Position numbers and translations under genes: made by a program
Notes under the pieces: model-generated
Seen by the model: only the letters and a program-made list of their open reading frames with translations
Databases searched by the model: none
What the model was told of the DNA's origin: nothing
Shown: one piece after another, positions 1 through 64,000 of the stretch
How positions within the stretch are numbered: the stretch's first letter is position 1
Layout of the letters: the number at the start of each line of letters is the position of its first letter
Origin: Buttiauxella agrestis
Lineage (GTDB): Bacteria > Pseudomonadota > Gammaproteobacteria > Enterobacterales > Enterobacteriaceae
Length of the DNA: 64,000 nucleotides
NCBI RefSeq assembly: GCF_900446255.1
Contig: NZ_UIGI01000002.1
Location: 124,001-188,000 of the forward strand
Reading direction: 5' to 3'

Positions 1-666
1 GAACTGCTGGTAAACGGAATGAAGCGTCCCATATTGATTACTAGTGCGTCTAAGCGCAATTATTTTGAAATTACAAACCAATCTCAAACTAAATCGGCAT
101 ATCTCGTCATACCTTACATCGAGTACAAGGTTCTTGCCAAAAACAAGATTTCTCTGGGTCACCCGTTAACCGTAAGTGCAGATGAGGCTGGTAAAGAAGT
201 CATATGGTTAGAACCTAATACTTCACTCACTCTCAGCTTGATCAATGATTACGTTGAAACACCTATCCAGGCCATTGTTTCAATCAATGGTAAATCTAAA
301 AGTGTCGTTTCCCTTTTTGGTCCGGATAAATCTGACAAATTCTCACTGGTATCTGTTAGTGATGAAAAGAATGAATTGACCGATTCTCAGTTAGGCATTG
401 AGTCGCTCAAAATCCCTGTCGTTACTGATGATTCAAAATTAATTACAGTTACGGAAAAAAATCGTCAGCTCAGCAGTAACCAGGCCTACACAATCGCTAC
501 GAAACCCAAAACTCACAATGTGGAGTTTTCGGAGTTCGTATTCATTCCAAAGAGAAACAGGTTTATTGGCGGGACTGGTTATTGGACGAAGAACGCAACA
601 GTTGCGAAAGGAGAAGCCCTTAAGTTTGTGACTATGCAGAAAACAAAATTAAGGACAAGCAAATGA
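1..666 (+). CDS. PapD-like periplasmic chaperone fragment (5' end outside window)
   Basis: The frame is open from base 1, so the gene probably starts upstream. The ATG at 19 has no convincing ribosome binding site and falls inside what looks like a conserved strand. The opening residues (RPILITSASKRNYFEITNQS) have the pattern of the first beta strands of PapD-type fimbrial chaperones, where a basic residue is followed by a strand ending in 'xNxS'. The product is beta-rich and ends in basic residues. It overlaps the next gene by 4 bases (ATGA), so the first three genes form one operon. A role in assembling a surface structure is inference from the fold pattern and the lipoprotein neighbour. 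Confidence 0.5.
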   Translation, partial: ELLVNGMKRPILITSASKRNYFEITNQSQTKSAYLVIPYIEYKVLAKNKISLGHPLTVSADEAGKEVIWLEPNTSLTLSLINDYVETPIQAIVSINGKSKSVVSLFGPDKSDKFSLVSVSDEKNELTDSQLGIESLKIPVVTDDSKLITVTEKNRQLSSNQAYTIATKPKTHNVEFSEFVFIPKRNRFIGGTGYWTKNATVAKGEALKFVTMQKTKLRTSK

Positions 667-1184
667 AATGGCTGTTATCCCTTCCACTTCTCACTTTACT
701 TAGCGGATGTGCTTCCATTGATTCAAAGATTTCCTCAGTACCTGGCGTTGGGTTTGATGTCGTGTTGTTAAGTCGTACTCAGGCCAATCCTACTGACAAA
801 GTTACTTTTTCAATAGAAAGCTCAGGCACAGACCTTTGGCTAATTGTTCAAAATGGAACAAAAGAATTCATACAATTTAAAAATTTAAATCTGGCCGGAA
901 GCCGATGTTCTTATGTCTCACGAGGAAAGACTGCGGTCGCACCTGAAAATGTTTCTACTTTCAAAATGCCGACTCTTGGATTACTTGGCCTGTGTTTTTC
1001 AAACGAAGACCAAATGAAGCTTATTACAATGCCTTTCGAATCTGTCTCCTCCAAACAGACCAGTACAGAGTACCTGCCGACTTACTTTAGCGTCGACTAT
1101 TATTCACCGGCAAAAAATACGAAAGGCCAGGGCCACATTAGTTATCAACTGTTTCTGAATTTCAAAAGGACGGAACTGCAATGA
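663..1184 (+). CDS. Putative outer-membrane lipoprotein, 173 aa
   Basis: The N-terminus is a short basic stretch, a hydrophobic segment and a lipobox (LLSGC, Cys about residue 16), so the protein should be exported, lipidated and anchored in a membrane. The mature part is beta-rich with no recognised domain. It overlaps both neighbours by 4 bases, giving tight translational coupling with the chaperone-like and PEGA-like genes. A near-perfect copy of the dispersed palindrome (CAAAGTTACTTTT, 797-809) lies inside the coding sequence. Function not recognised. Confidence 0.7.
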   Translation: MKWLLSLPLLTLLSGCASIDSKISSVPGVGFDVVLLSRTQANPTDKVTFSIESSGTDLWLIVQNGTKEFIQFKNLNLAGSRCSYVSRGKTAVAPENVSTFKMPTLGLLGLCFSNEDQMKLITMPFESVSSKQTSTEYLPTYFSVDYYSPAKNTKGQGHISYQLFLNFKRTELQ

Positions 1185-1567
1185 AAAATATCTTCTTAGT
1201 AATGATTTTCTTCTGCGGATGGGCGCAAGCATATCAATATAAGATTTTAACTGTACCTGAAGGTGCAACTGTAAAGAACATCATGACGAATGAATTGATT
1301 GGCACGACTCCTGTTTCGGTAGAGGTTAACAATACAGAAGCAGGCTCAACATTCGGCCTCTCTTACTATCGGCATGAAAATGTTGCCATTAAGATATTCA
1401 CTGTTATGCCGTCAGCCGAAAACGGCTATGCGATTAGTGGACCTGATGTAGCGACAATGTCTTTACCTGGTAAGGCACCACTCAACGTTAAGAACGATTC
1501 CAACTCTTCTTCAGTCTTTATTGACATGAGACCATTTATGTCGGAACCAGCAAAGGTTTCTCACTGA
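1181..1567 (+). CDS. Secreted PEGA-like domain protein, 128 aa
   Basis: It begins with a signal peptide that probably ends at AQA-Y (about residue 17). The next segment has the PEGA-domain pattern: 'VPEGATVK', then 'IGTTPVSVEV'. PEGA domains are small beta folds found on surface and cell-wall proteins. It is the last gene of the three-gene operon. A 9-bp hairpin (1581-1619) follows the stop. The partner molecule is unknown. Confidence 0.6.
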   Translation: MKNIFLVMIFFCGWAQAYQYKILTVPEGATVKNIMTNELIGTTPVSVEVNNTEAGSTFGLSYYRHENVAIKIFTVMPSAENGYAISGPDVATMSLPGKAPLNVKNDSNSSSVFIDMRPFMSEPAKVSH

Positions 1568-1580
1568 AGACTACGCTAAC

Positions 1581-1619
1581 CCCTTCCCTCCCTTTTGTTC
1601 TAAACCGGGCAGGGAAGGG
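1581..1619 (+). terminator. Hairpin after the envelope operon
   Basis: CCCTTCCCT (1581-1589) pairs with AGGGAAGGG (1611-1619). There is no T-run, so it may be a Rho-dependent end or an mRNA-stabilising stem rather than a classical intrinsic terminator. Confidence 0.5.
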
Positions 1620-1679
1620 ATGCCTGATTCTTCATACGACTTCTTATATATCTGAGGTATTAACCTGATGAGCAATCTC

Positions 1680-2052
1680 GTTTAACCCCCTTAATCGCCA
1701 GCACCTGAATATACGCTTCGTCGTTTAACCCCCTTAATCGCCAGCACCTGGGTATAAGCTTTGCCGTTTAACCCCCTTAATCGCCAGCACCAGGGTATAG
1801 GCTTTGCCGTTTAACCCCCTTAATCGTCAGCACCAGGGTATAGGCTTTGACGTTTAACCCCCTTAATCGCCAGAACCTGAGTATAGATTTCGCCGTTTAA
1901 CACCCTTAATCGCCAGCACCAGGGTATAGGCTTTGCCGTTTAACCCCCTTAATCGCCAGCACCTGTGTATAGGCTTAGCCGTTTAACCCCCTTAATCGTC
2001 AGCACCAGGGTATAGGCTTTGCCGTTTAACCCCCTTAATCGCCACCACCAGG
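1680..2052. repeat. Nine 43-bp direct repeats, probable partition (centromere) site
   Basis: Copies begin at 1680, 1723, 1766, 1809, 1852, 1895, 1938, 1981 and 2024, exactly 43 bp apart. Each carries the core GTTTAACCCCCTTAATCG, followed by CAGCACC and a more variable AT-rich segment. The array lies about 260 bp upstream of parA, the usual place for a centromere-like site of some plasmid partition systems. The 43-bp period is close to four helical turns, so copies face the same side of the DNA. Binding by the adjacent ParB is inference. Confidence 0.75.
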
Positions 2053-2216
2053 TTTCCTAAATAGCCAACGACGCCATGTTAACGACCTTTGACTACTCAC
2101 CAATTGGTCGACAGATATGAAAATTATCGAAACTTTTGTCTGAAACTCTAATGATAATGACGAAAACGTCTCAAAAAATGAACTGGGATTGGCAATAATT
2201 GACACTTACAGATAGA

Positions 2217-2278
2217 ATTGAACGTATAAACCGTGAATTGAGCGCATCATTGGTAGTTTGCACACTTATACGCTCAAT
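2217..2278 (+). promoter_or_regulatory. Inverted repeat upstream of parA, probable autoregulatory operator
   Basis: ATTGAACGTATAA (2217-2229) and TTATACGCTCAAT (2266-2278) are inverted copies with one mismatch, 36 bp apart. A TTGACA sits at 2199-2204. The type Ia ParA that follows carries an N-terminal DNA-binding region, and such proteins repress their own promoter, so this is a likely ParA operator. Confidence 0.5.
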
Positions 2279-2311
2279 TGATATTTCAATGATTAACAGA
2301 GTGGTTATAGA

Positions 2312-3565
2312 ATGAATTTATTAGAAAAAATAGCTCTAGTCGGTCAACGCATGAAGAGCGAGCAGATCTCGCTTAAAGAGTCGCTGGCATTGTCTTCAAG
2401 AATTTCTGTTTCTGATGACAGTATTGATGGTGTAGACCGTCTTATTTATAACCACTGCCTCAACAAAAAAAGCCTTGCTGACTTTTTTAGAAAATCGCGT
2501 AATACGTTTGGCAAAATGATTGCTGATATGGAAGAGGCCAAGGTTATCGGTGCGCCTATTTTCCAAAACAAAAACCATCTATATACACGCTTTGATGTCC
2601 AAAACATTATGGACCACCTCGGTTATCCGGCTTACCGAGACAGCTATCATAGTCGCGTTATCATCACGCAGAACTATAAAGGTGGCACGGGAAAAAGCAC
2701 GACATCAATCTCTATTGCTACAGCGGCTGCGTTAGACCTAAACCTTAATGCAAAGGTATTAGTTATAGAGTGGGACCCACAGGGTTCGATAGGTAGCAGT
2801 ATGATCCGCAGTGTCCAAGAGGATGATGTATTCCTCACAGCTGTGGATGCCATTTTGGGGATCTATGAAGATAACTCCGATTACAAAAAGTATCTGGACC
2901 TCGGTTTCACCGAGGCAGAAATTATCAATAACATGCCTTTTTCTACCCACCTTCCGAATCTGGATGTCATAACAGCATTTCCTACTGACGCTCGATTTAA
3001 GGATAGATACTGGCAAATGGCTAAAGAAGACCGAACGGAACTTCTGCTTCGCTTCCGTAATGTAATTCTGCCTGTTCTGAAGACGAAATATGACCTCATC
3101 ATTATCGACACGCCACCAGAAGATTCCCCACTAATCTGGGCAGCAGATGAGGGTGCTGACGGCATTCTCGTTGCTGTTTCCCCTCGTGAATATGATTATG
3201 CGTCGACAACCGACTTTATGATTACCCTGAGCGAACGTTTCAAGCAATCCCCAAACAAAGGAGAGAACATTAAATGGTTCAAAGTGCTGGCCGTTAACGT
3301 TGATGACAAAAGTCCATACGAACGGATAGTTCTGGATAAACTTGTTCGGACCGTACAAGATTTGTTCTTAACGACAAATATTAAAAATTCCGAAGCATTC
3401 AAAGCTGCTGCCTCAAAAGGGCGTACTGTTTTAGATATCAAGAAGTCTGAAGAGCTTTGCGCACCTAAACAACTGGATATCGCAGAGCAATCTGTTATGG
3501 CTGTCTATCAGCAATTTATTAACGAAATTAAAAGCTTTTCAGTTAAGGAAGGAGTTGAGAAATGA
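2312..3565 (+). CDS. parA: ParA partition ATPase, type Ia, 417 aa
   Basis: The deviant Walker A motif of ParA ATPases is present (NYKGGTGKSTTSIS, about residues 120-133). A Walker A' region (VLVIEWDPQG) and a Walker B-like strand (DLIIIDTPPE) follow. At 417 residues with about 110 residues before the ATPase, it has the length of P1/F-type ParA proteins, whose N-terminal region binds the promoter. It uses ATP-dependent DNA binding to position plasmid copies. It overlaps parB by 4 bases and follows the 43-bp repeat array. Confidence 0.93.
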   Translation: MNLLEKIALVGQRMKSEQISLKESLALSSRISVSDDSIDGVDRLIYNHCLNKKSLADFFRKSRNTFGKMIADMEEAKVIGAPIFQNKNHLYTRFDVQNIMDHLGYPAYRDSYHSRVIITQNYKGGTGKSTTSISIATAAALDLNLNAKVLVIEWDPQGSIGSSMIRSVQEDDVFLTAVDAILGIYEDNSDYKKYLDLGFTEAEIINNMPFSTHLPNLDVITAFPTDARFKDRYWQMAKEDRTELLLRFRNVILPVLKTKYDLIIIDTPPEDSPLIWAADEGADGILVAVSPREYDYASTTDFMITLSERFKQSPNKGENIKWFKVLAVNVDDKSPYERIVLDKLVRTVQDLFLTTNIKNSEAFKAAASKGRTVLDIKKSEELCAPKQLDIAEQSVMAVYQQFINEIKSFSVKEGVEK

Positions 3566-4563
3566 GTGACGGACAAGAAATTGGTAATGATAAGTCTCTC
3601 TATCTGAGCAGCCCGAAACGGACTGGTGTTGTACACCAGTCCGGTTTAGCAAATCTGAAGACTGCCACTCGAGTGAAGAAACTTTTCACCCTGCATAACA
3701 ATCGGAAAGTGGAAGCGGAACATATCACTATCCCGGCAGCAGATGTTCAGACTCAAACCGCTGTTCACCCAATGAACCCTCGTAACCAGGAAGCACTGAG
3801 CGTTAATGCTGTTAGAGATATCCTCCTTCAAATTGAAGCTCGTGGGATTGATACAGAGGGTGTGGCAGTTAAGCGAGCTGGTAAATATTTGTTGATTGAG
3901 GGTAGCCGCAGGCGCTTTTGCTGTATCAAGGCCAGTAAGGATTTGCCACTTTGGGTCTTGCCGGATGAACTAACGCCCGAAGATATCCAATCGATCATTT
4001 CTGCTGCCCAAACCTCACGGCGCTTCTCGTATCGCGAGATTGGTTTCCAGTACATTCAAAAGATGAAAGAGATGAGTTTCACTAAAAATGAAGAACTGGC
4101 TATTTACCTCGGGACAAGCCATGTCTCTGTGTCTAAGCGAATTCAGGCAGCACAGATTTCTGAGTCATTGATAACGCTGTTCCCTGACTATGAGGCCATC
4201 CCTAATGCGTTTTATAACCAGCTTGCCCGCTTCCAGAAATATGTGGAGAGAAACTTATTTTCTCTGGATGATGTCGTTGAGCAGGTAAAATCTGAGACTA
4301 ATGATTTACCAACTGATGATATTGCAGATACGCAGAAAAAGGTTCTCAAATCAATTATCAAGGCAGTGGAGCAGCTCGATGAAAATCGTCCCAAGAAAGG
4401 CTGGGAGACTCGCGAACTGGTGACATTCGATAATAAAGACAAGTATGCTCGAATCAGTAAAAGTGCATCTGGCCGAAAAGTAAAATTCGAATTTAACCGA
4501 ATGAGTAATGACCTGATAAAAGAGATTGAAGCATTCATCGCTGATAAGTTAAAAAATGACTAA
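3562..4563 (+). CDS. parB: ParB partition DNA-binding protein, 333 aa
   Basis: It directly follows and overlaps parA. A ParB N-terminal-like region (about residues 60-140) carries 'IEGSRRRFCCIKA', the equivalent of the GERR box. A helix-turn-helix region follows (about residues 170-200: 'YREIGFQYIQKM...NEELAIYLGTSHVSVSKRI'). The C-terminus is charged and probably dimerises. It should bind the centromere and stimulate ParA. Two further ParB-family genes occur at 18.1 and 22.6 kb, so which one reads which site is open. Confidence 0.9.
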   Translation: MSDGQEIGNDKSLYLSSPKRTGVVHQSGLANLKTATRVKKLFTLHNNRKVEAEHITIPAADVQTQTAVHPMNPRNQEALSVNAVRDILLQIEARGIDTEGVAVKRAGKYLLIEGSRRRFCCIKASKDLPLWVLPDELTPEDIQSIISAAQTSRRFSYREIGFQYIQKMKEMSFTKNEELAIYLGTSHVSVSKRIQAAQISESLITLFPDYEAIPNAFYNQLARFQKYVERNLFSLDDVVEQVKSETNDLPTDDIADTQKKVLKSIIKAVEQLDENRPKKGWETRELVTFDNKDKYARISKSASGRKVKFEFNRMSNDLIKEIEAFIADKLKND

Positions 4564-4586
4564 TATTTAACTTCCTAAGACAAAAG

Positions 4587-4612
4587 CTGCACTTTAGCAT
4601 GGTGCAGTTTTT
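4587..4612 (+). terminator. Intrinsic terminator of parAB
   Basis: CTGCAC (4587-4592) pairs with GTGCAG (4602-4607), followed by five T residues. It lies 24 bp after the parB stop. Confidence 0.7.
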
Positions 4613-5096
4613 CTACTCTTTACTTCCCCCTGACCCCCAAATCAATTATTAACGCATTCGTTTGCTACCTATCATTTAATTGCCATTGGTACACAAAACT
4701 AACTTATGTTAGTTCATTGAACCACCATCTCCACACATATTGAATAATTCAACCATGTGGAACGGTAAGCTAACAAGGCAAGGTTGATATAAGTAACAAG
4801 TGATTTTAAAGTTATATGTCGATGTTATTTAAACGCTACAAATAAACTTTCACACATTAAGCAATTGAATTTAATCAATATTATTTCGTCGCAACCACAA
4901 ACCTACATATGGTTCTTAAAAATAACATGTACCATATAACCTACATTTTCAGACTGCACCGCAAGGTCGGCTCTGAGAACGCTCGTGGTTGAAAATGTCT
5001 CTGAGGAAATAATGAGGAACGATCAACAAACGGTGTACCGCAGTAAATAGCGAATTGCCTCTCCGAAAGGGTGGCAGTCAAATCTTATGTAATGAC
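4613..5096. other. Non-coding region between parB and traC ends; possible structured RNA
   Basis: About 480 bp without a convincing gene. The first part is AT-rich. At 4944-4997 CATTTTCA pairs with TGAAAATG around a GC-richer segment, and 5040-5090 holds further short complementary stretches. The shift in composition and the stem suggest a small RNA or a leader, but no clear promoter or terminator defines it. Confidence 0.25.
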
Positions 5097-5109
5097 AAAA
5101 GTTACTTTT
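5097..5109. repeat. Dispersed palindrome, perfect copy
   Basis: AAAAGTTACTTTT between the convergent parAB and tra transcription units, 7 bp from the tra terminator. Confidence 0.75.
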
Positions 5110-5115
5110 TAGCAA

Positions 5116-5136
5116 AAAGGCCCACGAAGGGCCTTT
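5116..5136 (-). terminator. Intrinsic terminator of the transfer operon
   Basis: AAAGGCCC and GGGCCTTT form a perfect 8-bp stem with a 5-nt loop. Read on the minus strand it is followed by TTTTTGC, and it lies 18 bp past the traC stop. It could also work on the plus strand. Confidence 0.85.
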
Positions 5137-5153
5137 ATTATTTAGGCTAATGG

Positions 5154-7847
5154 TCAGGCCACTTTTGCTCTTTCCCTTTGCTCTTGTTCGTAGAGAATTT
5201 CAATCGCCTCCCCGTAGCTACAATCTCGCTGAGCCTGTATATCCCAAAGACGGGTCCTGTCTTTGGAGTCCGTTGTAAAGCAGAGCTCCATTTTACGGTC
5301 TACGTACAGCCTGCAAATCTCCTGGAACCCTTCGAATCGTATGAGCATTTCAGAGAAAACCCCCTTAACAGTACGAATGTTCTTCATGCGCTCATATTCG
5401 CCGTCAGAAGTAGAGAAATATTGATTCTTTTTCATAGATTCAATTGATTCTTTCTCCTGCTTCATGATGATTTTCCAGGGGCTGTTAGCCGTAATTGCAC
5501 GGCCAACGGAGGAGGTAAAATAATCCTCAAATGACTGGGTTACACAAATTCCAGCACAGTTCGTTTTCCTGAATCGCCGCCATGCAGCTTCCAGGAATGA
5601 AGTAAAGAACTGGTTATTCGCCTGATTACCACCGTTGGCATTGTCCGGACGAATGTACTCCCATGCTTCATCAAGTATGAAAAGTCTTCTGCGACCATCA
5701 CGCTTGATAAACATGGCATGCTGTGCGGCCTGGATGATCGACATTAAAACTACGGTTTGCAGATGCGGTGTTCCTTTCAGCTCTTCCAGTTCTAACACAA
5801 TAAAGCGGCTATCAAAGTTGATTGGTGGAAGCGTTTCGGAAAAACGGTATCCGTAAATTCCACCTTCGCACCATGCTCCCAACTGGACACCGATGTCCTT
5901 CATCCTGTCATCGGGAAATTCACGGCATCGACGTGCAAAACCGGTAATAGATCCAGTCCGCCCAGCTTTCCGTGATTCTCTGTACTCCTCAGCGATCAAC
6001 TGAAGCATTACAGATTGCTGGAAATCATCAATTTTTCCAGATTCTGATGCCATGATTTTTAATTGGTTTAGGACCATTATGGTTTGAGCAACTTTATCCT
6101 TTTCATCTTCGTTTTCTGACTCCGAAGTTGAGTCACTTTCGAAAGTTGGGGCCTCTACTAAAGCTCTTTCATCAGCTGCAACGTCTGTCAAAAACGCAAA
6201 CGGGTTGAGGGTAAAAGTAGGGGTGCGCCCAAAGTCGATAAATTGAGAGCTGGAGTATTGCTCGGAGATCCCCTGATATGAACGACCTACATCCACAACG
6301 AATATTTGCGCTCCATCGGGGTCAAAACTGGTGTACCTGTTTTCAGCCAACAACTGTTTAGCATCCCGGTAATGATGCATCTCATTAGCTCTGGGACCAG
6401 CACCCAGGTAATTGTTGATCAGATAGTTTATGAAGAAAGACTTCCCGGCCCCGGAAGTTGCACCAACAACCGTATTATAACTGGCTGAAGTTTTAAAAAT
6501 ATCAAGTCCCAGCTGCTGACCTTCACGCGTCACCATGTTTATAACAGGTTGATTGGTATTGCCTTTCCATGGTCCAAAGATTGGGCATAAGTGTGCTGCC
6601 CCGGTATTAGTCATTACTTCGTGCCGGTCAAGATCATGAACCGTTTTGGCATCATTACACATAGGTAAAGTGGACATTAAAGATGGGAAGACAATATAGG
6701 AGTCATCCGTAACATTGACGCGGCTTTCCAGATAAAACGATTTCATCTGATCAGCACCACTTTGAACGTCTTCGGCCGTATTACCCATGACAGTGAAGGT
6801 CAGGTATCCCTCCATTAATCTCGCCCCATCCTCCAGCTCACGGGTGACAGCCATATAGTCATTGTCCATATCTCTTAGTCGAGGACAGAAGGTTAAGACA
6901 ATAGGTATACCGGCTTGTTTGTTCGTGACAGCTTTATATCGGACGTTTTCTTTAGCAAGCTTGAGAGGGTCTGAATAGACGGTTGTGAGTGTTATCATGA
7001 ATGGATTGAACACCGTTTTTCGACCATGCATCCAATTCACTACTAATTCATACATGCTTCCAAAACTTACATATTCAGGGAAACGTCTAACAGATAGCTG
7101 TTTGAAATATCTGGCTTCAGTCTTATCGCGGTTTCCGGTCGTCGTTGAAAAGTAGTTTTGTCCTACCTCGTATTTCCGACCCGGTACGTCCACCTGTTCG
7201 TTCAGCCTTTTGAGTGTATTGACTCTCATATTGCCTTCTGACCAGCGAGCATGTTCTCCAGGGTTCAACACTTTATCCAGGCAGTAAAGCCAGTCTTCGG
7301 CCTGAGCTGCAAATGGGGTCAGCCCCATAGTTACTAATTTACTTTTCAATTCTGAATACAACACGTCAATATTGCGTTCTTCAGTATCGGTAGGGAAAGC
7401 TCCAGCTAAAGGAATGGTAAATGAAATCCAAACCTGAAAATCACGCAGCTTCAATTGGTCATAGTCTGGCTTAAGCGGCTCTCTGGTACTGCGGTCAAAA
7501 TATTCGAGTTGATATGCGTTAAGGAGGTCAGACTTTTCCTTGTCCTCCTCAGGCATACGGCCGCCACGCACGGACGCCCATGCACTCAGTTGCATTATTA
7601 AATCGGGTAGGCCGGACAAGGTCACCTGGCAGACGGTATCTGTAGGAAAATCCATCTTATACATCTCGGCCAGAATATCTTTTTGATTCTCATACAGGCC
7701 AGGGGAGGGATTACAGATGAACATAAAACCAAGCTTGTTGCCATCTATCAGGAAATAGTTACTGCCCGGTAACTGGTCGAAAACCGGAATATAGTTACCC
7801 AGCTTATGACGAACAAGCTCTTCATTAAATTGTTTTATCGGTTGCAT
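5154..7847 (-). CDS. traC: TraC-type conjugation ATPase, 897 aa
   Basis: TraC/VirB4 proteins power pilus assembly and substrate transfer at the inner face of the inner membrane. A Walker A motif is visible (GATSGAGKS, about residue 465) and a Walker B region (RLFILDEAWEY, about residue 725). The C-terminal motifs 'CAGICVTQSFEDY' and 'SPWKIIMKQ' are typical of VirB4/TraC. The length fits F- and HI-type TraC. An acidic insertion (about residues 560-580, with repeated Ser/Glu/Asp) sits between the Walker motifs. It is the last gene of the operon seen here; 12 bases separate it from traV. Confidence 0.92.
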   Translation of the reverse strand: MQPIKQFNEELVRHKLGNYIPVFDQLPGSNYFLIDGNKLGFMFICNPSPGLYENQKDILAEMYKMDFPTDTVCQVTLSGLPDLIMQLSAWASVRGGRMPEEDKEKSDLLNAYQLEYFDRSTREPLKPDYDQLKLRDFQVWISFTIPLAGAFPTDTEERNIDVLYSELKSKLVTMGLTPFAAQAEDWLYCLDKVLNPGEHARWSEGNMRVNTLKRLNEQVDVPGRKYEVGQNYFSTTTGNRDKTEARYFKQLSVRRFPEYVSFGSMYELVVNWMHGRKTVFNPFMITLTTVYSDPLKLAKENVRYKAVTNKQAGIPIVLTFCPRLRDMDNDYMAVTRELEDGARLMEGYLTFTVMGNTAEDVQSGADQMKSFYLESRVNVTDDSYIVFPSLMSTLPMCNDAKTVHDLDRHEVMTNTGAAHLCPIFGPWKGNTNQPVINMVTREGQQLGLDIFKTSASYNTVVGATSGAGKSFFINYLINNYLGAGPRANEMHHYRDAKQLLAENRYTSFDPDGAQIFVVDVGRSYQGISEQYSSSQFIDFGRTPTFTLNPFAFLTDVAADERALVEAPTFESDSTSESENEDEKDKVAQTIMVLNQLKIMASESGKIDDFQQSVMLQLIAEEYRESRKAGRTGSITGFARRCREFPDDRMKDIGVQLGAWCEGGIYGYRFSETLPPINFDSRFIVLELEELKGTPHLQTVVLMSIIQAAQHAMFIKRDGRRRLFILDEAWEYIRPDNANGGNQANNQFFTSFLEAAWRRFRKTNCAGICVTQSFEDYFTSSVGRAITANSPWKIIMKQEKESIESMKKNQYFSTSDGEYERMKNIRTVKGVFSEMLIRFEGFQEICRLYVDRKMELCFTTDSKDRTRLWDIQAQRDCSYGEAIEILYEQEQRERAKVA

Positions 7848-7859
7848 TTATGTCCCCTG

Positions 7860-8705
7860 TTACAGCTCACGAACGACACCATTGGCCGTTACTGCTTTGG
7901 TTGCTTTTTGCTGCAACTGCATATTTTCACGAGCAGAATCCTGAACTTCTAGCGGCACAATTCTTGCTGGATTTGTCGTGGCATTATTACCGGCGATCCA
8001 GGTTTGAGGGCGAACGTTGACGTATACATAGCCAGGAAGATTAAGGGCATTGTTATCGTCAGTGTACGGGGCAAATGTTATGCGCATGACTTTGCCCTGC
8101 TGAAGCACGGCAAGAGGCTCAGGGGCTACTACAGGTTGTTTGTAGCCCTGAGATCGATATTGCTGAACCTGATTCTGCGACAATGTAGGGTTAACCGGCT
8201 GGCCGTTGTAGACGGAATATAGATCCTTTGCTGGTTTTATATCGGAATTGGGATTGTAATACCGTGGGGCAGGTGTTGCCTGAACCGGGGTATTGATAAA
8301 TGGATTTCCACTGGCTCGAGTCACAGAACCCTGGCTGACAGGCGTTCCACCAATTGGACGCGGTGAAATTGTATTCGATGACAACGCGACAGGCGTGATG
8401 GTAGTTGCTACAGGCTTATTAATCAGCGTCGGTGACTTAGGATACTGAACTTCGCCCGGAGGTGTCACCTGTGCCGGGTAGCGACTGTCAGCGACAGTCG
8501 ATTCCCCCTTTCCCTCGGTTTGCTCTCCATTGGTATCAAATAAATCATCACGGTTATTGGTTAATTCCATTACTTCCCGAGGACCTTTACAGATAACCCC
8601 ATTTTCAACACCGGGACATTCTGATTCAGAACTACCTATGCAACCAGTGAGATAGGTAGTTGACAAAACGATAAGGGCACTAAGTACTGTTCTTTTGGTA
8701 TTCAT
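7860..8705 (-). CDS. traV: TraV-type outer-membrane lipoprotein, 281 aa
   Basis: It has a signal peptide with a lipobox (LTGC, Cys about residue 22), a Pro/Thr/Asn-rich middle and a C-terminal domain. TraV anchors the outer-membrane core of F-type secretion systems by binding TraK and TraB. It is longer than F TraV, as is usual for the HI/A-C/T-type transfer systems. Its place between the thiol-disulfide isomerase gene and traC supports the call. Confidence 0.8.
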   Translation of the reverse strand: MNTKRTVLSALIVLSTTYLTGCIGSSESECPGVENGVICKGPREVMELTNNRDDLFDTNGEQTEGKGESTVADSRYPAQVTPPGEVQYPKSPTLINKPVATTITPVALSSNTISPRPIGGTPVSQGSVTRASGNPFINTPVQATPAPRYYNPNSDIKPAKDLYSVYNGQPVNPTLSQNQVQQYRSQGYKQPVVAPEPLAVLQQGKVMRITFAPYTDDNNALNLPGYVYVNVRPQTWIAGNNATTNPARIVPLEVQDSARENMQLQQKATKAVTANGVVREL

Positions 8706-8713
8706 TTTGTTAC

Positions 8714-9568
8714 CTATTCAGTGGCAAATGGGTTTTTGAGTAACGGAGTAACACTTTGCTTAAGCCAGTAATCAAAATCCTTTGGAATTCCATTACCGGC
8801 AAGACCATCTTCACGCACAACTGATGGCACTCCCTGGAGGTTATATACTCCGGCCAACGCCATGGACGTTACCAATGGCTCGACAGAACATGATTCAGAT
8901 TCTTTGACAGGTAGCCACCGCTTTTCGGTATCGGCTTTATTTCCGGTTAACCACTGGATAATATCGAAATCAGTAATTTTTCCCTTTTCGCGACTACACC
9001 AAAGTCTTTGTAGTTGTTTTTTTGGTTCGCCCGGGGAGGGGATTAGAACAATATCCACACGATATTTTTCACGGTCTGCAACAAATTTCTTTATAAGATC
9101 TTCACAACCATCGCAATCGAGTGTGATGAAAATTGCAGCCTGACGCTTAAGTTTTGGGTTACCGAGAGGAATTGACGCCACTTTATTTAATGGAAACGGA
9201 GAATCACTTAAACTAATAAAATATGATTTTCTTATTTCGTCTACTTTAAAAAGTTGAGTTCGTTTAACGACATCAACAAGACTTCCACCGGATAGTGTAT
9301 ATCGACCATTAGTGGTAACGGCCATAAGCTTTGAGTTTGCATCTTCAAAAAGATACAACCCCCCGGTTGGGAGATAAATTGCATCTTTTGGCTTATACGC
9401 CTGCATTTTTGACATTAAGCTCTGAAGGTCAGGGCTAATTCCGCCTTCCTTTGCTTTGGACATCAACGCACTCGCATCCGAATCAGTAAATACAGTAGAT
9501 TCAGCATTTACAACCACAGAGCTCATTACGCTTAACACTGCTAGTAATGGAATAATTACTTTTCTCAC
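8714..9568 (-). CDS. DsbC-like periplasmic thiol-disulfide isomerase of the transfer system, 284 aa
   Basis: A signal peptide (cleavage near VNA-E, about residue 22) precedes a DsbC-like region. The active-site motif CDGC lies about residue 151 in 'FITLDCDGCEDL', followed by a thioredoxin-like domain and a later Cys pair ('LWCSREK', 'ESCSVE'). Such enzymes help fold disulfide-bonded transfer proteins in the periplasm and sit at this position in HI- and A/C-type operons. It overlaps the next upstream gene by 4 bases. Confidence 0.8.
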   Translation of the reverse strand: MRKVIIPLLAVLSVMSSVVVNAESTVFTDSDASALMSKAKEGGISPDLQSLMSKMQAYKPKDAIYLPTGGLYLFEDANSKLMAVTTNGRYTLSGGSLVDVVKRTQLFKVDEIRKSYFISLSDSPFPLNKVASIPLGNPKLKRQAAIFITLDCDGCEDLIKKFVADREKYRVDIVLIPSPGEPKKQLQRLWCSREKGKITDFDIIQWLTGNKADTEKRWLPVKESESCSVEPLVTSMALAGVYNLQGVPSVVREDGLAGNGIPKDFDYWLKQSVTPLLKNPFATE

Positions 9569-10071
9569 TGAGTGGTAACCTCATTAAAGTTTTCATTGCT
9601 ACCCAGCGATTTTAACTCATCCATCAATGCGTCCCCGTCGATATAGGTGACAATTTTCACACTTGAAGGAATTGAAAAAGTCAGTGCCGAATCAATGACC
9701 AAAAATCCATTCAAACGGTATAACGCCATCAATTTTCGGGTGTATATGCGGAATTCTGGTTCTAACTTTGCGATTTCTCTTTCATCACTATTTTTTAAAT
9801 TATTCTGCCGTAAAAAATCATCTCTGATTTCTGAAACGTTCATCACAGCAATACGGGGGGTATCCGTACCAAATGTTGGCATTTTAAAAGTAGAAATATA
9901 TTTATATCCGTAGATACCGACAATGGTTAAAAGGAGCGCACCGGCAGCAATCTTTAGCACTTTTTCCAGTTCAAATTCTAAAGTTACTTTTTTTACCGCC
10001 TTGCGGCCCCCACCAACAGGGGCCTCAACTTCTGGTAAAGTAATTTCTTTTTTATCGTCTTTGTCTGTCAC
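9565..10071 (-). CDS. Inner-membrane transfer protein, TrbI-like, 168 aa
   Basis: A charged cytoplasmic N-terminus (about 35 residues) is followed by one membrane helix ('IAAGALLLTIVGIYGYKYI') and a periplasmic domain. The pattern 'IAVMNVSEIRDDFL' then 'GFLVIDSALTFSIPSSVKIVTY' resembles F-type TrbI, a bitopic protein affecting pilus retraction. The match is from memory of the family pattern and is only moderate. A TAAAGTTACTTTT copy of the dispersed palindrome is at 9979-9991. Confidence 0.45.
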   Translation of the reverse strand: MTDKDDKKEITLPEVEAPVGGGRKAVKKVTLEFELEKVLKIAAGALLLTIVGIYGYKYISTFKMPTFGTDTPRIAVMNVSEIRDDFLRQNNLKNSDEREIAKLEPEFRIYTRKLMALYRLNGFLVIDSALTFSIPSSVKIVTYIDGDALMDELKSLGSNENFNEVTTQ

Positions 10072-10082
10072 GGGAGTCTTCC

Positions 10083-11450
10083 TTATCGTGCAACCAGATT
10101 TGTTGGAATTGTTGCTCCTGACTGGACAACAAAGGTGATAGGGCGGCCAGGGCTAATTTCAACTACAGGCCACTGTTGCTCTGCAATACTGGTGTAGTAA
10201 TCAACTAATCTGTTCAAACCTCCACTCGCAGCTCCGCTTCCGGCCAAGGCCCCAAGCGCACCGAAATTCGGCGTTTGATACTGTGCTTGAGAATTAGGGT
10301 CGATGTTGAGCGAAGATACCTTGCTAGGGCTTAAACTTCCGGCCAAGGCTGACAATCCCCCTGCAAATGCAGAACCGGCTATTGCATTACCATTTCGGCT
10401 AATCAGATTGCCACGAATGCCATTTTTACCGTCGTTTTCGGAAACAGCGTAAGCTTCCAGCTTGACGTCAAACGCCTTACCTTTTGAGTTAACACAAGAG
10501 ATTGATGTGGCCCGTATGTAGGCTCGTTGAGATGCCAGATCACCAACTGCGGAGCCCAAGAGGTTGCAATCTCGAAGGTCCATAGTGAAATTATTAGGCA
10601 TCAACACATCTTTCTTGATTCGCATCGTGACTGGCATGGGCTCGGCCTTCGATGACATACTCGTAGGCGCTTCTAAGCCTGTGATGAGTACTCCGGTAAT
10701 AATTGATGTCGCAGGTAAATACATTTCATCTTTTCTGGCTGCGTGACGAGCTTTGCTATCAACTGGTGTTGTCCCATCAGTTTTAACTGTCCTCATACCT
10801 GCCTTTTCAGCACCCGGGAAAACTTCTTTACCTTCTTTAATCTTTTGTTCTGAAATAGGCGTAACCTGAATCACTCCTCCAGAGGCATTTGTTTTAATGG
10901 ATGATTGAGTAATTGTGCGCATAGGACTCATACGCTGTGGTGTAATTACACCACCTGCATCATAGCCATTATTAACAGCAGCATTGGTATTGAGTTGGTA
11001 CGGCGTTGCAGCCGGAGTTGCCCCACTGTTACTTTGTGGAGGATTGCGGCTATCGAGGCTTCGATTTGGATTATTTCGGTTAGCCTGCATATCTATAAGC
11101 TGCTGCTTAAGCTGACCCAACTGTGAGTTCAGTTCGGCAACCTGAGTCCTTGTTTCCGACTGTATTTTTTCGGCCTTATCACGCTCAGCTTTAGCTTCAT
11201 TCTGATCTTTTCGGTTCTGTTTAATCATCTCGTCATAAGTCAGCTGGCTTTGTTTAGAATCCAGCTTATTCATTTGAGACTCATCGAGTAATAGCCCCGT
11301 TTGCATATCTTTCTTTTGGGTATTGACTCGTTTCTTTTCAGCAGGGCTGAAAAGTGATTGGCTGATGAAAAATATCAAAACGGCAATAATGACAATCAGC
11401 GTACCATACCGAAAGGATTTATTCGTTTCCCATTGTTTTTTAATGTCCAT
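10083..11450 (-). CDS. traB: TraB-type envelope-spanning secretion protein, 455 aa
   Basis: TraB/VirB10 proteins bridge inner and outer membranes in the core complex. An N-terminal membrane helix (about residues 16-35, 'LIVIIAVLIFFIS') is followed by a long charged coiled coil (to about residue 140) and a Pro/Asn-rich linker. The C-terminal VirB10-like beta domain contains 'YLPATSIITGVLITGLEAPT'. The start was set at the ATG at 11450 because GGAG lies 6 bp upstream; an open frame continues back to 11504. The upstream gene's stop overlaps this start. Confidence 0.87.
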   Translation of the reverse strand: MDIKKQWETNKSFRYGTLIVIIAVLIFFISQSLFSPAEKKRVNTQKKDMQTGLLLDESQMNKLDSKQSQLTYDEMIKQNRKDQNEAKAERDKAEKIQSETRTQVAELNSQLGQLKQQLIDMQANRNNPNRSLDSRNPPQSNSGATPAATPYQLNTNAAVNNGYDAGGVITPQRMSPMRTITQSSIKTNASGGVIQVTPISEQKIKEGKEVFPGAEKAGMRTVKTDGTTPVDSKARHAARKDEMYLPATSIITGVLITGLEAPTSMSSKAEPMPVTMRIKKDVLMPNNFTMDLRDCNLLGSAVGDLASQRAYIRATSISCVNSKGKAFDVKLEAYAVSENDGKNGIRGNLISRNGNAIAGSAFAGGLSALAGSLSPSKVSSLNIDPNSQAQYQTPNFGALGALAGSGAASGGLNRLVDYYTSIAEQQWPVVEISPGRPITFVVQSGATIPTNLVAR

Positions 11451-11886
11451 TCTCTGCTCCGTTTTGAGGTGCCAGATATCGCTTAATTTTGATTTGCCGC
11501 TCACTATCTTTTAGTTGCGGTACAATGTAAGGCTGTCCTGCTTTCACCCAGGATTCATCATTAGAACTGTGTATAACCTGATCAATATCTTGCACATGCA
11601 ACTGTTCTGAAGTTACTTTTTTTGAATTCGTTTTTTTCTCGGTTTGATCTAATGACGATTCGGCTTTGCTACTTACAAATTTGGATTCTAAAGAATCATC
11701 AGCAAATTTGATTACCGTCTTATTCTCCTCAGGTAGAGAAATCGAAATCACCGGCTCACTTGGAAGTATTTGTATCTCACTCCGCTCTATATAATTACTT
11801 ATGTAATAACAGCGTGTAATTAAGAAAACACTAAAACCCACCAAGGAACATTTTATAAACTTTCCAAAAGTAACTTTTATATTCAT
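11440..11886 (-). CDS. Small transfer-operon protein between traK and traB, 148 aa
   Basis: Not recognised. One N-terminal membrane segment ('CSLVGFSVFLITRCYYI') is followed by a Ser/Glu/Lys-rich, probably disordered stretch and a basic C-terminus. The position corresponds to small accessory genes in other F/HI-type operons, but no family signature is visible. It overlaps traK by 4 bases and traB by 11, so it is translationally coupled. A perfect copy of the dispersed palindrome overlaps its first codons (11866-11878). Confidence 0.7.
   Translation of the reverse strand: MNIKVTFGKFIKCSLVGFSVFLITRCYYISNYIERSEIQILPSEPVISISLPEENKTVIKFADDSLESKFVSSKAESSLDQTEKKTNSKKVTSEQLHVQDIDQVIHSSNDESWVKAGQPYIVPQLKDSERQIKIKRYLAPQNGAENGH
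11866..11878. repeat. Dispersed palindrome, perfect copy inside the tra operon
   Basis: AAAAGTAACTTTT, 8 bp inside the start of the 148-aa gene and just past the traK stop. Confidence 0.7.
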
Positions 11887-13112
11887 TTGCTATTGATCAG
11901 ACTTGGTCTCGTTGTTACACGGGCCTTACGCTCCTGGAAGAGCTTATCCCTGACGATATACAGTTCGGTTTCTTCACCCGGTTGTAGGAATGCTTTATCA
12001 AAAAGAGCACTAGCAATGACGCCTTCAGTCAGGCATTGCTGATCAGCTACAACCTGCCCATAAGGTTTATCATTCTTTACCAGCACGATATCAATCAACT
12101 CTCGGGACCCTACAAGACGTTGACCGAGTTTTGCATACATGTTGAATTTACAGGGTGCTTGTTCGCTTGCTGGAATGCGTGACAAACGCTCTGTCTGAAG
12201 ACTGAAACCTGACGGAACTTCACCTAGAGCTACAGGCGTGAGCAAATCCATAATACGTTGTTTGTGATCATCCTGGCGCGGGTCAGAAGGGCTCATTTCT
12301 TCTTGTTGGGAACGCTCGAGCATTTCTTGATACTGCTGCGCATCAATAGATTTCTCTCTCTTCGCCTGCATTTGAGGACTCAGCGAAGTGTTTACTGAAA
12401 TCATTGCCCCTGGCACATCCAGTGGGATTAGTGTCAGGTTATAAGTACTTTCTGGAACATTGTCTTCTGACAGCATAATTCCGATTGGCTTGGCAATATT
12501 GGTGGTGATGTATACATCTCCACCATCAACAAAAATACTGGCATCCTGCTCAGGCGTTGAAGTACTGACAGAAGCGTTCTTGAACGTAGTCGAAATTCTG
12601 TTTTGTAAGCCTTTGGATACCGGTAAAACTATATTTCCGCCTGGGGGAACGTTAACCTTTTGGACTTCCTGATAGCGGCTCTTAGCCTCTGTAAACAGGA
12701 CATCAGTTTTAGACGGCGCTGCGGTTTGAGCTTTCTGAGGCGCTCCAGCTGCTCCATCAGTACGTCCACGGCCATATTCGTCAAAATTACCTGAGGCTAT
12801 TTGTGCGTCATATCCCGGCAATGTAGGGTTCTTGTTCAGTGCGTCAGTGATTGCATTAACAGCAGGTGAAGATGAACTGGCACCAGACAGAGGGACTTGT
12901 GGAAGTGCTGTCGTTGGTTTGTTTGTAGTCGGTGATTCAGATGCCATTGCCGATTGTGCAACCTTTTGAACACTATCTGCTCCCACAGGTATTGCCACGG
13001 GGTTATTGACGGCAGCTGGCAATTGATAATCTTCAGCATAAACGCTGTGGACTATTCCCAGACTCAATAGCATTGCCATCGATTTAACTTTGAAATCCCT
13101 CAAGTTTTTCAT
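11883..13112 (-). CDS. traK: TraK-type outer-membrane-core protein, 409 aa
   Basis: TraK is the VirB9 counterpart of F-type systems and joins TraV and TraB in the outer-membrane core. A signal peptide ends near VYA-E (about residue 26). A Pro/Ser/Thr-rich linker follows, then a beta-rich domain with 'NIAKPIGIMLSEDNVP' and 'YNLTLIPLDVPGAMISV', the typical TraK/VirB9 strand pattern. The start at 13112 has GGGGAA upstream overlapping the traE stop; the open frame extends to 13169 but lacks a signal sequence there. Confidence 0.85.
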   Translation of the reverse strand: MKNLRDFKVKSMAMLLSLGIVHSVYAEDYQLPAAVNNPVAIPVGADSVQKVAQSAMASESPTTNKPTTALPQVPLSGASSSSPAVNAITDALNKNPTLPGYDAQIASGNFDEYGRGRTDGAAGAPQKAQTAAPSKTDVLFTEAKSRYQEVQKVNVPPGGNIVLPVSKGLQNRISTTFKNASVSTSTPEQDASIFVDGGDVYITTNIAKPIGIMLSEDNVPESTYNLTLIPLDVPGAMISVNTSLSPQMQAKREKSIDAQQYQEMLERSQQEEMSPSDPRQDDHKQRIMDLLTPVALGEVPSGFSLQTERLSRIPASEQAPCKFNMYAKLGQRLVGSRELIDIVLVKNDKPYGQVVADQQCLTEGVIASALFDKAFLQPGEETELYIVRDKLFQERKARVTTRPSLINSK

Positions 13113-13113
13113 T

Positions 13114-13902
13114 CTATTCCCCGGATGTGGTTGGCGGATTGTCCAGTTTTTCAAGTTGCTCTTTACCATTTATCGTTATTTTTTTGATATTTGGTGTACC
13201 GGCATACTGGTTTGCATAGGCAATTCGTGGCATACCCTGGCGTAAGCCTATAACCCACTCATAAGTCCATTTCGACGTCTCTTGCTTGTCAGAAACATTC
13301 GTTAACTTCGTAGTTTTAGTTCCCCAGACATAGACCATGTCATTTTTTTCGTCGAAATAAATATCAATCGGAGTAAAGGTCTGATCGACCCCCCTTGTTT
13401 GCATGATATTTATTTGGCTTTGTAATTCCGCAGCAATCCGACCTTGAAGCTCTGGAGAAAGTGATTTGATAATGTAATCCATGACGAATTGAATGTTTTT
13501 TGGGTTTATGTTCCCCAACATAGTGCTGTAAAAAAGGGCCCACTGAGTCTTGTAGGATTCAGAGGCTTTATTACCAATCACTCGAATTTCTTCGTTCATA
13601 TTCGGAGGGATGACTACAGTTACTGGTTTATCCAGGAAAATTTCTTTCCCGACTAACCCAGCAATAATTACTAATGCCAGTATGTTGGCATTAATGATTT
13701 TTGTATTCCGGCTTATCAATTCACCATAAGCGATCCCAGCCGGTGAGCTTTTCGATGTCGGGCTCATGTGCGAGCGGGTATCCAAAAAGCGACCATTTCT
13801 CTTCTGAGTACTTTTCTGAAGGTTTTCAGTTTCGGGAGTATTATCGCTCGCCTCTTTTTTAAAGAGAATGGCTTTTATTTTTTCGTAAATATTCATATTC
13901 AA
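13114..13902 (-). CDS. traE: TraE-type inner-membrane transfer protein, 262 aa
   Basis: TraE (VirB8-like) is a bitopic inner-membrane protein needed for pilus assembly. A charged N-terminus is followed by one hydrophobic segment (about residues 72-92, 'INANILALVIIAGLVGKEIF') and a periplasmic domain with the family's conserved 'Y...Lxxx NPKNIQFVMDYI' pattern. It is longer at the N-terminus than F TraE. An alternative ATG lies two codons downstream. It ends 2 bases before the traK start. Confidence 0.85.
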   Translation of the reverse strand: MNMNIYEKIKAILFKKEASDNTPETENLQKSTQKRNGRFLDTRSHMSPTSKSSPAGIAYGELISRNTKIINANILALVIIAGLVGKEIFLDKPVTVVIPPNMNEEIRVIGNKASESYKTQWALFYSTMLGNINPKNIQFVMDYIIKSLSPELQGRIAAELQSQINIMQTRGVDQTFTPIDIYFDEKNDMVYVWGTKTTKLTNVSDKQETSKWTYEWVIGLRQGMPRIAYANQYAGTPNIKKITINGKEQLEKLDNPPTTSGE

Positions 13903-13923
13903 CCTTATGGTGTATTCGTGATT

Positions 13924-14238
13924 TCAGGAATACAGGTCGCGAATAAATGGGTCACTAAAGTAGCGACTGCTAAATACCGTTTTTCCCGGCAGGAATCCCA
14001 GCCACCACGCTTTATGCCGCAGGTAACCACGAATCCCTAGTTCAGCAGCCTTTTTGTAGGCTACCCAGTAAATCGCTGCAATTACGGTTGCGATGGTAAA
14101 ACAGTCAAAAATATTACCAAATGCACACAGTAAAAAACTAAGGCCCAATTGCTTGGCATCCCAGAACAAAATGAGCAAAGGCATGTTTATCCGATAGGGA
14201 AAACGGTAACTATGTTTTGGTACTGCATGCTCTGTCAT
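13924..14238 (-). CDS. traL: TraL-type inner-membrane pilus assembly protein, 104 aa
   Basis: It has the length and hydrophobic profile of TraL (VirB3-like): an N-terminal 'YRFPYRINMP' followed by two closely spaced hydrophobic stretches. It lies between pilin and traE, as in F and HI plasmids. A perfect 18-bp palindrome separates it from traA. Confidence 0.85.
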   Translation of the reverse strand: MTEHAVPKHSYRFPYRINMPLLILFWDAKQLGLSFLLCAFGNIFDCFTIATVIAAIYWVAYKKAAELGIRGYLRHKAWWLGFLPGKTVFSSRYFSDPFIRDLYS

Positions 14239-14250
14239 GAATTACCTTAG

Positions 14251-14268
14251 GAGGGGGCTAGCCCCCTC
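14251..14268 (-). terminator. Perfect GC-rich palindrome between traA and traL
   Basis: GAGGGGGCTAGCCCCCTC is fully self-complementary. It lies 18 bp past the pilin stop and 12 bp before the traL start. It has no T-run, so it more likely protects the pilin mRNA 3' end or causes partial termination, allowing more pilin than assembly proteins. Confidence 0.6.
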
Positions 14269-14285
14269 GTTAGAATCGGGAGCTT

Positions 14286-14633
14286 TTAGAGCGGTACACC
14301 AGCATCCATAAATCCGCCGATGATTTTTTCACCGTTAGCAATGATCAGCATGATGAGGAACGAAACTGCGGCCAGACCTGGGTTTGGTTTCAGAACAGAA
14401 AAGTAACCGCATGAGAAGAGCATGCAAGCGGCGAGGATCTTACCTGGGGCTCCTGTCAAACCTTCGCTAAGGTATGACCAAATTTCACCAAGAGCACCAT
14501 CATCAGAACCTGCATAGGCGAAACCACAAGTCAAAACAGTTAGAATGACTAACAGCGTGATGTTGAGTGCTTTGGTTTTATTTACGGTCTGCTTTTTATC
14601 AGTCGCAAAGTTTTTGTTTAACGTAAGTTCCAT
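14286..14633 (-). CDS. traA: TraA-type propilin, 115 aa
   Basis: This is the major pilus subunit precursor. A long leader (about 41 residues) ends at AYA-G, giving a mature pilin of about 74 residues with two hydrophobic helices ('ILAACMLFSCGYF' and 'LAAVSFLIMLIIANG'), like F pilin. The start was set at ATG 14633 because GGAG lies 5 bp upstream; an open frame from a TTG at 14699 exists but lacks a good binding site. It is the first gene of the transfer operon here. Confidence 0.85.
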   Translation of the reverse strand: MELTLNKNFATDKKQTVNKTKALNITLLVILTVLTCGFAYAGSDDGALGEIWSYLSEGLTGAPGKILAACMLFSCGYFSVLKPNPGLAAVSFLIMLIIANGEKIIGGFMDAGVPL

Positions 14634-14832
14634 ATCGACTCCGAAAGTTAGTGGGTTAACGAAAGCAGGGATATCGTACCTATCTTTTTTCTGGCTCAAG
14701 ATCGGATAGACCCCGATTTTTTTCGCTTTAGTACGAGGGAAAGGATTGAGCTGAAAACTAACGATTTCGACGCATAATTTTTTAAAAAAGAACTTTAAAA
14801 AAACCTGATTAAATTTTGTTCCCTTTTAATAA
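14634..14832. other. Region upstream of the transfer operon
   Basis: About 200 bp between traA and the origin. It is AT-rich, with A/T tracts near 14780-14830, and probably contains the minus-strand tra promoter, but no clear -35/-10 pair could be fixed. Confidence 0.3.
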
Positions 14833-14895
14833 GATCTCTCTTTTTAGATCTCAAAAGGATCTCTAAAAGATCTCAAACAGATCTCAACTGATCTC
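14833..14895. repeat. Six GATCTC repeats at helical spacing in the origin
   Basis: GATCTC begins at 14833, 14847, 14858, 14869, 14880 and 14890, with spacing 14, 11, 11, 11 and 10 bp. Each contains a Dam site (GATC). The cluster lies next to an AT-rich segment and about 55 bp before the first iteron. Phage P1 oriR has a similar set of GATC-containing repeats beside its iterons, needed for Dam-dependent opening. This suggests the unwinding element of the origin. Confidence 0.65.
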
Positions 14896-14949
14896 CATGC
14901 TGATTTGTTGTTTTAATTCATGGGATTAGGGTGTGTTTTGAACCGGGCG

Positions 14950-15681
14950 GACGGACACTTTGACCAAACTCACGGACACTGTGACCATGCAGACGGACGA
15001 TTCGAAATGAGAACGGACACTTATACCAACGAAGCGGCTGGTTAAACCGGTATGACGGACACTTACTCCATAGTTATCCACAGGTTCTATATTTTTCAGT
15101 TACTTAGGTTGTTGATAAGGTGTTGGTATCCTTTTTCTTAGCTTTATGGAATTAACTCTCCTAAGAAACGACCATCCATTCTGTCTGATTGAGGCTAAAT
15201 CTTTAGCTGCCAGAACGGACATAAAAACCATATAGACGGACATTTAAATGGTCGAACTGATCTACAGATGCATAAATGATTTGATTGTCTGGTCCTCTGG
15301 CCTATACATCTAACCAAACAGACGGACATTTAGGTTTGAAAGTACAGTTTTCACCAACTGGACGGACATTTATGAGAGGGGACGTAGTATCCCGCCGAGC
15401 TGACGGACATTTAACTGTTGTTAGTAGATTTCTAACCAAGATGACGGACACTTAAACCGAGCAGGCGGACAGTTAGCGTTGAAAAGTATTTATCTAGCCA
15501 AGTAGACGGACATTTATCATTCAACAGTATTTATCTAGCCGACTAGACGGACATTTATCATTGAACGGTATTCCCTAACCAGGTAGACGGACATTTATCT
15601 CTAAACGTACTTATCCAAACCAAGAGGACGGACACTTAAGTGATTGTCACCCTCGAAAACCTGGAAGTCGGACACTTTGGC
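14950..15681 (+). repeat. oriV: Origin iterons, about 17 direct copies of GACGGACAYTTA
   Basis: Copies of the core begin near 14950, 14972, 14992, 15012, 15054, 15213, 15235, 15321, 15361, 15402, 15443, 15464, 15505, 15546, 15586, 15627 and 15667. Several are degenerate, for example at 14992 and 15464. Spacing is often about 41 bp or half that, so copies tend to lie on the same DNA face. They precede the initiator gene and should be its binding sites for replication start and copy-number control. No coding region lies here. Confidence 0.85.
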
Positions 15682-15990
15682 TGCATGCTAATATCAGTTT
15701 CACATGGTAATGGTTACATGAACGGGCGAATTTGCGCTTAATGAAAGGGTCGGAAGTTACTTTTTCTGACTGGCTTACACTGTTAAATGCTTTTTAATGT
15801 GATCACGTTAACAAAGTTAATAACGTTATTCTTATGTGGAAAAAGTACTTTTTATCAATAAATAGCCTTCCTACTGGTACTTTTTAACTCATCCGCTTTG
15901 ATTTCTGAAGTTGTTGTATTAACACTTTTCTAACTGCTGTCCGGACCACTCAACTAAAGTTAACCCCCCCTCAACCCGCTGCGCCTCTAT
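15682..15990. other. Non-coding spacer between iteron arrays
   Basis: No gene or iteron seen. A two-mismatch relative of the dispersed palindrome (GGAAGTTACTTTT, 15752-15764) and a centreless version (AAAAGTACTTTT, 15841-15852) occur here, with AT-rich stretches near 15790-15870. Confidence 0.4.
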
Positions 15991-16156
15991 TAAGTGTCCG
16001 TCTACTTGGCTAATGAGATAAGTGTCCGTCAGATTGGCAAGAAAGGGGTAGGTAGATAAATGTCCGTCGAACTGGCATTGTTGAAGGCTACTAAAAAGAG
16101 AGTAGGAAAGTGATGTGTGATGCCGAAGTGAACGAAATTTGGTTAGGTGTCCATCT
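15991..16156 (-). repeat. Inverted iterons before rep, probable copy-control site
   Basis: The iteron occurs in opposite orientation: TAAGTGTCCGTC at 15991, TAAGTGTCCGTC at 16019 and TAAATGTCCGTC near 16057, plus a weaker GTGTCCATC near 16148. Their position just upstream of rep suits autoregulation and handcuffing with the main array, as in other iteron plasmids. Confidence 0.7.
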
Positions 16157-16375
16157 ACTGTTCATGATTTAGGCCACGGACTCTGATAGGGATGCAAAAG
16201 TTACTTTCCGAAAAAACATAATTGTTTGGATAGTGAATTTTCATCGCTCCAATATCGAAACATTTTAAGCAAAGTGTTTCATATTGTTTCAAAATGCTCG
16301 GGATGTTGATTCATCCCACTTGTTTTTGTGTACAATCAGGTACAACAAAACAAATGCAATACCAGCAGGTTTTAG

Positions 16376-18007
16376 ATGGATATCTCAACAATAGTCGATT
16401 CATTCATAACAACTAGGTTTGGACATAAACAGGCTGATATCGACGAAGTCTTTTATGAGGCTTTGTTATCAAGCCTCGTGACCAAAGTACAAGCCAGGTT
16501 AAACAAAGAGATCTTTGCATCTTTCGCTAATGATCCTGAAATGCAAAAGGATTTAGTGGTCGCGATCCTGGAAAAGCTGCATAAAGGCAGTGAAGTAACA
16601 AAGCCTGTTGATGAACAAAGATCTGACGATGAAAAGGTCCCGGCCAATACAGCAAATCAAATCAATGATGGCCCAGTAGTAACCTCCGTTGCTTCGCCTT
16701 CGTCGTCTCCTGTCAAAGAGCCTGAATCAGTACCGGTATCCGCAGTTAAGGTAGAACCTGAAAATAATTCGAATGGTGTCATCACTGGTGTTCTGGAACC
16801 GGAAGACTTCAATGATGAACTGAGCGAGTTGATCCCTGATGACGGCATCATGGGAAAAAATAATAAATTTCCTAAAGAGGTGCAATCGCATCCCTTAGTC
16901 CTGCTAAGAATTCCATTATTTGTAGCTGGTCGGCACAATCACAAGTCAACTGACCTTACAGACCACGAGTCGGGTAAAGATATCATTAGCAGGTTTTCGG
17001 CCCAGGGATACGAAGGGTTCGACACAGTACATATAGAGGGTCCTACAATGAACTCTCTTCACTTTATTGTGTGGAATGCCATCGTCAGATGTTTTAGGGA
17101 AACAAGTAAAGCAGAGTTGGTCAAAGGTGAAGGAACGATTGTCATACCCTTTACCAAATTCATGGATTACTCCGGTGTTAGCGCTAAGAACAAGCGTATG
17201 AAGCAGCGGGAAAAAATCATTGAAGCGATGAGAGACATTAAAAAACAAGTCATCGTCATTCGGAACAAGAAATTACTTCAGGCTGAAAGATATGAACAGG
17301 ACCCGGACGTTGAAGTTAGCGCTGAAGTAGAAGAAGAGGGGGGACTTAAGGAAGCTGTCTATGATTTGATAAGCAGCTACATTATTGATCAGGAGAAAGA
17401 TACCGTACAGGTTTCTGTAAGCCGGACATTCTTTGTCATGTTTTCCACTTACCTTATTCCTATCGATCAGAATATTCTTCTGAAATATAAAAGTGAATTA
17501 CTGCGAATTGTATTGTTATTTATTAATTCTCTTCCAGCAAGCGGAAATAGACATTTAACTCTCAAACGAATCATTGAACGTGCTAAACCGCAGAAAGAGA
17601 CAATAAGAGCTCGTGACTACCATGAAGTGCTTGAGCTAATGTTAGAGCTGAAAAAAACAGAACGGGTATCTTTTGAGCTTATTGAAGCTGAAGACGTAGA
17701 TAAAATTGTTTTCAAGAACTTTTCCCATACCTTACAACGAACACAGAATTCAGAAATTCAACAACCTTCCTTAGCTCGTCGCCCGAAAAGAACCAAATCT
17801 GAAACTGATTTACAGTTCCTCGTGCGTCTAAAGAAATGGTTAAATGGTATCTATCTAAAAATTCAAAAATACTCACAAGATTCAGGTGATCAGAAGTTAA
17901 CCTTCATTCGCTTTAACCGCATCAAGAGTCTATGTGAAGATGCAGCTCTGACCGAAACTAAAGATGCTCGCGAATTTTTCCAAAAGATTTATGACCTTCG
18001 TAAATAG
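16376..18007 (+). CDS. Replication initiator protein, 543 aa
   Basis: It lies directly after the iterons and is the only large gene in the origin region, so it is most likely the initiator that binds them. The N-terminal ~85 residues are helical; residues ~85-150 are Pro/Glu/Ser-rich and probably a flexible linker. The rest looks like winged-helix DNA-binding domains ('HFIVWNAIVRCFRET', 'VIPFTKFMDYSGVSAKNKRMKQREKIIEAM', 'LLKYKSELLRIVLLFINSLP'). Replicon type not assigned; the length exceeds Rep_3 proteins such as P1 RepA. A near-perfect dispersed palindrome is at 16196-16208. Confidence 0.8.
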   Translation: MDISTIVDSFITTRFGHKQADIDEVFYEALLSSLVTKVQARLNKEIFASFANDPEMQKDLVVAILEKLHKGSEVTKPVDEQRSDDEKVPANTANQINDGPVVTSVASPSSSPVKEPESVPVSAVKVEPENNSNGVITGVLEPEDFNDELSELIPDDGIMGKNNKFPKEVQSHPLVLLRIPLFVAGRHNHKSTDLTDHESGKDIISRFSAQGYEGFDTVHIEGPTMNSLHFIVWNAIVRCFRETSKAELVKGEGTIVIPFTKFMDYSGVSAKNKRMKQREKIIEAMRDIKKQVIVIRNKKLLQAERYEQDPDVEVSAEVEEEGGLKEAVYDLISSYIIDQEKDTVQVSVSRTFFVMFSTYLIPIDQNILLKYKSELLRIVLLFINSLPASGNRHLTLKRIIERAKPQKETIRARDYHEVLELMLELKKTERVSFELIEAEDVDKIVFKNFSHTLQRTQNSEIQQPSLARRPKRTKSETDLQFLVRLKKWLNGIYLKIQKYSQDSGDQKLTFIRFNRIKSLCEDAALTETKDAREFFQKIYDLRK

Positions 18008-18011
18008 AATC

Positions 18012-18046
18012 TAATGAAACTACAGTAGGATTTTGTAGTTTCATTA
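18012..18046 (+). terminator. 12-bp inverted repeat after rep
   Basis: TAATGAAACTAC (18012-18023) pairs perfectly with GTAGTTTCATTA (18035-18046). It ends transcription of rep or separates it from the next promoter. The 3' side is AT-rich but not a pure T-run. Confidence 0.65.
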
Positions 18047-18070
18047 ATTTACTTTCTTTCCAGAATTGCT

Positions 18071-18099
18071 ATTAGCATTTTCAACATTGTGTGTATGAT
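18071..18099 (+). promoter_or_regulatory. Shared-family promoter for the ParB-like gene at 18.1 kb
   Basis: ATTAGC (18071-18076, preceded by CT), a 17-bp spacer beginning ATTTT, and TATGAT (18094-18099). The predicted start is about 14 bp before a strong AAAAGGAG binding site. The layout matches the CCCTATTAGC promoters found at 42-63 kb. Confidence 0.65.
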
Positions 18100-18119
18100 C
18101 TCTTAAAAGGAGAACACTT

Positions 18120-19232
18120 ATGCACAAAGAAATCATTTCTACAATTATTGAAATTCATCCCGATGAGCTTTTAATTGAGGCTGGGTTCAATCCTCGTGAG
18201 GCATTTATTGGCGACAAGTGTTATACACTGGAACCAGTAAAATCGACTATTGTTGCCATTAAACTTGCCTACAAAGAAGGGCGAAGCGTTGAGCTTATCA
18301 AGGTCGTTAAACACAACAATAAATATTTTGTCAGGCAAGGCCATTGCAGAACAATGGCGCTTAAGCAGGCCATGAAAGAGGGCGCTGACATTAAAAAATT
18401 CAAGGTGATGCTTATTACCGGATTATGTGATGGTGAAGAGTACCTTGAAAATATTGATGGTAATCAACGTAACGCCCTCAATCCTGTTAGCCAGGGCTTT
18501 GCACTGCAACGAGCTCTTACATTGGGTTATTCGGTCGAAGAGTTGGCCCAAAGATATCAGCGGTCAATCACCACCATCAGGAATACATTAAAGATTATGG
18601 AAATGCCTGAGCCGCTGCTCGTATTGCTTTCGTTTAATCGTATTAAGAAGACATTAGCAATTGAAATTATGCTGCGTTATGAAAACGATCACAATAAAGT
18701 CATGGAACACCTTCGTTCCGTATTTCCTGATATTGATAGCCTTGCCACGGCAGAAGTTTTAACTATCTCCGAAACAAAGCATTCAAATTCAGTAGTTTCA
18801 AGGCCAACAAAGTCAAATGAGAAAAGCATTACTACTCCAAATGATGATTTGGTTGCTGAAAATCAAGAGGCTGAGCCTGTAAAAGAGAAAGACGCAAAAT
18901 TGACACGGAAATCACTCGGCATCCGAGTGCTGTCAAAAAAGAAAACAGAGCGTTTAAAAAGTAGCTTTTTAAAAATTACTAACGAAATTAAACAGGCCGA
19001 GCCTTGTGATGAAACAGTCGTCGAGTTACAAGTGGACAAAAAATTCGTCTCTCATTTCGAACATGTTTCCAAAGAGCATTGTTCAGAAAACGGTGATGGG
19101 CTTTGTCTTAAATTATCTGAGAATCAGCTCAGGCTTCTTGCTAATCTTTTAAGTAATGAACATGTAGCTTTATTCCTCACCAAAGAACAGGTTACAGAAG
19201 TCACTGAAATCCAGCAAATGCTTGCCAGCTAG
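18120..19232 (+). CDS. ParB-family DNA-binding protein not linked to a ParA, 370 aa
   Basis: A ParB N-terminal-like domain (about residues 10-125) carries 'RQGHCRTMAL' near residue 72 in place of the usual GERR box. A helix-turn-helix follows ('SVEELAQRYQRSITTIRNTL', about residues 138-157). The tail is charged and probably dimerises. The gene at 22.6 kb is a paralogue with the same RQGHCR signature. With no ParA beside it, it may act as a plasmid-wide regulator or DNA organiser; the dispersed palindrome is a candidate target. AAAAGGAG precedes the ATG. Confidence 0.8.
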   Translation: MHKEIISTIIEIHPDELLIEAGFNPREAFIGDKCYTLEPVKSTIVAIKLAYKEGRSVELIKVVKHNNKYFVRQGHCRTMALKQAMKEGADIKKFKVMLITGLCDGEEYLENIDGNQRNALNPVSQGFALQRALTLGYSVEELAQRYQRSITTIRNTLKIMEMPEPLLVLLSFNRIKKTLAIEIMLRYENDHNKVMEHLRSVFPDIDSLATAEVLTISETKHSNSVVSRPTKSNEKSITTPNDDLVAENQEAEPVKEKDAKLTRKSLGIRVLSKKKTERLKSSFLKITNEIKQAEPCDETVVELQVDKKFVSHFEHVSKEHCSENGDGLCLKLSENQLRLLANLLSNEHVALFLTKEQVTEVTEIQQMLAS

Positions 19233-19247
19233 TTTATTGGAGACACT

Positions 19248-19457
19248 ATGAAACGTATTTTGTTTGGCACAACCCCGCTGACCTTGATTGACACAATTGG
19301 GCATCTTAATGATGCACAGAAGGTTCTTTTAGAAAGAAAAGCTCAAATTGATGATGGTGTCCGATTCGATCATGTCGATGGGGGGCATGATGCTTTTGTT
19401 GGAACTGTACTTAAGTCACTTGATGAAGTGAATGTTAAAATTAGCAAACTGGGGTAG
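19248..19457 (+). CDS. Small protein of unknown function, 69 aa
   Basis: Not recognised. A helical central part ('DTIGHLNDAQKVLLERKAQI') is followed by an Asp/Gly/His-rich loop. TTGGAG precedes the ATG, and the gene lies 15 bp after the ParB-like gene and 3 bp before the next, so it is probably in one operon. Confidence 0.65.
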   Translation: MKRILFGTTPLTLIDTIGHLNDAQKVLLERKAQIDDGVRFDHVDGGHDAFVGTVLKSLDEVNVKISKLG

Positions 19458-19460
19458 TCG

Positions 19461-20171
19461 ATGGCTGTATATCTTTTCACTAAGGATTATCACTTAATCC
19501 AGCCTGGAATCATCGTTAATTCCAGGCTGGATGGCTACTACTATGGTTTAATCTCACGTGAATGCGATAGCTGCAATGGCGCAGGCGCTGTAATGGAAGC
19601 GATCTGCTCACATTGCTCAGGTTCCGGAACGACTGGCCCTTTAGAAGAGCGCTTGTATGAATGGAATGAACTTGGCTTAGGGCACGATAAATCAGTATTT
19701 GATAGCAATCCGGATCAGGAATCCTGGAAAAAGCGACATTCAGATATCATTGATGCTCTCAGGAATGGTAAGCAAAACTCATTTTCTACGAGTCTGTTAA
19801 ATCAGTTAGATTCTGGATTGTTTCTGTCAGAAAAGCAGTATGAGGTATTTTGCTCTCTGGCACCAAAGCCGCCTGCTAGTTCATCTAAAGAAGAGGTTGT
19901 TTTAGCTCTTACCCATAAATATATTAAGGGTGACAGGATTAAGATTACCATCGTATTTACTGATTGTGTATTTCGTGTTAATAAGACAACTAAAGCCACT
20001 TATTATATTTTCTCAGGAACAACAAGTGAGGGGCTTTTTGCTGCATACGGCCCTAATCAGCAGTCATTTTTGTTAGGTACTAAGTATGTCATTACCGGTC
20101 TGGTGAAATTCGTGGGTGAATTGAATAGTCAACCCTGTGCATATATTGCTATTGCATCTCAAACAACCTAG
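19461..20171 (+). CDS. DnaJ-type zinc-finger protein, 236 aa
   Basis: Two CxxCxGxG-type repeats lie about residues 37-58 ('CDSCNGAGAV' and 'CSHCSGSGTT'), the zinc-binding motif of the DnaJ cysteine-rich domain, but there is no J domain. The middle ('NSFSTSLLNQL...LSEKQ') resembles the C-terminal part of the zinc-finger protein at 45.5 kb, so the two are paralogues. The C-terminal ~90 residues are beta-rich, perhaps an OB-like fold. Binding of protein or nucleic acid is plausible; function unknown. Confidence 0.7.
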   Translation: MAVYLFTKDYHLIQPGIIVNSRLDGYYYGLISRECDSCNGAGAVMEAICSHCSGSGTTGPLEERLYEWNELGLGHDKSVFDSNPDQESWKKRHSDIIDALRNGKQNSFSTSLLNQLDSGLFLSEKQYEVFCSLAPKPPASSSKEEVVLALTHKYIKGDRIKITIVFTDCVFRVNKTTKATYYIFSGTTSEGLFAAYGPNQQSFLLGTKYVITGLVKFVGELNSQPCAYIAIASQTT

Positions 20172-20413
20172 TTCAAGCAAAGGAGTGCTTTGGGCTCTGT
20201 CGAGCCGACCCACTCACGGCATTACATTGGCTTCGCCATCCCCTTCTTCCCTGGTATTTTGTTTTCCGGCATATCGATCCTCATCTGAAACATGGGTTAA
20301 CTGAAATTTCTCAATAAAAAACAATGTTATTATTAAAAACACTGTTTTTATAAGATTCATTTCAGCACCTGATTCTGACTCAATAAATTTAAATCAATGC
20401 AAAGGGCGGGATA
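20172..20413. other. Intergenic region
   Basis: About 240 bp without a gene. A short GGCTC/GAGCC stem sits near 20191-20205. The second half is AT-rich and probably holds the promoter for the gene at 20414. Confidence 0.3.
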
Positions 20414-21301
20414 ATGACCATCAGTACTTCTGACTTTAGTTTAGGGATCATTAGTTCAACATCACGGTTTGTTTCATCCAGTAAATTTAAAAGAAATGTC
20501 ACAATCCCTGGTTCAGGGTTTAATCTGCGCTCGGGGGATGTGAAGGAATGCGAAAAGTTGCCCGGAAAGCTGACACTTTCTGGACCAGTTTGCCACCGCA
20601 AAAGTGGCTATGTTTTATTCTCATTACTAATCGCCATACACAATCAATGCAATCGGGCACCAGCTCCTTACGAACACACTGGCCCTGACGTTACCCTTAA
20701 TGCTTCTTCATTACGGATTCGTTTAACTGTTAAAGATTGGGTGTGTATGGCTAGGAAAATTGCCCATGATATTTCACGTTCAGGCTTAATTAAGATTGGC
20801 AGTTATTGGACTATCAACAAGGCTGATATAGAAGAGTTATTGTCATGCCTAAGTGCTACAACCTGCACATATAAACCCTATTCTACCAAGAGTCATCAAT
20901 TTCATTTTATTACGTCAATCGAAAGATGTGTGAGAACCGATACTTACTCATTAACTTTCCCCGCAACGATTCATTTACTGCTCGATATCTATGGTGGACT
21001 GGTTGAGCAGGAAGTCATCAGGTATCTGAATACCAAGCTCAAAGGCATGCCAGCTCTGTATGATTTTGTATCGACGTCCAACAAGACCAGTCACCTGATA
21101 ACGGAAATCAGTTTAGCCACAGGGCTGACTAACAGGAGGATTGAAAAGTTACTTTCTCAACTCTCACATCAGGGTTTGGCTTCATATCTTATTGATGGGA
21201 GTGGGGAAGATAAACGGATAGAAGAATTGAGCCTGTATAGCTATTCGGAACCACGGCGTACTAACCTGGATGATTATTACATGGTGACAGATTCAGCTTG
21301 A
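20414..21301 (+). CDS. Putative DNA-binding protein with winged-helix-like C-terminus, 295 aa
   Basis: Not recognised. Residues ~215-265 ('HLITEISLATGLTNRRIEKLLSQLSHQGL', quoted in part) read as a winged helix like those of replication or regulatory proteins. The middle ('LRIRLTVKDWVCMARKIAHDI', shortened here) may be a second helical domain. It is Cys- and Ser-rich at the N-terminus. A near-perfect palindrome copy lies in the coding region at 21144-21156. It is convergent with dam. Confidence 0.55.
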   Translation: MTISTSDFSLGIISSTSRFVSSSKFKRNVTIPGSGFNLRSGDVKECEKLPGKLTLSGPVCHRKSGYVLFSLLIAIHNQCNRAPAPYEHTGPDVTLNASSLRIRLTVKDWVCMARKIAHDISRSGLIKIGSYWTINKADIEELLSCLSATTCTYKPYSTKSHQFHFITSIERCVRTDTYSLTFPATIHLLLDIYGGLVEQEVIRYLNTKLKGMPALYDFVSTSNKTSHLITEISLATGLTNRRIEKLLSQLSHQGLASYLIDGSGEDKRIEELSLYSYSEPRRTNLDDYYMVTDSA

Positions 21302-21376
21302 TTGATGCACGGTGTGCAGCAAATTCCCGGTCACATTGGGTATTGCAGGTAATGCAAATACCCGGGCGGGTTTGCC

Positions 21377-22225
21377 CTACTCGAGAACAGCCAGGATTTC
21401 AGAAACAGCCTGGCGACTTCCAGAACTGGCACCAACTGAACGGTACGCCGAAAGGCGATGGATCTTAAAGTTTCGTTCTTCGTATAAATTAACAGCAAAT
21501 TCGGTATCGCTGTTTGATATCGCCACACGTGCGCCTCTCACATGGGCCGCAACGAGCAGATCAGCTAGTCTGGTATGGCTGACTTCTGAAAACTCTTTCC
21601 CGTCATATTTTGTGAAACTGTCTTTTTTAAGTTTGATGTATGGAGGGTCACAATAAATTTGATCATGACCGGTCGCGGCCACCAGCGTCTGTTCAAAATC
21701 AGCGGTGACTAACTCGATACCTGACAGTCGGAACGATAGATAGTCGAGTCTTGGAAAATTTGGCTCCAGGTGGTTTTTTTTATTCCAGGGGACATTGAAT
21801 TCCTTATTCTGGTTGTAACGACACAGGCCGTTAAAGCACAGGCGGTTAATCGCATAGAACAATACGCTTTTGCGGGTCTTATCCTCAGTAGTCTGAAACT
21901 CTTCAACGAGCCGGTAATAACCAGGCTTATCAAATGTGATCTCGGAGAGCGCCGTTATTTGCGCGATAAACTCCTGCTTTTTCGTCTGAATGGTTTTATA
22001 GAAATTGATGAGGTCATCGTTACTGTCAGAAAGCAGGGCATGAGTTGCGAATACATTCAGGAAAACTGCGCCAGAGCCGATGAATGGTTCTACCCATCTT
22101 CTGGCTGGGTCCATGGGGAACACGCGTCTGATAAACGGCATCAGTTTAGTTTTGCCGCCAGCCCATTTAAGCATGGGTTGATGAAGTGGCAGTGGGGTTC
22201 CTTCTGGATAATTCATTGGTGCCAA
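21377..22225 (-). CDS. dam: Dam-like adenine-N6 DNA methyltransferase, 282 aa
   Basis: D12-class (Dam) adenine methyltransferase: 'LKWAGGKTKLMPFI' at the N-terminus (about residue 19), 'WVEPFIGSGAVFLNV' for S-adenosylmethionine binding, and the catalytic DPPY in 'IYCDPPYIKLKKDSF' (about residue 191). The length matches E. coli Dam. A plasmid copy near an origin with six clustered GATC sites could keep replication control independent of the host. Starts at 22225 or 22216 are both possible. Confidence 0.85.
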   Translation of the reverse strand: MAPMNYPEGTPLPLHQPMLKWAGGKTKLMPFIRRVFPMDPARRWVEPFIGSGAVFLNVFATHALLSDSNDDLINFYKTIQTKKQEFIAQITALSEITFDKPGYYRLVEEFQTTEDKTRKSVLFYAINRLCFNGLCRYNQNKEFNVPWNKKNHLEPNFPRLDYLSFRLSGIELVTADFEQTLVAATGHDQIYCDPPYIKLKKDSFTKYDGKEFSEVSHTRLADLLVAAHVRGARVAISNSDTEFAVNLYEERNFKIHRLSAYRSVGASSGSRQAVSEILAVLE

Positions 22226-22620
22226 CGTTTCTTATTGAGTTGATGGCTATCAGCTTATAACAGGTCGATGAAATCCTAAGGGGGTTAGCTGCATGAAAAT
22301 AATTGTGCAGTTCTGTCATTTGAGTGGGGAAGATGGAGGGCCTGCGCGTTGATTTTTTTCATTTTTGCGAAGCTGATCACGTGCTGTTTTTCTTAAATTT
22401 GGATTTTTAGCAAGGATTCTCCATTTGATTTGGTTTTTTTACGTGATGCACCTCACACATTCACCCTGTTTTTCATCAAAATCACCCCGAAAAGTAACTT
22501 TTTGAAAAAGAAACTCGCTTAAGTACGAAAAATTCGCTTCTTAGCGAAATTGAGTAATTTCCTGTTCGTGTACTATTCCGTTTTATTGAAACTAAGAAAT
22601 GAAATAATCGGAGTCTTTAT
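22226..22620. other. Divergent intergenic region between dam and the second ParB-like gene
   Basis: About 395 bp, no gene seen. It carries a perfect dispersed palindrome (22490-22502) and, nearer the gene, TTGAGT with a downstream TACTAT that could be a promoter. Confidence 0.4.
22490..22502. repeat. Dispersed palindrome, perfect copy
   Basis: AAAAGTAACTTTT, 118 bp upstream of the ParB-like start at 22621. Confidence 0.75.
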
Positions 22621-23718
22621 ATGGAAACCTTAAAAACCGCGAACAATGCCAACGTTACCAGCAAGTTTTCAAACACTACTGGCTCCGGGAAAGTGATTTC
22701 TACTCTTAAGCAATTTCGTGATGTAAACCTTGGTCTGTGCCAGTCGGCTCCAGACTTTAATGCTTTCCTCATTGATCCAACAATAGTAGCCATCACGCCA
22801 GGCTTTAACACGCGTGAGATGGGCATGGGGGAAGAATACTACCTTCTCCCGGAAGTGGCTGAGCACATCCACAATATCAAAATGGCCTATATCAATGGTG
22901 ATTATGTAGAACCCATAAAAGTCGTTATTGTGGATGGAGTTGTCACCGTTCGTCAGGGGCATTGCCGGTTACACGCAGCGCGGGAAGCGGTATCGGAAGG
23001 GCATCAGATCACATTCCTCTGCAATCAACTCAAGATGGATGAAGTTGATGCTGAGATGCAGACTCTCAATGGCAATAAGGGAATGGCCTTATCTCCCGTG
23101 GCGATTGGTGCCTCATACCTTCGCCTCATTAATACGCTGGGTGGAATGACGCTGGAATCGCTTGCCATTCGTGAGAATCGTCAGGTTTCTTCCATCAGAC
23201 AAATGATGCGCTTACCGGGTCTGCCTGTTGAATTAAAAAAATACATTCACTCAGGTGTTGTTTCTTACTTCTTCGTTCTCGAGTTAGTAGATAGCCTGGG
23301 AGAGTCCAAAGCAATTGATCACATCCGTACGCAGTTAGAGGTGCTTCAGGCTTCCGCTGACAGGGGGATTAAGGTTCCTCGCAGTAGTAACGGTGCTCTT
23401 CGTGTACGACCATCAACAATTAAATCACCACGAGTTCCACCTACGCTGGCGACACAGGCTGTTGAGAGTATCAAAATGCTAAATGAACAGTTTTTCCCAC
23501 AGCTAAAGGATGTTGATTTTACAACGTTGGATTCAGACAAAGAAATCACCATAAACATCAGTCTTAAGACCCTTAACATGTTCCAGACTGTTCGGGATAC
23601 GATTAGTGATGTCGCAGCTAAACAACTGCGTAAAGAAGAGCGTAAACGACTAAAGGTCCAGGATGAAAGTGAACCGGAAAGCGATGACCAGCAAGAGCAT
23701 GATCAGACAGCTGCCTGA
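22621..23718 (+). CDS. Second stand-alone ParB-family protein, 365 aa
   Basis: Paralogue of the 18.1-kb gene. Shared features are 'PGFNTREM', 'VRQGHCRLHAA' (about residue 110), 'LNGNKGMALSPVAIG' and a helix-turn-helix ('TLESLAIRENRQVSSIRQMM', about residues 178-197). The C-terminus is acidic and Gln-rich. It is monocistronic, followed by a strong terminator. Its own upstream region carries a perfect AAAAGTAACTTTT, which would fit autoregulation if this protein reads that site. That link is inference. Confidence 0.8.
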   Translation: METLKTANNANVTSKFSNTTGSGKVISTLKQFRDVNLGLCQSAPDFNAFLIDPTIVAITPGFNTREMGMGEEYYLLPEVAEHIHNIKMAYINGDYVEPIKVVIVDGVVTVRQGHCRLHAAREAVSEGHQITFLCNQLKMDEVDAEMQTLNGNKGMALSPVAIGASYLRLINTLGGMTLESLAIRENRQVSSIRQMMRLPGLPVELKKYIHSGVVSYFFVLELVDSLGESKAIDHIRTQLEVLQASADRGIKVPRSSNGALRVRPSTIKSPRVPPTLATQAVESIKMLNEQFFPQLKDVDFTTLDSDKEITINISLKTLNMFQTVRDTISDVAAKQLRKEERKRLKVQDESEPESDDQQEHDQTAA

Positions 23719-23780
23719 CGAGAAAGTCTCAATCACATCCATGTAGCCATTATAAAAAAAGTCAGTTCCAGTACTTATTC

Positions 23781-23808
23781 GGGTCCCCTTGGGGGCCCAT
23801 TTTTTTTG
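23781..23808 (+). terminator. Intrinsic terminator
   Basis: GGGTCCCC and GGGGGCCC form a stem (23781-23799) followed after one A by eight T residues. Confidence 0.85.
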
Positions 23809-23886
23809 CTGCGCCAGAGGCTATTAACAAATTTTCGACCTGGGTTATCCTGGATTCAATGATATTTGAACCTACAGGTAAGCCTG

Positions 23887-25560
23887 ATGACAAGTAACGC
23901 CATTATTCCACTGAACACCGATCAATCCTGCCGCCACTTAATGCCTGCCGTCAAAAGCGAGCAAGACTCTCTGCCAGAAATGAGAGAGGAGATGGGTATC
24001 ATCCAGCGTCTGGTTGCTGAGTTTAGCAAGGAGCGTGAGGAGCTACAGTCTGTGGCGGAATTATTCCGCAGGCAGTCTGTACGGAAGTTTTACAGCTTGT
24101 TATCGGGTTATGACCACTCGATCACCGAAAAGAGTGAACTGTGCGCCGAGTACTCGCTCCGTTCGGAATACTGGAAACGCGTCATGGCGTTGACTGATGT
24201 TCTGTCTGTTATGACATCAGAAAAACGCCAAGCATGGAATGAGCAATTTTGTTTCGACCGTTATTCCATGCGTGACGGTTCAAAACAGGTTATTCCTGAT
24301 TTTACCGCAGAGGCAGTCATCCCAACCGTTATGGGTCTTCTCAATGACCGCAATCAATTTATGCGAGAGCGTGTTTACGGGGTGTTTACGAGCCTGAGTC
24401 GCTCACATAAGACGAATAAAGCCTTTGGATTCAGCACAAGGATGATCATTACGGGTGTGTGCGAAATGGTCAAAAGATTTAATGGACCGAGCCAGCCTGA
24501 TTTTAAATCAAGGAATATCGAACCCCTGAGTGAACTCCGGGTGGTTTGTGCATTTTTCCGGCAAAGCAAGGTTTGTGATGTCCTTGATACGGCGAGGCTC
24601 GTAGAAAGATGTGTTCATCAATACGGTTTCAGGCAATGGATTGATATTGATGGCTATGCGGTCCGCTTTCGGGTTTACAAGAACGGCTCCATGCATATTG
24701 AGATAAATCAAACACTGGCCGAGCAGATGAATAATATTCTTTCGGCATTCGTTCCCCTGGCATTGCCAGCAGAGCGTCACAAGGAAAAACTCAAGCAAGC
24801 ACGTGAGTTCCCGTTAAAGAAAAACGTGCTGGATTTCGACAGCAGGATGCAACTTGGTGAGATGAAGTTTTCTTACTCCGAACGTGAAAAGTGTTGGGCA
24901 GCATTTCGTTCAGGCGGATATTTATCCCTGGATAAAGGGACTGACACTATTCTTCATGATGTTTTCCGTACAATCGGGGCCAGGGTCGAGAACTATTACG
25001 TTTACATGGATTATTGCCCGGATGAAATCTTGCGTTATTTATCGCAGGTCGGAGCGATGCCTGATCAGGTTGCTCATCAGTTATATCAGTCATCACGGAA
25101 AATCAGCGATTACGTTGCCGGTTTACTCTCCATGGGGGAGGGCGATACATTACTTGAGCCGAGTGCAGGCCAGGGTGCCTTATTACAGTCATTTTCAAAA
25201 ACCGACTCCATTCACTGTATTGAGGTTGATCAACTGAATGCGCAGATCCTGAAGGCCAAAGGGTTTGATGTTGAAGAGGCTGATTTTCTGGCATGGTCGA
25301 AGGCTAATCCTGGAAAGAAATTCAGTCACATTGCTATTAATCCACCGTTTTCGGAAAACCGGGCTCGGCTTCATTTGCTGGCTGCGGCAACGCACCTTGC
25401 CCCTGGCGGGTGTATGGCTGCGGTCTTACCCTTATCGTTCAGGCATGAAGATGCGTTGCTGGGCGACGAGTTCAGCTGGGATCTGGTACATGAATTTAAG
25501 AATGAGTTTGAAGATACATCCATTACTGTCTGTGTAGTTTACATCCAACGAATCACCTGA
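23887..25560 (+). CDS. DUF4942-type DNA methyltransferase, 557 aa
   Basis: The N-terminal ~330 residues match the pattern of DUF4942 proteins found on enterobacterial plasmids and islands ('RKFYSLLSGYDHSITEKSEL', 'AFGFSTRMIITGVCEMVKRF'). The C-terminal ~200 residues are an adenine methyltransferase: motif I 'LLEPSAGQGALLQSF' (about residue 425) and catalytic 'INPPFSEN' (about residue 490). The start was set at ATG 23887, preceded by AGGTAAG; an open frame reaches a TTG at 23866. Self-modification against host restriction is likely but not shown. Confidence 0.8.
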   Translation: MTSNAIIPLNTDQSCRHLMPAVKSEQDSLPEMREEMGIIQRLVAEFSKEREELQSVAELFRRQSVRKFYSLLSGYDHSITEKSELCAEYSLRSEYWKRVMALTDVLSVMTSEKRQAWNEQFCFDRYSMRDGSKQVIPDFTAEAVIPTVMGLLNDRNQFMRERVYGVFTSLSRSHKTNKAFGFSTRMIITGVCEMVKRFNGPSQPDFKSRNIEPLSELRVVCAFFRQSKVCDVLDTARLVERCVHQYGFRQWIDIDGYAVRFRVYKNGSMHIEINQTLAEQMNNILSAFVPLALPAERHKEKLKQAREFPLKKNVLDFDSRMQLGEMKFSYSEREKCWAAFRSGGYLSLDKGTDTILHDVFRTIGARVENYYVYMDYCPDEILRYLSQVGAMPDQVAHQLYQSSRKISDYVAGLLSMGEGDTLLEPSAGQGALLQSFSKTDSIHCIEVDQLNAQILKAKGFDVEEADFLAWSKANPGKKFSHIAINPPFSENRARLHLLAAATHLAPGGCMAAVLPLSFRHEDALLGDEFSWDLVHEFKNEFEDTSITVCVVYIQRIT

Positions 25561-25569
25561 GACTGGAAT

Positions 25570-25740
25570 ATGACAAATCAACCGTTGCAACCGTCAGACG
25601 CAAATGATGAAGAACCAACATTCGCCATCGACAAATTTGAAATTGGTCTCGCTAAAAAGAAGCCGGTGGCTGATGTTAATTTTATCAATGACTCCGTTCA
25701 CCAGGATGACGAGGGGAATACATCCGCTGACGATTATTAA
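25570..25740 (+). CDS. Small acidic protein, 56 aa
   Basis: It starts 9 bp after the methyltransferase stop and ends at a TAA. The product begins MTNQPLQPSDANDEEPTFAI and is rich in Asp and Glu. Close spacing suggests the same transcript. The weak point is the poor binding site. Function unknown. Confidence 0.5.
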   Translation: MTNQPLQPSDANDEEPTFAIDKFEIGLAKKKPVADVNFINDSVHQDDEGNTSADDY

Positions 25741-25856
25741 AAGTCCGGTGCCAGGCTGTTTCATACAGCCTGTTCACCATTCAGTGCCTCTCCTGCGAAA
25801 ATTCATTTAAAAAAGTATTTATCTTCTAATTTGTGTTCGGCGTGAGCATCCATCCG

Positions 25857-25869
25857 GAAAGTTACTTTT
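25857..25869. repeat. Dispersed palindrome, one-mismatch copy
   Basis: GAAAGTTACTTTT, 117 bp upstream of the first large Ig-like gene. Confidence 0.6.
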
Positions 25870-25973
25870 TTGCCCCGGAATTCTGGAAGGTAGCTCTGGA
25901 AATAGCATCCCTTAAGCGCACGGTTCGTCAGTGTGCGAAATGTACAATAGGGCAAATTCCAGAGGAAACCCCT

Positions 25974-28433
25974 ATGCGTCTAAATTTGACTGGTTACCTA
26001 GTTGCCGCAGCTGTCAGCTCGCTTTCAATACCGGCACACGCATTAGTCTTTAACTATTCGTTTATGAATACGAATAATGTGGCTTCGAGCATTAAACCAT
26101 CCGGCACGAATCTGCTTAATCCTGCCGGGGCAATAACGCTGAATCTGATCTCTGGTCTTGACCGCTATGAGCGTATAAAGGTCATTCGTGACCGCGACCA
26201 GAGCGTCATGTATTCCGGGGTTACCAGTATCGTCGGGGTATCTGATCGCGTGGTTGCAACCGATGGGACGGAGTATTACGGAAAGAGTGTTGCTCTGCCT
26301 GCTCTGGGGGAAGGTGCATTTACCATCGTAAATGAAACACTGGATCTCCGACAAACCATCGTCAGCACCACGACATACCATATCACCGTCGATATCACGG
26401 CTCCCCGCTATACCACTATCTATCCCAGCCAGAACGCGGGTTATGACATGGTCCTGTCCGGACCGCTCTGGGAGCTGGGGCGGGGCGGGAGTGGGCAGTT
26501 CTCCATTTTTGCTGATGGTCTGGAAGATGCAAACGGGATAAGCAAGATCCGGCTGGTCATTAAACGCAGCGATGGTACGGTAGTTTCTGACAATAACCTG
26601 AGCTATGACGTTGCCGCTAAAAGAGCTTTCTACCCCTGGATAAAGGATATGGGCACTCAAACGGGTATGCCTACCAGTGATTTGAATGAGGAGTTCACAT
26701 TCAATTTTATCGTGACGGACAATGCCGGAAATATCCTCAACATTCCCCCTCAGCGGTTTAAATATGACGACCAGATGGGGGAGTACACCCCTTTTGCCGT
26801 TCATGACTCACGAGTGAGCACCAGTGTTGTGCCAGGCATTGCCTCGGGCTATGTCGCATTTCAGCGTGGACTGACCGTGCTGGAAAATCCGTATCTGTTT
26901 GTGATCCGTATTCCTAAAGCAAACTGGCAACCCTACCGAAACGGCGGTATCAGCATTCTGAATAACTATGGTGGTGCGAAAGTACTTTCTGAAGATGCTA
27001 CCTATGTCTATGTGGAAGCAAAATTGCCGCAGGGAAGTCTTGATAGTAACTATTACCGCCCTGTGAATACCTATCAGTGGTCAGGTGGAGATCTTGCTCA
27101 ATACGCCAGTTGGCTTGTCTGGGACCCTGCATCACTGAAAAGCCCTGCATGGGGAAATCCTGCAATTGAAAGGCTCAACGCTGACGGCACCTGGTTTAAC
27201 AGCGTGAACTGGCGCCATATTCTGGCCTCGGAAATGCCGGTTAACCTGACGCACATCCGCTTCAATGTGCAGGCCCGACCGTATGACCAGAAAATAGCAG
27301 GAGGGGCTTCCTGTGATATTCCGGCAGGCTCCACGACATGTACCGTTGCGGTATCCCAGGCAATTGTAAAAGGCACTACGGGATACATGCACAGTGGCTA
27401 TGAGGTGCGCTCAACGACTGAGTCCACATTCTTCCAGCCTATCTGGGAAAACATCGCCTGGCATACACTGGGTCCTTCAGTCACCGGCTTTGACTACAAT
27501 GCGGCCAACAGCATTTTACAGGTCTATGTGAACCAACCCGGTGACGGGTCCTATTTCGATCATGTGAATCTGGCCCGGGTCTGGCTAACGGATAAATCCC
27601 GGAACAATGCTGAAATTAGCGTGACAGCAAAACAAACGGGGCGTAACACGGCGTCCGGGAACTACACGTATGAATTTGACATGAAGAAGGTTCCTGAAGG
27701 GACGTATGATGTTCAGATCAACGCTAAGGATTCATTCGAGAACTCAGGTAGCCTGGCATACAAGCAGGTGACGGTTGATAACACGCCGCCGCTGGTCAAC
27801 TTCAGCTATGAAAACAAACCCATTTCCAGCTCTGTGACAGTGTATGGACTGGAGAACATTCGCATACAACTCTCTGACGCATTAACAAAGCCGACTCTCG
27901 CTCGCATGACGTTGCGTGGGGGGCCCGTCTCGGATGCGGTAGAGCTTTCATGGGTCAGCCTTGGCAACAATCTCTACGCCCCTAATTATCCCAAAATATT
28001 CCCGTCTCTGAATGAAGGCGAAACGTATACCATGACGGTGACGGCGAAAGACGAGATGAATAACGTCAAAGAAAGCAGTGTCGAATTTAGCTACCTCCCG
28101 AATAACCTGGTGCGTCTTGAGAACCTGAAAACCATGGCAGTCAGTGCTGCACTGAAAACCTCAGATGACACGCCCCTGGCCGTGCTATATGCCAGCCAAC
28201 TTCGTAAACAGGATGGCGCTATCGCAACCGGTCTACAGGATGCAGTACTGACGGTACGTAAAGACGCGGCATTTGGGGTCACCGTTAATGGCGTCAGCGC
28301 AGCGCCAGGGGAGAGTAAAAATCTTCAGTTGGATCTCGGCCTGGGTGACAGCCGTAGCTTCCCGATATTTCCGGCCATATCTGGCGTTACCGGTGTTTCT
28401 GAGTTCATGATCAATATTGAAGAGCTTCGATAA
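25974..28433 (+). CDS. Large secreted Ig-like repeat protein (DUF4165-like), 819 aa, intact copy
   Basis: A signal peptide ending near AHA-L (about residue 23) precedes an N-terminal domain shared with two paralogues ('LNPAGAITLNLISGLDRYER'). Several Ig-like beta domains follow, with repeated 'D.AGN'-type turns and 'VDNTPPLVNFSYEN'. A conserved C-terminal domain ends the protein ('LTVRKDAAFGVTVNGVSAAP'). It should be exported; surface adhesion or help in mating-pair contact is inference. The start at 25974 follows AGAGGAAA; an open frame reaches a GTG at 25833 but the signal peptide fixes the start. It is the only intact member of four copies. DUF4165 is named from memory. Confidence 0.75.
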   Translation: MRLNLTGYLVAAAVSSLSIPAHALVFNYSFMNTNNVASSIKPSGTNLLNPAGAITLNLISGLDRYERIKVIRDRDQSVMYSGVTSIVGVSDRVVATDGTEYYGKSVALPALGEGAFTIVNETLDLRQTIVSTTTYHITVDITAPRYTTIYPSQNAGYDMVLSGPLWELGRGGSGQFSIFADGLEDANGISKIRLVIKRSDGTVVSDNNLSYDVAAKRAFYPWIKDMGTQTGMPTSDLNEEFTFNFIVTDNAGNILNIPPQRFKYDDQMGEYTPFAVHDSRVSTSVVPGIASGYVAFQRGLTVLENPYLFVIRIPKANWQPYRNGGISILNNYGGAKVLSEDATYVYVEAKLPQGSLDSNYYRPVNTYQWSGGDLAQYASWLVWDPASLKSPAWGNPAIERLNADGTWFNSVNWRHILASEMPVNLTHIRFNVQARPYDQKIAGGASCDIPAGSTTCTVAVSQAIVKGTTGYMHSGYEVRSTTESTFFQPIWENIAWHTLGPSVTGFDYNAANSILQVYVNQPGDGSYFDHVNLARVWLTDKSRNNAEISVTAKQTGRNTASGNYTYEFDMKKVPEGTYDVQINAKDSFENSGSLAYKQVTVDNTPPLVNFSYENKPISSSVTVYGLENIRIQLSDALTKPTLARMTLRGGPVSDAVELSWVSLGNNLYAPNYPKIFPSLNEGETYTMTVTAKDEMNNVKESSVEFSYLPNNLVRLENLKTMAVSAALKTSDDTPLAVLYASQLRKQDGAIATGLQDAVLTVRKDAAFGVTVNGVSAAPGESKNLQLDLGLGDSRSFPIFPAISGVTGVSEFMINIEELR

Positions 28434-28658
28434 ACAATACAGGCACAGCGCTAACAAAAGAGCCTGAGCCTGGTTTTTGTACAGACAGCCGCTATGCATC
28501 TTCCTGCTACTTATCCCAACTACCGACACAGAGTTATGCACCGTTTTTGTGGATAAGTTTTATACCTGGCCTCCAGAATATGGCAGGGTCAGTTAACGCA
28601 ATAAAAGTGATATTGTTATTAACACGATGTTTTTCCAGATATCAGATTAAGGATAATT

Positions 28659-29078
28659 ATGAACTTCAAAGTCTCCGCTGTGGTTCTGTGTTTAGTCATG
28701 ACTGCACCGGCCATGGCTAACACGTCAGATCAGCAAACCCGTGTCATGGATTACTGCCAGCAAACAAGCCTGCCACTTCTGGTGGCCGCAAGCATGTTCG
28801 TGACAAAGCATGCAAGCAATGTTGCGCCTGCTGATGCCAGGCCTGAGATCCAAAAATATGTTTCTGATTCTGTTGAGTACAAAAAGGCCAGCTCAACGGT
28901 CAAATCAGCAATGGATAAGGTCGTCACGGAACTCGCCAACACAGGCGCTATGCAAGCCCACCAGCAGGCCATGATGAGCCAAGGCGAGAAATACTTAGGG
29001 GTGCATGCCATTTCATGGGGGATGAAAACGGTCGGGCCATTTACTGCGTGGTGTAACTACAATCACTTTGAGCGTTGA
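28659..29078 (+). CDS. Small secreted protein, 139 aa
   Basis: A clear signal peptide ends at AMA-N (about residue 20). The mature part is helical with two conserved-looking Cys (about residues 31 and 133) that could form a disulfide. It lies between two Ig-like paralogues, so it may work with them in the periplasm. AAGGATAA precedes the ATG. Family not recognised. Confidence 0.7.
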   Translation: MNFKVSAVVLCLVMTAPAMANTSDQQTRVMDYCQQTSLPLLVAASMFVTKHASNVAPADARPEIQKYVSDSVEYKKASSTVKSAMDKVVTELANTGAMQAHQQAMMSQGEKYLGVHAISWGMKTVGPFTAWCNYNHFER

Positions 29079-29090
29079 TTTAGAATTCAC

Positions 29091-29130
29091 GGCTTATTCA
29101 TGCCTGACATGATTAGGCCGTTTTTTTTGT
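29091..29130 (+). terminator. Intrinsic terminator
   Basis: A long imperfect stem (CGGCTTATTCATG with CATGATTAGGCCG) is followed by eight T residues, 13 bp after the secreted-protein gene. Confidence 0.75.
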
Positions 29131-29154
29131 CATTCGCAGCGAATCTCGCCAATA

Positions 29155-29167
29155 AAAAGTAACTTTC
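29155..29167. repeat. Dispersed palindrome, one-mismatch copy
   Basis: AAAAGTAACTTTC, 108 bp upstream of the second Ig-like gene. Confidence 0.6.
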
Positions 29168-29275
29168 CTGTTCCCTATCTCTAATAAACAGTCTTCTGAT
29201 TATAGCCCTTTAGCGAAATATTCCGCCCTCACGTTTCGTTAAAATAGCAATATTGATTACGGGGGAAATTAGATA

Positions 29276-31656
29276 ATGAAACTGTCGGAATTTATAATTT
29301 CAGCGCTAGGCTTAAGTTTATATTTATCATCTCCGGCTTCGGCCCAGCTCTACAATTATTCATACAACGACACGGGTGGGAAGCTCGTTACCGCAAAACC
29401 GGACACCGCATTTCTAAACCCTTCAGGGGTTATCACCTTAAACCTCATCTCCGGGCTGGACAGGAAAGAACGCGTTACCGTTACCCGTGATAGTGATAAA
29501 ACCTCGATGTTTGAAGGCACCACCAGCCTGGTTACCGTAGCCGACCGGATCACGTCCATAGACGGTGCCGAGTATTACGGCAAATCGCTGGTACTTCCTA
29601 CCCTTGGGGAAGGGGCCTTTACGCTGAAGTCTGACACCCTGGATAACAAAGGGAACCTGGTCTCCTCATCCACATACCCATTCAGTATCGACATTACCGC
29701 GCCTTCTATTCCCGATCCGATAGTCTGGATTCGTGCCGGGTTCATGAATGGCAGTATTGATGTGTTCGGGAATACCACCGCGACACAGGCTTTGTCAGTT
29801 TCCAGGCTTTCAGATGCCGGTTCCGGGCTGAGTAAAGCGGAATGGTTTGCTATTGATGACGCAGGGACTCGCAGGGCTGTACCAACTGATCTGAATCCAC
29901 TGACAGGAGAAGCTCTCGCTCCGGCTGCTATCGCCGCAGGTGTCGCGGTTGCGCCCAAAGACCAGAGCTATTACACCGTGGGGTTCCGGATCTATGATAA
30001 GGCTGGCAACTATCGGGATGTGACGCACCGCTCTGCCATCGACCGCACGGTCCCGGCATTTATGCAGTATCAGGTACAGAATGCGGCCACAGGCGTCTGG
30101 CAGGATTACGTTCCGGGAATGACCATTTATGCCAATCCCTTGCAGTTCCGTTTCAAAATGCGAAAACAGGATGCTGCTGATTTCAACGGGACTGATTTTG
30201 GTTGGTACGGGCAGGGGAAAAGCTCTGATGCTGACTTTGCCTACATCAACGTCACGCTAAGCTACCCGGAAACTTACAACTATTCCGAGATATTTACCAA
30301 AGCGGGTCTCAGGCATCATTTGTCCTTTAACACCCTCAGATTTACGCTGGGGCCCGGTGTCAGCGAAGCTCCCCGCTATGTGAAAGGCATTTTTCACCTC
30401 AAAAATGCAAATACATGGTCTGACGGAGATACGGTCCTCATGACATCACCTGACTGTATAGACAGTGGGGTAGTCACCACTGAAGTCAGGTCATATACCC
30501 AGCTGGTCAATATCGATAACGTGGGCAGTTGCACCATTGCACCTAATCAAACCAGCTGTACTCTCACTACGAACTTCTGCAAGTTGACCGACCGTGGATA
30601 CGATCCCCGACAAATCATTATCACCGGAACGGATACGTATGCCGGGCTCGGGGGAAGAGGCTCTTATCTTTACTCATACTGGGACTACAATCCGCCCGTT
30701 ATCAATTCAGTCACCGTAAAACCGGAAGAGAAGCAAATCGTTATGCGGGTGACGGACGCGGATACCGTCAATGACTGGCGCAGTTATATGTGGGTGACGA
30801 ACAGTTTCGCCCTCACACTGACTGATGGCTCAGGTAAAGCCCAGGTGCTGTCACCGGCCAGCGTGACCTCACTCAATTTCCAGCTCAAAGAAGTCGTGTT
30901 CTCTTAGGCAGTCTTTCTTCCGGGCAGTACACCGCCAGTGCCAGTGCAACGGATACTTACGGCAACCAGGCCACCACGAATCTCCCGGGCACCATCAAGC
31001 ATGATGTGGCACCGCCCATTGTCAGCGTAATGTTTAAGGGCCAGCCAGCTGACGGACAACTTGTCAGAGGGCTTGAGAATCTGGAAATTCATCTCACCGA
31101 TGATATGACACAACCCTCAATAACAAGCGTCAGCCTGGAGGGGGGGCCGACCAGTGATAAAGTTAAAGTAGGATGGTATGATAAAGGTAATAATATCAAT
31201 GGGTTGCAATATCCGCGCATTTTCCCATCTACGGACGACGACGACTCTTATACGCTGACGGTGGTCGCCTCCGATGAGGCCGGTAACGTGACGACTAAAG
31301 CCAGTCGTTTCCGGTATGTCCCTGACAACCTCATCGAATTTAATAACATCAAAACTCTCGCGGTGAACACATCACTGAAGGCCACCGATAACACGCCCCT
31401 GGCGTTCGTCCAGACGAACAGCATCCGCAAAAAGAATGGTGAGCTGGTCACTGGCCCTCAGACGGGGACGTTGTCAGTGCGAAAGGATGCGGCATTCGGG
31501 ATCACCCTTAACGGGATTACCGTGGTTGCCGGGGAAACGAAAGATATCACCATCAACTTCGGTACAGGAGACGGCATCCTCATACCTGTATTCCCGGCAG
31601 AGAAAGGGAAAAGGGGGATAAGTGATTTTATTCTGGAATTACCGCAGATAGATTAA
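29276..31656 (+). pseudogene. Second Ig-like (DUF4165-like) gene, split by a frameshift
   Basis: The first part (29276-30907, 543 aa) has a signal peptide ending at ASA-Q and the family N-terminus ('LNPSGVITLNLISGLDRKER'). It stops at TAG just after 'EVVFS'. Reading on one base back gives 'LGSLSSGQYTASASATDTYG' and an open frame to 31656 with the family C-terminus ('LSVRKDAAFGITLNGITVVA'). One base missing near 30900 therefore splits the gene. There is no obvious slippery site, so programmed frameshifting is unlikely. GGGGGAAA precedes the ATG. Confidence 0.8.
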
Positions 31657-32021
31657 CCCGTAAAATGACCGGCTCCTTAACCGGGGCCGGTAACCCCCCT
31701 CAGAAATATCACCCACCTGGGTATTCGCATATTACTTGACTACCTGTTCGCAAATTACTAGGTTGTTTCCCACAGAATACCGGGACAGAGCAACCAAAAT
31801 TGACGGGCAGCGATGAACGAGGAGTGGAAGTTGCATTGTGCTGAGTAATAGGATGATGAACAATCTTGCTACCATGCTTCAAATTCAATATAACCATACT
31901 TATGTTGAATATTTTTGTAAGGGGAAAGGTTTGTTGGCCGATAAGACGTATGTCTCCTTCTAAAAGAATTGAATCAAGGGACGCGATGAGTGTATAAAAA
32001 TCGTTAAAAAAAGGAGTAATT

Positions 32022-33128
32022 ATGCTTAAGCACGAAATTGCCTGTGTGGGTGATCTTTTAAAAATCGTCAATGAAGTCGCGAAACAAAATAATGACCGTC
32101 AATCATATTTCAGAGGTCAATCAGATGCTAGTTGGGGGATAGCATCTTCTCTTTGTCGGTTATTAAATGATAATGCCATCAAACCTCATCCAGTTGAAGG
32201 TATGCCTCCTAATTTCGCTTCAAAAATTTCATATTCCAGGCTGGCTTCTGAATTATTTGATAGTTTCAAAGATAAATTCGTACTGTATTCTGAGGTTAAT
32301 ATAATAAAAGGATACGAGTTGAATGATATCGACCTGCATGTTATGGCCCAGCATTATCAATTACCAACGCGCGTAGTCGACCTCACCAAAAACCCATTAA
32401 TCTCACTATACTTTGCCACCGAAGAAAACAAACCAGATACCGATGTTGCTGTCTTTATTCTGAAAGATGGGTATTCCGAAACCTCAAGCAACGTTTTTCT
32501 ATCAAAATTGGATCATGCTCGAAAAAAATATCATGATTTTTATCAGTTAATTAGACCGCACATGCGTGCCGGGAATGATGAGTCCTTTGCCGAAGCTGTT
32601 AAATTATTTAAAGCGTACAAGCATGATTTATTCAATTTAAATGAAGAATTATTTCTGTGCAAAGGTGAGGTCCATCCAGATCACGCAGCTTTACTCTATG
32701 CTTTAGATGTACTTAGTGCTGGTGAAATTGAAGAAACGCTACGCGTAATTGCTGATGAAGATGGCTTTAATTTTAGCCAGCCCCATAGTTCAATCAGTAT
32801 TCACAATTCTCGGTTACAAGTTATTAGCCCTCTACCAATTAACCAGAGAATTAAAAATCAGCAAGGACTGCTGTTATTTTCCAATATCATCAATAGACCT
32901 ATTTTTGAAGCGTCGCACTTTACTGACAATAATGTCATTTCCGACACTGACTTTGATTCACAAAATTTCACAAACGAGAATTGTTTAAAAGTTATTATTA
33001 AATATAAATATGTATCCGCTATTAGAAAAGAATTGGAACGTTATGGCATTACTCGAGACTTCATTTACCCTGAGTTACCGAACTACACTGCATATATGAA
33101 AGAGAAGATTCTCAGGAATTATGTTTAA
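32022..33128 (+). CDS. FRG-domain protein, 368 aa
   Basis: The FRG domain signature is present: 'SYFRGQSDASWGIASSLCRL' (about residues 27-46) and 'VMAQHYQLPTRVVDLTKNPL' (about residues 107-126). The second half has no recognised motif. FRG proteins of unknown activity often sit in variable or defence-associated regions, so phage defence is possible but unproven. AAAGGAG precedes the ATG. The gene is monocistronic, lies between inverted repeat clusters, and is visibly more AT-rich than the flanking Ig-like genes, all pointing to separate acquisition. Confidence 0.8.
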   Translation: MLKHEIACVGDLLKIVNEVAKQNNDRQSYFRGQSDASWGIASSLCRLLNDNAIKPHPVEGMPPNFASKISYSRLASELFDSFKDKFVLYSEVNIIKGYELNDIDLHVMAQHYQLPTRVVDLTKNPLISLYFATEENKPDTDVAVFILKDGYSETSSNVFLSKLDHARKKYHDFYQLIRPHMRAGNDESFAEAVKLFKAYKHDLFNLNEELFLCKGEVHPDHAALLYALDVLSAGEIEETLRVIADEDGFNFSQPHSSISIHNSRLQVISPLPINQRIKNQQGLLLFSNIINRPIFEASHFTDNNVISDTDFDSQNFTNENCLKVIIKYKYVSAIRKELERYGITRDFIYPELPNYTAYMKEKILRNYV

Positions 33129-33180
33129 CTAACAATTAAAAATGTACTTCCTTGAAAGGGAAATTTTAATTGATGAATCA

Positions 33181-33211
33181 AATATCAACTCTGTTTTCCG
33201 GGGTTGATATT
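33181..33211 (+). terminator. Terminator-like stem after the FRG gene
   Basis: AATATCAAC (33181-33189) pairs with GTTGATATT (33203-33211), then a short T stretch. Confidence 0.55.
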
Positions 33212-33445
33212 TTAGACAGGTCATAAAACTGCCATGTAAATAACTAGATGTAGCGTTTCTATAGGAGCGTACTCTCCTGCCAAAGAACGGCTGTTCAGCC
33301 TCGTTCGCTCTTGCGCCCTGGTCCCTCGGGGGAACAATGATAATTTTGCTGGATAAGCTCAGGTAATTTGCTCACGGTGATCAAGTAAAATGCTAACGGG
33401 TAGTCAAGTCAGATGCAATTTCGTACCATCAGCTCAACCCGCCTG

Positions 33446-33458
33446 AAAAGTAACTTTC
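33446..33458. repeat. Dispersed palindrome, one-mismatch copy
   Basis: AAAAGTAACTTTC in the 450-bp gap (33129-33577) between the FRG and peptidase genes. The gap otherwise holds the terminator stem and the right repeat cluster. Confidence 0.6.
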
Positions 33459-33577
33459 TGGACTGAAACTATGGACGTCTATCTCTTTTACCGGTGATGC
33501 CTATCTTCACATTGGCGGGGCGGATTATCGGTCCTCAGCTGAAAAAAAACGCACTGCGCCTCAGTTAAAATATACGC

Positions 33578-34726
33578 ATGGAATACGAGGGACTTGCATA
33601 TTTACACATGACCGGTGTGGCAGATATGCATATCAGTTATTCCAAAATGCGCCGTTTACTAGCCGTGCCTGAGGAGGCAGACAGGATGAATCAATTAAGC
33701 TCATCATTTCGTGAATTGTTAAATTTGCTGTTCACCAACATTACCCGAATATCGATACCAACAATACTCGGGCAACTCGTCAAAGTATTGTGCGTCTGTT
33801 TTGTTATCTGGTTTTCCCTTTCACATTATCGTGAGCCAGTTAATGAACTGGCGAGAACGTCACTGACGCTGCTGACATTCTCAGGAACGATAATTTGCAT
33901 GTATTATTCATTTTCGAAGATATTCAGTGAGGACCTTCTTCGCGGAGCGTGGGCGGCACTGTGTGGTCTGGCTGTACTGGTTGCCATCAAGTCATTCGTC
34001 GGTAACACAATCGACGAATTGATTCGTCATCCGGAAATTCTGGCGGCCATGTCTGCGGTTTGTGTCGCGAGCTTCATTATTCAAAGAGTCTGCGCAAATA
34101 TCTCAAAGGGATTTGAAACCTCTAAAGAGGTTGCCTATGGGATTCCGGCGACCCGCATTGTTAAGCATCCTACCAGGCAGGATCGTGTTGTTACAGCTGC
34201 ACATGAAGCGGGGCATGCCCTGGTTTGTGCCGCACTGAACCCGTATCCAATAAATATCCAGGTCGAAGCAAAGTATTTCCGGGACGAAACTAATTCACTG
34301 GGCAGTGTCTCTATGGAATGGGAACATTTGCTGGTCGACAAGACGTTTGCAGAATGGGATATGCTGCGTTTCTTAGCCGGGTCAGTAGGCGAGAGAAGCT
34401 TTACAGGTCGTGAATCACTGGGGGCTGCGGGAGACACATTCCAATGGCGTACCATTGCTACGGCATATCTCTCCTGTATGAGCCGGGGGATATTCTTCCA
34501 GAATCCCGAAAACAGGCTGGAGCTTGAACATAACGAACATATGCTAATGGACTTGTATTCAGAACAAATCGCATTGCTTGAAACGTTTTTTGAAATCAAC
34601 GCTCAGGTTCACCGTAATTTAACAGAAAACTTGCTTGAGAAGCGCCTGATGACCGGGCGTGAGCTGTATGTCTATTTTGACGAGGTTCAATTCCCCGAAT
34701 CGTTTCCTCGCTGTACCATGCCTTAA
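33578..34726 (+). CDS. Membrane zinc peptidase, FtsH/M41-like domain without AAA module, up to 382 aa
   Basis: Hydrophobic helices in the N-terminal half ('LVKVLCVCFVIWFSL', 'LTLLTFSGTIICMYYSF', 'AAMSAVCVASFIIQ') are followed by an M41-type peptidase. It has zinc motif HEAGH ('AAHEAGHALVCAALN') and downstream 'FLAGSVGERSF...GAAGDTFQW', matching the region that gives FtsH its third, acidic ligand. FtsH's ATPase module is absent. An ATG at 33686 preceded by GAGGAGG is a stronger start (346 aa) than the ATG at 33578, which lacks a binding site. Substrate unknown. Confidence 0.7.
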   Translation: MEYEGLAYLHMTGVADMHISYSKMRRLLAVPEEADRMNQLSSSFRELLNLLFTNITRISIPTILGQLVKVLCVCFVIWFSLSHYREPVNELARTSLTLLTFSGTIICMYYSFSKIFSEDLLRGAWAALCGLAVLVAIKSFVGNTIDELIRHPEILAAMSAVCVASFIIQRVCANISKGFETSKEVAYGIPATRIVKHPTRQDRVVTAAHEAGHALVCAALNPYPINIQVEAKYFRDETNSLGSVSMEWEHLLVDKTFAEWDMLRFLAGSVGERSFTGRESLGAAGDTFQWRTIATAYLSCMSRGIFFQNPENRLELEHNEHMLMDLYSEQIALLETFFEINAQVHRNLTENLLEKRLMTGRELYVYFDEVQFPESFPRCTMP

Positions 34727-34845
34727 ATAAACGCCTGATAATGGGACCCGGTGCAGTATTTTTCCTGCTGTATCGGGTCAAGTAAAGGCACAGGGATAAG
34801 TGCAAGAATCAGTGATTAGCGTAAATAAAAGTAAGTGGAGACACG

Positions 34846-35181
34846 ATGAAAACAATTAAACTTCTGGGTATGGCTTTGTTTATAGCATTGCCACTGCATG
34901 CTGTTGCCGCTCCCGTTGATAAAGACATCATTAAAGATATGGCCTCACTTCGTCAGCAGTCCTGCCCGGGTGATGCCACGAATGTTCAATCGCTTGAAAA
35001 GAATATTGAAAGCGATGCTTTGTATGAGATTCTTTGGGAACTTAAGTACGGGGTTAGCAAAGTTCTCAATACCGGGCTGTATCCAAAAGCAATCCGAATT
35101 GCGCCGAAATATGCTGACTGCCAGAATTCAAATGCATGGGCTGAGGCCATTAAAGCGCATTTGTACGCTGATCAGGCGTAG
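34846..35181 (+). CDS. Small periplasmic protein, 111 aa
   Basis: Signal peptide ending near AVA-A (about residue 22). The mature part is helical with two Cys (in 'QQSCPG' and 'YADCQN') that could pair. AGTGGAGACACG precedes the ATG. No family recognised. Confidence 0.65.
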   Translation: MKTIKLLGMALFIALPLHAVAAPVDKDIIKDMASLRQQSCPGDATNVQSLEKNIESDALYEILWELKYGVSKVLNTGLYPKAIRIAPKYADCQNSNAWAEAIKAHLYADQA

Positions 35182-35243
35182 GGTTAGTAACGAACATCGA
35201 CTGCCCTCCCACTGGCATGCCTCATCACTGAGACAGCGGTGGG

Positions 35244-35256
35244 AAAAGTAACTTTT
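35244..35256. repeat. Dispersed palindrome, perfect copy
   Basis: AAAAGTAACTTTT, 63 bp past the stop of the small periplasmic protein and upstream of the convergent membrane-protein gene. Confidence 0.75.
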
Positions 35257-35357
35257 GGGCAGTATGCGTGATTTTGTTAAATGCGATATCCCCTCACATC
35301 AGAGGGGATAATCTACGAGGCGGGGAAAGAGTTGTTAACAGTCAGGAGGACCGGATA

Positions 35358-35840
35358 TTACCCCTCACAGAATCTGTCTTTCCATTCCTCGTAACTCAGG
35401 TTACTGCCATTATATTCCTTCCACTTTCTCCAGTAATTGACTCTTGCGGCTTCCAGTTCCATCTTCTGATTGTTCATCTGAGCTTTACTATCGGCCTTTT
35501 TTTTCTGGATATAGCGAAGGCGTTGAAATCCTCTGGCCCCCAGTCGATATCTCAGGGCTGGCGCGATATCGGATGTTAATGCGACGGCCGCCATTAAACC
35601 AATCAAAAGACCAATGACGCTGGAAAACGCCCTGAACATGCTTTGGACGTAAGGTAATCCGGTAATATTCAGGTAGTCATTCTTGTCAGCGTCTGTGGGG
35701 AAGGAGGGCCGGATGCTGTACAGGAAGTCATAAATTGTACCGCCTGCCCAGTAAGAAAAGCAGAGTATACAAATTACAATTGATACGGTGGCACAAACAG
35801 ACAATGCATAGATTCTGGGATTGTAATTATGTTTGTTCAT
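35358..35840 (-). CDS. Membrane protein with C-terminal coiled coil, 160 aa
   Basis: Two hydrophobic segments ('LSVCATVSIVICILCFSY' and 'SSVIGLLIGLMAAVALTS') flank a short loop. The C-terminal ~60 residues are charged and helical ('QKKKADSKAQMNNQKMELEA'). It probably sits in the inner membrane. Function not recognised. Confidence 0.65.
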   Translation of the reverse strand: MNKHNYNPRIYALSVCATVSIVICILCFSYWAGGTIYDFLYSIRPSFPTDADKNDYLNITGLPYVQSMFRAFSSVIGLLIGLMAAVALTSDIAPALRYRLGARGFQRLRYIQKKKADSKAQMNNQKMELEAARVNYWRKWKEYNGSNLSYEEWKDRFCEG

Positions 35841-35999
35841 TTCTTCATCCTCTCGCCGGGTAAAGTATTAAACTCAATGTCGCTGGTCCAGCCATTATAT
35901 CAAAGGTAATTCCCATCCTGAGTCGCTGAGAACGTGGAATTGCGTACTGAAGCAGAATGTGTGGTTGTCTACGTAACCCTCCTGGCCTTATGCCTAACT

Positions 36000-36066
36000 G
36001 CATATGACCTGGATACCGATTTGCCGTTCAACTGGTGACCGTTTGATAATCACTTGACCATCGCCA
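36000..36066 (+). repeat. Third cluster of 22-23-bp repeats
   Basis: Three degenerate units start at 36000 (GCATATGACCTGGATACC), 36023 (GCCGTTCAACTGGTGACC) and 36045 (GATAATCACTTGACCATC). They resemble the units flanking the FRG gene and face toward the AT-rich gene at 36291. No inverted partner was found past 36977. The rest of 35841-36290 holds no gene. Confidence 0.4.
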
Positions 36067-36290
36067 AAAAATTGCGCCTGGCACTCTATATCAGTCGAGG
36101 TTTGCTCAGAACGACTCCAGTGTGTCAAAAACGGAAGTTATCCATAGTAAATAATTGGCTATGCGGGAGCTAAACACAAAACCTGGAAACTATTACTTTT
36201 AAAATCTGACATTATTGATTAGATTACTTACTCAAAGAACCTGAGCATTTTGCATATATTAATGTGTTGGAGCTTTTATTAAGGATGGAT

Positions 36291-36977
36291 ATGATAAATA
36301 AAATAATAGCTATTTTTAAAGGTAAATTTCTAAATGCGAAGAGTGCAACTTATGAAGAGTTATTTGAAGTTGCGAAAACCTTTACGAAGGGCAAAAGTTA
36401 TTCTTTAGACTCACCAACCAAAAGTAGTAGTAGCGAGACAAGCGTTTCTACATTGCTTAAAGAGCTTTCAGATCTTTTGGGTAAATATCAATCCAATTAC
36501 AACCACCCCGATTATACACCTGTCTATTTATTTGGTGGGGACTGTGCGAATATTCATATTAACATTCTTAATTATATACAAAAATATTATAGTGATATTT
36601 CCGCTAATATAACAATTGGTGGGGTTTTATTGTCAGGTCAGCAAGGGTTCCAGTTTAGTCAGGATAAATGTAACGAATGGCTTGAGAATGGTAGCCCAGA
36701 AATATTTAGTTGCCATGCATGGATAACGATTGATAATGATTATATTTTGGATTGCACCATTGGTACATATATCAATACACGAATAGATCCTGCTAAAGAT
36801 GATAATATATCACAAAACGCATACGGTGGATTAACCTTTGGTAAAGTAGATAATCTTCAGCATATTGCTATTAGCAACCTAAAGGGTAAAAGACCTCCAG
36901 AAGATATTAAAATAGAGTACAATCCCGTCATTCTGGGGGAGGAGGCATTCGAAGTGATAGTTCCAAAGAGTACTTAA
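36291..36977 (+). CDS. Putative cysteine protease or transglutaminase-like protein, 228 aa
   Basis: No family recognised, but the order 'GGDCANIHINIL' (Cys about residue 84), 'SCHAWITIDNDYILDCTIGT' (His about residue 140, Asp about residue 150) is the Cys-His-Asp layout of papain/transglutaminase-fold enzymes. A Ser-rich stretch lies near residues 42-56. The gene is markedly AT-rich compared with its neighbours, suggesting later arrival. ATG 36291 is preferred over 36264 because AAGGA lies 5 bp upstream. It could be an effector or toxin; that is speculation. Confidence 0.55.
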   Translation: MINKIIAIFKGKFLNAKSATYEELFEVAKTFTKGKSYSLDSPTKSSSSETSVSTLLKELSDLLGKYQSNYNHPDYTPVYLFGGDCANIHINILNYIQKYYSDISANITIGGVLLSGQQGFQFSQDKCNEWLENGSPEIFSCHAWITIDNDYILDCTIGTYINTRIDPAKDDNISQNAYGGLTFGKVDNLQHIAISNLKGKRPPEDIKIEYNPVILGEEAFEVIVPKST

Positions 36978-37120
36978 TCCCCACATAGTCGCTCACTGGT
37001 TCACTGAGACATAAATACTTGAACTCTGTTGTTACGCTCAGGTTTAACCAAATAATGTGATGCTTGTCGTTAGGCCGGGAATGCGTAAGGCGGGGTTGCC
37101 TTTATCAATCTGGAGAAAGC

Positions 37121-37390
37121 ATGCCTGAATTCAATTTATCGCGATTAGCCCCTGAGGAACAGGAGAAAGTCTCTGTGGATCTCGCTGCCGCAGGTGTGGC
37201 CTACAAAGAACGGCTGAATATGCCGGTTGTGCCGGAACTGGTCGCCAGGGAACAACCCGCACATCTTCGTGAATATTTTATGGAACGGCTTCTTGCCCAC
37301 CGCCAGACCAGCCAGACTCTTCCACGGTCAGGCGATCCTCGTTACACAGAAATGGCGGACGCGAATAATAAAGGGAAAGGCGGTAACTGA
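37121..37390 (+). CDS. Small hydrophilic protein, 89 aa
   Basis: ATG 37121 follows TGGAGAAAGC. The product is charged with a helical centre and a Gly/Lys-rich tail (NNKGKGGN). An open frame extends to 37064 without a binding site. Function unknown. Confidence 0.55.
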
Positions 37391-37401
37391 AGGGTGATGA
37401 T

Positions 37402-37422
37402 AGCCGCCATTGTCTGGCGGCT
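37402..37422. terminator. Stem between convergent genes
   Basis: AGCCGCCA (37402-37409) pairs with TGGCGGCT (37415-37422), followed by TTG. It separates the 89-aa gene from the convergent Ig-like remnant. Confidence 0.65.
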
Positions 37423-37435
37423 TTGTAGTGAATGT

Positions 37436-37705
37436 CTACTGAAGCTCTGCAATCTCAATCATGAACTGACTTTCCCCGGACCTCCCGGATTCGGTCGGAA
37501 ATATTGGTATCAGCATCTCGTTTCCCTGGCCCATGTCGATGTCGACCGGCACAGACTCTCCCGGGGCCGCTGAAACGCCATTAAACGTAATACCAAACTT
37601 GGCATCTTTTCGCACCGTCAGCATGGCCTGCTGAACGCCTCGCGCAATTTCCCCGTTAGTTTTACGCAACACACTGGTCTGAAGGTACGCAAGTGGTACA
37701 GGGAT
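37436..37705 (-). pseudogene. C-terminal remnant of a fourth Ig-like (DUF4165-like) gene
   Basis: About 88 codons match only the last domain of the three large paralogues: 'PVPLAYLQTSVLRK', then 'LTVRKDAKFGITFNGVSAAP' and 'GESQFMIEIAELQ'. Homology fades near 37700, upstream of which no related sequence was seen. The ATG-initiated part is 78 aa. It is probably a deletion scar and on the opposite strand to its relatives. Confidence 0.75.
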
Positions 37706-37868
37706 GAACCATTGTACCCGGAGGTTGGAAGCTCAGATGTCGTATAGCTGGGGTAGAAAAGGGGGGTTTCAGGGGGCGGGCTTAAAGGTTGATAACGCGC
37801 TCCTTAGCGTAAAGTTATAAGAAAACATAGTGTTACCATGAGGGACATGCAGCCGGGAGAGATATCCA

Positions 37869-38156
37869 ATGAATGTCAGTCGTGCGATTAAGATGGTTTT
37901 TCTGATACAGATCCTGATGGTTGCAGGATGTGCAACTCATCAGATCACTGTAGTTGACAGCTCAGGCCCAGGATTCTTAATGGGTGTATTGGATGGATGG
38001 ATTGCACCATTTGCCTTTATCGGCCATCTGTTCGACAACGCCATTGCGGTTTATGCCATACCAAATGTAGGTACGTGGTATGACTTTGGCTTTTTGCTGG
38101 GTGTCGGAGCGTTATCTTCCTGGTGCTGTTTTTTACTTTCGCTATTTTCAGACTGA
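37869..38156 (+). CDS. Small lipoprotein with a membrane segment, 95 aa
   Basis: Lipobox VAGC (Cys about residue 20) after a hydrophobic leader. The rest is hydrophobic ('FLLGVGALSSWCCFLLSLFS' at the C-terminus). AGAGATATCC precedes the ATG. Function not recognised. Confidence 0.6.
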   Translation: MNVSRAIKMVFLIQILMVAGCATHQITVVDSSGPGFLMGVLDGWIAPFAFIGHLFDNAIAVYAIPNVGTWYDFGFLLGVGALSSWCCFLLSLFSD

Positions 38157-38194
38157 AATAATACCTCCGACTGTAGTTTACCGCCTGAGGACGT

Positions 38195-38446
38195 TTAACG
38201 AATGGCGATCAGGTCATGGGAAAATTTAAAGCCAACACCGGCTGCGTCTTCGTGACGAGAGACATGCGAGATGCCATCTTTCTGAAGGCAGTCAAAATGA
38301 TGCTGTGCGATACGGGTAGAGTAGTTCTCACCCCATACCGAATCGTTGCGATCTTCGAAACGCGATGCCTTATAATTATTTTTCAAAAAACGGTAAAGCT
38401 GTTCAAACGTTACTGCGGTTGTTGAAGGGGGTAATGTCGTCATCAT
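38195..38446 (-). CDS. Hypothetical protein, 83 aa
   Basis: Starts 4 bases before the end of the upstream nuclease-like gene (ATGA overlap), so both are co-translated. It is rich in charged and aromatic residues, with no recognised domain. Possibly a partner of the nuclease-like protein. Confidence 0.6.
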   Translation of the reverse strand: MMTTLPPSTTAVTFEQLYRFLKNNYKASRFEDRNDSVWGENYSTRIAQHHFDCLQKDGISHVSRHEDAAGVGFKFSHDLIAIR

Positions 38447-38985
38447 TTCTCTCCTGTTTTATAGATCTGGTCGATATATCCCAGTTCTGCTAGTCGTCTG
38501 AGTGCGCTGTAAAGATAGTCACGCTCCGCTCTTATATTCGCACTAAAGGGCTTCCGGCTTATCCATTCTCCGTTCCCGGGCCAGCCCGTCACCGGGCGCA
38601 CTTTATTTCCATCGGCGTACAGTAGCCCCCATCCGGGCGGGAGGTCGTTCGGTGTAATAATATCCGGCTCGCACAAATAAAAGCGCCAGTCTCCCATTCC
38701 CATTTCAGGATGAATGCGAAAGTTCTTTTTGCGGTCAGCCAGAAAGTCGGCTCGTGAGCACTTCACTTCAATCAGACACGAGACGCCATTTCTGAACCCA
38801 AGAGCGTCAGGCAATTCTCCTGAAACTGACCAGGCCCGTAACCTGTCGTCAAAAGTGACTTTGAACCCTTTTCCACGCAGATAGCGGGTTGCCAGTAAAC
38901 ACAGCGAGCTGTGCTGTTCGTTGTTCTGTTTGATTGTTTCGGGAACCGAAGTGGACTCCGGAACTTTCCTGATTAAAACTGCCAT
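38443..38985 (-). CDS. MmcB-like PD-(D/E)xK nuclease-fold protein, 180 aa
   Basis: 'LRAWSVSGELPDALGFRNG' followed by 'CLIEVKCSRADFLADRK' gives the D-x(n)-ExK active-site layout of PD-(D/E)xK nucleases (Asp about residue 67, 'EVK' about residues 81-83). 'FRIHPEMGMGDWRFYLCEPD' fits the MmcB-family pattern, proteins proposed to act in DNA repair. Acts on DNA by inference. Confidence 0.65.
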   Translation of the reverse strand: MAVLIRKVPESTSVPETIKQNNEQHSSLCLLATRYLRGKGFKVTFDDRLRAWSVSGELPDALGFRNGVSCLIEVKCSRADFLADRKKNFRIHPEMGMGDWRFYLCEPDIITPNDLPPGWGLLYADGNKVRPVTGWPGNGEWISRKPFSANIRAERDYLYSALRRLAELGYIDQIYKTGEK

Positions 38986-39019
38986 ATTTGCCCTTTAGAT
39001 AAATACTTTCTGCTCTGTG

Positions 39020-39220
39020 CTATTTGTGGCCGAACAGCCAGTAAACCTCGGCATACCACGATGAGACGCTGGACATGACAAACAACCCCGCAGACAGCAA
39101 CGCCAAGATTAATACTTTTCGGCTACCAGATGAGCCATCAGCCATCACCCTGGCGGTACGCACAGAACATGCAGACGCAGCAAAGGACAATAAGCTGGAA
39201 ATGGTAAACATAGTCCTCAC
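39020..39220 (-). CDS. Small membrane protein, 66 aa
   Basis: One or two hydrophobic stretches ('KVLILALLSAGLFVMSSVSS'). It follows the next upstream gene without a gap. Function unknown. Confidence 0.5.
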   Translation of the reverse strand: MRTMFTISSLLSFAASACSVRTARVMADGSSGSRKVLILALLSAGLFVMSSVSSWYAEVYWLFGHK

Positions 39221-39424
39221 TTAAACGGTAGATGTACCGGTATCAATGGGTGTAATAGGGTAATGAATATTTTCATATTCATTCAGAATTTCGACCAGGT
39301 GCTCCAGTTTAGCGTTTTCCTCAGTTCCTTTTTCTGGGTTGGCAATTAACAATGCTTCCAGGAGGTTCAACATTTCAAAATGTTCACGTTGGTTGGTCGG
39401 CATTTCCATATAAGATCCACGCAA
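39221..39424 (-). CDS. HigA-like antitoxin N-terminal region without DNA-binding domain, about 60-67 aa
   Basis: 'LLNLLEALLIANP'-type start, 'KLEHLVEILNEYENIHYPI' and the 'HYPI' ending match the N-terminal part of large HigA antitoxins, which usually continue into a helix-turn-helix that is missing here. It could be a truncated antitoxin or a domain reused alone. A HigB-like toxin lies 6.6 kb away without an adjacent antitoxin. The start may be 39424 or one of the ATGs at 39409 or 39403. Confidence 0.4.
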   Translation of the reverse strand: MRGSYMEMPTNQREHFEMLNLLEALLIANPEKGTEENAKLEHLVEILNEYENIHYPITPIDTGTSTV

Positions 39425-39601
39425 TCAGTTATCAGGTGAGCATTATACCGTGGTGAAAGGCGTTGAAATTTTGCTAAGGGCTGACAAAATTAATCATTTC
39501 CACACTCGGTAAATAAATCACTTCGACTTAATTTAGCTTTAGTGTGCTTTTTTTAAAAAGGGAGGGGGGAAACCCCCTCCCACTTTAGCGACTCTCTGCT
39601 A

Positions 39602-39691
39602 TTACTGGAAATACTTCATAATGGCATCAAGCAGTTGCAGCAAGACAACTATAAGCTGTGCAACCTTTATAAGAAGGTCAATTAAGCTCAT
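39602..39691 (-). CDS. tisB: TisB-like type I toxin peptide, 29 aa
   Basis: A 29-residue hydrophobic peptide (start MSLIDLLIKVAQLIVV, end LLDAIMKYFQ). It has the same length as E. coli TisB and, against the sequence recalled for it, about half the residues are identical, including 'LIV', 'LQLLDA' and 'KY'. TisB inserts in the inner membrane, lowers proton-motive force and promotes persistence. AAGGAGAG lies 3-4 bp upstream of the ATG. A leader of about 170 nt and a divergent antisense-capable RNA gene complete the tisB/istR layout. Confidence 0.75.
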   Translation of the reverse strand: MSLIDLLIKVAQLIVVLLQLLDAIMKYFQ

Positions 39692-39763
39692 ACGCTCTCC
39701 TTAATAACAAGGAGATGCCGAATAAAATTACCTTTACGTTGCCTGTCTCTTATTCGGTGTTTC

Positions 39764-39780
39764 TGAAAGGTTTCCATCCC
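39764..39780 (-). promoter_or_regulatory. Predicted antitoxin-RNA pairing site in the tisB-like leader
   Basis: The plus strand reads TGAAAGGTTTCCATCCC, identical to 40183-40199 at the predicted 5' end of the divergent small RNA. The tisB-like mRNA, made from the minus strand, is therefore complementary to that RNA over 17 nt, about 73 nt upstream of the toxin start codon. Confidence 0.65.
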
Positions 39781-39869
39781 CTTGTGGATTAAGGCACTGC
39801 CAGCACCACCTGAACAGCCAGGACTTAAAACTATTAAATTAGTGAGGGAGGACTCTCAGGAACAAGTTT

Positions 39870-39902
39870 ATTATATAACAGAGAGTTGAATATGTAATAG
39901 GG
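39870..39902 (-). promoter_or_regulatory. Promoter of the tisB-like gene
   Basis: On the minus strand, CCCTATTACA with -35 ATTACA (39893-39898), a 17-bp spacer and a perfect TATAAT (39870-39875). The CCCTATTA start resembles the shared promoter family. A CTGT half-site overlaps the -10, but a full LexA box (CTGT-N8-ACAG) is not present. Confidence 0.55.
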
Positions 39903-40029
39903 TTGGCAGGAATAATATTAAAAAATATATAACCTAAGAATTAGACTTAATTTATAGGAATAGCTGCACAATATTATCAAGGTTTATTGTTTTAAGTTAT
40001 ATATTTCCGCTCCATTGCAGGAGGGAGAG

Positions 40030-40042
40030 AAAAGTTACTTTT
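40030..40042. repeat. Dispersed palindrome, perfect copy
   Basis: AAAAGTTACTTTT between the tisB-like promoter and the divergent small RNA promoter. Confidence 0.75.
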
Positions 40043-40148
40043 GACCGCTCACAGCCGGTTCCTGAAACTTCTGGATGATACTAAAGTTTCCTTATCAATC
40101 GGCATCAGGATACGCTGGTTTATATAAGGTCAATTTTTATCAAATGGG

Positions 40149-40177
40149 TTGATCAAACCGAATTTGGCCGTTATATT
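40149..40177 (+). promoter_or_regulatory. Promoter of the IstR-like RNA
   Basis: TTGATC (40149-40154), 17-bp spacer, TATATT (40172-40177). Predicted start about 40184. Confidence 0.65.
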
Positions 40178-40183
40178 TGTTTT

Positions 40184-40264
40184 GAAAGGTTTCCATCCCA
40201 CCAACTCAGTCAACCACCAACTGGCTGAAGCGGAAAAAAAACCCCGATGATTCGGGGTTTTTTT
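40184..40264 (+). ncRNA. istR: IstR-like antitoxin small RNA, about 80 nt
   Basis: The predicted transcript starts at the segment that pairs with the tisB-like leader and ends at a strong terminator (AACCCCGA and TCGGGGTT around a 4-nt loop, then T7). The size, divergent orientation, 5' pairing segment and terminator match IstR-1, which blocks ribosome standby binding on tisB mRNA. Confidence 0.65.
40238..40264 (+). terminator. Terminator of the IstR-like RNA
   Basis: AAACCCCGA pairs with TCGGGGTTT, followed by a T-run (40258-40264). Confidence 0.85.
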
Positions 40265-40350
40265 ATGCACCTAAGTTACCAACATTGCCCCACCATCCCT
40301 TTTTCCGGTTGCCGGTTTTATGTTTTTGAGGGGAAACTTTCGTGGAACGG

Positions 40351-41103
40351 TTAGCCAGGCATTACGACTTCTACCAGCACGGTATTCACGTTCGTTCCAC
40401 TCTGCCGAAAAGTTCCTTCTTCCAGATCCAGAATACGCCCTCCAAGTGCGGCCACACGCGCACGAAAAGCTGTTGTCATATTATCCGAGCGGAATTTTGT
40501 GCCAGCAGACATTACCGCAGACAACCGTCCTTTTGGGGCAAGCAGATCAAGGGCATGGTTAACATGGCGTACATCCTGACGTTTGCAGAAAGGGGGGTTC
40601 ATTAAAATGGCATCGTACTTTACTTCAGGAGCGTAGCTGAGGAAGTCAGAACGCAGGAGAGTCACGTTCTCAGGCATAGCCGCCAGATCAGAAAGTGGTT
40701 GCTCACGGATTTCCACTCCGGTTACTGTCGCTTCAGGCGCACATGCCAGGACAGCACGAATAATCCGTCCATCTCCATATTCTGGTTCAAGCACCCGATC
40801 AGCGTTAACCGGTGAAACGAATTTCATCATCCTTGCGATAAGAGCAGCCGGTGTAGGGAAGAAGTTAAACTCGTCATGGGGTACAACGACCGTCCCGGTA
40901 GCCATGATTTCGTCAATACGGTCAGCGGCATCAGTTGTGAAGATATGAGCTTTTTCCTTGCGTTTCCAGATGCCACCAGCCGCCTTCAGCACTTTATCAG
41001 TTCGCATATAAAGCGACCTTTCCAGTTGGCCGTTCAGGAAAAGTTGGTTGCCCTCTACACGAGCCGCTCCAAGAACGTAAAGAACATCGTTTGTAATCTG
41101 CAT
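40351..41103 (-). CDS. Adenine-type DNA methyltransferase-like protein, 250 aa
   Basis: 'FFPTPAALIARMMKFVSP' precedes motif I 'RVLEPEYGDGRIIRAVL' (about residues 103-119), and the catalytic motif reads 'DAILMNPPFCKRQDVRHVNH' (about residues 160-179). This is the layout of N6-adenine methyltransferases often annotated as plasmid DNA methylases. The first ~85 residues form a separate small domain. It may modify DNA or RNA; target unknown. Confidence 0.7.
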   Translation of the reverse strand: MQITNDVLYVLGAARVEGNQLFLNGQLERSLYMRTDKVLKAAGGIWKRKEKAHIFTTDAADRIDEIMATGTVVVPHDEFNFFPTPAALIARMMKFVSPVNADRVLEPEYGDGRIIRAVLACAPEATVTGVEIREQPLSDLAAMPENVTLLRSDFLSYAPEVKYDAILMNPPFCKRQDVRHVNHALDLLAPKGRLSAVMSAGTKFRSDNMTTAFRARVAALGGRILDLEEGTFRQSGTNVNTVLVEVVMPG

Positions 41104-41175
41104 GGATATCTCCTGAATACACTATTTGTCCAGACTTAAGCGTCCGTTGGAAGTTACGTAAATTTCGCCAGTTAT

Positions 41176-41382
41176 TCAGGCGGGTTGATGTGACACATCG
41201 GCCACAACATATGAGTCAAAGGGCATTCCGGCAGCTTCAATGAGCATCACCGGGTCGTTACGAAATTCAGCGACTTTCGCTTCCAGAGCGGCAAGTAATT
41301 CCATTCCGGTTAATCCAATCCCGGTCGGGTCTGCGGATTCAAGCGAAAAGGTAATATCAAAAGCATGATTGAAACGTGTCAT
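41176..41382 (-). CDS. Hypothetical protein, 68 aa
   Basis: Mixed helical/strand composition ('FDITFSLESADPTGIGLTG', then a helix). It lies between two minus-strand genes, so probably one operon read from the promoter at 42.16 kb. Unknown function. Confidence 0.5.
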   Translation of the reverse strand: MTRFNHAFDITFSLESADPTGIGLTGMELLAALEAKVAEFRNDPVMLIEAAGMPFDSYVVADVSHQPA

Positions 41383-41408
41383 ATGTTTTCTCTTCGTTCG
41401 GCTGGCGT

Positions 41409-42128
41409 TTAGCGTTCACATGCGGTCAGCAATAAGGCTTCATGACCGTAACTGAAAAGATCTACTGGGGATTGGCGATATTGCATATGCGGCGAGTCTG
41501 GTGATAAGACGAGGCCACCGTGGGCGGCGTGGATATGCAGAAGCGTATCGCCACCGGTATCAATGTGAAGAGCCGGGACACCATTGTTGATCTCGATGAG
41601 AAGACCTAGAGCGGTTTCCCCGTCCCGGCTCAGTTCGATAGCTGGCTGGTTGCCTGATGTGAATGTGAACGTGTATCCCGGACATTCTTCTTGTGTGTGC
41701 AGCCAGTCATGCAGCTGTAAGATGAAGGGTTCAGCCACCAGCAGTGACTGAAACTGGCGGCGCATTGCAATACAGGCGTCATTATCAGGAATACTGGATA
41801 CGGCTTCAGGCTCCAGCTCTTCAACGTCATCAATCCACCCTTCAGGATCAAACCATGCCCACACGTTCCGGGTAAGAGAAGGAAGCGAGGCATCAGGTGA
41901 CACACTTAACAGAGGGGTGCTTGCTTCGTGCTTCAGATAGTTTTCAGTCGTTTCTGGTTCGCCTACGCCGTTAATTCTTCCTCCGCAATAATTTGCGACA
42001 ACCATGGCGATATCATCCATGAATGCTTGGTGATTACGGGCGCAGTCTAATTCACCGATCAGCTCGGGTTTTACGAGCAGGCAAGTAACCATTTCTGCCA
42101 ATTCTGCCGGGGTAATTTGCTTAGGCAT
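41409..42128 (-). CDS. Hypothetical acidic protein, 239 aa
   Basis: Not recognised. Acidic, Trp-containing ('NVWAWFDPEGWIDDVEELEP'), with a beta-rich C-terminus. It is the first gene after a shared-family promoter and leads the operon with the 68-aa gene and the methyltransferase. Confidence 0.6.
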   Translation of the reverse strand: MPKQITPAELAEMVTCLLVKPELIGELDCARNHQAFMDDIAMVVANYCGGRINGVGEPETTENYLKHEASTPLLSVSPDASLPSLTRNVWAWFDPEGWIDDVEELEPEAVSSIPDNDACIAMRRQFQSLLVAEPFILQLHDWLHTQEECPGYTFTFTSGNQPAIELSRDGETALGLLIEINNGVPALHIDTGGDTLLHIHAAHGGLVLSPDSPHMQYRQSPVDLFSYGHEALLLTACER

Positions 42129-42162
42129 TTTATTTGATTCCTGGTGTTGTTCAGATAATTAA

Positions 42163-42195
42163 ACGTTACCACCATCATTAAAAATGCTAATAGGG
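42163..42195 (-). promoter_or_regulatory. Shared-family promoter for the 41.4-42.1 kb operon
   Basis: Minus strand CCCTATTAGC (42195-42186), 17-bp spacer beginning ATTTTT, TAACGT (42168-42163), 35 bp before the ATG at 42128. Confidence 0.65.
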
Positions 42196-42685
42196 TCTGG
42201 GGAAATATCTGGAATTAATTTTATCGGCAGGGAAGGTGCTGTTTCTAAGTGCGGCATGGAAGAATAAAACAAAAGTACGGCGCTTATGTTTATGCTGGAA
42301 AAAGATAAATGCGCCGTTTTGCTTAAACTGTTATATCTGGCGGCAATCAGAGGGTAATTTTGCGATTGTTTTTGGCCTAAGCTTCATTTCCTCCTCAAAT
42401 CCATTTCTCATGAATGTGACCAGGCTGCTTGTTTGCAAATAACCTGGTCGTCGCCAACAAATCTATCTACTGCGTATCAGGCACATTTAATTAGTAATTA
42501 TCTACTGTCGATGACAAACGGTTACGAACTCCGTGGTGATTGAAATGACGCATCCTGCCTGCGAACGTAAATACCCACACTGGATTCTAGCGAGCCGAAA
42601 CTCGGTGTTTTTTTACACCCTTAACCGACAATTTCACACACTCCCGCCTGGTATTATAGATACCTTCATCCGGGGGAGAAAAAAT
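42196..42685. other. Intergenic region
   Basis: About 490 bp without a supported gene. The 68-codon open frame at 42236-42442 has an unlikely composition. The last 100 bp should hold the promoter of the third Ig-like gene. Confidence 0.3.
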
Positions 42686-45073
42686 ATGAAACGCAGGGCT
42701 ACGTTTTTTGCATCGTTACTGGCCTGTTCCTTAGCTGCTCACGCAGAGATCGCAGAGTTACGATTTACCGACACACTGAATCAACCCAAAATAGTACAGC
42801 CTTCAGTCCGATGGATTAATCCGACGACAGGTTTTGAGGTGGATGTTATTTCTGGACTTGACCGCTATATACAGTTGTCACTCCTTAACAGTAGTGGTGC
42901 GAGCCTGTGGAGCCTTAAAAGCAGCAAAGTCACGGTCGATGACCGCATGACATCCAGCAGCGGAAATGACTACTACGGTAAGCGGTTATCTGTTCCTGCA
43001 TTCGGAGAGGACAGCTATACCTTGCGGGAAGTGGTCACTGATCTTCAGAACAAAGAAGTCTCCCGCCGCGATTACGGACTCTCCATCGACAGAACGCCCC
43101 CGAAAGCCGGAGCAATCGGATATTCCCGTAATGGCTGGCAGTTTGGCAGTGAAGCTATCTTTACGAGCCTCCCTCCGGGTATGCAATACATCTCCGTTCA
43201 GGCCATTGTGTTTTCCGGGCTAATCGACAGCGCCTCAGGACTGGATCGCGCAGAGTATTTCCTTGTTGATTCAGGCGGCACGGAACGTAAGAGGGCGGCT
43301 GAAATTAACCTCATCGACAATTCGGTCACCGTCCAGATTAATACGGCCAGTGATCCGGCACTGGCTCCCGTTTCCCAGGCCGAGTACCGGATGGGCGTGT
43401 ATCTTTACGACAAAGCGGGAAACCGTGGGGTGATCAGCAGGCAAAGCACAATCGACCGGGTGAATCCGCCGTCCATTATTCAGGTGCTTAACACCACCAA
43501 TAACACCTGGGAAAACTACTCTCCGGGAATGACGGTTTATACCAATCCGATTTCTGTCCGGGTGCTCCGCAACAAAAGTAACTTTACAGCCATCAATGGC
43601 ACCCCTTATGGGTGGGCGGATAGCAACTACCAAAGCTCAGACACCACCTATAACATCTAAAGTTTCAATTACATCTACCCAAACGCTGGCGACACGTACC
43701 ATGAATTCCAGACTCAGGCTGGCGGTGTTCGTCGTGTCCACCATAATGATTTATCCTTCACACCGGCTCCGACCATGGAGCAAGCCCCGAAAATTATCAG
43801 CAAAGAAATTTATCGCAGTGATACCGGCCAGTGGCTGGCGGATGCCCAAAACTTCAGAACTGCGCTATTTACCCAGATTCGAGTGAATGCCGAACCCCGC
43901 ACCTATGAGCAGCGCATATCGGCAAATTCAAACCGGGCATGGTATTGCCTGATCCCGGTAGGCGGCACCAGCTGCACCATGAACGTGAATTATTCCTACA
44001 CCACTGACAGAGGTCTGGAATTCATCCATATCATCTCCGGGAAAAATGGTAACGCTATTTACGATAATCTGGCCGGGGCATTCACAGCAAACTGGGATAC
44101 GAATCCACCGGTCATCAACACCGCGAAAATTAATCGTAGTAGCAAGAACGTGACAATGACGGTCACTGATAATGACCGCGTCAACGGCTGGCAGATAGGG
44201 GCATGGGATACGCGGGAATTTGGTGTGACATTAAAGAATGCCGCAGGAAACATTATCCAGCAACCCGCCCAGAGCTGGACGGAAAGTGACTATAAAACTA
44301 AAAACGCCGTCATCTCTTATGCTGGCCTCCCGGACGGCAGATATAACGTGCAGTCAGTTTATGCAAAGGATCTGGTCGGCAATATCGGCACTCTCTCCCT
44401 AAACGAGGATTTGCTTATCGACTCCACGGCTCCTTCAATCACCTACCGTTACGAGAATGCCGATCCTGATGGAAAGCTGGTGAAAGGGCTGGAAAACCTC
44501 AGGATTAACATTACAGACCCCTCAGGAGATGCAACGCTTGAATCCCTTGTGTTAAGCGGTGGTCCAAACAGTGAACTGGTTACGCTGGCGTTTACCAGTC
44601 AGGGGAATGGGTCATATACGCCTGAATATCCAAGGATTTATCCTGTAGAAACCTCCGAGGATGGGTTTTACACGATTGAAGCGTCTGCGGTGGATGCTTC
44701 AGGTAATCGCTCATCCAAAAAACTTAACTTCCTCTATCAACCCGCGAACATGATTACCCTGGATCGTATGCGTACCCTGGCGACTGCGGTGGCGCTGAAA
44801 ACCTCCGACAATCAGCCGCTGGCATACATCCGTACCAGTATTCTTCGTCGTCAGGATGGATCTGTCATCACCGGAGAACTGAGCGGCACACTGACGGTTC
44901 GTAAGGATGCTAAATTCCCGCTGACGCTGGCTGGCGTGACGGTCGCTCCCGGCCAGACGCGTGTTATTGTTTTTGACATGGGGCAGGGAGAAGAGCGTAT
45001 CTATCCGGTCACGCCTGGCATTCCAGGTGTAACTGGTTCGTCTCAGTTTGCATTGGAATTCCCACAACTGTAG
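42686..45073 (+). pseudogene. Third Ig-like (DUF4165-like) gene with an in-frame stop
   Basis: The ATG follows GGGGGAGAAA and a signal peptide ending at AHA-E (about residue 21). The N-terminal domain is shared ('VDVISGLDRY', 'DDRMTSSSGNDYYGKRLSVP'). A TAA at 43658-43660 interrupts the frame after 'SSDTTYNI'. The same frame continues at once with 'SFNYIYPNAGDTYHEF' and runs open to 45073, ending in the family C-terminus ('LTVRKDAKFPLTLAGVTVAP'). One base change would restore a 795-residue protein. A one-mismatch palindrome lies inside at 43574-43586. Confidence 0.8.
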
Positions 45074-45081
45074 GGCTGGCA

Positions 45082-45100
45082 GGTGCCGCGATGCGGCACC
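45082..45100 (+). terminator. Strong hairpin after the third Ig-like gene
   Basis: GGTGCCGC (45082-45089) and GCGGCACC (45093-45100) with a 3-nt loop. Outer GGCT/AGCC extend it. No T-run. Confidence 0.6.
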
Positions 45101-45427
45101 CTAGCCATAGGCGGACTAACCCCAGACTGACGCATTGCTTACTCACCGAATGGGCGCCGACATCCGCGACCATCTGCAATTTAAAAAACACATCCATTCT
45201 GCCTGGGCAAACCAGCGACAACCGGCTCTTACGACAAAGCCTGCATTCGTAAAGAAAATATGAAAGGCTCAATAACTCCTGCTAATTTCACTGCAATCAC
45301 TTTATGGGTCACGCTAAATTAAAGTTCAGCGCAATATTAAAATTTCAGGATATTAAAACTCTGGCCTCATGCTTAATTAATTTATTTGCAGGGTGCCATT
45401 AAAAATAAATGAAGAAATATTCCGTAA
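45101..45427. other. Intergenic region
   Basis: No gene seen; becomes AT-rich toward the shared-family promoter. Confidence 0.3.
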
Positions 45428-45460
45428 CCCTATTAGCTTTTTTTAATGTCATGACATGAT
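45428..45460 (+). promoter_or_regulatory. Shared-family promoter
   Basis: CCCTATTAGC with -35 ATTAGC (45432-45437), 17-bp spacer beginning TTTTTTT, -10 CATGAT (45455-45460). The 10-bp palindrome TGTCATGACA overlaps the -10, a possible repressor site. Confidence 0.65.
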
Positions 45461-45488
45461 CCTCATATAAACAAACTTGAGGTGACAT

Positions 45489-45977
45489 ATGAGCAATCAA
45501 AAATGGTACGACTGTAATGGACAGGAAATTTCAGCATCTCGTATTGAAAATGTTGATTTTACCCTTGGCATTGCTGATTACGATCATCGTGTTACCTGCA
45601 AGGTTTGTTGTGGTAAAGGAGTACGTAATCATTTCTACCGCAGTAATTGCCATAACTGCCATGGGACTGGTTATAGCCTGATTACTAAGCGCACTGCATA
45701 TCAGCTGTTTGCGTTGAAAAGAATTAAACCTGTTATTGGCCGTGACATTGAATTTAAGACCCGTATGGCCGCAGGGAACGCCCAGGCCGACAAATACAAT
45801 ATCTGGTACATGTCACATCAAAATGTGGTGGATGCCATTAACAGCAGTACTCGTGAGAATAACTTTCTGATGAGTCTTAAATCAATTCTGGAAAAAAAGT
45901 TCACGCTTAGTGAGAAACAAATTTTAGCAGCAGCAAAAATCCTTGGTGTTAACGCTGGCGGAAATTCGGTTCGTTAA
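45489..45977 (+). CDS. DnaJ-type zinc-finger protein, 162 aa
   Basis: Two CxxCxGxG-like repeats ('CKVCCGKGV' and 'CHNCHGTGY', about residues 38-63) without a J domain. The C-terminal part ('NVVDAINSSTRENNF...LSEKQ') resembles the 19.5-kb protein, so these are paralogues with a shared helical domain. TTGAGGTGAC precedes the ATG. It leads an operon with the HigB-like gene. Confidence 0.7.
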   Translation: MSNQKWYDCNGQEISASRIENVDFTLGIADYDHRVTCKVCCGKGVRNHFYRSNCHNCHGTGYSLITKRTAYQLFALKRIKPVIGRDIEFKTRMAAGNAQADKYNIWYMSHQNVVDAINSSTRENNFLMSLKSILEKKFTLSEKQILAAAKILGVNAGGNSVR

Positions 45978-46006
45978 CCCAACAGAAGGCTGTAAAGGAG
46001 ACTGTT

Positions 46007-46303
46007 ATGATCCATTCATTCAAAGATGCCCGACTCGAAAATCTGTTCCGTCAGGGAAAACATCAGGCCGGATTACCAACGGAAATCACTGAATCCATTA
46101 TCAGTCGTCTGGCTGTTATTCATTCGGCTACCACGGTAAAGGATTTGACCTCCAACAGCCTTCGCTACGAAAAGTTACCCATGACCAGAAATAAGTATTC
46201 CTCTGTGCGGGTAAATTCCAAATACCGCCTTTTCTTTACCTGGAACGATGGCGCACATGACGTGCATCTTTCAGCCCATAACTATAAATCACTGCTTAAT
46301 TAA
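46007..46303 (+). CDS. higB: HigB/RelE-like toxin without adjacent antitoxin, 98 aa
   Basis: Matches HigB: 'MIHSFKDARLENLFRQGKH', then 'RLAVIHSATTVKDL', 'YEKLPMTRNKYSSVRVNSKY' and 'RLFFTWNDGAHDVHLSAHNY'. HigB proteins are ribosome-dependent mRNA nucleases. The usual downstream higA is absent; the next gene (11 bp on) is an unrelated 396-aa protein. AAAGGAG precedes the ATG. Some normally basic catalytic positions may be altered, so activity is uncertain. Confidence 0.7.
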   Translation: MIHSFKDARLENLFRQGKHQAGLPTEITESIISRLAVIHSATTVKDLTSNSLRYEKLPMTRNKYSSVRVNSKYRLFFTWNDGAHDVHLSAHNYKSLLN

Positions 46304-46313
46304 CGAGGCTTAA

Positions 46314-47504
46314 ATGAAACTGTTTCGATTATTTTCAAACGAGGTATCCGGCATCCCAGCCTTTTTTATCCAGGCGAACGACAAAAATCAGGCAGAGCGA
46401 ATTCGACAGCACCTGGCCCCATTTTTGCGTGATGATATCCAGCCTCTGGCGGTCGGTGAAAGTGTTGTGATCCCTACGCTGAGCCATGCCCTCGTTAGCC
46501 TGGCACCGTGGCGTGGAAATGATAACAGCGGTACGCAGTCATTCAGAATGGACGTAAACGGTCTGCAACTGGTAACGGCGGTCAGCGATAACCAGACACA
46601 GGATGTCGCGGATTTTTGCCGAAACTTTAATGTCGGGCTTAACATTCCAGAATCTGCCAGCCAGCAGAGCGAAAGTGTGAGTCAGTTGGTGAAATTAAAA
46701 CAAGTCGATGGCATTCATTTTTATTCTGTGTGGTTTACGCCAGTTGAGGGTGAAGATGAATATCAGTTGTTTATCGAGGCCAGGGTAACTGACATGCGAA
46801 CGCTGGCTGCATCCTTGTTTAGCCGTGTTTTTCGTTGCCCATCTGATTACCGTGTGGACGAAAAGGCTCTTTGCCATATGTCACTGCCGGTGATCAATAT
46901 CATGCGCTACAAAACCGATGCGGTTGACTATGTTTATGAGCTGGTATTTATCTTTAAAGGCATTTCGTTAACGTCCCCCGTGGGCGCATATAATTTCCGC
47001 AACGTCCTGATGTTATGCGAGAACTTTGGTGTGCAACCGGCTTTCAACTTTGACACTAATTCCGTACCCTTTATTCGCCGCGAACTTATGATCTTGAAAG
47101 AAGTCACGGTATATACCCGCTGTGGTTCACCTGATGATGTACGCTCCTTTGCTGACGATAAAGAAAAACAACTGATTGACCGACTGATGACACAGGTACA
47201 ACTGGCCGCAGAACTGACACCTGCACGGCATGGACGACAATTTAACGGAATTCTGGTCGATGCGTCCCCCTCAGGCTCCACAACAGGTTTTATTTTTTAT
47301 TCTGAGCCTGACTTTCCGCAAGGCCAGTTTGTGAGAACGGGCGAAGTGGTGTCCTGGGGTACAACCTTCAACGGCATTCGTTACATCGAAACTATTGATG
47401 GTTACCGTTTTATTATCACCTTTTACCACGAAAACTGGATGCACAGCTTACGGGAGTTTATCCGGGTTAATGAAAGTTACTTTTCGCTGTATCGCTGGTC
47501 TTAA
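46314..47504 (+). CDS. Hypothetical protein, 396 aa
   Basis: Not recognised. Mixed alpha/beta composition with no signal peptide or membrane helix. It follows the HigB-like gene by 10 bp and is the last gene of that operon. A GAAAGTTACTTTT palindrome overlaps its last codons (47472-47484), and another lies 44 bp past the stop. Confidence 0.6.
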   Translation: MKLFRLFSNEVSGIPAFFIQANDKNQAERIRQHLAPFLRDDIQPLAVGESVVIPTLSHALVSLAPWRGNDNSGTQSFRMDVNGLQLVTAVSDNQTQDVADFCRNFNVGLNIPESASQQSESVSQLVKLKQVDGIHFYSVWFTPVEGEDEYQLFIEARVTDMRTLAASLFSRVFRCPSDYRVDEKALCHMSLPVINIMRYKTDAVDYVYELVFIFKGISLTSPVGAYNFRNVLMLCENFGVQPAFNFDTNSVPFIRRELMILKEVTVYTRCGSPDDVRSFADDKEKQLIDRLMTQVQLAAELTPARHGRQFNGILVDASPSGSTTGFIFYSEPDFPQGQFVRTGEVVSWGTTFNGIRYIETIDGYRFIITFYHENWMHSLREFIRVNESYFSLYRWS

Positions 47505-47547
47505 TTGGGTTTGCAATCGGAAATAAAAGACTGGTCTGTTGCGTCAG

Positions 47548-47560
47548 AAAAGTAACTTTG
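47548..47560. repeat. Dispersed palindrome, one-mismatch copy
   Basis: AAAAGTAACTTTG, 64 bp from the preceding copy and 84 bp upstream of the next shared-family -35. Confidence 0.6.
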
Positions 47561-47639
47561 CAGGAGTGACTGGCGATAAAATAATTCATCCCTTAATCGC
47601 CACTCTCCACCTTTAAAAAACATCAAATAATTCTCAGGA

Positions 47640-47672
47640 GTCTATTAGCTTTTTTAGGAGGCGGTTTATCAT
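47640..47672 (+). promoter_or_regulatory. Shared-family promoter
   Basis: GTCTATTAGC with -35 ATTAGC (47644-47649), 17-bp spacer beginning TTTTTT, -10 TATCAT (47667-47672). Confidence 0.65.
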
Positions 47673-47696
47673 ATTGTTAATTACAGAGAGGGCATT

Positions 47697-48080
47697 ATGA
47701 ATAAACTTAGTTTTCAAACCTCAGAGGTCAATGCAGTTAATATGATTAATGCGCTTGGCTATTCTCTTAAAGATGTCGAGTCCTACTGGCAAGGCGTTAA
47801 TCAGGATAAAGTGCCTGTTCGTTGGTTTTTCCGTGTAACACAGCCCGGTCGCTATTGTGAATTCCAGTTTACGCATGAGACCGCAGGTGATGAAAATGTG
47901 TTGAATATTTTCATACTGCAATTTGAAAATCCTGTTGATGATTATTTGTCACGTGGTCAGGTAAATGATGTGCCCGTTTGTTTGACCAAATTCACGTATC
48001 TTGAAGAGTTTAAGTTTGAAGGTGATATTTATCAGTCATTCCAGACCGGCATTGCTGAAATCAGTAACCAGGCTCAGTAA
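47697..48080 (+). CDS. Hypothetical protein, 127 aa
   Basis: Soluble mixed alpha/beta protein, first gene after a shared-family promoter. AGAGAGGGC precedes the ATG. Not recognised. Confidence 0.6.
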   Translation: MNKLSFQTSEVNAVNMINALGYSLKDVESYWQGVNQDKVPVRWFFRVTQPGRYCEFQFTHETAGDENVLNIFILQFENPVDDYLSRGQVNDVPVCLTKFTYLEEFKFEGDIYQSFQTGIAEISNQAQ

Positions 48081-48151
48081 AGAATAACCACGCGCCAAAC
48101 TTTCAATGGCGACCGTATTTATCCGGAGACCAGCTCCGGTGAGAGGATTTC

Positions 48152-48580
48152 ATGGAATACAAAAAACTTCAGGTTGCAGGGTGTGATTTATTTAATCTCC
48201 TCGCCCAAATGAATTACACCGAGTCTGATATTTGTGGTGTAAAGCTTCTGAGAACGGGAAAAAATAAGCGGACTGATATTGAAATTCTGGCCTCTCAGAT
48301 TACGCGTGAAGTGGTTATTGCATTATCCCTGATGAATGTTCCGTCACTTAACGAAGACCGCTATGTGATTGTTGTTCAGCGCCAGGAAGGGCTGATCCGC
48401 AATAAAGCGGCCTCTAAAGATAACCGTACGCTGTTTCATGAAACTCACATTCAGCGTGACTTCATCCCGGTATCGAAGGCCACCACTGCTGAGATGAAAA
48501 TGGTCAACAAACGGTTAAAGGACATGGCGTCACAACGCATGCGTGTTGGTGGGGTGTTCGGTTACGACTTTGTGAGTTGA
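48152..48580 (+). CDS. Hypothetical protein, 142 aa
   Basis: Not recognised. Basic, with an Arg/Lys-rich C-terminal half ('MKMVNKRLKDMASQRMRVGG'). GTGAGAGG precedes the ATG. Probably in the 47.7-50.2 kb operon. Confidence 0.6.
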   Translation: MEYKKLQVAGCDLFNLLAQMNYTESDICGVKLLRTGKNKRTDIEILASQITREVVIALSLMNVPSLNEDRYVIVVQRQEGLIRNKAASKDNRTLFHETHIQRDFIPVSKATTAEMKMVNKRLKDMASQRMRVGGVFGYDFVS

Positions 48581-48649
48581 TTTATTCCTGCCCTGGCCTG
48601 TGTCAGGGCTTCAATAAATTTACTCTGAAAACTAAGACGGGAGATATCG

Positions 48650-48895
48650 ATGCATCATTTTATGGTTGTTCTGAAGATCCAGACTGGGGAATACATCAAA
48701 TCAACTCAGTCGTTGATTGCTGCGGATGATGAAGCATCGGCAGTGCGCATCGCCATTGAAGGTGAAGCTCATGGCGACCTGGACTGGGACGACAACGGCG
48801 CTTATGATCTCGGCGGAGAGTTTCATTACAGCATGAAGCGCGTAAAGCGTGTTCTTCCAGAGCATCTCGATATTTTACATGCCTATATTGACTGA
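48650..48895 (+). CDS. Small acidic protein, 81 aa
   Basis: Acidic ('EGEAHGDLDWDDNGAYDLGG'). GGGAGATATCG precedes the ATG. Not recognised; lies 64 bp before the methyltransferase. Confidence 0.55.
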   Translation: MHHFMVVLKIQTGEYIKSTQSLIAADDEASAVRIAIEGEAHGDLDWDDNGAYDLGGEFHYSMKRVKRVLPEHLDILHAYID

Positions 48896-48959
48896 CTCAC
48901 CATCGTCATTACCCCTGTTCGGGTTACTCCGGACAGGCGCCAGAATTTCAGGGAATTCC

Positions 48960-50210
48960 ATGACCACATTAACGGCTGAATTAATCGCTCAGATTTACGA
49001 AGACGCAGAGGGTGAGCTGTCCAATGCGGAAATCTATGAGAAAGCCCGGAAACTCGCTGGCCTGTCTGCTGAGGATATGCAGCTTCAGCGAGAATTTGGC
49101 GTTAAAAAAGTGAAAACCAGTGAGATTAAGCACAAAATCCGCTGGTTTCAGCAAACGCTCAAGCATGCGGGGATCATCGAAAAGGTGTCCGGGGTGCGCG
49201 GTGTCTGGCAACTTGCTCGCCTGACCGACAAAGGATTACGTGAGCCACGCGCTAATGTTTGTGTCGTCGGGTTTTCTACTGAACTGGGGGTAGGGATTTT
49301 TGGGGATGCGAGGCAAGTGTTTGGCAGCGTTCGGGATGAACCTATCACGCTGTGCTTCTCCTCACCGCCGTACCTGCTGCGGAATGCCCGTGCTTACGGA
49401 GCTGGCGCTGAAAGCGAAGCCGCTTACGTGGAATTTATCGTCAGGACGCTTGAGCCAATTGTCAAAAATCTGGTCAGGGGCGGAAGTATAGTGCTCAACC
49501 TGACTCAGGATGCCTTCGTGCCTGGCCGTCCGTCCCGCTCACTTTATCTTGAACGGCTGATACTCGCGCTGGCGGATGATCTTGGACTGGAACTGATGGA
49601 CAGACTGGTTTGGGTCAACCGGGCTAAGGCACCAGGTCCCACACAATGGGCTTGTAAAAAACGGGTTCAGCTTGGCGTTTCATACGAACCCGTTATTTGG
49701 CTGACCTCCGATGCCATGCATGTCAGATCTGACAATCGCCGCGTCCTGGTCCCGCATACTGAAGCACATCAGAAACTGATTGATGCCGGTGGCGAACTGC
49801 GCACGACATCCTATGGTGATGGTGCTCATCGGCTCAAAGCCGGATCGTTTTCGGCACAGACCGAGGGAGCCATTGCAAAAAACACCCTGATCAGGGGGAA
49901 TCTATGCCCTGATACCCTCTTTTGTCACAAAGTGGCTTCGGAGCTGGGGTTACCCCGCCATGGGGCGACATCACCGACCTGGCTTGCCTCATTTTTCATC
50001 GAGTTTCTGACAAAGCCTGGCGAGCTGGTCGTTGATCACTTCTCTGGCTATTTCAAAACGGCAATTGCGGCAGAGCGACTTGGCAGACGGTGGATTGGCA
50101 CCGATAAAGTGCTGGAGTGGATAGCGGTCGCGAGTCACATGTTCCGGGGGCATCCTGGATTTGAACAGACCCCGCTCATCGACAGCCTTATTGACTCATA
50201 TCAGAAATGA
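48960..50210 (+). CDS. Site-specific DNA methyltransferase (N4-cytosine or N6-adenine), 416 aa
   Basis: The catalytic motif SSPPY ('LCFSSPPYLLRNARAYG', about residue 94) precedes the S-adenosylmethionine motif 'DHFSGYFKTAIAAERLGRRW' near the C-terminus, the beta-class order. The N-terminal ~70 residues look like a winged-helix or restriction-associated domain. SPPY favours N4-cytosine or some N6-adenine enzymes. No restriction gene is adjacent, so it is a solitary methylase, likely for anti-restriction. ATG 48960 is preferred; the open frame reaches 48849. Confidence 0.8.
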   Translation: MTTLTAELIAQIYEDAEGELSNAEIYEKARKLAGLSAEDMQLQREFGVKKVKTSEIKHKIRWFQQTLKHAGIIEKVSGVRGVWQLARLTDKGLREPRANVCVVGFSTELGVGIFGDARQVFGSVRDEPITLCFSSPPYLLRNARAYGAGAESEAAYVEFIVRTLEPIVKNLVRGGSIVLNLTQDAFVPGRPSRSLYLERLILALADDLGLELMDRLVWVNRAKAPGPTQWACKKRVQLGVSYEPVIWLTSDAMHVRSDNRRVLVPHTEAHQKLIDAGGELRTTSYGDGAHRLKAGSFSAQTEGAIAKNTLIRGNLCPDTLFCHKVASELGLPRHGATSPTWLASFFIEFLTKPGELVVDHFSGYFKTAIAAERLGRRWIGTDKVLEWIAVASHMFRGHPGFEQTPLIDSLIDSYQK

Positions 50211-50572
50211 TAAATTGATACTGATAGGTAGCGCTCGAGCGGTGTCACGTATGCCCGGATTGTTCATTGCAAGATCGACAAATTGTTTTTTCATTCCGGG
50301 CTGACAGGCACGATAGGCATAGTCGAGCTGGAAAGTACGGCGGTAAAACTGTCAGCGGTAGTGCTGATGCCCGGTTTTACCCTGACCATGTTTTTAAACG
50401 GATTCGGTCTGCTCACAAAAAGGGCATTTTACGTCAACTTTAGCCATCAAATGCACTCTGATAAAGAGTGATTTTATAATACAATCAAAACCTTGAACAC
50501 TTGAACCGTGGGGGCTGCTCAGAAACAGAGTTGGTATAATAAAAACTTAAACCCAAATTTTGTAAGGAGAGC
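50211..50572. other. Intergenic region
   Basis: No convincing gene. An open frame of 62 codons (50283-50471) lacks a binding site. TATAAT occurs at about 50537, upstream of the next gene. Confidence 0.3.
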
Positions 50573-50935
50573 ATGATGTTTATCTTTGAAGAAAGAACAT
50601 TTTTAACCGGAGAAGTATCCGATGAGGAGTTAAACGATGAGGATATTGAATACATAAAGGGTATGAGAGGGGATTACCCCGAGTTGTCACACTGGAGCAA
50701 TGCAGGTGTATATTTTGCTTTTGGATCATATTCTCAGGACATTTATGCAGTAGGTTGGTTATATGGCGTAAAAAGCCGAGATAATGGATTTCTCGCGTAC
50801 TGTTATGTTTGTCAGTTATGCCCGGACTTTGATTTCGGCGGCACAGGCTTGTACGATACTGACACCTGGGAACTAGGTGAACAGCAGCCCTGGAACAATG
50901 AGAAAATACTACGTCCTTCATGGGCATGTCGTTAA
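50573..50935 (+). CDS. Acidic protein, 120 aa
   Basis: AAGGAGAGC precedes ATGATG. Strongly acidic N-terminal half, with 'YCYVCQLCPDF' later. The acidic character recalls DNA-mimic antirestriction proteins, but no family signature is visible. Confidence 0.55.
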   Translation: MMFIFEERTFLTGEVSDEELNDEDIEYIKGMRGDYPELSHWSNAGVYFAFGSYSQDIYAVGWLYGVKSRDNGFLAYCYVCQLCPDFDFGGTGLYDTDTWELGEQQPWNNEKILRPSWACR

Positions 50936-50974
50936 TTTAAACCTGAAATGTTTACACTTCTGGTTTAGACCGAG

Positions 50975-50987
50975 AAAAGTTACTTTT
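50975..50987. repeat. Dispersed palindrome, perfect copy
   Basis: AAAAGTTACTTTT, 40 bp past the acidic-protein stop. Confidence 0.75.
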
Positions 50988-51045
50988 ACAATTCCTGAAG
51001 ACATTCATTCAGGCGTCCCTGGAGAATGAGTTACCATTAATTAGC

Positions 51046-51327
51046 ATGGTCGCGACAGGGGTTAGGCGTGGTAAATCTCGTCACTTCGATTGCCACTTAA
51101 TGAGGCAAAAATTGAACACTGAACTCTCTGACGATGATATTAAATATCTTTCAGTTCTGTTTGAACGTTTAGGTGCCGTACATAGTGAGTTTGAATATTG
51201 CCAGACTATTTTCGCATCTTCACCTGACCGAGTAGAGCAATTAAAGCAGGATGCGGCCGCAGTTATCAACATGCAAGATCGTATTGAACTTTGGGTAACC
51301 GGTACGCCCCCAATAAAACGATTCTAG
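51046..51327 (+). CDS. Small protein, 74-93 aa
   Basis: The protein-like part starts at the ATG at 51103 (MRQKLNTELSDDDIKYLSVL); the ATG at 51046 gives 93 aa. Neither has a strong binding site. Helical and acidic, function unknown. Confidence 0.4.
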   Translation: MVATGVRRGKSRHFDCHLMRQKLNTELSDDDIKYLSVLFERLGAVHSEFEYCQTIFASSPDRVEQLKQDAAAVINMQDRIELWVTGTPPIKRF

Positions 51328-51370
51328 TTCTCGTGTGCTGAAGCACATCTTTAAAAGCGAAAAATCAACG

Positions 51371-51736
51371 ATGAGATTAAATATAATTGCTCCATTAGTG
51401 ATGCTCCTGACTTCTATTGGTATCCATGCCGAGCCTATTAAGACGGTGAACATACGCACTTTTATGGAAGGTGATAGTTCATTAATTGTACAGGATGTGA
51501 AGTCGGATTGTAGATATAACGTCAGCGTTACAACTAAGTTTGTTGATGTTAAGACCTGGTTTGGCGTCACCATACCCAGACAACAAGCGTGGACTATGGT
51601 TGTAGATCAGAAAAGCTGTACCGGAATTTACCAGGATGTGAATATGCAAATTGTTCCCGAAAACAAAGCTCTCACACTCCCTGTTAAAGCGGGAACAGTT
51701 TTTTATATTTATCCGGAGTGGAATGCATTCGATTAA
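51371..51736 (+). CDS. Secreted protein, 121 aa
   Basis: Signal peptide ending at IHA-E (about residue 20), then a beta-rich mature part with Cys residues (in 'KSDCRYN' and 'QKSCTGI'). ATG 51371 was chosen for the signal peptide; the frame is open from 51335. Not recognised. Confidence 0.6.
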   Translation: MRLNIIAPLVMLLTSIGIHAEPIKTVNIRTFMEGDSSLIVQDVKSDCRYNVSVTTKFVDVKTWFGVTIPRQQAWTMVVDQKSCTGIYQDVNMQIVPENKALTLPVKAGTVFYIYPEWNAFD

Positions 51737-51870
51737 GTAAAATTTTAGCGTTTCATAAACTGATTTAGATGCCCCTCAAACCTTCCACCAGCTAAAAAAC
51801 AAACAAACGGGAAGTAATCCTTTGCGTCAGAGCTGACCATTCCCGTTAGCCTTCAGTTTGGCAATGCAGG

Positions 51871-51883
51871 AAAAGTAACTTTT
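51871..51883. repeat. Dispersed palindrome, perfect copy
   Basis: AAAAGTAACTTTT, about 140 bp upstream of the next shared-family promoter. Confidence 0.75.
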
Positions 51884-52010
51884 TGGGGAAACTGATTTTT
51901 CCAGGTGTCACGCAAAGTAAAATATCTGTCCTTATTAATCTGAATGCCTGAGTGAGTTAATAATTACCACTCAGCTTAGGCATAAAATAATTAGTATGAA
52001 TTTTCATAGA

Positions 52011-52043
52011 CCCTATTAGGTATTCCGGGAGGCAGGTTAATAT
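52011..52043 (+). promoter_or_regulatory. Shared-family promoter
   Basis: CCCTATTAGG with -35 ATTAGG (52015-52020), 17-bp spacer, -10 TAATAT (52038-52043). Confidence 0.65.
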
Positions 52044-52082
52044 ATTCGTACAAATCCGGTAAATACTTTAAAGGAATTCATC

Positions 52083-52910
52083 ATGGCTGATAATCATACT
52101 GAAGCATCGTTTTTAATCCCGTGCAGTAAAGAGCAGGCTATGTTAGGAATTGAAGCAATTAATTTTGTTTCCAGTGCGACCGAAGAAGAAAAACATATTC
52201 TTTTGAATAAGCAAGAAGCTGAAAGAACGTTGCTGGAAAAACTGGTAATGGCACTGGTTGAATATTGTATGGAGCAAACCTGCTCATACCCTGGCAACGA
52301 AAATAATTCATGGGTTGAACAGGAGTTATATCTTCAGTTAGGCACTGAAATTGATTGCGATGGGCTGAATATTTTCTCAGAAGTAGACATTGACCTGAAT
52401 CATGCGGTTATCTTCACAGAAACCTTCCTTAAGCTGATGGATCTGCCTCATCTGGTGGAAATCAGTGCTGCTCATACCTGCTCTAGCGCAAGAATTAACG
52501 AATTCGCGGGTACACTGATCATGGTTTCAAAAGACCAAATCCGTTATCTCAATTGGGAGGAGTTTGCCCGACTTGAACGTGAGGCACATGAAGCTCAGGT
52601 TCAGTACAGTCTGTGTGAAGTGATGCATTACAGCGGGGAAAGCTCCAGTAAACAACAGTTCCTGATGACCTCCAAAGCGACTGAATCAGCCTCGGGGAAG
52701 GTTATGGACATTCTCATGACCTTTTCTGAGGATGGTGTGGATTATGACGGTCTTATCGTGACCAGCACAGAAGAGAATGACAGTTGCTGTCTCCATGCAG
52801 TCCACGCGCTTACGCCTTCAGAGTATGCAGTTTTGGCAAAATACATCCCTAAGGCAGAGGATGTGTATGCCGCAGCTCTCGCTCAGATCAAGGGCGATGA
52901 TAAAGCTTAA
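52083..52910 (+). CDS. Hypothetical acidic protein, 275 aa
   Basis: Not recognised. Acidic, Glu-rich, no signal peptide. AAAGGAATTC precedes the ATG. Only gene clearly tied to its shared-family promoter before the hok locus. Confidence 0.6.
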   Translation: MADNHTEASFLIPCSKEQAMLGIEAINFVSSATEEEKHILLNKQEAERTLLEKLVMALVEYCMEQTCSYPGNENNSWVEQELYLQLGTEIDCDGLNIFSEVDIDLNHAVIFTETFLKLMDLPHLVEISAAHTCSSARINEFAGTLIMVSKDQIRYLNWEEFARLEREAHEAQVQYSLCEVMHYSGESSSKQQFLMTSKATESASGKVMDILMTFSEDGVDYDGLIVTSTEENDSCCLHAVHALTPSEYAVLAKYIPKAEDVYAAALAQIKGDDKA

Positions 52911-53232
52911 CTGCCGGGATTCCGGCGTTACAGCCGGATTGCCGGTGCAGTCAAACGGCAGTCTCATCCTGAATTTTTGATGAAGCAATGCTTACCGCAA
53001 TAGTCGTTAATCGGTTGTTTCGTACAGATTAGTTGTCAGGAAAATCGCAGGGTGGGGTATAATGAACTCGGCGCTGGAGGCTTTTGCCCCAGCCAGTTGT
53101 TTCACTGATTGTCTGTGGCAGAAAGCAGAAAGCCCCGAAAAGCTAATTTTAATTAACTTAACGAGGCCACCTGTGAAAACTAGACACTTACACAGTAGCT
53201 TCATACCCGCAGAAATGCAAGGGAGCATGAAC

Positions 53233-53391
53233 ATGAAACAGCCACGACAAACTGTTATCTGGTGCCTATTGATAGTGTGTCTCACACTACTGATATTCAC
53301 CGGTTTAACCCGCAGTAAGCTCTGCGAACTGCGTTTTAAAGACGGTAACAGAGAAGTGGCTGCAACATTGGCATACGAACCCGGTAAGTAG
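53233..53391 (+). CDS. hok: Hok-family type I toxin, 52 aa
   Basis: A 52-residue peptide with one membrane helix ('[18 protein letters not shown]') and the Hok tail ('[20 protein letters not shown]'), very close to R1 Hok. Hok kills plasmid-free cells by damaging the inner membrane when its antisense RNA decays. AAGGGAG lies 7 bp before this ATG. The frame is open back to 53062, so an N-terminally longer reading (mok-like) exists. The segment near 53125-53180 ('AGAAAGCCCCG', 'TTAATTAACTTAACGAGGCC') resembles known Sok target regions. Confidence 0.9.
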
Positions 53392-53547
53392 CTGAGCGGC
53401 GGGGATTCGTTCCCCGCCAATCTGATGCTGAATATGTCAGTTGCCAACAGCGCCTTTTTGAATGGGTTTCTCTGCTTGCAGAGGAACCCATTTACCCTTG
53501 GTTGATAAGGCTTCCTCAGTCACTCCAGCTTAACTTGAGTATAATAT

Positions 53548-53652
53548 ATGAGCCAGGATTTCGAACGCCGGGAACCAGACGCCCTTGAATTGCTAAACAA
53601 AGAATCAATTACTGTTGAAGAGGCTGATGCAGCAATCGACAGATGTGTCTGA
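53548..53652 (+). CDS. Possible 34-aa peptide
   Basis: An ATG-to-TGA frame encoding MSQDFERREPDALELLNKES and a helical tail. Weak binding site. The protein-like acidic helical pattern is the only support. Confidence 0.25.
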   Translation: MSQDFERREPDALELLNKESITVEEADAAIDRCV

Positions 53653-54012
53653 GTCCTGAATTTAGCAAACGGGAAGGTCACTTTTGATACGCCCTAGGTG
53701 CTCGATGCTTCAGTTCCGTTGCACCCTGATAAAGAACATTGCGCCTTATCCCTGAATTCAGACATTGTGAACTGTTTCCCCGTTAATATTAAATATTATA
53801 CCTGCGCCATATAATTATCATGATGCTTGAGTTGTGAAACTTTCGTATTACTTCGCCGTTTCTCTCGCTAATAACTATGATAATAGTTCACTAACTTTAA
53901 TAATGTTCGCAAGTTATATTTAATTGATAAATTTATTGCCTTCTGGGTTATTAACCTTTTAAATATGTGTGTCATCATCTTTATATCTCCAGTCTGAATC
54001 AGGAATGATTTT
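53653..54012. other. Intergenic region with a possible degenerate shared-family promoter
   Basis: No gene. ATTAAC (53950-53955), 17-bp spacer beginning CTTTT, and CATCAT (53973-53978) mimic the family 35 bp upstream of the PP-loop gene. Confidence 0.35.
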
Positions 54013-56439
54013 ATGTTTACCGATAACTCGGTAGTTGATATTTACGACCCTGTAATGCAACAGGCTAACTCCAGCTATTCCCGGAATATTATTTCTGGTG
54101 ATAAATGGGATTCCGTCTGGCATGCACTCGCGAATGATACTGACCTGAATTATACCGATAAACACGAACCCGTGAGTATGGCGACTCTGATCACCGAGGC
54201 CACGTCTGGTATTTATAAAGCGATTACGGATGGCTGGACGATGAGCGTTGGTTTTAGCTCTGGTAAGGACAGCACCGTGGTTCTCCATCTCTTCCTGATG
54301 GCGCTGGTCAGAGCGGTGCGCAATGGTACTAACGTCAGCCAGCACCACTTTATCCAGATGAGCAATACGCAGGTCGAGAACCCGGAAATCCATTACCTGG
54401 CGACTAACGTACTGGGACACCTACAGAGCTTCATTGATAAGCACAATCTGCCGGTGACTATTCTGGTCGCAACCCCCTCAATGACGCAGGGCTGGGTAGG
54501 CCGAATTCTGACCGGAAGAGGTTTGCCATCCTGGAGCAATTCCGGCTCCAGGCAGTGTACCTTTGACTTAAAAATCACACCCTTACGTAAAGCGAAAGCC
54601 CGATACATTAAAGGTCTCCCTGATGTTTGCCGCAAGAAAGTTTGCCTGATGCTTGGCTCCCGTGACGATGAAAGCTCATCCCGCGCCGCCAGCATCGCCA
54701 GAATGGGTGGGGATGCGACATCCGTAAGGCACACTGCTGAAGGAGGCGAACTTTATCCCATCAAATCCTGGACTACGCAGCAGGTCTGGTCATTCCTGAC
54801 GGAAAGTGGGTCGGCAAAAAACTTTCTGCTTCCGAGCTTCCAGGAGAACAATTTTGCCATTGCCACGCTTTATAAAGATGCAACGGGCGAGTGTGTCTGG
54901 AGTGCTAAAACATCATCAAAATCAAACGGATGCGGTTCCCGCTTTGGCTGCTTTAGCTGCCAGGCGGTCAGTGAAGACCGCTCCATGACGGCACTGATTG
55001 CCAACGATCCCGACCGCTATGGCTATCAGGAAGGTTTAAATCGGCTGCAACGGTATCTGACTAAAATTCGCTTTGACTGGAGCAAGCGTAACTACATTGG
55101 GCGCACGTTGTTTACCGGAGGGTACATCCGACTCCAGCCAGACGTATTTTCATCTGCGGTGACAGAGCGTCTTTTTCACGTCTGCTGCTCACTTGATTTC
55201 GCTGAAGCGAAACGGGCTGAGGCCGTGCGCGAAAAGTTACTTTCCGGGGCGATTGAAAACACACCTCACAACCGAAGAATGTCAAAACCCCAGTTCCGTA
55301 TTGTTGAGGAAACTAACGTCATCCACGTTGATTTCCTGTGGTCTATCCATTGCTTCAACCCTGAGCCGTTCCGCGCAGTCGCCATCTACAGAAAGGTCTG
55401 GGAAGAGGGCGTTCTTGATTTGCTTGATGATGAGCCTGAAATGGAGGCTGTTCCGCGCACCCCGTTGCCTAAAGCTGACTGGTTGCGAATCCCTGGGTCG
55501 ATTGCAACACGCAGCCATGACGGACTCAGTGATCCGCTGGCAGTGATGGCCTATTTTGATGGTGAGCATGATGCTCGGGCTGCAAGGGCGATTAACACCC
55601 CCTCTGGCAAGATGATGGTCGCTTCGTTTGCTGAAGAGGATGAGGTCATGGTCGATGAAGATGCGGCTTCGTTCATTATCTGGAATGAATATGATCAACT
55701 CCGCCAGCGTGTTGAGTCGGGTGAGTTTACTCCATGCAGCGCAGCGCAGTATTACCTGCGTTACGGCGTGGTAAGTCTGGCTAAAGGTAAAGGGAGCCTG
55801 TTCCATCGACTGGCACAGCGTGGGCAGCTCTATCAGCGAATGGGGCTGTCGGACACGATCCCCCTGCAAACGATGCTGGCAGACCCTCGTCATAAAATCA
55901 TGACCGATCACGATTATCGTTTACTGGCTGGACGCAAGATTCGCGGAGCGGTTAAGAAGCTACGTTTCTGGACATGTTTTGCGCTTCTTGTTGACCTTCA
56001 CATCGAGCACCAGACAGCAGTCGGAGAATGGATTATCCGCGCACTGCAACAGGAGGAGAATGTTCGGCAGGATTCTGCGGTTATTTCCGACAAGAACCAT
56101 ATGCTTGACGGTATCTTTTCAGTCTGCAACCTCCGACTTCAGTGGGTCGAAGACCATAACGGGCTGTCCCCGGCAACCCGGCAGTATTTTCGGTACATCC
56201 GACAGAAAACACTCGCCTATATCAGGGACTGTATCGCCGCAGGTAAAAAGGATGCTCTTTATGGTGTGATGTGGGAACTGCGGTTACTGGCTGGCAATAA
56301 GCGTCAGGCAACCAGCTCTGTTACGGGTTTTCAATGGCTGGATAACGAACTTCCGAAGCCGCAAGGTATTGCCAGCCGGATGCTGAAATCTTACCTCCGC
56401 GTGATCATCAAATGTCATGAAGAGGCGGACTCGCGATAA
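54013..56439 (+). CDS. DndC-like PP-loop ATPase (PAPS-reductase family), 808 aa
   Basis: The PP-loop signature 'SVGFSSGKDSTVVLHLFL' (about residues 78-95) marks the PAPS-reductase/DndC ATP-pyrophosphatase family. Four Cys (residues 294, 307, 313, 316; in 'NGCGSRFGCFSCQAV') match the iron-sulfur Cys set of DndC ('RxGCxxC'). The C-terminal ~400 residues are helical and unrecognised. DndC takes part in DNA phosphorothioation, but no dndA/B/D/E gene lies near, and at 808 aa it is longer than DndC. Possible roles are nucleic-acid sulfur modification or anti-restriction; unproven. Confidence 0.8.
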   Translation: MFTDNSVVDIYDPVMQQANSSYSRNIISGDKWDSVWHALANDTDLNYTDKHEPVSMATLITEATSGIYKAITDGWTMSVGFSSGKDSTVVLHLFLMALVRAVRNGTNVSQHHFIQMSNTQVENPEIHYLATNVLGHLQSFIDKHNLPVTILVATPSMTQGWVGRILTGRGLPSWSNSGSRQCTFDLKITPLRKAKARYIKGLPDVCRKKVCLMLGSRDDESSSRAASIARMGGDATSVRHTAEGGELYPIKSWTTQQVWSFLTESGSAKNFLLPSFQENNFAIATLYKDATGECVWSAKTSSKSNGCGSRFGCFSCQAVSEDRSMTALIANDPDRYGYQEGLNRLQRYLTKIRFDWSKRNYIGRTLFTGGYIRLQPDVFSSAVTERLFHVCCSLDFAEAKRAEAVREKLLSGAIENTPHNRRMSKPQFRIVEETNVIHVDFLWSIHCFNPEPFRAVAIYRKVWEEGVLDLLDDEPEMEAVPRTPLPKADWLRIPGSIATRSHDGLSDPLAVMAYFDGEHDARAARAINTPSGKMMVASFAEEDEVMVDEDAASFIIWNEYDQLRQRVESGEFTPCSAAQYYLRYGVVSLAKGKGSLFHRLAQRGQLYQRMGLSDTIPLQTMLADPRHKIMTDHDYRLLAGRKIRGAVKKLRFWTCFALLVDLHIEHQTAVGEWIIRALQQEENVRQDSAVISDKNHMLDGIFSVCNLRLQWVEDHNGLSPATRQYFRYIRQKTLAYIRDCIAAGKKDALYGVMWELRLLAGNKRQATSSVTGFQWLDNELPKPQGIASRMLKSYLRVIIKCHEEADSR

Positions 56440-56546
56440 CTCAAAATAACCACCAGCCAACCCCTCCGTATTTCGTATCTAACCGAAAGTTGAGGGGAGG
56501 AGCCCTGTGATTTAATAAAGGCCGATAAACACAACCGGAGTAGCAA

Positions 56547-56753
56547 ATGAAAAACAAATTACCCACGTTAGTCCAGAGTTTAATTTTTACGGCAATTTTA
56601 ATTGCTGGTCTGTACTTCTTCAGTGATTTCTTTGCAGATATGACAACCCCAGTCATCTTCGCATGGGTTGTTGGTTTCCTGGTCGTGACCGCAGCCTTTG
56701 GTCACCTCGTTGATAAACGTGCCCAGGCCCGGAAGTCTCCACCGGCTCACTGA
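56547..56753 (+). CDS. Small membrane protein, 68 aa
   Basis: Two hydrophobic segments ('LIFTAILIAGLYFFSDFF' and 'VIFAWVVGFLVVTAAFG') and a basic tail. CCGGAGTAGC precedes the ATG. Unknown function. Confidence 0.6.
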   Translation: MKNKLPTLVQSLIFTAILIAGLYFFSDFFADMTTPVIFAWVVGFLVVTAAFGHLVDKRAQARKSPPAH

Positions 56754-56824
56754 TAATCAACCCTGGCGGAACGGCTGATTCGTCAGGGCAACAAACGGGA
56801 TGAAACAGATTGATGGGGAACGTA

Positions 56825-57013
56825 ATGAACACAATAACCATTTTTAATACTCGCTTCTCCAACCGTGCAGAGGCTGAGGATGCAGGCGAACTTTATTCAG
56901 TCGATGTTGAGTCTAACGTATCAGTTAATGATGTCTGCACCATCAGCGATGCTGTAGTCAATGTGCTAAAGGCAAACAATGGCGTGAAATGCCAGTTTGT
57001 TAATCCGCAATAA
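56825..57013 (+). CDS. Small protein, 62 aa, paralogue of the next gene
   Basis: ATG 56825 follows GGGGAACG. The segment 'LYSVDVESNVSVNDVCTISD' aligns with 'YHEIRVEADMTANDIQLLVD' of the next gene. Function unknown. Confidence 0.6.
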   Translation: MNTITIFNTRFSNRAEAEDAGELYSVDVESNVSVNDVCTISDAVVNVLKANNGVKCQFVNPQ

Positions 57014-57136
57014 ACTATCGCTGGGTCAAACAGCCGACTCTGGCTGTGATGCTCCCGTATAACGCAAACGGGAAAGGAATTAACGCTAATTAACGCAACA
57101 CCGGAATATCCCGGCTATCTAACTAAGGACTAAAGA

Positions 57137-57343
57137 ATGTGTAGAGAACGTGATGAAGAAATGAAAGCTCTGGGTCTGTACGATGCTCAACGTTTCAAAG
57201 ATATTGAAAGTGCCAAAGCTGCGGGTGAGTACCACGAGATCCGTGTTGAAGCTGACATGACCGCCAATGATATTCAGCTTCTGGTTGATACCACCGCTAA
57301 AGTTCTGGGTCATACCTTTGGCGTGACTGTCGTTGGGATGTGA
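57137..57343 (+). CDS. Small protein, 68 aa, paralogue of the previous gene
   Basis: Charged N-terminus, then the strand-helix unit shared with the 62-aa protein. Followed by a long hairpin (57355-57386). Unknown function. Confidence 0.6.
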   Translation: MCRERDEEMKALGLYDAQRFKDIESAKAAGEYHEIRVEADMTANDIQLLVDTTAKVLGHTFGVTVVGM

Positions 57344-57354
57344 CCGCTCAGGCT

Positions 57355-57386
57355 CTTCCGCTACAGCTTCAGTGGTGTAGCGGAAG
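57355..57386 (+). terminator. 11-bp hairpin
   Basis: CTTCCGCTACA (57355-57365) pairs perfectly with TGTAGCGGAAG (57376-57386), followed by AAAATTT. Confidence 0.65.
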
Positions 57387-57453
57387 AAAATTTGCATGAA
57401 TGCACCAGGGGGCAGAGATTAAAGCACTCCCTATCTTTAAGGAAATTCAGACC

Positions 57454-57699
57454 ATGACGGCAGTTATAATTTCTGAATTAGAAAATGGCTCATTCAAAGC
57501 AGAGGATGGCACGTATCTCTATTCCTACATGCCTGGCGAGTCCGTGGTCTGGCGCTGGCGAGGCAGTTACAGCAAGACTGATGGTAGTCTTCACCACAAA
57601 GAAAGGGGTTGGGATTCATTATCAGAAGACGAATACCGTCAGATTGTCTCCCAATGGGATGCATTAACCGTAGATCCGCGAATCGAACTACGAGGGTGA
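57454..57699 (+). CDS. Small protein, 81 aa
   Basis: ATG 57454 follows AAGGAAATTC. Trp-rich ('SVVWRWRGSYSK'). Ended by a terminator at 57728. Unknown function. Confidence 0.6.
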   Translation: MTAVIISELENGSFKAEDGTYLYSYMPGESVVWRWRGSYSKTDGSLHHKERGWDSLSEDEYRQIVSQWDALTVDPRIELRG

Positions 57700-57727
57700 C
57701 AACGCAGGGATCACGCTCCCGTCAATA

Positions 57728-57760
57728 AAGGCAGAGTTTAAAATCTCTGCCTTATTTTTT
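57728..57760 (+). terminator. Intrinsic terminator
   Basis: AAGGCAGAG (57728-57736) pairs with CTCTGCCTT (57745-57753), followed by ATTTTTT. Confidence 0.85.
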
Positions 57761-57767
57761 AACGAAG

Positions 57768-57780
57768 AAAAGTAACTTTT
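57768..57780. repeat. Dispersed palindrome, perfect copy
   Basis: AAAAGTAACTTTT, just after a terminator and 92 bp before the next shared-family promoter. Confidence 0.75.
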
Positions 57781-57871
57781 TATATTACCGTAGAAATCTA
57801 ATTCCTGCCCCGTACGCAGGTTTGGTCATGACTGAGCCACAAATTAAAATATCCAAAGAAATATCCACTGA

Positions 57872-57904
57872 CCCTATTAGCATTTTTGCGAGATGAGTTA
57901 GCAT
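57872..57904 (+). promoter_or_regulatory. Shared-family promoter
   Basis: CCCTATTAGC with -35 ATTAGC (57876-57881), 17-bp spacer beginning ATTTTT, -10 TAGCAT (57899-57904). Confidence 0.65.
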
Positions 57905-57935
57905 CTTTTTATCAAACCCAGAGATGGAATAACTC

Positions 57936-58289
57936 ATGTCTACTATTGCTGATCTTCAACAATACTCACAATTGCCTGACTCTATTAAGGTGATTGCCCG
58001 GAAAAATTGCCTGAGTACGGAAAACGCGTATTTCCGGCTGGCCTGTCAGTCACTTAAACAAAAGTCCTCATCCAATATTCATCAGGTTGTGAATGACCCC
58101 TTTCACATTACCAAACTGGTATCCCGGCTTGCCTGGCTGAAGCGTCTGACCACTGACGTCCCGTATTTTGAGAAATGCATTGAAGAAAACCTGTGCATGT
58201 TCTCACCCTCCGGTGATTTGTACCTGTTTACACAAAAATGCTTCGCCAGTGATTTATTCCATCAGCCTGTAGAAGGCGCTGTCCAGTAA
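57936..58289 (+). CDS. Hypothetical protein, 117 aa
   Basis: Helical, mildly basic, not recognised. First gene after the shared-family promoter; TGGAATAACTC precedes the ATG. Confidence 0.6.
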   Translation: MSTIADLQQYSQLPDSIKVIARKNCLSTENAYFRLACQSLKQKSSSNIHQVVNDPFHITKLVSRLAWLKRLTTDVPYFEKCIEENLCMFSPSGDLYLFTQKCFASDLFHQPVEGAVQ

Positions 58290-58408
58290 TGGAAAGAGAT
58301 CGGGCAGGGAGTCGGTCTGGATCGCCCCTCAAAATCGTCTCTTAACGGAAAAGACGCGGCTGGCCTGTGTTGTACCATTGAATTTCTAAACCTGATAACG
58401 GAGAAAGT

Positions 58409-58948
58409 ATGAGCCATCCTGAGGCAATTCCAAATGATGTCACCCCATTCCACATGACGGAAGAGCAGCAGTGCCAGGCCATCAGGGACCGAATCCATAT
58501 GGTCGTGAATGGCTACCGTAATACCGTTCCACCAACACATATCACCAGAAAGAAATACCGTATCCGTTTTCTTCCTGTATCGCTGATCGCCGCTTGTCTT
58601 GCCGTGGGCTTCTCGGAGCGGGAAATTATTAACGTCCATCTGTACTTTCTTATCGCTGTACCTGTCCTGGGTTATTACGTTTTCAAACAGGTGCAATCCG
58701 GGGATGGATTCATTCATGTGACACCCGGTGAAAAATTCTGGCGTAACGACATCATTTCGGACGCTGATATCCTGCTCCTGAGTGAGAACGTGCATATTCG
58801 GGACTGGCTCAACAGGACGCTAAATGAAACCCATCGTTTGACGTACACCCTGCTGGCAGAGAAAGGGTATCGAATCGAATGGCTGGTCAGAGACGAGCGT
58901 ATTATTTATGAAAAAAAACGTATCCGGCAGGTTATCAATAATGCATAA
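58409..58948 (+). CDS. Membrane protein, 179 aa, tandem paralogue of the next gene
   Basis: Two hydrophobic segments near residues 55-95. Shares with the next gene 'Y R x x V P x T H', 'W x x D x I S D A D' and 'I x x W L x x x L', so a tandem duplication. ACGGAGAAAGT precedes the ATG. Unknown function. Confidence 0.65.
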   Translation: MSHPEAIPNDVTPFHMTEEQQCQAIRDRIHMVVNGYRNTVPPTHITRKKYRIRFLPVSLIAACLAVGFSEREIINVHLYFLIAVPVLGYYVFKQVQSGDGFIHVTPGEKFWRNDIISDADILLLSENVHIRDWLNRTLNETHRLTYTLLAEKGYRIEWLVRDERIIYEKKRIRQVINNA

Positions 58949-58996
58949 CCCTGGCCGAGCTTCATTATTGAGTGAAATTATGACACCTGTTAAGGG

Positions 58997-59512
58997 ATGA
59001 ATATGCAACACGAAAAACCGACAGCTACTGAAGTTGAAACCACTCTTGCAATGATCACCAATACGGTCGACAGCTATCGCAGCAAAGTTCCTGCCACTCA
59101 CTTCGAAAAGGGGTGGTATCAATGGGATCTGACTACCCAGATTATCTTTTATGTGTTTGTAATCGTATGCTTTTTTGGCAATGACATGGGTGATGCTGTC
59201 GTTGGCGGGGTCCTGGCTTCGCTCATCGTGTACGCCATTTACGGTCAGTTCCGGGGCGGGACCAAACTAAGGATTGTGACCTGGAGACCAGGCTATGCGT
59301 TTTGGGTGGGCGATAATATTTCTGATGCTGATCTGGTTTATTTAGGCCAGAACCGATTTATCAAAGAGTGGTTAATCAACCGCTTAAAAAATTCAACCGT
59401 ACCGACTTATACGCAACTTAATAACGCGACTGACTCCATCACCAATATCATCAGCGGGCACCGCAAGAGTGCTGAGCTCAAACGGATTCAACGTGTGATA
59501 AGTTCGAACTGA
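58997..59512 (+). CDS. Membrane protein, 171 aa, tandem paralogue of the previous gene
   Basis: Two hydrophobic segments ('IIFYVFVIVCFFG', 'VVGGVLASLIVYAIYG') in the same place as its neighbour, then a shared soluble C-terminus. Followed by a 10-bp hairpin. Unknown function. Confidence 0.65.
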   Translation: MNMQHEKPTATEVETTLAMITNTVDSYRSKVPATHFEKGWYQWDLTTQIIFYVFVIVCFFGNDMGDAVVGGVLASLIVYAIYGQFRGGTKLRIVTWRPGYAFWVGDNISDADLVYLGQNRFIKEWLINRLKNSTVPTYTQLNNATDSITNIISGHRKSAELKRIQRVISSN

Positions 59513-59524
59513 CAGGCCCTCTTG

Positions 59525-59561
59525 CCGGAGAGAGGGGAAGCTTTGACGTATCTCTCTCCGG
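59525..59561 (+). terminator. 10-bp hairpin after the membrane paralogues
   Basis: CCGGAGAGAG (59525-59534) pairs with CTCTCTCCGG (59552-59561). No T-run. Confidence 0.6.
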
Positions 59562-59742
59562 GCAGGCTTCAGCTTCATGGTGAGTGAAGCGGTTTCGTGT
59601 ACCTGTGATCACTCCAGGAAAACTCATTCAGAATGCATTCGGGAAGAAAATATTCGGTCAGATTATATGTGGTTATTAATATAAATAAAGCCTGAGTCCG
59701 GAGTTATATTTATCAAAAGAAATCTATAAATAATTTCCAATA

Positions 59743-59775
59743 CCCTATTAGCTATTTTCGAACACCTGGTATGAT
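59743..59775 (+). promoter_or_regulatory. Shared-family promoter
   Basis: CCCTATTAGC with -35 ATTAGC (59747-59752), 17-bp spacer beginning TATTTT, -10 TATGAT (59770-59775). Confidence 0.7.
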
Positions 59776-59806
59776 TTACTTATATTGAACAGCCGGGGTA
59801 GAGAAA

Positions 59807-60532
59807 ATGAATTTAACAAAACAAAACTTTCAAAAAATGGTGTCTGATTTAATTGATGCTGGTGCATATTGCATTAGTCTCGACTCACCCCCTGGCCTTT
59901 GCGTTCTTGAATTGACCTGGTTTGATATCAACGGAAATTATAAGAGCTGTCTTGTTTGCAAGTCTTCTACTAATGAGGGCCGTAGTGGTCAAAGTATTCG
60001 TTACGGACGCTGGTTAGATGAGTCGAAGCTATTGAAAGCTGATCTGATTCTGCCAACCGTGGAAATGTCCGCAACGGACATGCTTGAGCTGTGCAAACTG
60101 GTGCTCACCAACGTGTCCCGGTCCTGTGAAAATATTTATAAAGCGCCATCGCAGAGCGACAGGGCAATTATTATGAAAGGCACGATGAAGCGTTTGGGTG
60201 ACTATGAGTACACACGGGAAACCGCAAAGTGGCTAGCCCGCATTTTACCACTGGATGGCTGTTACCCAATTTCAAGTTTTAAAGAGAGTGCAAGCATTGC
60301 CATTGCTGATATCAACCGTTTATTAGCCCCATCTGACCTCAACAAGGTGCGTGAAGACAAGCTGGCAGAAGCGCGCAAATTATCGCAAGAACTGAGCCAC
60401 CTTATTGGAAGCCTTGTCGATACCTACAGTGATGTGTCTCATTGTGGCTCCAGCCATGCCAAAAATACGTTTCTGGGGTTGGTTGAACGTTCGAACAACC
60501 TCTCCAAAGGCATCATGAAAGCACGTTTGTAG
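59807..60532 (+). CDS. Hypothetical protein, 241 aa
   Basis: Not recognised. Mixed alpha/beta N-terminal half with several Cys, helical C-terminal half. First gene of its promoter. Confidence 0.6.
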   Translation: MNLTKQNFQKMVSDLIDAGAYCISLDSPPGLCVLELTWFDINGNYKSCLVCKSSTNEGRSGQSIRYGRWLDESKLLKADLILPTVEMSATDMLELCKLVLTNVSRSCENIYKAPSQSDRAIIMKGTMKRLGDYEYTRETAKWLARILPLDGCYPISSFKESASIAIADINRLLAPSDLNKVREDKLAEARKLSQELSHLIGSLVDTYSDVSHCGSSHAKNTFLGLVERSNNLSKGIMKARL

Positions 60533-60589
60533 AAGGCTGATAGGTCGGGGGGAAACCCCGGCTTAATGGCCTGTCCTGCGCCCCGGACG

Positions 60590-60602
60590 TAAAGTTACTT
60601 TT
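60590..60602. repeat. Dispersed palindrome, one-mismatch copy
   Basis: TAAAGTTACTTTT, 64 bp upstream of the next gene. Confidence 0.6.
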
Positions 60603-60665
60603 TGGAATAACAGCAGGATTTATAACTTTCAGTACGTTAACGAATTAAATAAACAGGAAGATGAT

Positions 60666-60995
60666 ATGAAACTAGAGTCAACTATTCAGGGGTTAGAAAT
60701 TATGGAGTCCTGGCTTGAGGACAACATAAATTGTGGTACGGATATTATTTTCGACAATGACGAAGATAATACCGATTCTGAAAAAGCCCTTCCTTCCATT
60801 CAGAACGCCCTGGCTGTTCTGAATGCGCTGGACAAAGTAAACCTCAATAATTGCCTGCATTGTGCGCAACTCATTCAGGAATCGACGGCTCGTGGTGAAG
60901 TGGCTGATCCCGGCATGACCGCGCAACTGGTCGCGTCTTTGCTGGCGATTAACGGAGTGAAGACATCCCAGAGTGAGGAGTTGACTCATGGTTAG
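60666..60995 (+). CDS. Hypothetical acidic protein, 109 aa
   Basis: Acidic stretch 'IIFDNDEDNTDSEKALPSIQ'. AGGAAGATGAT precedes the ATG. Overlaps the next gene by 8 bases. Unknown function. Confidence 0.6.
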   Translation: MKLESTIQGLEIMESWLEDNINCGTDIIFDNDEDNTDSEKALPSIQNALAVLNALDKVNLNNCLHCAQLIQESTARGEVADPGMTAQLVASLLAINGVKTSQSEELTHG

Positions 60996-61662
60996 CGAAC
61001 ACGACAGCTTGATCACCAATGCGATGCTCAGTTCACTTGAGGGATACGCAAGCCTTATCCTCGACTCGGTTGAATTTGAGCTCAAACGTGAATTGACGCA
61101 GGAAGAGGCCCAGGTCGTTTACCTGAAGGTTAAGCATGCTGTTGAATTAGCATCAACCGTTCCAGCAAACGGCGTTGACAATACGCTTCGTGAGGCAGTT
61201 CGACAGGCCCCCACCACGAAGCTGGAAGGGTTACCTCCTGAATGGGCCGCTTACTTAAGAACAGTAACGCCGTTGCAGGTGGCATATCTGATTGCTGATC
61301 GAGACCAGTTGATGATTAAGGTGGAAGAACTGGAAGAGAACCAGCAGAAAATCGAATCCAAATCAGCATTTTCTGACGAGAAGCTTAAGGAGATTGAGCG
61401 GCACCGCGACAACTCACTGCTGGGGCATTTACCCGCTGACCTGGCGAGAGAATTACGCCAGACCCGAAGTCGACTGGGTAATTATTACAGCCTGCTTAAA
61501 CGTGCCGATGAATCAGAAGCACGGGTCAGGCAACTCGAGTTACCCGTGAAACTTCCGGCAGGTTGTGAAATTAATGGCTTCACGATGCTCATTGAAGCTG
61601 AAGTTGTAGCCAGACTACAGGAATCAGGCATTCAGACTGTAATTTACAAAGGTGTCAAATAA
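60988..61662 (+). CDS. Coiled-coil protein, 224 aa
   Basis: A long heptad-rich segment (about residues 105-145, 'VEELEENQQKIESKSAFSDE') lies between helical domains. The pattern loosely recalls phage Ea-type accessory proteins. Translationally coupled to the previous gene. Confidence 0.55.
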   Translation: MVSEHDSLITNAMLSSLEGYASLILDSVEFELKRELTQEEAQVVYLKVKHAVELASTVPANGVDNTLREAVRQAPTTKLEGLPPEWAAYLRTVTPLQVAYLIADRDQLMIKVEELEENQQKIESKSAFSDEKLKEIERHRDNSLLGHLPADLARELRQTRSRLGNYYSLLKRADESEARVRQLELPVKLPAGCEINGFTMLIEAEVVARLQESGIQTVIYKGVK

Positions 61663-61701
61663 TTGATTTGCCAGGATATAACCAATGAGGGTGGCTAAAT
61701 A

Positions 61702-62076
61702 ATGTCTGTAAATTTAAAGAAAGGGCTGGCGTATCTTTCGCTTAACGCAGTATCCCTGGTAGCGATTCTGACGATTTGGGCAGTCTTAATGAATAATTCG
61801 ATTATCAGATCAGAATGGTTTTACTGGCGAGCGGGACTTCTGGTTGTAATCGGACAGATGATTTTATTTTCCCTTTTTATTAAGGAGTTCAATAAACCTT
61901 TGTTTGGTGCTGCTCTGGCGTTCGCACCCATTGTTTTGTGGATTATCTATTTCGGATTCAAGAGCTATTTATATTGGCATATGGACGCAGATGCCGTTAG
62001 CAACTTACATATGCCTTTTATCGGCGGTATTGGAGAATCTGTGGTTGTCGGGCTATTCATTATTTCGGATGAGTAA
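61702..62076 (+). CDS. Four-helix membrane protein, 124 aa
   Basis: Four hydrophobic segments cover most of the protein, so it is an inner-membrane protein. GAGGGTGGC precedes the ATG. Unknown function. Confidence 0.6.
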   Translation: MSVNLKKGLAYLSLNAVSLVAILTIWAVLMNNSIIRSEWFYWRAGLLVVIGQMILFSLFIKEFNKPLFGAALAFAPIVLWIIYFGFKSYLYWHMDADAVSNLHMPFIGGIGESVVVGLFIISDE

Positions 62077-62100
62077 CAGAAATAAGGGGCAGGGCATTTT

Positions 62101-62391
62101 ATGGATACCGATGAGCTTAAACAGCGGATAGCTGCTGGCGATTCAGCCTATATGTTGCTGGATGACGCGATGCCGAGAGCTGAAAGTCGTTTTAATCGTG
62201 CGGCTGATAACCTGGCGAAATTGCTTAAGGAGATTCGTGAGCATTTCCCTGATGCGCGATTTTATACCTCGGGAGGTGATGGGTTTTGTCTTGTGCTTGG
62301 GGATACACATTCCGGTGAGGCTGAAATCCCTAACCATGAACTCGCCGCGTTGCAGTCATCCACGCTGAAGGTTATGGGGGGCGACTGGTAA
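62101..62391 (+). CDS. Hypothetical protein, 96 aa
   Basis: Helical N-terminus, then a Gly-rich strand region. Lies 24 bp after the membrane protein gene, probably one operon. Unknown function. Confidence 0.55.
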   Translation: MDTDELKQRIAAGDSAYMLLDDAMPRAESRFNRAADNLAKLLKEIREHFPDARFYTSGGDGFCLVLGDTHSGEAEIPNHELAALQSSTLKVMGGDW

Positions 62392-62431
62392 GGCACCGAT
62401 TCCGCAAACACTGAAAAGAGGAGGAGTGGCG

Positions 62432-62674
62432 TTGAAATTAACGCGGACTCAGAAGGAACTTCTTAGACGGCTGGAGGCCGGAGAGAAGATAGAACGGGGG
62501 GCTCACGACCAGTTCCGCTGGAATGCTGACGGTAAGACGTGTTCCCGGACGGCGAGGAGACTGCATTCAGCCAGGTTGATTAGGTGCATTTTCACCACGA
62601 CAGGTATGAGTGATGTGCAACTTACTGAGGCGGGAATCCGGGTGCTGGAAGCAGACGGAAGAAAAATATCTTAA
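62432..62674 (+). CDS. Small winged-helix-like protein, about 80 aa, paralogue of the 63.3-kb gene
   Basis: Begins at TTG 62432, with GGAGG 7 bp upstream; the GTG at 62426 would leave no room for the binding site. The pattern 'LTxxQxxxLRRLxxG ... LIRC ... VQLTEAGxxVLE' is shared with the protein at 63308. This looks like a small DNA-binding fold. Confidence 0.55.
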   Translation: MKLTRTQKELLRRLEAGEKIERGAHDQFRWNADGKTCSRTARRLHSARLIRCIFTTTGMSDVQLTEAGIRVLEADGRKIS

Positions 62675-62730
62675 CCTGGGGTTGCAGGTATTGGTCGTGA
62701 CGGTAGTGAGCTGGAAGAAAAGGAAAGCAT

Positions 62731-62943
62731 ATGGCGAGACTTAGCTTTGAGAAAAGGGCGTTGTTACTCAGGACTGTGGAAGCATTTTCAGTAATGTACG
62801 GCGACTGGGAAACATTATCAGCCGAAGAAACACAGGAACGAATAGGGGGTGGCGACATCATGGTTGCAGGTTTAGCTCACGTAACAGGATTTAAAGAAGA
62901 AGAAATTATTAGTGCAGCAGTGCGCCAGGCGAAGAAGCGGTAA
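62731..62943 (+). CDS. Small helical protein, 70 aa
   Basis: Helical throughout with a basic end ('VRQAKKR'). AAGGAAAGC precedes the ATG. Unknown function. Confidence 0.55.
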   Translation: MARLSFEKRALLLRTVEAFSVMYGDWETLSAEETQERIGGGDIMVAGLAHVTGFKEEEIISAAVRQAKKR

Positions 62944-63165
62944 TTTTTAAGCTTTTGTTAAAAGCAAAGTAGTCATTTCATAGAGGCTGTTTTTTATCTG
63001 GTATTAATGAAATAACACACGACTTGTATTTAAGTTTCGATTATTCATCTCGCCACTGCCAGCAAACAGCGGCACATTATTAATGTTATCCCTCGGGATT
63101 TCACATTTAAACCTGTTCAATTACCTTTGGGCATCAGTGAAAAAGAAGTAATTTTTTTTCTGATG
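62944..63165. other. Intergenic region
   Basis: No gene seen; AT-rich near 62990-63030 and again before the next promoter. Confidence 0.3.
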
Positions 63166-63198
63166 CCCTATTAGGTTTTTTCCATTTCGGGTTAATTT
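63166..63198 (+). promoter_or_regulatory. Shared-family promoter
   Basis: CCCTATTAGG with -35 ATTAGG (63170-63175), 17-bp spacer beginning TTTTTT, weak -10 TAATTT (63193-63198). Confidence 0.55.
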
Positions 63199-63263
63199 AA
63201 TTCCATGGTGAACAACCAGGCAAGTGTGAATTGTTTAGATATAAATCACCCTACTGTATTTAA

Positions 63264-63286
63264 CCCCGCACATAAACCATGCGGGG
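63264..63286 (+). promoter_or_regulatory. Leader hairpin before the 92-aa gene
   Basis: CCCCGCA (63264-63270) pairs with TGCGGGG (63280-63286). It lies between the promoter and the gene, so it could attenuate transcription or set ribosome access. Confidence 0.45.
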
Positions 63287-63307
63287 CTTTCCTCAGGACC
63301 TAATGCT

Positions 63308-63586
63308 ATGCCCAAAAAACTGACAATGGCTCAGATTTACACGCTCAGACGGATTAAGTCGGGTACGAAATACCAGCTGGACGGGCGCAAAAAAAAGGGC
63401 CGGGAGCTGCGGTATAACGTGTTCAGCCGGGTTTATGAAGGCATGAATTGTTCAAGCATTCCGGTTCTGTTCAGGTCAGGGCTCATCAAATTCACAACTG
63501 ATACGAAGGTTGCGGATTCATTGTTTCACAGTGTTGAGCTGACTGATGCCGGGAGACAAACGCTGGAAGAAAGCAAAGAACGTTAA
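63308..63586 (+). CDS. Small winged-helix-like protein, 92 aa
   Basis: Related to the 62.4-kb protein ('LTMAQIYTLRRIKSGTKYQL', then 'VELTDAGRQTLEES'). Basic middle ('DGRKKKGRELRYNVFSR'). Probably binds DNA. Preceded by CAGGACC. Confidence 0.55.
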   Translation: MPKKLTMAQIYTLRRIKSGTKYQLDGRKKKGRELRYNVFSRVYEGMNCSSIPVLFRSGLIKFTTDTKVADSLFHSVELTDAGRQTLEESKER

Positions 63587-63627
63587 ATTTTACGACTGGC
63601 CGCGATACAACTTTTATGGAGCTCATC

Positions 63628-63864
63628 ATGATTAAGAAAGCTGATCCAATTGCAAACTTTAACCCAGAAATCATCTATCTGGTGTCTGGTCGTGTTTCCG
63701 GGGAAGACGATGATATCGCGATGCTTGTTGAGGCGGATTCGCAGGGTGAGGCAGAAGATAAGTTTACACAGGAACTGCAACGCATCTGGGATGATTCGTC
63801 TGCCACGGTTTTGGTCATCTCCAGTCAGCATTTCAGCACTGCTTTTACGCAGCGAGTACGGTGA
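63628..63864 (+). CDS. Small acidic protein, 78 aa
   Basis: ATG 63628 has GGAG 6 bp upstream; an ATG at 63616 is also in frame. Acidic in the middle. Unknown function. Confidence 0.5.
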   Translation: MIKKADPIANFNPEIIYLVSGRVSGEDDDIAMLVEADSQGEAEDKFTQELQRIWDDSSATVLVISSQHFSTAFTQRVR

Positions 63865-63940
63865 AGATTGCCAGCATGGTAGCCAGGTGCAGAGCCAGGT
63901 TATCGAGCTGGGGTTATTGAGGGGAATACAGGGGAGAGTT

Positions 63941-64000
63941 ATGGAACACAGGCTTACAGGGCTTCAGCGCTTCAGTCCAGCAGTCAGCATTATCCAGATA
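63941..64000 (+). CDS. Start of a gene running past the window end
   Basis: ATG preceded by AGGGGAGAG; the open frame (MEHRLTGLQRFSPAVSIIQI) continues to the last base. Confidence 0.45.
   Translation, partial: MEHRLTGLQRFSPAVSIIQI

Follow-up and report, generated by a model that had tools for sequence, protein, structure and literature searches.

Copies of a palindrome dispersed over IncH plasmids and an orphan ParB/KorB-fold protein as a candidate reader

On IncP plasmids such as RK2 and RP4, the operator OB of KorB is a known sequence dispersed over the backbone, and Noc, a ParB-type protein that does not act in partition, has dispersed sites. Clamp behavior and silencing have been described for KorB (PMC11790492, in excerpt). 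On IncC plasmids, 14 dispersed palindromes, four of them inside ORFs, are reported as ParB-binding sites; the excerpted source (PMC10954446) names the partition ParB rather than an orphan protein as their reader and reports that the 14-bp core alone is not bound. We analyzed a 64-kb stretch of Buttiauxella agrestis DNA (the window), which is part of an IncH-type plasmid and carries a dispersed palindromic site with a W center, written AAAAGTWACTTTT. Among the matches listed in the literature searched, which did not extend to the original R27, R478, and Rts1 genome papers, we found no report of the palindrome AAAGTWACTTT. An IncHI genome paper may mention small palindromic sequences, so that an earlier description may exist.

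As in the IncP system, a ParB-fold protein (protein B) occurs together with a short palindrome of ambiguous center dispersed over the backbone, where it would serve as operator; the KorB-like design suggested in the earlier note was reasonable, given that KorB gives the best superposition of B by TM-score among Foldseek matches at E <= 0.001. The IncH system differs in several respects: the IncP OB sequence (TTTAGCSGCTAAA) has no copy in the window, R27, R478, CP106887, or CP075886; sites are more numerous (40 to 79 in nine of the 10 B-carrying records examined, 15 in the tenth); and B does not lie beside ParA (a separate ParAB exists), is one of up to three paralogues, and accompanies sites about half of which are in ORFs. 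The scatter of palindromes over the backbone, some of them intragenic, also recalls IncC parABS, but there the site is a TTTCACATGTGAAA core plus flanks, a core with 0 copies in the window and the same four IncH plasmids, and the partition ParB of the window comes with a tandem array of its own. With the chromosomal clamps Spo0J, Noc, and ParB, protein B shares the fold and helix-turn-helix domain; it differs in being plasmid encoded, in having its own palindrome and a GHCR-like motif instead of GERR, and in lacking an adjacent ParA.

An exact recount agreed with the earlier note on the 20 copies of AAAGTWACTTT in the window and on which eight are perfect 13-mers and which 12 carry one outer mismatch (Table 1); a 21st copy, with a G center, lies at 38851. 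Composition had been said to predict far fewer than one copy, and dinucleotide shuffles (n = 100) indeed give an expectation of 0.07, with a largest count of 2 and none reaching 20, so that the shuffle check named beforehand places the window far above chance. The word ranked first in a palindrome scan of the window and in unbiased scans of all four complete IncH plasmids scanned. Its arms are strict: these four plasmids hold 237 perfect copies, whereas of the 15 variants with one mismatch in an arm, 14 occur 1 to 10 times and the remaining one, AAAGCWACTTT, 27 times. Flanking sequences are unrelated, with almost no information more than 8 bp from the site center. As a separate observation, plasmid pE51_001 (CP042535) contains palindrome candidates with 5 to 8 copies each.

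Table 1. Positions of palindrome sites and associated features in the window.
Feature	Position	Strand	Context	Remark
Site 1	797..809		inside ORF 663-1184	
Site 2	5097..5109		intergenic	perfect 13-mer
Site 3	9979..9991		inside ORF 9565-10071, tra region	matching place in R27
Site 4	11866..11878		14 nt into start of htdO-like ORF 11440-11886	perfect 13-mer
Site 5	16196..16208		174 bp before ORF 16376	
Site 6	21144..21156		inside ORF 20414-21301	
Site 7	22490..22502		centre 125 bp before start of protein B	perfect 13-mer
Site 8	25857..25869		just inside start of ORF 25833-28433 (start codon uncertain)	
Site 9	29155..29167		115 bp before ORF 29276	
Site 10	33446..33458		126 bp before ORF 33578	
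Site 11	35244..35256		overlaps end of ORF 34898-35251	perfect 13-mer
Site 12	40030..40042		intergenic	perfect 13-mer
Site 13	43574..43586		inside ORF 42533-43660	
Site 14	47472..47484		inside end of ORF 46314-47504	
Site 15	47548..47560		143 bp before ORF 47697	
Site 16	50975..50987		intergenic, 65 bp before ORF 51046	perfect 13-mer
Site 17	51871..51883		intergenic, 206 bp before ORF 52083	perfect 13-mer
Site 18	55232..55244		inside ORF 54013-56439	matching place in R27
Site 19	57768..57780		intergenic, 162 bp before ORF 57936	perfect 13-mer
Site 20	60590..60602		intergenic, 70 bp before ORF 60666	
Protein A	18120..19232	+	paralogue of B	weaker candidate
Protein B	22621..23718	+	orphan ParB/KorB-fold protein	candidate reader
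Canonical parA and parB	2312..4563	+	parA 2312-3565, parB 3562-4563	
43-bp tandem array	1679..2052		before parA	probable centromere of ParAB

The palindrome is a property of IncH plasmids in the panel examined. Related and unrelated plasmids separated as the earlier note had proposed to check, with 15 to 79 copies in each of the 10 B-encoding records (R27 = 42, R478 = 47, CP106887 = 76, CP075886 = 72, CP084804 = 58) versus 0 to 1 in each of 11 comparison plasmids; a reversed-pattern control gave 0 to 2. Of the 42 sites of R27, 38 were reachable in the comparison with R478 and 28 coincide in position (null mean, 1.0; maximum, 4 of 200); in the comparison with CP106887, 31 were reachable and 10 coincide (null mean, 1.7; maximum, 6). 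Of the 20 window sites, 15 were reachable in R27 and only 3 coincide with sites there. Intragenic sites conserved between plasmids lie in trhN, rsp (two), trhH, and trhI. Site 1, 135 nt into its ORF, occupies the same codon position in R27 and R478, where DNA identity of the ORF is just 50 to 51%, and site 4, at the junction with a traK-like ORF (11883-13169), has matching places in R478, CP106887, and CP075886. Because positions are partly conserved even inside genes while flanks are unrelated, the sites are selected elements and not repeat copies.

Relative to genes, eight of the 20 window sites are fully contained in ORFs of 90 aa or more (centers 803, 9985, 11872, 21150, 25863, 43580, 47478, and 55238), one (35250) overlaps an ORF end, and 11 lie outside; the ORFs are mechanical calls, not curated genes. 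A greedy non-overlapping ORF set, which counts site 35250 and misses 11872, likewise places 8 of 20 in ORFs versus an ORF coverage of 0.81 (binomial P = 5.6e-5). Across the plasmids measured, 40 to 57% of sites fall within ORFs, a share that simple promoter control leaves unexplained. The remarkably even spacing described earlier is real in the window (maximum gap, 4948 bp; coefficient of variation [CV], 0.43; matched by 0 of 5000 random placements) but does not extend to most relatives: in R27 the CV is 0.74, with 2.9% of random placements as low, and R478, CP106887, and CP075886 have CVs of 1.16, 1.26, and 2.20. We rejected even spacing as a general property on the basis of these four values (0.74 to 2.20).

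Protein B is the only orphan ParB-like protein found in every one of the 10 site-rich records examined. Its match to TIGR00180 (E = 1.5e-7) scores 31.4, below the curated cut-off of 58.45; no Pfam family matched it at E <= 0.001, and A also falls under the curated NCBIfam/Pfam cut-offs. Combined with A in one profile, B matches Spo0J, Noc, and ParB, the ten best hits having E-values from 2.5e-10 (Spo0J) to 8.5e-7, and has no significant match to KorB (E = 0.21). An AlphaFold2 model of B (mean pLDDT, 78.6; pTM, 0.63) retrieved 29 Foldseek matches at E <= 0.001, all of them ParB, Noc, Spo0J, or KorB; TM-scores were modest, and the best superposition among these was KorB. From profile matches and the predicted structure, B is assigned a ParB N-domain plus helix-turn-helix fold. 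The nucleotide-pocket motif is QGHCR in A and B of the window, with variants in paralogues, and not GERR, which makes CTP use uncertain. B is flanked by a D12 methyltransferase ORF and a DUF4942 ORF, in identical order in R27 and with no adjacent ParA. In R27, R0042 was mapped to B from its place in the gene order, with repHIA (R0036) on one side and the transposase gene R0046 on the other, and the published account, in excerpt, has the gene induced together with conjugation.

Among the three readers proposed in the earlier note, B (22621) remains a leading candidate, A (18120) is weaker, having no orthologue in CP106887 (76 sites) or CP075886 (72 sites), and the protein at 3562 is unlikely; a further paralogue, C, is absent from the window and is as good a candidate as B. 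Sites precede C in all four plasmids measured (R27, -100 and -218; R478, -96 and -223; six each in CP106887 and CP075886). They precede B in the window (-125), CP106887 (-133), and CP075886 (-110), and none lies within 1.9 kb upstream of B in R27 and R478. In alignments, the recognition helix of B differs among the R27, window, and Klebsiella forms, and that of C looks steadier. CP084804 (58 sites) has B and lacks A and C; because its B is identical to that of CP106887 at 371 of 372 positions, the loss of A and C is recent, and its sites may persist passively after it, as they may in CP061265, which lacks C. Scans of viral contigs found no relative among 35 (C profile) and 25 (B profile) candidate stretches. 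The C profile gave three matches at E <= 1e-8 in 394 order-level genomes (the known carrier and two weak ones on chromosomal contigs) and one, the known carrier, in 369 class-level genomes. The family tree is poorly resolved, with long branches, and was left out of the evidence.

We consider it probable that AAAGTWACTTT is the operator of an IncH plasmid-wide control system read by the orphan ParB/KorB-fold proteins B and/or C. A dimer of B, C, or both would bind the palindrome through the helix-turn-helix domain and then probably close as a nucleotide-dependent clamp that spreads onto flanking DNA. From tens of such nucleation sites, the bound protein would keep backbone promoters in check, among them its own and the one that drives trhR, the activator of conjugation; sites lie upstream of the gene mapped to trhR in R27 (-54 and -539), R478 (-55 and -541), CP106887 (-354 and -457), and CP075886 (-365). 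The same protein would also coat or organize the plasmid backbone. The plasmid-wide regulator or DNA organizer proposed earlier has good support from the enrichment, the sharp sequence conservation, and the restriction to IncH in the examined panel; the identity of the binding protein, its clamp and CTP behavior, and its effect on transcription or DNA structure are inferred.

That the sites are instead dispersed parS sequences through which the canonical ParB (3562) segregates the plasmid is very improbable, even though IncC offers a precedent with its 14 dispersed parS (PMC10954446, in excerpt) and a ParAB pair is present in the window. The tandem array before parA contains no AAAGTNACTTT, and its core is common to R27 and pE51_001, which carries 1 site. 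Sites do not co-occur with the cognate ParB: the plasmids with the closest ParB among the matches listed (71.5% and 70.3% identity) hold 1 site each, and CP106887, with 47%, yet holds 76. In R27, R478, CP106887, and CP075886, the 3 kb ahead of parA hold no site center; the window has one there, at -1509. We rejected the canonical ParB as reader on the separate array and the single sites of the closest-ParB plasmids.

Another conserved IncH regulator, such as TrhR/TrhY or HtdA, could use the sites as operators, since R27 reaches its highest site density per kb, with 3 sites, at the gene mapped to trhR, and homologues of the mapped trhR, trhY, and htdA occur in R478, CP106887, and CP075886. This seems unlikely, as many sites are intragenic or outside the tra operons, ParB-family relatives accompany other dispersed palindromes in IncT and IncC, and the literature searched, in excerpt, states no palindrome binding by these proteins. 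A palindrome that is backbone-wide and partly intragenic could also be a mark for structure, replication, or transfer that a host protein or the transfer machinery reads; we regard this as quite unlikely, because only 0 to 1 copies occur in each of the other large plasmids from the same host groups, copies in carrier genomes are, among those listed, largely on site-rich contigs, and a directional mark would not be palindromic. Near-identical copies in such number could also stem from base composition or from a repeat that moves or is duplicated. The chance of this is negligible, and we rejected both readings: the flanks are unrelated, shuffles and first-order Markov simulations give 0 to 3 copies, and positions are conserved in orthologous genes.

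IncT plasmids carry a different dispersed W-centered palindrome, AAAACWGTTTT, with 15 copies each versus 0 to 2 in five other plasmids; in Rts1 (IncT), one copy precedes the distant homologue of B by 234 bp. It is a tentative possibility that large MOBH conjugative plasmids each have their own dispersed palindrome (AAAGTWACTTT in IncH, AAAACWGTTTT in IncT), read by co-diverging orphan ParB-fold clamps that act separately from partition in plasmid-wide silencing and organization from tens of nucleation sites, many of them intragenic. IncH plasmids such as R27 and R478 are classic examples of thermoregulated conjugation and also carry drug resistance, and sites that are strict and conserved across the whole plasmid would suggest that a global layer of control on them has gone unrecognized. 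IncH, IncT, IncC, and IncP plasmids together would offer a natural comparison for tracing changes of specificity among ParB-fold proteins and their shifts between roles in segregation and in gene control.

The earlier note had counted 20 copies of AAAGTWACTTT in the window, and both this count (0.07 expected) and its list of the 13-mers agreed exactly with our recount. When any centre base was allowed, 20 of 21 copies carried A or T there. An unbiased palindrome scan covered the window and four complete IncH plasmids (R27, R478, CP106887, and CP075886), and the word came first in each of the five. Its specificity is sharp: the four plasmids hold 237 perfect copies, and 14 of the 15 one-mismatch arm variants occur there only 1 to 10 times each, the other being AAAGCWACTTT (27 copies). 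Across 293 pooled IncH sites there is almost no information in flanking bases more than 8 bp from the centre, which rules out that the sites are copies of a longer repeat.

AAAGTWACTTT is a hallmark of IncH plasmids. In the comparison of related and unrelated plasmids that the earlier note had proposed, the 10 records with the gene for B, an orphan ParB-like protein, carried 15 to 79 copies each (R27, 42; R478, 47; pSH111_227, 40; CP106887, 76; CP041388, 79; AP026394, 44; CP075886, 72; CP026171, 45; CP061265, 15; CP084804, 58), versus one copy (CP011133, CP042535, OP927727) or none (CP137219, CP045358, NC_023898, CP145933, CP143515, NC_003905, CP115724, CP122327) in the 11 others; we picked this panel from homology hits and accessions, and each set includes several close kin. 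A reversed-pattern control gave 0 to 2 copies in all 21 records. Three of the 11 comparison records were examined for B (NC_023898, CP042535, NC_003905); no close B was found, and the relatives present were distant family homologues (23 to 36% identity). Seven GTDB contigs with B, one from Photorhabdus heterorhabditis, had 3 to 10 copies in the 13 to 21 kb fetched from each. The window itself is part of a divergent IncH-type plasmid: its ParA/ParB region has 71% DNA identity to R27 and many other plasmids, the gene order around A and B is that of R27, and near PLSDB matches to the rest are short stretches only.

Features of the window and of related plasmids
Sequence	Coordinates	Feature
Window	1679-2052	Tandem array, 43 bp x 8.7 copies, upstream of parA
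Window	2312-3565	parA
Window	3562	Canonical ParB
Window	14846-15638	Gene-poor; tandem repeats of 11, 21, and 41 bp; possible origin iterons
Window	18120	A, orphan ParB-like protein
Window	22621	B, orphan ParB-like protein
Window	18120-25560	Gene order common with R27 40890-48288
Window	25833-45073	Several Ig-like/DUF4165 proteins; R27 and other IncH plasmids also encode Ig-like proteins close to B
Window	32022-33128	Protein with FRG domain
Window	53114-53300	Hok-type toxin-antitoxin stretch, 76-77% identity to Enterobacter plasmids
Window	54013-56439	808-aa protein, DndC-like sulfurtransferase match under curated cut-off; one site inside; conserved in R27 at 69630-72059
R27	45191-46348	B
R27	72184-85552	Longest gap without sites, covering tet-carrying insertion
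R27	92336-93541	C, third paralogue
R27	108907	R0123 (trhR), by our gene count
NZ_CP106887	169479-171308	ACAAC-N3-GTTGT palindrome array directly upstream of parA

Site positions, compared relative to orthologous ORFs against 200 circular shifts, are probably under selection. R478 shares 28 of the 42 R27 positions (38 reachable; null mean, 1.0; maximum, 4), CP106887 shares 10 of 42 (31 reachable; null, 1.7; maximum, 6), and R27 shares 3 of the window's 20 (15 reachable; null, 0.5; maximum, 2); the 2 positions that the window shares with each of CP106887 and CP075886 are uninformative alone, since null maxima reach 3 and 2. Some shared sites are intragenic, including those common to R27 and CP106887 in trhN, rsp (two), trhH, and trhI, and the site at 797 lies 135 nt into an ORF in the window, R27, and R478, its 11 bp identical in ORFs that are 50 to 51% identical. 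Sites are depleted from mechanically called ORFs in all five sequences (40 to 57% of sites versus 81 to 87% coverage). The even spacing described earlier was present in the window and weakly in R27 and did not extend to relatives as a general property.

The canonical ParB, one of three proteins whose binding the earlier note proposed to test, is an unlikely reader, because the 43-bp array precedes parA and its core, which also recurs before parA in R27, is found in pE51_001, a plasmid with one AAAGTWACTTT. This array is probably the centromere of IncH ParAB, and the array of NZ_CP106887 is likely a different centromere. The orphan family comprises A, B, and, in R27 and relatives, C. No A orthologue was found in CP106887 or CP075886. 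C is present in R27, R478, CP106887, CP075886, CP026171, AP026394, and CP041388 and in six of six carrier genomes searched, and is absent from CP061265 and CP084804; B of CP084804 is identical to that of CP106887 at 371 of 372 residues, so the loss of C there is recent and leaves C a candidate reader. Sites lie upstream of C in all four plasmids measured, and near upstream of B in the window, CP106887, and CP075886 but not in R27 or R478. In a search with a profile built from A and B, the ten best hits had E values of 2.5e-10 to 8.5e-7 and were to Spo0J, Noc, and ParB; the match to KorB was not significant (E = 0.21). For B, a structure was predicted (pLDDT, 78.6), and all 29 of its Foldseek matches at E ≤ 0.001 were ParB, Noc, Spo0J, or KorB structures, the top TM-score being that of KorB 8qa9 (0.35 by query, 0.57 by target).

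Another 11-bp W-centred palindrome, AAAACWGTTTT, has 15 dispersed copies in each of the IncT plasmids Rts1 (NC_003905) and NZ_CP145933 and 0 to 2 in five other plasmids; in Rts1 the centre is W in 15 of 15 (AAAACNGTTTT), and the distant homologue of B has one copy 234 bp upstream. When the literature was searched for this word, there was no plasmid paper among the matches listed. Nor was the IncH palindrome described among the matches listed, so its novelty is provisional. For IncC, a published study reports that the plasmid has 14 inverted repeats sharing a TTTCACATGTGAAA core, all 14 of which we saw in pRMH760, and describes gel shifts in which the partition ParB bound three probes (two plasmid sites, one SGI1) and left the bare 14-bp core unbound (PMC10954446).

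In a published R27 transcriptome, R0042, termed a "partition protein," is among the conjugation-induced genes, unlike parA/parB, and R0046 is classed under transposition. With repHIA as R0036 and the IS30 transposase as R0046, our count of the annotated genes between them assigns R0042 to B; on this assignment, the induction ties B, a candidate reader of the sites, to the conjugation program and sets it apart from canonical partition. KorB has been described as a sliding clamp that depends on CTP and exerts long-range silencing (PMC11790492). By analogy with this clamp and the IncC ParB sites, we propose that B and/or C may act as a clamp on the IncH sites, which would silence and organize the plasmid backbone.
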